Translations under genes and position numbers: made by a program | Shown: piece after piece, positions 1-22,361 of the stretch | How positions within the stretch are numbered: the stretch's first letter is position 1 | How the letters are laid out: every line of letters starts with the position of its first letter | Origin: a virus | IMG/VR virus record: IMGVR_UViG_3300024348_001933 | Span: 1 to 22,361 of that record | Strand: one strand, 5' to 3' | Length of the DNA stretch: 22,361 nt | The notes under the pieces: model-generated | What the model saw: the letters and a program-made list of their open reading frames with translations, nothing else | Databases searched by the model: none | Told to the model about the DNA's origin: nothing

Positions 1-2527
1 CGCCATCGTCGTATGCCTCGGCCTGAATGGTCAGCTTCCCGTGCATGCCCTTGTTGCTAGGGTCATCGATGGCAAACTCTCCGTACTTAGCCCTGACGCC
101 AGCCATTTCAAGGTCGGTAACCTTGCGGGCAAATCGCTCGTTGTAGATGCGTTCAAGGTTGATGCGGAAGGGTTTTAGCTCATCAGGCAGGATGAGATTC
201 TGGAGGTTCGTATGGATAAACAGGGACTCTGCGTATCCTGCGACGCCTTCCTCGAACATGAACTTGACCGAGTCTGCGTTACCGACGAGGTAAGCGGCCG
301 GGGTCATCTTGCCCTCTGCGTCAGGGGCAGTCGATGTCCAGAACGCGGCGGAGCCAAACGCACCATTCGCCCTCTGCCTGAGCTCTTCGAGCTCGCGCAT
401 GTAGAACGCCTTGCTTCCTTCCTTAGAGGTGTTGATGCCTTCGTAAATTTCCTTGGCCCTTTTATTGACCTCGGTGATGAACGTCGGGTCGTTGTTGCTG
501 ATGCGGGAAGAAATCTCCTCGACTGCAATTTCAAGAGACCTGCGTCGAGCGGCCCTACTGGCGATGATTTCATCGCTGAAGATGCCTCCGTCGGCCTTGT
601 CTCCAAAGAACCTGCGCAAGTGCTCTCCCAGCTTGCCCTTCTCCCTGAGCGAGTAGCTGACGACGTGGCCGAGGACTTCGTGCCCAAAGTCTTGGAACCT
701 ATGCTTTTCCCTGTTAAGAAACAGGACCGGAACAAATCCGTCCTTACCCTTCTTGACGAGGGTGAAGCTTCCGCCCGCGTCATTGGCACCGGAGAACTTT
801 GAAATCTGCGAAGCATCAATGCCGTGGCTGATGAGCAAGGACTCAAGGCTGGCCTTGTCCCCGACATGGGTAATCAGGTTCTTCCTGTCTGCGGAGTCTA
901 AGGACTGCCAAAGAATCTGAGCGACGCTACGGGTCTGGGACATGACCCTAGTGGACTTCGTTGCGTCAGCGTAATGGGTGGCTTCCCTGATGAAGGATGC
1001 GTAGGAAGGATTAATCTTCTCGACCTGAGGAAGGTATCCTTCGTCGAAATTCTTGACGTGTATGTCGTGGGACAATCCGCCATTCACAAGAGACCAGCCG
1101 TGCCTAAGGGCGCCGCTGTAACCACCCCACATCATGCCCTGTGCGGCACCGCCTACGGCACCACGCTCCTTGTCGGAAAGGTATCCGAGGAATGAGAAAG
1201 TAAGTGCGTCCTTGTAGCTATGCTTAAGGGCAGACGTGGAAAGCTGGATGACCGGGTCAACGACAGTATTCAGCATTTTCGCGGCGACTTTTGCGCTCGG
1301 CGACAGAAGGGGATTCGCGGCTACGGATTCAAGGATGCTGAGTGAAGTCGGGGTTCCGGCTTCGATTACGCCGAAGCTACGCATGGTAGCTTTGTTTCCG
1401 ATTTCCTGAAGGAGCTCGGACGTGGTCCTCAGGCCCATGGAGCCGAGGTAGCCAACAGTCTGCCTAGTACCACCGGCAACGCCACCAAGGGCCACGGATG
1501 CGTCGGTAGCAACAGTCTCTGCGGCGTTGCGAAGATAGCCAGAGGAGAAACCGGTCCTGCTGGACAGGTTGTCAATGGTTCCGCCGATGGCCGCACCGGC
1601 GATGTTGGCCGGAATTTCAAGTGCTTTACCGATGCCAGTAAGCGTTCCACCGACAGCCCTTTGGGTGATTTTCTGGGCAAAGTTATCGAACCTGCTTGCG
1701 GAAGAAGCGAGCGTGTTGCCGATTTTGCCGAACATGCTGGTCTTGTTCGCCAGCCTTGCGGATTGAACGGCTTTTGAGCTGGCCGCGGCGAGACCGAGCT
1801 CAGCAGAAGCACCTCCGGTGAAAGGCGAGGCGATGATGGAAGGCAGTTCCATGCCGATGAACGACATGGCGTGGGCGACCTTAGGATTGATGAAAGACCT
1901 GACCTTCTTGGCCGTGTCTTCGTCCATGTCCATGTACTGCTCAAGGACGGATTCGTCGCCCTGCATCATTCGCATGGAATGATAATTGAACTTACGGGCC
2001 TGATTCCATTGCTGGGCTTCCTCCCTCCAGTTCTGGGAGGCCTTTCCGCTCATTAGGGCTTTGATTGCCGACTTGAATCCGAACAAAACTGAGGTCGGGT
2101 TTTCCGACTCGGCGGCCATGCCCCACAGGTCACGGATAGACCTTACGACGCCTTCTGCCGTGCTTGCCGCGCCCTTTACAAGCCCATCTTCGGCGATTCC
2201 TTCGATGAGGTTTCCGGGGATAGCCGCGATTTCACCACCAGCATCGGCCAAAAGTTGGCCATAGTCGGTGACTCGCTTCCCGTATCCGCGGGTGATGGCG
2301 TTCCAATGCTCTTCTGCGTCAGGGCGGGACAGGTCAATGCCCTGAGTCATGTCCTCCTCGTAATACTTGATTACGTCCTCGTCGGTCTCTTCTTTGGCAA
2401 GGTGAAACCCTGCTGGCCCATTGCTGATTGACGGGCCAAGGTCTAGGCTTTTGCCAGCTTGGTTAAGAAGCATGGCATACCTAGCGGCCTCGTTAAATTC
2501 AGGGCCGGGAGGAGTAGAGGGTTCCAT
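1..2527 (-). CDS. Large internal virion protein with HEVLGH metallopeptidase-like motif (partial)
   Basis: An uninterrupted frame of 842 codons runs from the ATG at 2527 (TAATG overlap with the preceding stop) to the window edge, so the C-terminus is missing. The N-terminal 470 residues are helical and Ala/Gly-rich, with hydrophobic patches such as KALEIPANIAGAAIGGTIDN and GAVGGAAQGMMWGGYSGALR that could insert in membrane. At residues 616-621 is HEVLGH, an HExxGH zinc-binding signature as in the M49 peptidase class; E759/E760 in EEGVAGYAE could supply a further ligand, 138 residues on. The overall build suggests an ejected virion protein with an enzymatic domain, like the long internal proteins of short-tailed phages. 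Proteolytic activity is inference. Confidence 0.7.
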   Translation of the reverse strand, partial: MEPSTPPGPEFNEAARYAMLLNQAGKSLDLGPSISNGPAGFHLAKEETDEDVIKYYEEDMTQGIDLSRPDAEEHWNAITRGYGKRVTDYGQLLADAGGEIAAIPGNLIEGIAEDGLVKGAASTAEGVVRSIRDLWGMAAESENPTSVLFGFKSAIKALMSGKASQNWREEAQQWNQARKFNYHSMRMMQGDESVLEQYMDMDEDTAKKVRSFINPKVAHAMSFIGMELPSIIASPFTGGASAELGLAAASSKAVQSARLANKTSMFGKIGNTLASSASRFDNFAQKITQRAVGGTLTGIGKALEIPANIAGAAIGGTIDNLSSRTGFSSGYLRNAAETVATDASVALGGVAGGTRQTVGYLGSMGLRTTSELLQEIGNKATMRSFGVIEAGTPTSLSILESVAANPLLSPSAKVAAKMLNTVVDPVIQLSTSALKHSYKDALTFSFLGYLSDKERGAVGGAAQGMMWGGYSGALRHGWSLVNGGLSHDIHVKNFDEGYLPQVEKINPSYASFIREATHYADATKSTRVMSQTRSVAQILWQSLDSADRKNLITHVGDKASLESLLISHGIDASQISKFSGANDAGGSFTLVKKGKDGFVPVLFLNREKHRFQDFGHEVLGHVVSYSLREKGKLGEHLRRFFGDKADGGIFSDEIIASRAARRRSLEIAVEEISSRISNNDPTFITEVNKRAKEIYEGINTSKEGSKAFYMRELEELRQRANGAFGSAAFWTSTAPDAEGKMTPAAYLVGNADSVKFMFEEGVAGYAESLFIHTNLQNLILPDELKPFRINLERIYNERFARKVTDLEMAGVRAKYGEFAIDDPSNKGMHGKLTIQAEAYDDG

Positions 2528-3468
2528 TATTCAAGGGTAATTGATTTGCTTCGATACTTCTCAGTATTGATTTGTCGCTGAGATTCTTGGCGTTCAGGAA
2601 GGAAGTCCAGCCCGTTTGCGTGGGCGGTGCTCTTGAGCTTTTCCAAGGTCTGAGCCCTCACCTTCTTGAGGAGGGTCATTTCATTGCCACGCAGTCGGGT
2701 AAACCAAGACGAAGCCCGCTGGGGGGTCATGGCTTGGAATACGGCAAGGTCCCTGTCGGACACCTGACCGCCTAGGCCCTTTGCTCCGCTCATGATTTTG
2801 GCGTAGTCCAGAAGGATTCGGGACTCAAGGCCTCGGGCTTCGGTTGAAGCCTCAGTCGGGCCGAATCCGGTCATGATGGCGTTGTTCTTGTAAAGCTGTT
2901 CCAGCCTAGAGAGGTTGCTCATCAGGTTCTGGCTCTGGCCGATAAGGTCTCGGAAGCCACGGGCGTTCTCATCGCCGCCTTTGAACGGGGCTGACTTGAT
3001 ACCTCGAGCTCTGGCGTACTCCCATACGGCCATACGCTTAGGGCCGGAAGGAGTGGGAACGTCGCGCTCGCCCTTAGGGACGATACGCATGGTCACCTTG
3101 CCGCCGACGCCTTCTTCCCCTTCGCCGAAATCAAAGTCGTACGGGTCAAAAATCTGGAAATTCGAGCTTCCGTCCTTGGAATTCATTAACGCGGACGCGG
3201 CACCATGGTCCCCGATGTCATTGGCGTAGAACATGGCGTCCTGAGAGGCCATTTGCTGGGGCTTTTGCGTTTGGGCGGCGGGAGCACCCATGCCACCAGA
3301 ACCCCTTCCGCTGAAAGCGGCTTGCGCCCCTGCCAGAGGGTTCATGCCCATCTGTCGGTATTGCTGGCCCATTGGGCCGTAGGTGTATCCTCCATCCTGC
3401 CTGCCTTGGGATAGGACATCCCTAGGGCTGACAGAGAAAGAGTCGTTAAGCGACTCGTCGCCTTCCAT
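2527..3468 (-). CDS. Probable internal virion protein
   Basis: A 313-residue protein coupled on both sides by TAATG overlaps. The first 75 residues are Gly/Gln/Met-rich and probably disordered. A short beta-like part follows (about 100-150, including FDPYDFDFGEGEEGVGG), then helices: FRDLIGQSQNLMSNLSRLEQ and ARGLESRILLDYAKIMSGAK. The segment GAKGLGGQVSDRDLAVFQAM resembles a helix-loop seen in phage structural proteins that pack against the particle interior (from memory, not a database match). The C-terminus is basic. An ejection or core role is inferred from position only. Confidence 0.6.
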   Translation of the reverse strand: MEGDESLNDSFSVSPRDVLSQGRQDGGYTYGPMGQQYRQMGMNPLAGAQAAFSGRGSGGMGAPAAQTQKPQQMASQDAMFYANDIGDHGAASALMNSKDGSSNFQIFDPYDFDFGEGEEGVGGKVTMRIVPKGERDVPTPSGPKRMAVWEYARARGIKSAPFKGGDENARGFRDLIGQSQNLMSNLSRLEQLYKNNAIMTGFGPTEASTEARGLESRILLDYAKIMSGAKGLGGQVSDRDLAVFQAMTPQRASSWFTRLRGNEMTLLKKVRAQTLEKLKSTAHANGLDFLPERQESQRQINTEKYRSKSITLE

Positions 3469-4286
3469 TACTGCTGTTCGATGCCGTACTGCATCGCCTT
3501 GTAGCTGGTCTTCTTGTCCTTGCCCGCCATGGGGGCCATGACGACGACTCGGCCTTCGCCTCCGGCAGTCCTAGCGACGCCCGGAAGGACGTAAGGCTCC
3601 TTGCCAGCGAGCTTTAAGGCTTCCGTGTCATGAGCGATTGCATCCGTAAGGAAGGAGTGCATCTTCTCAGGAGGAAGTTCGCCGTTCATGACTGCGGTTC
3701 GCATCTTCTTGTATTGCTCTGCTCCGATGGACTTAATGGCGGTATCGACCCACTTGGACTGACTCCTTAAGGCTTGGTATTTGGGGGCGGAAAAGGTGCT
3801 GGAACCGCCAAGCTTGTCCTTTTGGAACTTCTCGCGGAACTTAATCATTTCTTCGTTGGCTCCCGGATTCTTGACGCCGTTTTCATCGACGCCAGCTTCG
3901 GTTCCATCGCCCTTCATCATGTAGCCAAGCGTACCGATGCCACCGCCATAGACGGCGGCGTTGCCTCCAATCTGAAGGCCTAGGCCGGTAGAGTTGAGAG
4001 TCCTCTCGCCAAGCGTGTTTACTGTTTTGGTCACAGGGCTCATTTGCTGTGCCGCACCACCCGTGCCAGCAAGCTGTCCAAATGCGGCGGTGACGTTGCC
4101 CCTGTTAGAGCTATCGATGACCTGCTTGGAGCTGAGAATTGGTGCCTTGTTTCGGGTCTGGACTCCGAATCCACGGGCAATGTTGGTAGCCCATTTGCCC
4201 ATGTTCAGAGAGTCACCAAGACTCTTAAGTCCGCTACTTCCGAACATCTTCTTGATGCCTCTGGCACCTTTGGTGAATTTACTCAT
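3468..4286 (-). CDS. Probable internal virion protein
   Basis: A 272-residue protein starting 2 bases after the 661-residue gene and ending in a TAATG overlap. The N-terminus (MSKFTKGARGIKKMFGSSGL) is a cationic amphipathic segment of the same kind as in the 233-residue protein near the terminase. Gly-rich hydrophobic stretches follow (about residues 100-124: LGLQIGGNAAVYGGGIGTLG), then a helical part (MIKFREKFQKDKLG, AEQYKKMRTAVMNGELPPEK), and a basic C-terminus. It may act with its neighbours in ejection. No family recognised. Confidence 0.6.
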   Translation of the reverse strand: MSKFTKGARGIKKMFGSSGLKSLGDSLNMGKWATNIARGFGVQTRNKAPILSSKQVIDSSNRGNVTAAFGQLAGTGGAAQQMSPVTKTVNTLGERTLNSTGLGLQIGGNAAVYGGGIGTLGYMMKGDGTEAGVDENGVKNPGANEEMIKFREKFQKDKLGGSSTFSAPKYQALRSQSKWVDTAIKSIGAEQYKKMRTAVMNGELPPEKMHSFLTDAIAHDTEALKLAGKEPYVLPGVARTAGGEGRVVVMAPMAGKDKKTSYKAMQYGIEQQ

Positions 4287-4288
4287 GA

Positions 4289-6274
4289 TTATCGAAAGCG
4301 ACGCATCGGGTTAGGACGCGGGATTGGGGAGATTTGAGGGTTGGCATTGTTGCGAGCATCAACCTTTTGACGCTCCTGCTCAGCAATCATCTTCGCGATT
4401 TCTTCTTGGCTCATGGGCTTCTTAGGCGCAACACCCGGAGGACTGGACTGCTGAGTCAACGCACCCTGAACGGCGTTACGGACTGGGGCACCGATATCAG
4501 GAGCCTGCGGAACGCCCGGAGTTGCCGTGTTAAGTCCATACGGACTAGGAGCCATCACATTTCCGGGCATGCTGGACTGCTGGGTAAGGGCCCTGTCAAC
4601 GGCACCACGCACAGGGGCACCAATGTCAGGGACTTGAGGCATACCCGGAGTCGCCGTGCCAACTCCATACGGAGTAGGCTTCATGATGTTCGGATTGGTA
4701 CTAAGGAACACTCCGTCTCTCTTGGCGGAATCAAGTGCCTGCGGTCCGTACTTCTGCTCTGGAGTCATTCCGGGAGTCGCACTAGGTCCAAGCAATGAAG
4801 CGCGAGACGGGGATGGTGCCGTTTGAACCCGAGGAGTCGTCGCCGCGGCATTTACCTGAGCAGGCAACGGGGCCTGCGGGGCTGGGGCCGTAGTGTTGCC
4901 TCCAAAAATCCTAGCAGCTTCTGCGTCGCGAGAAGCCTGACCAGTAGGGCTGACGCCCATCCGATGCTGAGGTGCGATGTAATTCCTAGCCGCCTGAGCA
5001 TTGGCCGTGGCTTGCTTTTGATGCCTCTCAAAAAGTGCTTTCCATTCAGGGCTGTTGAGAGAGTTCTGCATCTGAACATCAGACTTCTGGCCCCTAGCGT
5101 TCATGTAAGCCTGTTGCTCAATAGAGATAGGACTCTGTCCGTGGAATCCTTTCTGCGTGGCGATAGTTGCCTGAGCGTTCCTGACTTCTTCGGGGTTCGT
5201 GGCTGGCTTAAGGTCGATTTCACCAGAGCGAGCCTTATCCTGAGCTTCAAGGGAAGTCTGGGCGGATGCCGAGGCAAGGGCCTGCTGTGAGGCCGACTGC
5301 TTCGCGATGGCTTCTTCGGCAAGCTTCTGGTTGCTGGCGGCGTTTGCCTTCGGGTCTCCGTAGTAGCGAGCAGAAGTTTCTTCATCGGTAAGTCCAGCCC
5401 CAGAAAGCAATGCCTCCATGTTGTTCTTGTCACCGCCAGAAGCTTCTTGAACGTCGAGATAAACCTGACGTCCTGCTTTGGCGGCGTAAGGAGAGGAAAT
5501 AGCCGCAAAGACTCCGTCCTTGGCCTTGATTGCTTCGTACTGTTTTAGGGCCGCGGATTCTTCGGCCTGAGCCATTTCGTCAATCGCGGGCTTGATTCCG
5601 CCGCTACCCCTTACCTTTCCTCGTCCAAATTCATTGTCGAGAAGTCCTTCAGTCATGAACTTGCCCATGGTGCCTTCCATGTTTCTCCGAATTTTGCCTT
5701 CGTTAGCGTCACCCCTCAGCTTGCCGACAATGTTTTCAAGATTCAGGTTCCTAGCTTTGCCAAGCCTTCTGTCATATTCCATGCCGCCAAGAAGACCAAC
5801 AGCCTGTCCGGCACCCGGAATAAAGCTGAGGGCATTGAGAACTCCTCCGCCAATTTTCTCCGCAGTTCCTCGCTGGTCGGCATTTTGTGCGATGTATGCC
5901 CTAGCGTCTGCTTCACTCAATCCGTTCTCTCCGATAGCTCCGGTATCCCTGAATGCCTGACCTGAGGCTTGGGCTTCTTGCAACTGTTCGTCGGTCATGT
6001 CTGCCCCGTACCTGAGCTGATTCATAGCCCTCTGCATAGTTTCGTCTTCCTCGGGGCCAGAGTCACCAATAAGGCTTCCAAGGCCAAGGGCCACGGCCCC
6101 GCCAGCTTTAAGGTTGCGAACCCCTTTCGCGCCCATCTTGCCGACCAATGCTCTATTAGTGGCATAGCCTGCGTTCTTGGCGAATTGAGGGGCATACGTC
6201 GAGGGCTGAATGGCCTTCGGGGCGTAATTCCAAACGCCCTTTATGGTATCCCAAATTGCTTTACCTTTTGCCAT
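4289..6274 (-). CDS. Probable internal virion (ejection) protein, Ala/Gln-rich with tandem repeat
   Basis: A 661-residue protein. The basic N-terminus (MAKGKAIWDTIKGVWNYAPK) resembles a membrane-active helix. Two Gly/Ala hydrophobic patches follow: about residues 57-70 (AGGAVALGLGSLIG) and 143-164 (beginning GGVLNALSFIPGAG). The centre (about 235-430) is a long Ala/Gln/Glu helical region. The C-terminal third is Pro/Thr/Gln-rich and includes two near-identical 39-residue units at 533-571 and 576-614. The build (large, helical, with hydrophobic patches, after the nozzle gene) suits a channel-forming or head-internal ejection protein as in T7 and N4-like phages. No enzymatic motif is visible and homology is not recognised. 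Confidence 0.6.
   Translation of the reverse strand: MAKGKAIWDTIKGVWNYAPKAIQPSTYAPQFAKNAGYATNRALVGKMGAKGVRNLKAGGAVALGLGSLIGDSGPEEDETMQRAMNQLRYGADMTDEQLQEAQASGQAFRDTGAIGENGLSEADARAYIAQNADQRGTAEKIGGGVLNALSFIPGAGQAVGLLGGMEYDRRLGKARNLNLENIVGKLRGDANEGKIRRNMEGTMGKFMTEGLLDNEFGRGKVRGSGGIKPAIDEMAQAEESAALKQYEAIKAKDGVFAAISSPYAAKAGRQVYLDVQEASGGDKNNMEALLSGAGLTDEETSARYYGDPKANAASNQKLAEEAIAKQSASQQALASASAQTSLEAQDKARSGEIDLKPATNPEEVRNAQATIATQKGFHGQSPISIEQQAYMNARGQKSDVQMQNSLNSPEWKALFERHQKQATANAQAARNYIAPQHRMGVSPTGQASRDAEAARIFGGNTTAPAPQAPLPAQVNAAATTPRVQTAPSPSRASLLGPSATPGMTPEQKYGPQALDSAKRDGVFLSTNPNIMKPTPYGVGTATPGMPQVPDIGAPVRGAVDRALTQQSSMPGNVMAPSPYGLNTATPGVPQAPDIGAPVRNAVQGALTQQSSPPGVAPKKPMSQEEIAKMIAEQERQKVDARNNANPQISPIPRPNPMRRFR
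4433..4549 (-). repeat. Tandem repeat unit 2 (39 codons)
   Basis: Second copy, residues 576-614, beginning PSPYGLNTATPGVPQAPDIG and ending LTQQSSPPG. The shared core includes PYG, TATPG, PDIGAPVR, ALTQQSS and PG; most differences are single-residue changes, so the duplication is old enough to have diverged but still obvious. Confidence 0.75.
4562..4678 (-). repeat. Tandem repeat unit 1 (39 codons)
   Basis: First copy of a Pro/Thr/Gln-rich unit in the 661-residue protein, residues 533-571, beginning PTPYGVGTATPGMPQVPDIG and ending LTQQSSMPG. The copies are spaced by 43 residues (129 bases). Confidence 0.75.
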
Positions 6275-6279
6275 AATCG

Positions 6280-6888
6280 TTAGTCATTAAGGTCGTCGTC
6301 GATGCCTTCCCAGCCGGGAATGGTCTGTCGAACGGGTGCTTCGTCGCGGGCGTCTGGCTGTGGGGCGACGGGGCGTGCGGCCTCCATCCCAAGCGTGCCT
6401 TGCGCGAACGGGTCAGCGAAATTGTTTTGGCCGATGCCTTTTAGGTAACCGCGGCGGCGCGAATTGCTACCGCCCATGCTACGCTTCATCGTATCAAGTG
6501 CCCTCTTGGCACCTTCATACTCATCGCTACCGGGTTCGTAGGACTCGAGTACGTTCTGGTAGTGGTCCATTACGGCCTGCTCTTCTCCGCCAAGCTCATC
6601 GCCTGCAGCCTGTTCCTTGGCCGAAGCTTCTTCTTCAGCCTGCTGGGTGGCGTACTCATCGGCTTGGCTCTGAAGCCCAGCCTTGTAGTCGCCGAGCGCA
6701 AGTTGCATGCCGAGGGTGCCAGCGATGCGTTCCCTTTGGAGCTGTTTCTGGAACATGCTTCCTAGGCCCTGCTCTTGGCCAATCTGTGCGGCCTTGAAAG
6801 CCTGACCGAGAGGTTCGTATTGGCTTTGGACTGCGGCCGATAGGGTGTCGCGGCTTCCTCCGCCGCCTCCTAGTTCTAGTCTGTTCAT
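6280..6888 (-). CDS. Gln/Gly/Ala-rich hypothetical virion protein
   Basis: A 202-residue acidic protein. It opens with a Gly5 stretch (MNRLELGGGGGSRD), then Gln/Ala-rich helices (LGQAFKAAQIGQEQGLGSMF, SQADEYATQQAEEEASAKEQ) and a short helix YEGAKRALDTMKRSM. The C-terminus is Pro/Asp-rich and probably disordered. No domain recognised. The composition is like that of small internal or ejection proteins; this and its place in the block are the only support. Leader CATTTAACA has no Shine-Dalgarno sequence. Confidence 0.6.
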   Translation of the reverse strand: MNRLELGGGGGSRDTLSAAVQSQYEPLGQAFKAAQIGQEQGLGSMFQKQLQRERIAGTLGMQLALGDYKAGLQSQADEYATQQAEEEASAKEQAAGDELGGEEQAVMDHYQNVLESYEPGSDEYEGAKRALDTMKRSMGGSNSRRRGYLKGIGQNNFADPFAQGTLGMEAARPVAPQPDARDEAPVRQTIPGWEGIDDDLND

Positions 6889-6890
6889 TG

Positions 6891-7628
6891 TTAAATGGTG
6901 GCGGCTCCAGCTCCCTGAGCCCTGATGCTTCCGTATGCCAGCACTTCATCGGCTGGAGTCTGAGGAGCGTTTCCGATGGTGACGGGGGCGGAGATGGTGG
7001 CGAGCGAATAGCCGACCTCGTAAGACTGCCTGACCTGCTGGTCGCGGACTTGTCCGAGGTTGTATTGCTCGACTGCGGATGCGGAAGCGTCGTTGACGAG
7101 CTGAGATTCGATGGGAACGACGAGAGGCATCGCAGAAGTCGCCTGATAGGTGAGGCCCATGAGCGTCTTAGCGACGTTGACCGCACTTTCATGCACCTGC
7201 ATCTGCCTTTCCTGCGTGGCGAGGTTGGAGTAAGCGGAGACGCTGGAATGACCGCCTCCCGCAGAGGCACTCATACCGGCTAAAAATTGGTCGTAGGCGA
7301 CATTGGGAGTGACGGGAGCACCGCCATAGACGTCAGTCTTGACCTGACTAAGGATGGAATCGTAGGTAGCCCTTGCGTTCGTATTCAGGGTGCCGACTAC
7401 GTCATTGTACCTAGTCTTGAGCGTCGTGCCGACGTGGAGTTCTGCTTCAGCCCAGAAGCCAGCAGGGTCTAGGATGTCGGACAACAGCCTAGAAGTGTAC
7501 TCAAGTTCCTTCTTTGGGTCGCGCGTGGTGAACTGGAATCCGTGACCGCCAGCGTAGTCAGGGTAAAGCTTGCTCGGATAGGTGCCGAGCGACGGAGGCG
7601 TGTAATAGACTGGCGGGGTGTATGGCAC
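6891..7628 (-). CDS. Virion-type protein downstream of the nozzle gene
   Basis: A 245-residue protein with a Pro/Tyr-rich start (MPYTPPVYYTPPSLGTYPSK) and then long helical Ala/Ser/Gln-rich stretches (ATYDSILSQVKTDV, NLATQERQMQVHESAVNVAK). This resembles small internal or tail-assembly proteins of podoviruses, but no specific family is recognised. It begins 2 bases after the nozzle stop and ends 2 bases before the next gene. It opens the Ala/Gln/Gly-rich block that runs to the window edge, so an internal virion role is plausible. Confidence 0.6.
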   Translation of the reverse strand: MPYTPPVYYTPPSLGTYPSKLYPDYAGGHGFQFTTRDPKKELEYTSRLLSDILDPAGFWAEAELHVGTTLKTRYNDVVGTLNTNARATYDSILSQVKTDVYGGAPVTPNVAYDQFLAGMSASAGGGHSSVSAYSNLATQERQMQVHESAVNVAKTLMGLTYQATSAMPLVVPIESQLVNDASASAVEQYNLGQVRDQQVRQSYEVGYSLATISAPVTIGNAPQTPADEVLAYGSIRAQGAGAATI

Positions 7629-7630
7629 GT

Positions 7631-9064
7631 TTAGAAGGAGTTAAAAATTGAACGTCCGGCGATGGAGCCATCGACCATGACAGAGTAAATCAGCGGAAAG
7701 CCCGACTTGACAACGACTTCCACGCTACAGCCCGAACACTTTTTCCCAGCCAAAGCGCGTCTAACCACGCTACCACCGCTGGAGTTGAGCGTATCAATCA
7801 GATGCGAGCCATCAGGATTGAGGCTGTGGAAGTAAATCTCGACATTGGCCTGACCTGCCGTGTCCATCCTTACGACCACGGCGTCATACCTCTTGTCCAT
7901 TTCCGTGCTGAAATTGTAATTACGGGTCTTGAAGGACGCCTGATAGGCGGTTCCGCTGTCCGTGGTGCCAGTCTCAAGCTGGAAGACGTCTCCGAGCTTG
8001 CCGACGGCCCACAGGCAGACGACACCAGAGGCGTTGCGCGAAGTCATGATGGAGGCCAGCTCGTAGGGATACTCGTCAATGGACTCGAACATGCTCGGAA
8101 GCAGGGGGTTGATGACCAGAATTCTGTTCAGCTTGTAGTCCGTCTGGTTCGGAAGGAGCAGGTAGTACCTGCCCATGAACGCCGTACCGACGGCCTTTTG
8201 CATTTCAGCGGCGGGGATGCCCTTCAGGACGTCTTCAATCGGGTTGGAGGCCGGGCCTTGGCCCTCAAGGAAGCCCTTGGTGATGTCGATTGAGTAGATT
8301 CCGTCGTGGCCAAGGTAAAACACCTGACCGGCTACCTCGGCGACGCTGTTCTTGGCTAGGATTCCTTCCTGTGCCGTGAGCAGGTTGGCCTTGTGAAAGA
8401 ATTCCGGAGACGGCCTGCCAGACTCTAGGCTCACGGCGGGCATGCCTAGGGTCACTTCGTAGACGGAACGGGTGCCAAAGGAGTAAAGCTTGCGGGCCTG
8501 ATTGGAGAAGTGCAGGGCCTGAATCTTGTCATAAGTCCCCTGAACCAGCGAGATGGTGTCGGCGTTGAACGGCTGGAGGCCACCGAAAAGGCTCAGCCAA
8601 ATCTGGTCGTTCTTGGCGTAGGCAATCCTTCCAAGGACGTTCGCGCTGGCCGTGAAGTCAGACTCTCCCGTCCAATTCGCGGCGTTGGATGCTTCAATCG
8701 TCGCTAGCGTCTGGTAGCCCTGACCTCGGGACTTCCTGTAAGACCTAGGTCCATCTGCTACGGACACGATGCCAGCGGGCTGTGTGGTACGATAGCGAGA
8801 CACCGATTCTCCGGTGGCCCCCCTCCACATGTAAATGTTGTCCTCCAAAGACCCTTGTCCAGCCGCCGCAAACTGAACCTCGGTGATTCCCGTGTTGGTC
8901 AGCACCCTGCTGGAGCCGGGCCTAGGCGTGATTACTCCCTCCAAGATGCGGACGTTCTTACACATGGACATGATGCCCTTCTCAGGGTCATTGTTCGCGG
9001 AGTTCGGATAGGATGCGAAGCCGCCGAATGACGAATCTCCAGCTTGTTGGAATTCTCTAGGCAT
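7631..9064 (-). CDS. Tail nozzle/hub protein, beta-propeller type
   Basis: A 477-residue protein resembling the nozzle or tail-stabilising proteins of short-tailed phages (T7 gp12 and P22 gp10 functional class), which extend the neck channel below the adaptor. The N-terminus has the characteristic pattern of a 'called' residue list followed by an RPG turn: CKNVRILEGVITPRPGSSRV at residues 35-54. The body shows recurring blades ending in aromatic/Gly turns: NDQIWLSLFGGLQPFN, ARKLYSFGTRSVYEV, AGQVFYLGHDGIYSID, MGRYYLLLPN, VVCLWAVGKLGDVFQLE. The last 90 residues form a separate beta-rich part with a CSGC motif near residue 440. Position downstream of the adaptor supports the call. Confidence 0.75.
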   Translation of the reverse strand: MPREFQQAGDSSFGGFASYPNSANNDPEKGIMSMCKNVRILEGVITPRPGSSRVLTNTGITEVQFAAAGQGSLEDNIYMWRGATGESVSRYRTTQPAGIVSVADGPRSYRKSRGQGYQTLATIEASNAANWTGESDFTASANVLGRIAYAKNDQIWLSLFGGLQPFNADTISLVQGTYDKIQALHFSNQARKLYSFGTRSVYEVTLGMPAVSLESGRPSPEFFHKANLLTAQEGILAKNSVAEVAGQVFYLGHDGIYSIDITKGFLEGQGPASNPIEDVLKGIPAAEMQKAVGTAFMGRYYLLLPNQTDYKLNRILVINPLLPSMFESIDEYPYELASIMTSRNASGVVCLWAVGKLGDVFQLETGTTDSGTAYQASFKTRNYNFSTEMDKRYDAVVVRMDTAGQANVEIYFHSLNPDGSHLIDTLNSSGGSVVRRALAGKKCSGCSVEVVVKSGFPLIYSVMVDGSIAGRSIFNSF

Positions 9065-9801
9065 TAGGCGAAGTATTGGGAAGGTGAGTAAGTAAACGAG
9101 CCTGAATGAGTCTTAACGCGAGTCACGGGAGCTCCGGGGTATGGGAAATTGGTGCCGCCGCCCGGAGCAAACGCGGAAACCCATACGGATTTAGTATCCT
9201 TATCGTAGCTCGTAGCCCAAGGGCTGTAAAACTCACCCTCACCAAGGGGAAATGTCGCGGAATAGGAATAGCTAGACTGACTTCCGCTGACTGAAATGCT
9301 GGTTTGCGTCTGTCCTGCTGGGCAATCTCCGTACTGGTAGTACTCCCAGTTGTTAGAAGAGAACCCTGCCGTATGTGCAGAGGCCGTCATCTGACCAAAA
9401 GCGAATTTGTTGGAAGGAGAAAGGGACAGGTCAACGTTCGTAGGATGTTCGCTGTTCACCATCCTGACTGACGGGTTGCCCCATTCGTCGATGTAGTCCT
9501 CGGGAACGAGCTCATTTGTAGACGGGTACCCGATTTTCGCTTTTGCGGTTCCGCCTAGGGAGATGAGGTCAGTACTAGTGGCCGTATCGTCTCCATTAAA
9601 GCCATTGAATACGCCTGCTGGAATGAAGTTGATGAATCCTCCGTCGAATCCTAAGTCGAACGCCCTCATTATCCATGCCATCTGGTCCGCGTAGCTTTCA
9701 AACAGGACGCCATTAACCCCATCGTTTTCATCTGACTGCTGGGTACCGGCCATCACATGGCATCCAATGCGGAACATTTCATTCAGGATTGAAAAGCTCA
9801 T
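9064..9801 (-). CDS. Unrecognised virion-type protein
   Basis: A 245-residue protein linked to its neighbours by ATGA and TAATG overlaps. The N-terminal part is hydrophobic and Gly/Phe-rich without a clear membrane span (residues about 36-69, FDGGFINFIPAGVFNGFNGD). The C-terminal half is rich in Ser, Tyr, Gly and Pro (SVSGSQSSYSYSATFPLGEG, GGGTNFPYPGAPVTRVKTHS), as in exposed beta structures of tail proteins. No domain or catalytic motif recognised. The position directly before the nozzle gene suggests a neck or tail component. Confidence 0.6.
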   Translation of the reverse strand: MSFSILNEMFRIGCHVMAGTQQSDENDGVNGVLFESYADQMAWIMRAFDLGFDGGFINFIPAGVFNGFNGDDTATSTDLISLGGTAKAKIGYPSTNELVPEDYIDEWGNPSVRMVNSEHPTNVDLSLSPSNKFAFGQMTASAHTAGFSSNNWEYYQYGDCPAGQTQTSISVSGSQSSYSYSATFPLGEGEFYSPWATSYDKDTKSVWVSAFAPGGGTNFPYPGAPVTRVKTHSGSFTYSPSQYFA

Positions 9802-10778
9802 ACCCTGTTGAAGTAGTACCTAGCAGAATTCAGGCCCTGCCCGTATTTGATTCGCTCGGTCATCAAAGAGGACCTGATTAGCTGTGTTACTGTGCTTGCT
9901 TTAGTAGCAGGAGGTCCGACCTCATTGGTCACTTCGATGTGAGCCACTTTCAGCCAAGCCTCGGTGAGCGTGTTGGGGCTATTGTACGGGGACCAATCCT
10001 TCACGACGCTCCAAATCACTTCCTGAGGATACACCAAATTCAGGCACGTCACCTTCAGGAGGACGGAATACTCACCTTCGGCGGTGATTTCGTGCGAGTA
10101 CGTAGGGTTGCTGAGCATCACGTTGCTGATGGCTCCGTCATTGATTGTCACAGTCACCTTGGTGGCCGAGTTGGCGCAAGAGACCTTCCAAGGATGGTCA
10201 TCGGCACCACCCCCTCCCCCCGTCGCATAGGTGATGTCGCTCTGCCAGATTTGGATGCAGGAAGTCCCGGCGATGCAGGCGATTTTGAAGTCCTTCTTCT
10301 GGATGTTTGCCTCAAGGGACAATGAGAGCACCCACTTGGCTTGCGAGCCTTCCTGCTCAAGCCTGCTCAGGATTAAGTATACGCTACCAGTCTGACTCTT
10401 GAATTTTCCTTCAGCCCAGTAGGCGAATCCAGATTCAGGGACTTCTTCCAAGTCGTTGGAGGTGTAGTTGGCCCTTCCGAAATTGGTCTTGTAGTACAGC
10501 TTGACCGAGCCCGTCTTGAACCCGCCTGTGGACGACTGGGACATGTTCGACTCCGGTGCGTTCGTGATGACGGCACCTCCAATAAGCGTCATGGACGACG
10601 GCTTCTTTCTGGGGAACTGGCCTTGGGCGTACTCGGCCGCACCATCATCGAACAATTCCGGGTCATAGACCCTTCCGACATGGCACCTCAGCCCATCCTT
10701 GTTACGCCAGACACAGCTCCAAGGCGGCGTAGCGGCAGGAGGAGCAGTCTTTACATGTACTCCAGAGCGCAATAGCAT
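9798..10778 (-). CDS. Unrecognised virion-type protein
   Basis: A 326-residue protein, beta-rich by appearance, with alternating polar and hydrophobic residues (SVYLILSRLEQEGSQAKWVL, EITAEGEYSVLLKVTCLNLV). The N-terminus contains WSCVWRNKDGLRCHVGRVYDP. A Gly5 linker (about residues 189-193) splits it roughly in two; after it, HPWKVSCANSATKVTVTIND begins a second beta-rich part that may bear an exposed domain. The Cys content is relatively high, with no metal-binding pattern. The gene starts 5 bases after the repeat-protein stop and ends with an ATGA overlap. A tail or fibre-attachment role fits context only. Confidence 0.6.
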   Translation of the reverse strand: MLLRSGVHVKTAPPAATPPWSCVWRNKDGLRCHVGRVYDPELFDDGAAEYAQGQFPRKKPSSMTLIGGAVITNAPESNMSQSSTGGFKTGSVKLYYKTNFGRANYTSNDLEEVPESGFAYWAEGKFKSQTGSVYLILSRLEQEGSQAKWVLSLSLEANIQKKDFKIACIAGTSCIQIWQSDITYATGGGGGADDHPWKVSCANSATKVTVTINDGAISNVMLSNPTYSHEITAEGEYSVLLKVTCLNLVYPQEVIWSVVKDWSPYNSPNTLTEAWLKVAHIEVTNEVGPPATKASTVTQLIRSSLMTERIKYGQGLNSARYYFNRV

Positions 10779-10783
10779 GGCCG

Positions 10784-11866
10784 TTATTCGGGTTCGGAGT
10801 AGTAGCTTCCGCTTCCGTCGCAGTAGTAATTGTATCCGTCGTAATTAACGATGAAAGTTCCCTCCGCGTCGTACGAGTAGGTGCCGCCTTCGGCGTACGT
10901 ACTTCCGGCTCCATCCCAGTACACCCCAGCCCCCGAATACGAGCCAATGACGTAGGAGTTATTGCCGCCATCAGGGATGTAAACTTCAACGTTGCCACTT
11001 TCGGTGCTTCCCGTGGGCGTTCCGTAAGGAGCATAAGGACCGCTAAGCCATCCTCCGGCTCCGTCATGCGTGTACCAAACGTTGTTGACTTCGTCGTGTG
11101 TGATTAATGAGCCTGCCGTAGAGTATTCAATGGAAATCTGCTCCACATACATGCTGCCCGAGCCGTCGGAAAAAATCTCCTCATCGACGTTGGCGTATCC
11201 GTAAGTAAACGTAAAATTGTTTTCCGGGTCGGTAACTTCACTATTTAGTCCGCGCGGTCCGGTAGTTCCTAATGACGTTCCATCTGGAACGTACGACGAA
11301 GTCCCGTATTGGACGTAGTAATAACCTACTCCGTCCGAACGATAGTTGGCAAGCCGTTCGCCGATTTGAAAAAATAATCCTGCGTACTCTAACACGATTG
11401 GCTCCGTGATTTGAGTAATGATGGCCCCATTCGAGTAGTACGTGGTAGTTCCTCCGCTTGTGTACAGGCTTCCGGCTCCGTCGTGGCGAGCATCATAGAG
11501 TACTCCTCCGTTTACGTACGAGCTGTCTCCAATCTGTACGTACAATGGGGTGCTTATTGCATTCTCTTGAGCCAAAATTCCGTCAGCGATGTATTCGACG
11601 TTGGAAACGTTAGCCCAATCATTGTATTCACCGCCAAGTCCGTTGGCCCTGATAGGAACAAGGGCTTTTTGGCTTGGGATTTGAGGGTCCACCCCCCAAG
11701 CCTCGTCCCACGATGCCGCCTCGCCACCTTGATTGATTGGGTAAGTCTTCGTTTCATGCCTTAGGAGCGTTCCTGCCGCAGGAAAATCTGGACCCTCCGA
11801 CATACCATTAAGGGTGCTGTCGTTGCGGCGGCGTCCGCCCAACCTTAGGTCACCCTTGAATGGCAT
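10784..11866 (-). CDS. Gly/Tyr-rich repeat protein, fibre- or decoration-like
   Basis: A 360-residue protein. The first 110 residues are mixed, with several Trp and Gly-Gly pairs, and may anchor it to the particle. From about residue 128 to the end, six imperfect repeats begin with DGxG: HDGAGSLY (128-135), SDGVGYYY (177-184), SDGSGSMY (233-240), HDGAGGWL (267-274), WDGAGSTY (317-324), CDGSGSYY (349-356). Most are followed by a Tyr and then a G-T/S-x-I step. No hydrolase motif is seen. The Gly/Ser/Tyr/Thr composition suits an elongated beta structure exposed on the virion, such as a fibre, spike or head decoration; host-surface binding is inferred. Flanking genes encode neck and tail proteins. 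The exact role is unknown. Confidence 0.65.
   Translation of the reverse strand: MPFKGDLRLGGRRRNDSTLNGMSEGPDFPAAGTLLRHETKTYPINQGGEAASWDEAWGVDPQIPSQKALVPIRANGLGGEYNDWANVSNVEYIADGILAQENAISTPLYVQIGDSSYVNGGVLYDARHDGAGSLYTSGGTTTYYSNGAIITQITEPIVLEYAGLFFQIGERLANYRSDGVGYYYVQYGTSSYVPDGTSLGTTGPRGLNSEVTDPENNFTFTYGYANVDEEIFSDGSGSMYVEQISIEYSTAGSLITHDEVNNVWYTHDGAGGWLSGPYAPYGTPTGSTESGNVEVYIPDGGNNSYVIGSYSGAGVYWDGAGSTYAEGGTYSYDAEGTFIVNYDGYNYYCDGSGSYYSEPE
10799..11485 (-). repeat. Six degenerate DGxG repeats within the Gly/Tyr-rich protein
   Basis: Protein repeats of consensus DG-(A/S)-G-S-x-Y-x4-T-x2-Y-x3-G-(T/S)-x-I, spaced 32 to 55 residues apart. Similarity is also visible at DNA level: TCCGGCTCCGTC or close variants recur on the plus strand near 10906, 11053 and 11472, which argues for descent by duplication rather than chance composition. 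Confidence 0.6.
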
Positions 11867-12159
11867 CAGGACTCGAAGTAGTAAACGTAGCCTTCGCCGA
11901 TGGCCCAGAACTCGCCGTTGTAGCCGTTAAGCTCGAAAGAGCCGCCGTCATGCTTGTTGGCGTTCTTTTCGTGGGTGAGGTTGATGGGGTCACCCACGCC
12001 ATTCGGCTGTAGATACATGCCGAGGATGGTGGAGTCAGCCGTGTTGACGACGCCGAACACCCTGCGAGAGCGACAGGCATCCAGCACCTTGGCCTTGGAG
12101 GCGTTGTTGAAGGTCTTAACGTTGACCCTAGGGATTTGATAAGGAAGGTCTTTGCTCAT
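11866..12159 (-). CDS. Small beta-rich hypothetical protein
   Basis: A 97-residue protein starting one base after the adaptor stop and overlapping the next ATG (TGATG). It begins MSKDLPYQIPRVNVKTFNNA and continues with short beta-like stretches and glycines (RVFGVVNTADSTILGMYL, NGYNGEFWAIGEGYVYYF). No family recognised. The pattern would suit a small virion decoration or neck protein. The leader AACTTACTAAA has no Shine-Dalgarno sequence. Confidence 0.6.
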   Translation of the reverse strand: MSKDLPYQIPRVNVKTFNNASKAKVLDACRSRRVFGVVNTADSTILGMYLQPNGVGDPINLTHEKNANKHDGGSFELNGYNGEFWAIGEGYVYYFES

Positions 12160-12160
12160 T

Positions 12161-12904
12161 TTAGTAAGTTCTGAAGTTTATCGGGCGCGTCGAGCCTTGC
12201 TGGCGGAGCGTTTGGTCGAGGGCTTGGTCAAGGGCTTTTGCGAAATCGGCCTCGGCGGCTTGGACGGCTTCAAGCTCGCCGGTGGAACGACGAAAATCGG
12301 CGTGGACGCCGTGGATGAGGGCGTTGGCAAAGAGCTTCGGGATTCGGACTCGTTGCCAAGTAAGCGGAGGAATCGTTCCCACGCCTGACGGATTCGTACC
12401 ATTGTAGACATAAAAATCGCCCTGCACGGCAAATCCGGGCACGGGAACCAAGGAGCCAGAGCTGGAGCCTTCGTCATAGTAGACCTGAGCACCCGTACTG
12501 TAGCTTTGCGCGGCGTCGTAAGCGGCCCCGAAAAGTCTCGGTGCGTCCATCCTGAACTCGACCCAGACTTCCTCGTCCTGATTGGTCCTGAGGAAGACGT
12601 CGTTGCCGACGATGTCGAAGTCCTTCTGGATGGCGTTCACCGCGACTGGGTCCCTGTTCCAGACGGCGATGACTTGGTCGTTCGTGCTAGGGAGGGTAAT
12701 CTTACGCCTGCTATCGACGTTGGTCGTGGGAAGCTTGGAGTAATACTTGAGGTCGGTCCATTCGTTGGACTCCCAGATAGACCTGAGCCTCATCGACACG
12801 AAGTCCCTGACCATGGCGAACCTGTCAGGGGTGGTCAGGTTCCTATCCAGACCGCAGATTTGCAGGCTGGCGTGTAGAATGTCGCTGAAGTATGCCGAAC
12901 GCAT
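12161..12904 (-). CDS. Probable head-tail adaptor (neck) protein with aromatic insert
   Basis: A 247-residue protein starting at the TAATG overlap; a longer frame from 12973 would run into the upstream gene and is rejected. Residues 1-55 (AYFSDILHASLQICGLDR, then a helix with MVRDFVSMRLRSIWE) and the last 60 residues (long Ala/Gln/Asp helix, PKLFANALIHGVHADFRRST) resemble adaptor proteins that sit under the portal in podoviruses. Between them, residues 127-189 form a segment with spaced aromatics (YSTGAQVYYDEG, DFYVYNG, LTWQRV) like the chitin-binding type 3/CBM5-12 pattern seen in phage structural proteins. Position after the capsid block supports a neck role. Adaptor identity is probable, not certain. 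Confidence 0.65.
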   Translation of the reverse strand: MRSAYFSDILHASLQICGLDRNLTTPDRFAMVRDFVSMRLRSIWESNEWTDLKYYSKLPTTNVDSRRKITLPSTNDQVIAVWNRDPVAVNAIQKDFDIVGNDVFLRTNQDEEVWVEFRMDAPRLFGAAYDAAQSYSTGAQVYYDEGSSSGSLVPVPGFAVQGDFYVYNGTNPSGVGTIPPLTWQRVRIPKLFANALIHGVHADFRRSTGELEAVQAAEADFAKALDQALDQTLRQQGSTRPINFRTY

Positions 12905-13254
12905 TAAGAAAAGGAACGGCCGAAGCCGTCTACGAGCAGGGTAGTGTTCTCCGCTTTGGAGTTTACCCTGCACTCCGGGTTGTCCCTAAGGAAACCCTTC
13001 ATGAAATTGTCGTCACGCCAACAGGCGTATCCGAGTCTCTGTCCCCAGTAATGGTAGGACTCCTCAGGGATACGAGCTGTCAGCTGGCCCAGACCTTCAA
13101 CGTGACGATGTTGAAGCTGATTCAGTTTACCCAAAGCCGTTTTAGTGGCCTCAGCTTGGGCTTTACGGAGGTTCCACCCGGTACGAAACTCCTCCAGCAT
13201 GCTGGGAAGGAGCTCGTCCGGGATGGATTCATGGATGGACTGAATGCCAGCCAT
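12904..13254 (-). CDS. Hypothetical protein following the capsid gene
   Basis: A 116-residue protein 11 bases after the capsid stop. The N-terminal half is helical (IPDELLPSMLEEF, then RKAQAEATKTALGKLNQLQ). The C-terminal half carries a distinctive Trp/Tyr/Cys-containing segment (IPEESYHYWGQRLGYACW, then FLRDNPECRV) of a kind I recall in small phage proteins of unknown function found near capsid genes. No enzymatic motif is visible. GAGG lies 3 bases from the ATG, a rare possible Shine-Dalgarno site here. The TAA overlaps the adaptor ATG (TAATG), so the two are coupled. A head-associated role is inferred from position only. Confidence 0.65.
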   Translation of the reverse strand: MAGIQSIHESIPDELLPSMLEEFRTGWNLRKAQAEATKTALGKLNQLQHRHVEGLGQLTARIPEESYHYWGQRLGYACWRDDNFMKGFLRDNPECRVNSKAENTTLLVDGFGRSFS

Positions 13255-13265
13255 GCCTCAGTCGG

Positions 13266-14672
13266 TTACGACAGGTTGGACCTGTAGTCGAACATACCGA
13301 AGGTCAGGGGGCTGTGGACGAGCAGAGCCGCCATAGCCTCCATCATGCGACGAGGACCGCCGCCGTTTTCGGTGAGTTCGCGAACCTGAGCGATGTTACC
13401 GCCGTAGCGGACTTCGAGGTAATCCCACGGGATGACGAAGCCCTTGCACTTGGCGTTTTCGGCATGCAGGTTGGCACGGACCTTGGCCACAGCGTAAGCG
13501 GCGTTTCGGTCAGCCGCCGTGTTCGAGGCCGCGGCGATGACGAGGTTGTTCGCGGTGAGAGCACCCTGCTGGGCGCCGGTCATCGTGGCCTTAGCGGCTT
13601 CGAGACCGCCGTTGCCGACAGTAATGACACCAGCGGTGTTGCCGTCGCCAGTCTGAGCCTTGACGCGGTTGTCTTCCGTGGTCGTACGGCCGTCGTACAG
13701 CTTGAACTTCTGGACGCCACCTTCGGTGTATTCGACGATGGTGTAGGGGTTGACGCCAGCGTGGAGGAACTGGGTCGGGATGAGCGCGAGCTTACCGAAG
13801 TCGCCCTCGAAGTAGTCAACGGACGCCTTGATGGTGTCAGCGTTGGCATCGCGGGTGGAGCGGATACCGGACTGGGCAGGGGTGCCAGCGGGAGCACGGG
13901 TCGTGTAGACGAGTTCCGTGAACTGACGCTTGAGTTTGGTACCGACGACAGCCTCATGGTTCTTGAACTGGCCAGTCTGCTCATAGACGGAGGTCATGAG
14001 GTCCTGAACAGTATTCTCGTTCAGGTTTTCAACCAGAGAGTTCGTGCCGATGATGGACGACTCGGGGGTGACGAAGTTTTCGTCGATGGTGCGGATGTCC
14101 TGATTCTGGACGCCGTACTTGTCCGCGTTCTTGGAAGCCGTGGCCTTGTCCTTCTTAATCCAAGCCGTGAGGCATCGGGTGCGATAGGGGGTGACGCCGT
14201 CGTCGATAGCGGGCAGGATGTCCGAGGTGAAGGTGATTTCCATCGAACGCTTGAGGTCGATGGTCGCCTTCGCCAGCTGACGGGACAGTTCATCCTTCAC
14301 ACCAGCGAGGTTGAGGATGTCCTGAGTCAGGTTGGAGACGTGCACGGCACGGCGGAACAGGTGGATGTTGTTTTCAACTTCCGTCCTGTAGCCGAGGGTG
14401 TACTGCTTGAAGTCCGAGTTAGTGCTCGGGTTGGTCGGGTCAACGTCCTTGCCGTCAAGGATGCCGAGCTCAACGGAGGGGTCCGGGTTGCGGTCCACCT
14501 GCCAGCGGAAGGTGGTGTTACCCGGCTTGGAGCCGCGGCGAGCCATCGAGGAGATGGGGGTCTCCTTGGCATCGACGTTGGTGATGAGGTCGGAGAGCTC
14601 CTCGCGGATACCGACTCGGGCGCCCTGAAGGGGACGCTGATTCTGGAACTGGGACTCGAATAGAGAGGCCAT
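13266..14672 (-). CDS. Major capsid protein, SU10-like (DUF5309 type)
   Basis: Forms the icosahedral or prolate shell. The N-terminal half matches the SU10 major head protein family: REELSDLITNVDAKETPISS at residues 23-42, FRWQVDRNPDPSVELG at 55-70, and VKDELSRQLAKATIDLKRSMEI (125-146), typical of HK97-fold proteins with a long spine helix. At 468 residues it seems long for the family, with an Ala/Thr/Gly-rich region at about 335-405 that may be an insertion. The last part (GGGPRRMMEAMAALLVHSPL) closes the fold. Arginine codons are almost all CGC/CGT, unlike neighbouring genes, fitting very high expression. The leader ATCATCATCACT before ATG has no Shine-Dalgarno sequence. Confidence 0.9.
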   Translation of the reverse strand: MASLFESQFQNQRPLQGARVGIREELSDLITNVDAKETPISSMARRGSKPGNTTFRWQVDRNPDPSVELGILDGKDVDPTNPSTNSDFKQYTLGYRTEVENNIHLFRRAVHVSNLTQDILNLAGVKDELSRQLAKATIDLKRSMEITFTSDILPAIDDGVTPYRTRCLTAWIKKDKATASKNADKYGVQNQDIRTIDENFVTPESSIIGTNSLVENLNENTVQDLMTSVYEQTGQFKNHEAVVGTKLKRQFTELVYTTRAPAGTPAQSGIRSTRDANADTIKASVDYFEGDFGKLALIPTQFLHAGVNPYTIVEYTEGGVQKFKLYDGRTTTEDNRVKAQTGDGNTAGVITVGNGGLEAAKATMTGAQQGALTANNLVIAAASNTAADRNAAYAVAKVRANLHAENAKCKGFVIPWDYLEVRYGGNIAQVRELTENGGGPRRMMEAMAALLVHSPLTFGMFDYRSNLS

Positions 14673-14690
14673 AGTGATGATGATTAGGTC

Positions 14691-15668
14691 TCAGATGAAC
14701 TTGTTTCGGAACACGTCAGAGAGGTCATCGAGGGAGGAGGATTGCCTGTACCTGCTTTCCGCGAGCTTGGCCTTCACGGCATCGGGCTTTTTAGCCGACG
14801 ACGCGGGGGCGTAACTGGAGGTGGGCTGGACAGGGACTCGCATGGCGACTCCGGATTTGGCTGCTTTCTTCTGGCTCTGGTATGATGCCATGCCCGAAGC
14901 GAGGTGGGCGGCGTAGATTTCGTAGTCAGGGTACTTCCTAATCTCAGGGACGGAGTCCACGAACCTAGAAGCCATGATGGTCCTAGGGTCGGTCTTATCC
15001 TTGAGCCAAGGGAATTCCTTGCGAGCCGCAGACGCGAACGCCTTCGACTTCTCGACGTAATCTAACTGCTTGGGCAGGTGGTCTTCCATGGCTCGGATTG
15101 CGTTAACTTTCGCCTTCGCAATCGATTCCTTGTCAACCGGCTCCTGTCCGTCCTCGTAGTAACCATCAGGGTATCGTTCGCAGAACAGTCGGATTTCCTT
15201 TTGCCTCTCGTACTCGGCCTGAATTTTATCCTCATCGTCAAACGCGCTGAATGGATTGTTGGCGTTGGCGCTGGGGACGGCCTTGGAACGCTTGAGAGTA
15301 TCAAGTTCTTCCTCCAATTTCTGTGCTCGTTCCTCTGCTTCCTTTCGCAGGGCAGTAAGCTTGGAGATTCGCTTGTCCACGCCCTTAGGCTGGGGTCGCG
15401 AGTCCTCATACTGCTCTGTCGATTCTTCTTCTTCCGTATTCTCGGCTTCGACTTCAGACGCATCTGAAACGTCTTCGTCAGCCGCTTCCCCGGTTTCATC
15501 GGTCTGGGGTTCCGATTCCTGCGAGCCGTCCGCAAGAGCTCTTCCAAAGAATTGGGAGAGCTTTTCATCATCAGCGAGGTCGGCACGCTCGCTTGGTTGG
15601 GCCATGAGTTGATTAACCTCGGGCTCAAGGCCGAGGGATTCGGGGTTATCCGGATTGTTAGGGTCCAT
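14691..15668 (-). CDS. Capsid scaffolding protein
   Basis: Guides procapsid assembly and is lost before or during packaging. The 325-residue sequence has the expected make-up: a strongly acidic, probably disordered N-terminal part (residues about 49-90, rich in Glu and Asp), a coiled-coil-like charged segment with KRISKLTALRKEAEERAQKL (about 99-130), a helical central region, and a basic Ser/Ala-rich C-terminal tail ending DDLSDVFRNKFI that could bind the capsid protein. It lies between portal and major capsid genes, the canonical place. No protease domain is visible, so self-processing is not supported. The start at 15668 follows the 67-base gap and has no Shine-Dalgarno motif (ACGCTGACT before ATG). 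Confidence 0.85.
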   Translation of the reverse strand: MDPNNPDNPESLGLEPEVNQLMAQPSERADLADDEKLSQFFGRALADGSQESEPQTDETGEAADEDVSDASEVEAENTEEEESTEQYEDSRPQPKGVDKRISKLTALRKEAEERAQKLEEELDTLKRSKAVPSANANNPFSAFDDEDKIQAEYERQKEIRLFCERYPDGYYEDGQEPVDKESIAKAKVNAIRAMEDHLPKQLDYVEKSKAFASAARKEFPWLKDKTDPRTIMASRFVDSVPEIRKYPDYEIYAAHLASGMASYQSQKKAAKSGVAMRVPVQPTSSYAPASSAKKPDAVKAKLAESRYRQSSSLDDLSDVFRNKFI

Positions 15669-15735
15669 AGTCAGCGTTACTTAGCACGCAGAAGTAGTCA
15701 AAAGGTTGTCTGTTATGCCTGAATCACAAGACGCA
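15669..15735. other. Largest intergenic gap (67 bases), before the scaffold gene
   Basis: The one stretch longer than 25 bases without a supported gene. On the coding strand it contains TTTTGACTACTTC and TAAGTAACG, which loosely resemble promoter hexamers, but the spacing between TTGACT and TAAGTA is only 12 bases, too short for a sigma-70-type promoter. No inverted repeat fit for a terminator is visible. A 7-codon frame beginning at the TGATG overlap is too short to call. It could hold a late promoter of unfamiliar type or an mRNA processing site upstream of scaffold and capsid, the two genes that need highest expression. Confidence 0.35.
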
Positions 15736-16017
15736 TCACGTTCGCGCTCCGGTTTGATTCGGATTGGATGGCTTTTCCCTCATGGTCACCTTGAGCATGT
15801 AGTCTCGGTTAGCCTGAAACATCCTCAAAATGTCATTGAACGCAGAAACCCTGCCAGCGGCGTGGGCGCGAGCCTCACCAGTCGTCTGGGGGAGCATGAC
15901 GGAGACGAGGTCATTCTGGAAATTCTCATCGGTGATGACGAGAACGGCTTTGTAGAGCTCCTCTGCGTCATTGTTGACGAATCCGAACGCCTTCGTGTTT
16001 GGGTCGATGTTATCCAT
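15736..16017 (-). CDS. Hypothetical protein between portal and scaffold
   Basis: A 93-residue protein starting 3 bases after the portal stop. It is mostly helical-looking, with DAEELYKAVLVITDENFQND and a second amphipathic stretch containing FNDILRMFQANRDYML, and a basic C-terminus (NPNQTGART). No domain recognised. Small helical proteins between portal and scaffold occur in many podovirus-like genomes and may take part in head assembly, but that is context only. No Shine-Dalgarno sequence precedes the ATG. It is followed by the only sizeable non-coding gap in the window. Confidence 0.65.
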   Translation of the reverse strand: MDNIDPNTKAFGFVNNDAEELYKAVLVITDENFQNDLVSVMLPQTTGEARAHAAGRVSAFNDILRMFQANRDYMLKVTMREKPSNPNQTGART

Positions 16018-16020
16018 GGA

Positions 16021-18258
16021 TTAAATCATGCCCATTCCCTGAAGCGGGTTGGGTACGCCGCCGCCCTGAGGGGCCTGCATCGGCTGTTGCTCCTGCTCGG
16101 CCTGAGCCTCTCCCATTTCCTGCTGGATTTGGTCAGATGCTGGAGAAACTCCGATTCGTCCGATTTCCTTGTTCTTCTGCTGTTCGACGGACATCTGCAG
16201 GTTCTTCTGGTAGTTCTCCAGCAGAATCTGGAAGATGCGGTCCGACTGTGCGGCGGTAGCGGCCTTCGGGTTCTTCTGCAGGATTTCCTGCAAGTAAGAC
16301 ATTTTGGACTCAGCCGACGGGTCGTTTTCGACGTACAGGGCTTCGTTGCCAAGCATCATGAGGGCGACGTCGTTCATGACGTCCTTGTACATCTTCTGCG
16401 AAGCGGTGGTCTGGTCGATGACAAGCTCCCTCGCGGCATCCGGCGAGATGGCTTCGATGACAAGCTTGACGAGCTTGTTCCTGTCGATGACGCCACCGCT
16501 GTCCAGCGGGACGACAGTCTCGACGATTGCCTTAAGCTTCTCCATGACGAACTCAGGGTCGGTGTCCCTGACGTCAAACCTGACGTTGAAGTCGTACTGG
16601 CTGTGGATTTCCGACATGTTCTGCTTGAGGGGAGCGCCCGTGATGCGGGTGACTTCTTCTTCTGGCATGAACTGAAGGCACAGGGAGAACAACTGCTTGT
16701 AAGTCTGAGTCCAGAAGCCGAGCCAGTTGTTGACCTGAAGCTGTTGGAGCATCCTGACCTTGTTGGGGTCGATGGTTTCTCCGACGATGAAGCCGTAGAA
16801 GTTGCCCAAATTGGTCTCAATCTGCTGGATGACGCTGATGGCGAGCTCAGCCTTGCCCTGCGGAGGCTCCATGAAGGTGTAGTCATCCTTCGTAGAGACG
16901 GGAAGAACCTGACCGGGGGCGATTCTGTTCAGCGCACCGACCCTTTTGACCACCTTGACGGCGGGCATAATCTCAAGGGCGACGCGGTCCCTGAAGGAAT
17001 CGTGCATGGCCTTGACCTCATCTTGCTCGGTCTTGGAGATTTCCGGGATGCCACGGCTTTCGGTGACCTGACGACGGGTCATCTCGAACCTGATTGCGAC
17101 GAATGGGTACTCGCCGTGGGCATAGTTAAGCAATTCCTGAAGTGCGTACAGCTCGCTACCGACATGCGGGGACATGACTGTGTAGTAGATGGCCGGGACG
17201 CCCGTCTCATCAATCTGTCGGTAGTACGCCCAGACGATTTCAATGAGGTTGTCTCCACGCTGGATGTTCGAGTTGAGCATCGTGGTGGTCGGAACGAGGT
17301 TCGGGTCGTTGAAGTAGAAGTGATTGCCCATCGTCTTAGCCGCCGCCTCGATGAACTCAGGATTCCAACCTGCGTTTTGGGCCATGGACCGGAGTTCGAC
17401 TTCGGTCATGTACTGCCTTCGGAAGATTACGCGGGCCTGCTGGAGGTCAGAAGTCTCAGGAGGGAAACAGACTTCGTCGTACGGCTTCAGGGCCGTGACC
17501 TTCGGAAGGTTCTTCTGGACGTAGATTTCCTCGAGCTCTCCTTGGCCTTCTTCGCGCATCTTCTTGACGAACTTGCGGAGGTCCTTGGACTTCATCATCG
17601 GGAACTTCTCCTTGATTAGCTCGATGGCGAAGTCCTCTTTGGCTGGATTCATGATGGCACCGATGAGCTTGGAGGTTTCGCCACCGCCCATCTGCTGCTC
17701 CTGCTCCTGCACGGCATACAGCTCATCCATCGTCAGGGACTGCTTCCTGATGCCAAGCTGTCGGTCCCAAGTAATCTGGGCGATAGACCAGCCATAGGTG
17801 AGCATGTAGTCTGCGACTAGCTCAGCCTCACGCTGGACCTCGGACCTGAGCTTGGTCTCGATAAGCCACCTCATGAGGTTGGTCGCGCTGGAAGCGGCCA
17901 TGGTATCTCCGACTTCCGTGCCGCCGACCTTCAGGGTGGAAGCGTTGTAGGAAGTCATCAGCATGGCCTTCTGGTCGCGGATAAGCCTGTCAACGAGACG
18001 GACGCGGACGTCGGAAGCACCCTCGAACGGGAAGGCTGGGTCACCCTCTGGGCGGGCCCAACTGTGCTTCTTGCCGTCATCGGTCTGTCCGGGCCAGCGG
18101 GCGTAGCGGACGTCGTCTGCCCAAGACATCTTGGAGACCATCGTTCCGTGGTATGCGGAGCGTTCGTACTCCTCGAGGAGCACTTTAATGTCCGGCTTCC
18201 TCTCATGGTAGACGAGAGGGTCGCGGAGATGCTTGTTGTCTTTAAGCCTGTTGCTCAT
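16021..18258 (-). CDS. Portal protein
   Basis: The dodecameric ring at the head vertex through which DNA enters and leaves. At 745 residues it matches the large portals of short-tailed phages. Portal-like features include the N-terminal WARPEGDPAFPFEGASDVR segment, the helical region with EVQREAELVADYMLTYGWS, the beta-rich LIEIVWAYYRQID/ PAIYYTVMSPHV clip-like part, and the long stretch with QVTESRGIPEISKTEQDEV followed by the helix VRMLQQLQVNNWLG. The last 60 residues are Gln/Gly/Pro-rich and probably disordered, or line the barrel. Its position directly after terL and before scaffold and capsid is canonical. The ATG lies within the end of the HTH gene, with no Shine-Dalgarno sequence, implying coupling. 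Confidence 0.93.
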   Translation of the reverse strand: MSNRLKDNKHLRDPLVYHERKPDIKVLLEEYERSAYHGTMVSKMSWADDVRYARWPGQTDDGKKHSWARPEGDPAFPFEGASDVRVRLVDRLIRDQKAMLMTSYNASTLKVGGTEVGDTMAASSATNLMRWLIETKLRSEVQREAELVADYMLTYGWSIAQITWDRQLGIRKQSLTMDELYAVQEQEQQMGGGETSKLIGAIMNPAKEDFAIELIKEKFPMMKSKDLRKFVKKMREEGQGELEEIYVQKNLPKVTALKPYDEVCFPPETSDLQQARVIFRRQYMTEVELRSMAQNAGWNPEFIEAAAKTMGNHFYFNDPNLVPTTTMLNSNIQRGDNLIEIVWAYYRQIDETGVPAIYYTVMSPHVGSELYALQELLNYAHGEYPFVAIRFEMTRRQVTESRGIPEISKTEQDEVKAMHDSFRDRVALEIMPAVKVVKRVGALNRIAPGQVLPVSTKDDYTFMEPPQGKAELAISVIQQIETNLGNFYGFIVGETIDPNKVRMLQQLQVNNWLGFWTQTYKQLFSLCLQFMPEEEVTRITGAPLKQNMSEIHSQYDFNVRFDVRDTDPEFVMEKLKAIVETVVPLDSGGVIDRNKLVKLVIEAISPDAARELVIDQTTASQKMYKDVMNDVALMMLGNEALYVENDPSAESKMSYLQEILQKNPKAATAAQSDRIFQILLENYQKNLQMSVEQQKNKEIGRIGVSPASDQIQQEMGEAQAEQEQQPMQAPQGGGVPNPLQGMGMI

Positions 18259-18448
18259 TCTTGGGAGGGGTTGAATTTACTTTGAGGAAATTTTCGATGT
18301 CGTCTCGGTAGAACATGTGCTGTTTGCCGACAGTCGTGAAGACGCGGAGGGCTTTTTGCCTGCGGAGGCGGATGAGCGTGGTCTTGGACAGTCCGTAATG
18401 CTCGGCGGCTTCAGCTAGCCTGAGCAGGGGTGGAATTTTGTTGTTCAT
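18242..18448 (-). CDS. Small MerR/excisionase-type helix-turn-helix protein
   Basis: A 68-residue DNA-binding protein. The frame could begin upstream at 18553, but that lies inside terL; the ATG at 18448, one base after the terL stop, is preferred. Residues about 8-30 (LLRLAEAAEHYGLSKTTLIR) form a helix-turn-helix of the excisionase/MerR type, followed by basic RLRRQKAL and a wing-like segment with HMFYRDDIENFL typical of HTH_17 proteins. The end overlaps the portal start by 17 bases. Lambda Nu1 small terminase uses a related winged fold, so this may be a TerS-like DNA-recognition subunit. A transcriptional regulator embedded in the packaging operon is the alternative. Confidence 0.8.
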   Translation of the reverse strand: MNNKIPPLLRLAEAAEHYGLSKTTLIRLRRQKALRVFTTVGKQHMFYRDDIENFLKVNSTPPKNEQQA

Positions 18449-18449
18449 G

Positions 18450-20078
18450 TCAGTAAGAGCCTCCCCCGATTGCCTTGTACGAATCGCTACCGCCGTAGTC
18501 GGGTTGCATGACGGCGATGTAGCGTAGGGCGTCGATTGGGTCTTTGGACGCACCCTTCTCGTTGTCCAGACCAGTCCACTCGCGCAAGCACCACATGAGG
18601 TTGTGGCACTCCTCCGAGATGAACAGCTTGGGCTGGTTGATGGCCGAGATTTCTTGGTTCTGGTCGTAGGCGAACCAGTCGTTGATAATGGAAATGCCTT
18701 CCTCTAGCCTGAGGCCAGCGGCAGGAGTGAAATACATGGCACAAGGCTCCTCGTCCAAAAGCTGGAGGAGGGTGGTTCCGCCTTCCTTGTTGATTACGGG
18801 CGAGCCAGCGGCCCTAGGGTCGATGTACCTTTCGGTGATTTCCTCCCCGTTCTCGAGAGTCAGGATGTGCTCCTTGATTTCCGTGAGACCCATGCCAGCA
18901 CCTTGCTTCTGGGCGGGGCCGGGACGTCCGTCTGGCTTCTCTGATGGGAGGGCCCACTCGCCCATGCTGATGTCTGGCCATTCCCTGTAGACGAACTTGT
19001 TGCCGTGCTCGTCGATGCGTAGCCAAACCATGAACCAATTTCTGGCACCAGCAGGGTCAACGGCCATGTAGTTGGTGCCCTCCTCTGGAATCTGGTCCGC
19101 TGGGATGATGTTCGCTTCTCCGAATCTCGGGAATTGGGAGCCAGCGAGCGATTCTGCCCATCCGTACGCACGAATCTTGACCTCGTACGGACCGCGACCA
19201 CGCAATGCGAGCTTGATTTGCTCGAACGGAGAGTACCTATTGAGGATGGAATGGAACCAGATTACATTCGCGCTACCCTTGGAGCACTCAGCTATGTATG
19301 GCATGTGGCCCTTAGGAATCCCCGGCACATTCTGAGTCTCTGGAAGTAAGTCTGCGAAGCGGGTCTTTTTGATGCGGCACCCGGCGACGTAGTCCTTGAC
19401 GACAGGCGTGAAGCCCGTGATGGGCGTGAAAGTGAGAATCATCTTACCGCTTCGGGTGACCAGTCGGTAGCGAAGGGTCTCAATCCAGTCCTGCGGGACA
19501 AGCTCGTCGCACCAAATCAGGTCGGGTTCGCCACCTTCGATGACCTTCTTCTCCTGCCCGTAGTTCATGAAGAAGCATTGCGAGCGATTAGGAAGGACGA
19601 ACGTGGCGTCGGTGAAGCCGTTCTTCTGGGAATACTGGATGTTGGTGACCTTGGTCTTCTTGGCGTTCTTGAACTCAGGGGGCATGTACTTCCAGATGAC
19701 GGCCTGTTGCATCTGGATGGAGGTCTGCGACGTCGTGTGCAGGCACCAAATTCTGGAATTAGGACGGGTGCAAAGCAGTTGCATCACCCTCTTGGCGGCA
19801 TACTCCGTCTTGCCTGCTCGGTTACCGCCCATGATGAGCAGTTCGTTGCCACCCATAAGCAGCGTGTCGGCGTCCGCCCAGCTCTCGGGCTCGTAGCCAT
19901 GCCTGTACGGGTCGGTTATCTCTGCCTGAATCTTCTCCTCGCGCCGCTTCAGGACTTCGGCCGTCTTCTCAGCCCCGATGGTCTGGGCAAGGCCGATTAC
20001 CTCATCTTCCGTAGGAAGGTGGATGATGGGGTGCTTCGTGAGTCGCAACCCTGCCACATTCACTACGTCTAGGCTCAT
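18450..20078 (-). CDS. terL: Terminase large subunit (ATPase/nuclease)
   Basis: The packaging motor that cuts concatemeric DNA and pumps it through the portal. The 542-residue length is usual for the family. The N-terminal ATPase has a Walker A GGNRAGKT at residues 84-91, a Walker B DLIWCDE at 186-192 (D191/E192 as metal and catalytic acid), and a coupling motif around TFTPITG at 216-222. The C-terminal RNase H-like nuclease shows an acidic triad: D341 in AVDPAG, D420 in YIDPRAAG, and D513 or D516 in DPIDALRY. All key residues are present, so the enzyme looks intact. The start is set by the ATGA overlap with the upstream gene and a GAGG-type sequence before it, one of the few plausible Shine-Dalgarno sites here. 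Confidence 0.96.
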   Translation of the reverse strand: MSLDVVNVAGLRLTKHPIIHLPTEDEVIGLAQTIGAEKTAEVLKRREEKIQAEITDPYRHGYEPESWADADTLLMGGNELLIMGGNRAGKTEYAAKRVMQLLCTRPNSRIWCLHTTSQTSIQMQQAVIWKYMPPEFKNAKKTKVTNIQYSQKNGFTDATFVLPNRSQCFFMNYGQEKKVIEGGEPDLIWCDELVPQDWIETLRYRLVTRSGKMILTFTPITGFTPVVKDYVAGCRIKKTRFADLLPETQNVPGIPKGHMPYIAECSKGSANVIWFHSILNRYSPFEQIKLALRGRGPYEVKIRAYGWAESLAGSQFPRFGEANIIPADQIPEEGTNYMAVDPAGARNWFMVWLRIDEHGNKFVYREWPDISMGEWALPSEKPDGRPGPAQKQGAGMGLTEIKEHILTLENGEEITERYIDPRAAGSPVINKEGGTTLLQLLDEEPCAMYFTPAAGLRLEEGISIINDWFAYDQNQEISAINQPKLFISEECHNLMWCLREWTGLDNEKGASKDPIDALRYIAVMQPDYGGSDSYKAIGGGSY

Positions 20079-20647
20079 TCCTCATCCTCCATGTTGGAGT
20101 AGGACGCGGTCACGGCCCTATCCCATTGCCTCAGGTTCAGTACTGGAAACGCTCCGTTGAAAGTCAGTCCCTTGAACCGGAAAGGCCCAGCGGTCACGCT
20201 GTTCACGGGCAACCCCATGGTAGGAACCATGTTCTTCATGCTACCGACTGCCTCCTGTGCCAGACGCGACAACTTGCCGTCTCCGCTGATTCGGCCGGAG
20301 GCCGAAGCGAAATTTTTGTATGGCTTGATACCAGACTTCGCACCGCCCCCAGAGAGGTCTCTCTGCGGCGGCATACGCTCAGTCTGTTTGACCATGCCGG
20401 TAGTGGCAGGCCCCTGAAGGTTGGCCATAGGATGGTCACCCCAGTAAGACTTACGGCCCTCAAGGGCCTTGTTGCTCGCTTCCAGCTGGGTGTAATGCGT
20501 GAGCTGACCCAAGCTGTTCCGTTCAAACTCGGATTCCAGCTTGGAGTCGCCCCGCGTACCAGCCTTGCGTTCAAGACTAAGAATCGCCGCCGGGTCCAGC
20601 TTTGGGTTATCCCCGCTGGAGATGATGACGTCCTTATCTTCGGGCAT
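20075..20647 (-). CDS. Hypothetical protein immediately upstream of terL
   Basis: A 190-residue protein starting directly after the TAA of the membrane peptide and overlapping the terL start by ATGA. The sequence is polar and Gly/Ser-rich in the middle (about residues 85-120); the C-terminus is more hydrophobic (FRFKGLTFNGAFPVLNL) and ends MEDEE. The gene before terL is often the small terminase subunit, but I see no helix-turn-helix or coiled oligomerisation region here, so that identity is not supported. A virion-associated protein is equally possible. The purine-rich 3' end (GAGGATGAGG) lies just upstream of the terL ATG and may serve as its ribosome binding site. Confidence 0.6.
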   Translation of the reverse strand: MPEDKDVIISSGDNPKLDPAAILSLERKAGTRGDSKLESEFERNSLGQLTHYTQLEASNKALEGRKSYWGDHPMANLQGPATTGMVKQTERMPPQRDLSGGGAKSGIKPYKNFASASGRISGDGKLSRLAQEAVGSMKNMVPTMGLPVNSVTAGPFRFKGLTFNGAFPVLNLRQWDRAVTASYSNMEDEE

Positions 20648-20752
20648 TTAGCCTACGATGCTTTCCCAGATTTCGAGAAGCTTCTCGGAGTAGCGGGCGC
20701 CGACATAGACGCCGCCGAGGAAGGTGATGGATGCGATGATGAGAGTAATCAT
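20648..20752 (-). CDS. 34-residue single-pass membrane peptide
   Basis: A short frame (35 codons including TAA) starts at an ATGA overlap with the preceding gene and ends exactly one base before the next ATG, so it fills the interval without slack. Residues 2-18 (ITLIIASITFLGGVYVG) are a clear hydrophobic helix, followed by a short mixed-charge tail with R20, E23, K24, E27 and E30. In T7-type phages a small membrane protein (holin 17.5) lies just before the terminase genes, so a lysis-related role is one possibility; a small membrane or virion accessory peptide is another. The tight packing and membrane segment make it more credible than a random short frame. Confidence 0.55.
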   Translation of the reverse strand: MITLIIASITFLGGVYVGARYSEKLLEIWESIVG

Positions 20753-21033
20753 TTGGATGGGTCGTACTTGGAGTATTCGCCGGGGCCGTAGGTCTCGCCC
20801 ATACGCCATGATGCGATTCTTTTGGAGTTGGCACGAAGGGAGGACTTGTTGCCGTACTTGTCGGTAATCAGCGGAATCTTCCTACCCCTAGCGACCTTGC
20901 TGGCCGACGTGGTAGAGTCCCTCATGTCTTCAAGCTTGGCGAACGGGATGCCCTGCTTTTTCTTGGTCCAAGCAGAACCGCCAGACTTGAACATCTTGGC
21001 GGCAGACGAGAGAAGCTTCTTTGGAATTTTCAT
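20749..21033 (-). CDS. Small basic hypothetical protein
   Basis: A 94-residue protein whose ATG overlaps the preceding TGA (ATGA at 21033-21030) and whose own TGA overlaps the start of the membrane peptide below it. The N-terminus (MKIPKKLLSSAAKMFKSGG) again has a basic amphipathic character, the middle is Lys/Arg/Ser-rich, and the C-terminal part contains WRMGETYGPGEYSKYDP. No conserved domain recognised. Position and composition group it with the other basic proteins before terL; function unknown. Confidence 0.6.
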   Translation of the reverse strand: MKIPKKLLSSAAKMFKSGGSAWTKKKQGIPFAKLEDMRDSTTSASKVARGRKIPLITDKYGNKSSLRANSKRIASWRMGETYGPGEYSKYDPSK

Positions 21034-21731
21034 CGAGAGGAGTTCTTCTGTCGCTGGTAGTGGTTCTGCATGGCGTCGTTCGCCTTGTGGACGCCATAGC
21101 CAGCGGCGATGGAGGCACCGGTGATGATGCCAGCACGGCGGTTCTTGGACATGCCGGGCTTCTGGTAGGACTTGACGAATTCGTCGTCGCTGATGCGACG
21201 GCCAATCTTGTAGTCGGACGCCTTAGGTCCCTTATTGGTCATGTATCCACGACCAGACCCGCCAATAGGGCCACCACGCATCTTGTCGGCCTTCTTGACG
21301 ATGTCAGGATTACGCTTGGCGAAATCGTTGTACGCCTCACGGGTGACACCCTTGGGCCTGTTGGCCTTGATGTACTTGTCCCTGTTGGGAGCCTTGGCCT
21401 GAATGAAGTTGGCCCTGCCAGCTTCGGCCATCTTGCCGTGGTGGTACTTCTGGGCAGAGGTTTCCTGCACGTCGCTAAGGTGCAGACCGCCACTACGTCC
21501 GGTCCGGTAACCCGCCTTCGCGTCCTTGACGCCGCGACGTGCGGCGGCACCTGCGGAGTTGGCGGCATCGCGAGCACCGCGAGCACCTTTGATTACGGAG
21601 GCTTGGGTGTTGCGGGTGCCAGCGCCGAGCTTATCGACGGAGCTACCGAGGCCCTTGCCAATTTTGCTACCAAGCTGGGTGAGATACCTCACACCCTTGC
21701 CGACAGCCCTACCTGCTTTGAACATACTCAT
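21030..21731 (-). CDS. Basic Gly/Ala-rich hypothetical protein, possible virion component
   Basis: A 233-residue protein rich in Lys, Arg, Gly and Ala. The first 30 residues (beginning MSMFKAGRAVGKGVRYL) read as a cationic amphipathic helix. A long disordered-looking basic region follows, and near the C-terminus there is a short hydrophobic patch (AGIITGASIAAGYGV, about residues 205-219) between basic stretches. That patch is too short and glycine-rich for a confident membrane segment. Similar Gly/Ala patches occur in the 661- and 272-residue proteins downstream, so a minor or ejected virion protein is a reasonable guess. The leader before the ATG is A/T-rich without a Shine-Dalgarno sequence. 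The stop overlaps the next start (ATGA). Confidence 0.6.
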   Translation of the reverse strand: MSMFKAGRAVGKGVRYLTQLGSKIGKGLGSSVDKLGAGTRNTQASVIKGARGARDAANSAGAAARRGVKDAKAGYRTGRSGGLHLSDVQETSAQKYHHGKMAEAGRANFIQAKAPNRDKYIKANRPKGVTREAYNDFAKRNPDIVKKADKMRGGPIGGSGRGYMTNKGPKASDYKIGRRISDDEFVKSYQKPGMSKNRRAGIITGASIAAGYGVHKANDAMQNHYQRQKNSSR

Positions 21732-21747
21732 TTTTGTTGGGTAAAAA

Positions 21748-21996
21748 TTATTTCTTGGTCTGGGATTTCTTCATGGACCAAGAGGATTGAGCCGGGGAAG
21801 AAAGCTTACGCTCGATGTAGGCACGGGCACTATTCTGCTGTTGCCTGAACTCGACGTGTGCCGAGTCCTCTCCAGCCTGAAGGCGAGCGTTCCAGTCAGG
21901 GGACAATTTCGGCATGTCCACCTTCCTGCGGCTTTTTTTCATGTAGGCCGTGCGGAACTTGCGTCCGACGTTGCCAATCATCTTCATCATTCCCAT
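21748..21996 (-). CDS. Small basic hypothetical protein
   Basis: An 82-residue protein, strongly basic at both ends. The N-terminus (MGMMKMIGNVGRKFRTAYMK) looks like a cationic amphipathic helix; the middle is polar with a run of Gln; the C-terminus ends in a Lys/Ser-rich tail. No family recognised. It starts 24 bases after the 13-codon frame, with no Shine-Dalgarno sequence (AAAAAGCCC precedes the ATG), and ends 16 bases before the next gene. Together with the 233- and 94-residue genes it forms a cluster of basic proteins upstream of the terminase. A minor virion or DNA-binding role is possible but unproven. Confidence 0.6.
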   Translation of the reverse strand: MGMMKMIGNVGRKFRTAYMKKSRRKVDMPKLSPDWNARLQAGEDSAHVEFRQQQNSARAYIERKLSSPAQSSWSMKKSQTKK

Positions 21997-22020
21997 GGGC
22001 TTTTTATCAGGCGGCGGCGG

Positions 22021-22062
22021 TTAGCACCGCTTGCCACCTTTCTTCTTGGTGTTCTTCTTCAT
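22021..22062 (-). CDS. Possible 13-residue basic peptide MKKNTKKKGGKRC
   Basis: A 14-codon frame (ATG to TAA) starts inside the stop of the upstream gene in an ATGA arrangement, the same coupling used at three other junctions in this window. The encoded peptide is almost entirely Lys, Arg, Gly and Asn with a terminal Cys, similar in composition to the basic proteins encoded just downstream. There is no Shine-Dalgarno sequence, so translation would depend on re-initiation. It fills what would otherwise be a 62-base gap. It is too short for any homology call and may be only a leader or coupling peptide, or no gene at all. Confidence 0.3.
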   Translation of the reverse strand: MKKNTKKKGGKRC

Positions 22063-22349
22063 TGTGAGTTGCGCTTGATAAGGGTGTTGAGGCGGAGGAT
22101 TGAGGTCGGGCGATGCTCGCAGAAGTATTTGCCTCCGCGATGCTTAATCACGACGGGCATCTTCGGTTTGAACGGCCTTGAGTCGAAAACGTTGCAGAAG
22201 ACCGACTTTCCGTTCTCTAACTTGACCAGCATGACGCGTCGATTGGGGTAGTCGCACCGCAATACGTCTGCCTTGACCAGATTCTCCGGTTCGGCCTCGG
22301 CGGGCTTCATGACCTTGACTTCGTCCGGGACGGCGGTGACCTCAATCAA
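22059..22349 (-). CDS. Hypothetical small protein, probably truncated at its 5' end
   Basis: Not recognised. The reading frame runs 96 residues from a TTG codon at 22349, but the same frame stays open through the codons above it (S-K-F-G-L) to the window edge, so the true start probably lies outside. The C-terminal half alternates short beta-strand-like stretches with basic residues (VLRCDYPNRRVMLVKLENGK, then FKPKMPVVIKHRGGKYF), which could be a small beta-barrel, but no family can be named. Its TGA stop overlaps the next ATG (ATGA at 22062-22059), placing it in the same translational chain as the genes below it. Confidence 0.6.
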   Translation of the reverse strand: MIEVTAVPDEVKVMKPAEAEPENLVKADVLRCDYPNRRVMLVKLENGKSVFCNVFDSRPFKPKMPVVIKHRGGKYFCEHRPTSILRLNTLIKRNSQ

Positions 22350-22361
22350 GCCAAACTTGGA

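Follow-up and report, generated by a model that had tools for sequence, protein, structure and literature searches.

Absence of GATC from phage genomes is strictly associated with a phage gene encoding a predicted PD-(D/E)XK-type endonuclease

The tetranucleotide GATC is absent from a viral DNA stretch of 22,361 nucleotides (IMG/VR record IMGVR_UViG_3300024348_001933; the whole stretch is called the window here), and this absence is strictly associated with one phage gene, fam25, in the family of the window and in unrelated phages infecting different hosts. We suggest, with a probability of about 0.8, that fam25 encodes a GATC endonuclease of the PD-(D/E)XK type that acts without a methyltransferase, the phage being protected by purging the site from its own genome.

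The window contains the large terminase, scaffold and head genes. The features referred to below are as follows.

1..22361, both strands: GATC-free stretch (0 observed; the expectation is 81.7 under a second-order Markov model and about 100 under synonymous-codon shuffles)
13266..14672, minus strand: major head protein (PHROG 1328, E 3.1e-30)
18280..22361, minus strand: segment shared with contig L001 (4,082 bases, 99.98% identical), which extends beyond the window
18450..20078, minus strand: large terminase subunit (PHROG 2, E 2.9e-16), used for finding relatives
22059..22361, minus strand: 3' part of the conserved gene fam7 (function unknown), truncated where the window ends; the window gene nearest to the fam25 locus

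Positions 2-2527 of the minus strand hold the N-terminal part of a giant open reading frame, also seen at L085:2-16258. It encodes 5,419 amino acids in G002, one of the relatives, and as many as 6,459 in others, and has no match in Pfam or PHROG.

The original prediction, made by reading the letters of the window, held that GATC is missing where some 80–90 sites are expected, and the counts bear this out: among all 256 tetramers, GATC is the most depleted one under the Markov model. The codon usage it described is also there. Isoleucine following a codon that ends in G is written ATT 49 times, ATA three times and ATC never, as compared to 236 ATC and 48 ATT after other codons, and aspartate preceding a codon that starts with C is GAC in 77 cases and GAT in none. 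The loss extends beyond the window, as near relatives of 46–49 kb are devoid of GATC over their full length (0 observed in both, 193 and 202 expected). This extent is one of two corrections, the other concerning the words lost. The loss was described as specific to GATC, and while GATC does head the list, several other words are eliminated as well, namely CCWGG (observed/expected 0/82), ACSGT (0/33), CACTG/CAGTG (0/23), GCCGGC (0/17), GCWGC (6/61) and ATAT (2/23). Further, GCGC, listed among the four-base palindromes that are present, is depleted (39/93).

The fam25 gene is situated outside the window, about 1.57 kb past position 22361 on the window minus strand (L001:4109-4573). As L001 overlaps the window at near-complete identity, the window's own phage carries fam25. 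The terminase has 80 relatives in viral contigs. Among them, fam25 is present in all GATC-free ones with the locus covered and in none of those retaining GATC; the GATC-free records with no fam25 match (e.g. G014, G018) are incomplete. Relatives that have the neighbouring genes fam8 and fam22 and lack fam25 all retain GATC. Within this family alone, the association is confounded by phylogeny, and a different gene, fam11, fits the loss of GATC equally well. Gene candidates for the other lost words in this family are confounded in the same way. The Pfam analysis of 100 representatives of accessory genes from the GATC-free relatives yielded no methyltransferase families, that is, the cognate methyltransferase characteristic of a restriction-modification system was not found in this set.

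The fam25 protein has about 120–160 residues and matches PHROG 13596, a family of unknown function. The alignment of 27 proteins features invariant E30, E44-V45-K46, G56-N57, E61 and S69-G70; E30 followed by E44-V45-K46 corresponds to the PD-(D/E)XK hallmark, an acidic residue and then (D/E)-x-K. The AlphaFold model (pLDDT 83) shows modest structural similarity to PvuII (the best, Z 5.2), Eco15I/NhoI (4.9) and RecU (4.9), with Sau3AI and DpnI scoring below these. For the same model, Foldseek returned nothing at E below 0.001, the best E being 0.07. Searches of Pfam and NCBIfam matched fam25 to no nuclease family, including the DpnII/MboI, Sau3AI and MutH profiles, and no relatives were found in PDB sequences, plasmids, NCBIfam and PADLOC.

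Outside the window family, fam25 matches 42 phage records, mostly Pelagibacter phages. Carriers include phages of SAR11 and of SAR116, along with phages of unassigned host. GATC is absent from HTVC022P (0/95), HTVC120P (0/76), HTVC011P (0/81) and C72C1 (0/121), as well as from the parts of the HMO-2011 (0/156) and C75C1 (0/97) genomes covered by the counts, whereas HTVC010P, not among the fam25 matches listed, has 131 sites with 139 expected. In the first fam25 scan, 78 loci contained no GATC (2380 expected), and in the second one, 147 loci contained 13 (3665 expected). Other tetranucleotide palindromes in these loci mostly occur at 0.5–1.0 of the expectation, GGCC being lower (0.38 and 0.49).

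After merging of overlapping contigs, 274 distinct fam25 contigs remained, 234 with the TGN motif and 40 without it. The former, whose proteins form 59 clusters at 70% identity, contain six GATC sites (7,752 expected). Out of the latter, 32 have variants of the motif and hold a single GATC, and the remaining eight constitute a single lineage. Hence 266 of the 274 contigs harbour seven GATC sites in total, with about 8,470 expected. The TGN motif was considered as a requirement and dropped, since the variants TGS, YGN and TSN are likewise GATC-free.

The eight contigs belong to the lineage of L346 and L429-L439, the sole fam25 lineage with a normal GATC frequency, 36 sites against 30 expected from codon shuffles; it has a deletion across the otherwise conserved TGN segment. 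At that, the non-palindromic AATC/GATT is observed there nine times with 229 expected, whereas in the TGN-bearing sisters GATC is absent (0/118) and AATC is normal. The enzyme of this lineage has presumably either lost its activity or come to recognise a different word. As several further words besides AATC are missing from the lineage, the switch of specificity is just a possibility.

Polymerase-based samples were collected blindly with respect to fam25. For the HMO-2011 type, contigs were fetched by DNA polymerase, and only those extending at least 6.5 kb downstream, where fam25 is situated, were counted; many non-carriers are short. All eight carriers are GATC-free, as compared to one (L550) of 11 non-carriers, the other ten having GATC at 0.16 to 0.65 of the expectation. 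Such intermediate levels would be consistent with slow return of the sites after loss of fam25. The HMO-2011-type contigs L531, L532, L552, L559 and L567, which have no fam25, show GATC at 0.16–0.33 of the expectation, a level suggestive of a recent loss of fam25. The HTVC011P sample comprises 57 carriers, all of them GATC-free, and three non-carriers, in each of which the polymerase match lies at or within 4 bases of the contig end.

In pelagiphages, fam25 is located between the genes for DNA polymerase and an exonuclease, and in C75C1 between an annotated methyltransferase and an exonuclease. In the latter phage (L162:12092-13884), the fam25 homolog directly adjoins the annotated DNA methyltransferase, yet the analysed stretch has no GATC.

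According to the proposed mechanism, fam25 would cut GATC-containing DNA during infection, the target being the host chromosome, broken down to supply the replication of the phage, or mobile DNA that competes with the phage, or both. The phage DNA would be spared by the removal of every GATC, mostly through synonymous choices, and a newly arisen site would be cut within the same cell; hence a count of zero, and not simply a low one. The exonuclease and polymerase neighbourhood favours nucleotide supply as the likely role. Several points speak against reading fam25 in this way. The lineage of the window has purged many other words with no known phage gene, fam25 has no sequence match to known GATC enzymes, and its structural matches are modest. 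In addition, the non-carrier L550 is GATC-free and other non-carriers of the HMO-2011 type are partly depleted, although loss of fam25 followed by slow return of the sites would account for this.

The host of the window phage is probably a member of the Verrucomicrobiota. A terminase-profile scan of 84,980 species genomes gave two matches, both in this phylum, and relatives are present in eight of the 384 genomes of the respective class, which is the basis of this assignment. A Verrucomicrobia metagenome-assembled genome (L163) contains a truncated relative of the terminase, accompanied by genes resembling fam7 and fam8, near a tyrosine-recombinase-like reading frame; no word avoidance was seen in this region.

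The original prediction ascribed the loss of GATC to restriction in the host. In this case Sau3AI/MboI/DpnII-type systems of the hosts would have selected against the site, fam25 being a recombination nuclease carried by coincidence. Elimination of sites under the pressure of host restriction-modification is well documented (PMC6286503), numerous further words missing from the window family coincide with known Type II sites, and DpnII-family genes occur in three out of 93 genomes from the class to which the host probably belongs. However, the loss of GATC goes together with a single phage gene, whether the phages infect SAR11, SAR116 or others, also in the sample blind to fam25, and relatives without this gene keep the site. 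Moreover, SAR11, the host of many carriers, reportedly has no restriction-modification systems and has a GANTC methyltransferase (PMC9516812), which argues against host restriction there. Thus the pressure does resemble that of a GATC-cutting enzyme, as originally suggested, but the evidence favours a phage enzyme over a host one; host restriction as the cause of the GATC loss is unlikely and probably wrong. For the other words lost in the window lineage, it is a live explanation.

Another alternative is that fam25 acts at GATC in some way other than double-strand cleavage. It may nick the site in the manner of MutH, cut it depending on methylation as DpnI does, or bind GATC and have to be kept off its own genome. 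Each of these would purge GATC equally well, and the model bears a weak structural resemblance to DpnI and Sau3AI. However, the closest folds are those of orthodox cutters such as PvuII, and methyl-dependent cutting would have no role in SAR11, which methylates GANTC rather than GATC (PMC9516812). We consider these variants unlikely. Finally, chance or base composition, for which no support was found, has a negligible probability and is refuted by the codon-shuffle comparison and by codons switching exactly where GATC would form.

The words lost by the terminase relatives vary by branch. GATC is absent in most relatives, and AGCT, CCGG, CGCG and GCGC in many; one branch keeps GATC and misses GTAC, and another one keeps GATC and misses ACGT, AGCT, CATG and CGCG. 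In 36 genomes (G001-G036), all tetramers scored as eliminated are palindromes. Of the 15 non-palindromic hexamers scored in this way, 7 are REBASE sites, which is an enrichment compared to 120 of 2016. Both observations indicate sequence-specific enzymes. For ACSGT, lost in 19 genomes, and for ATAT, the version of REBASE consulted lists no matching enzyme, and these two words may point to specificities not yet described. The clade of the window (G000, G001, G002, G006) has AGCT at full expectation, although it is nested among relatives without AGCT, CCGG and CGCG; hence words seem to return or get lost repeatedly. A more general possibility, which we regard as rather doubtful, is that fam25 exemplifies a broader strategy, in which phages possess several lone nucleases, each specific to a word that is purged from the genome; natural variants, the AATC-poor lineage among them, would then represent switched specificities.

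Phage nucleases that break down host DNA include T4 endonuclease II and T7 endonuclease I acting with an exonuclease. T4 DNA is spared by modified cytosine, and the T7 enzymes are not word-specific. The role proposed for fam25, destruction of host DNA for nucleotides, is similar, and exonuclease genes adjoin fam25 in several phages; the difference is that neither T4 nor T7 protects itself through the loss of a 4-base word.

Virus-encoded GATC endonucleases, as fam25 is predicted to be, are known in chloroviruses, where R.CviAI of PBCV-1 cuts GATC and the system reportedly serves to recycle the DNA of the host, and in marseilleviruses, with the restriction-modification pair mel_015/mel_016 of melbournevirus (PMC7253447). 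There, the sites are kept and protected by a GATC methyltransferase (PMC7253447), whereas the window family is GATC-free and no methyltransferase was found. That a viral genome can lose almost all copies of a Type II palindrome is also familiar from restriction-site avoidance in phages, but there the loss is ascribed to host enzymes (PMC6286503), and here it tracks a phage gene. The chimeric nuclease of ICP1 likewise attacks other DNA in a sequence-specific manner, but it is aimed at a subviral parasite, the PLE satellite, and not at a 4-base word absent genome-wide (PMC8263062). Neither the link between fam25 and GATC nor a lone viral enzyme combined with a purged genome was found in the open-licence literature searched.

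If the proposed function of fam25 is correct, this gene, widespread among marine and freshwater phages (those of SAR11 among them) yet left unannotated, would encode a sequence-specific nuclease that is kept safe by the very composition of the phage genome. The usual inference would then be reversed, as a site missing from a phage would no longer reveal the enzyme of its host, and a simple rule, the gene present and the word absent, could be used to find phage nucleases together with their specificities. Were the strategy indeed a general one, the missing words would list the phages' own enzymes and not only those of the hosts. The function proposed for fam25 would also hint at ways in which these phages could reuse the DNA of their hosts or keep out rivals in waters poor in nutrients.
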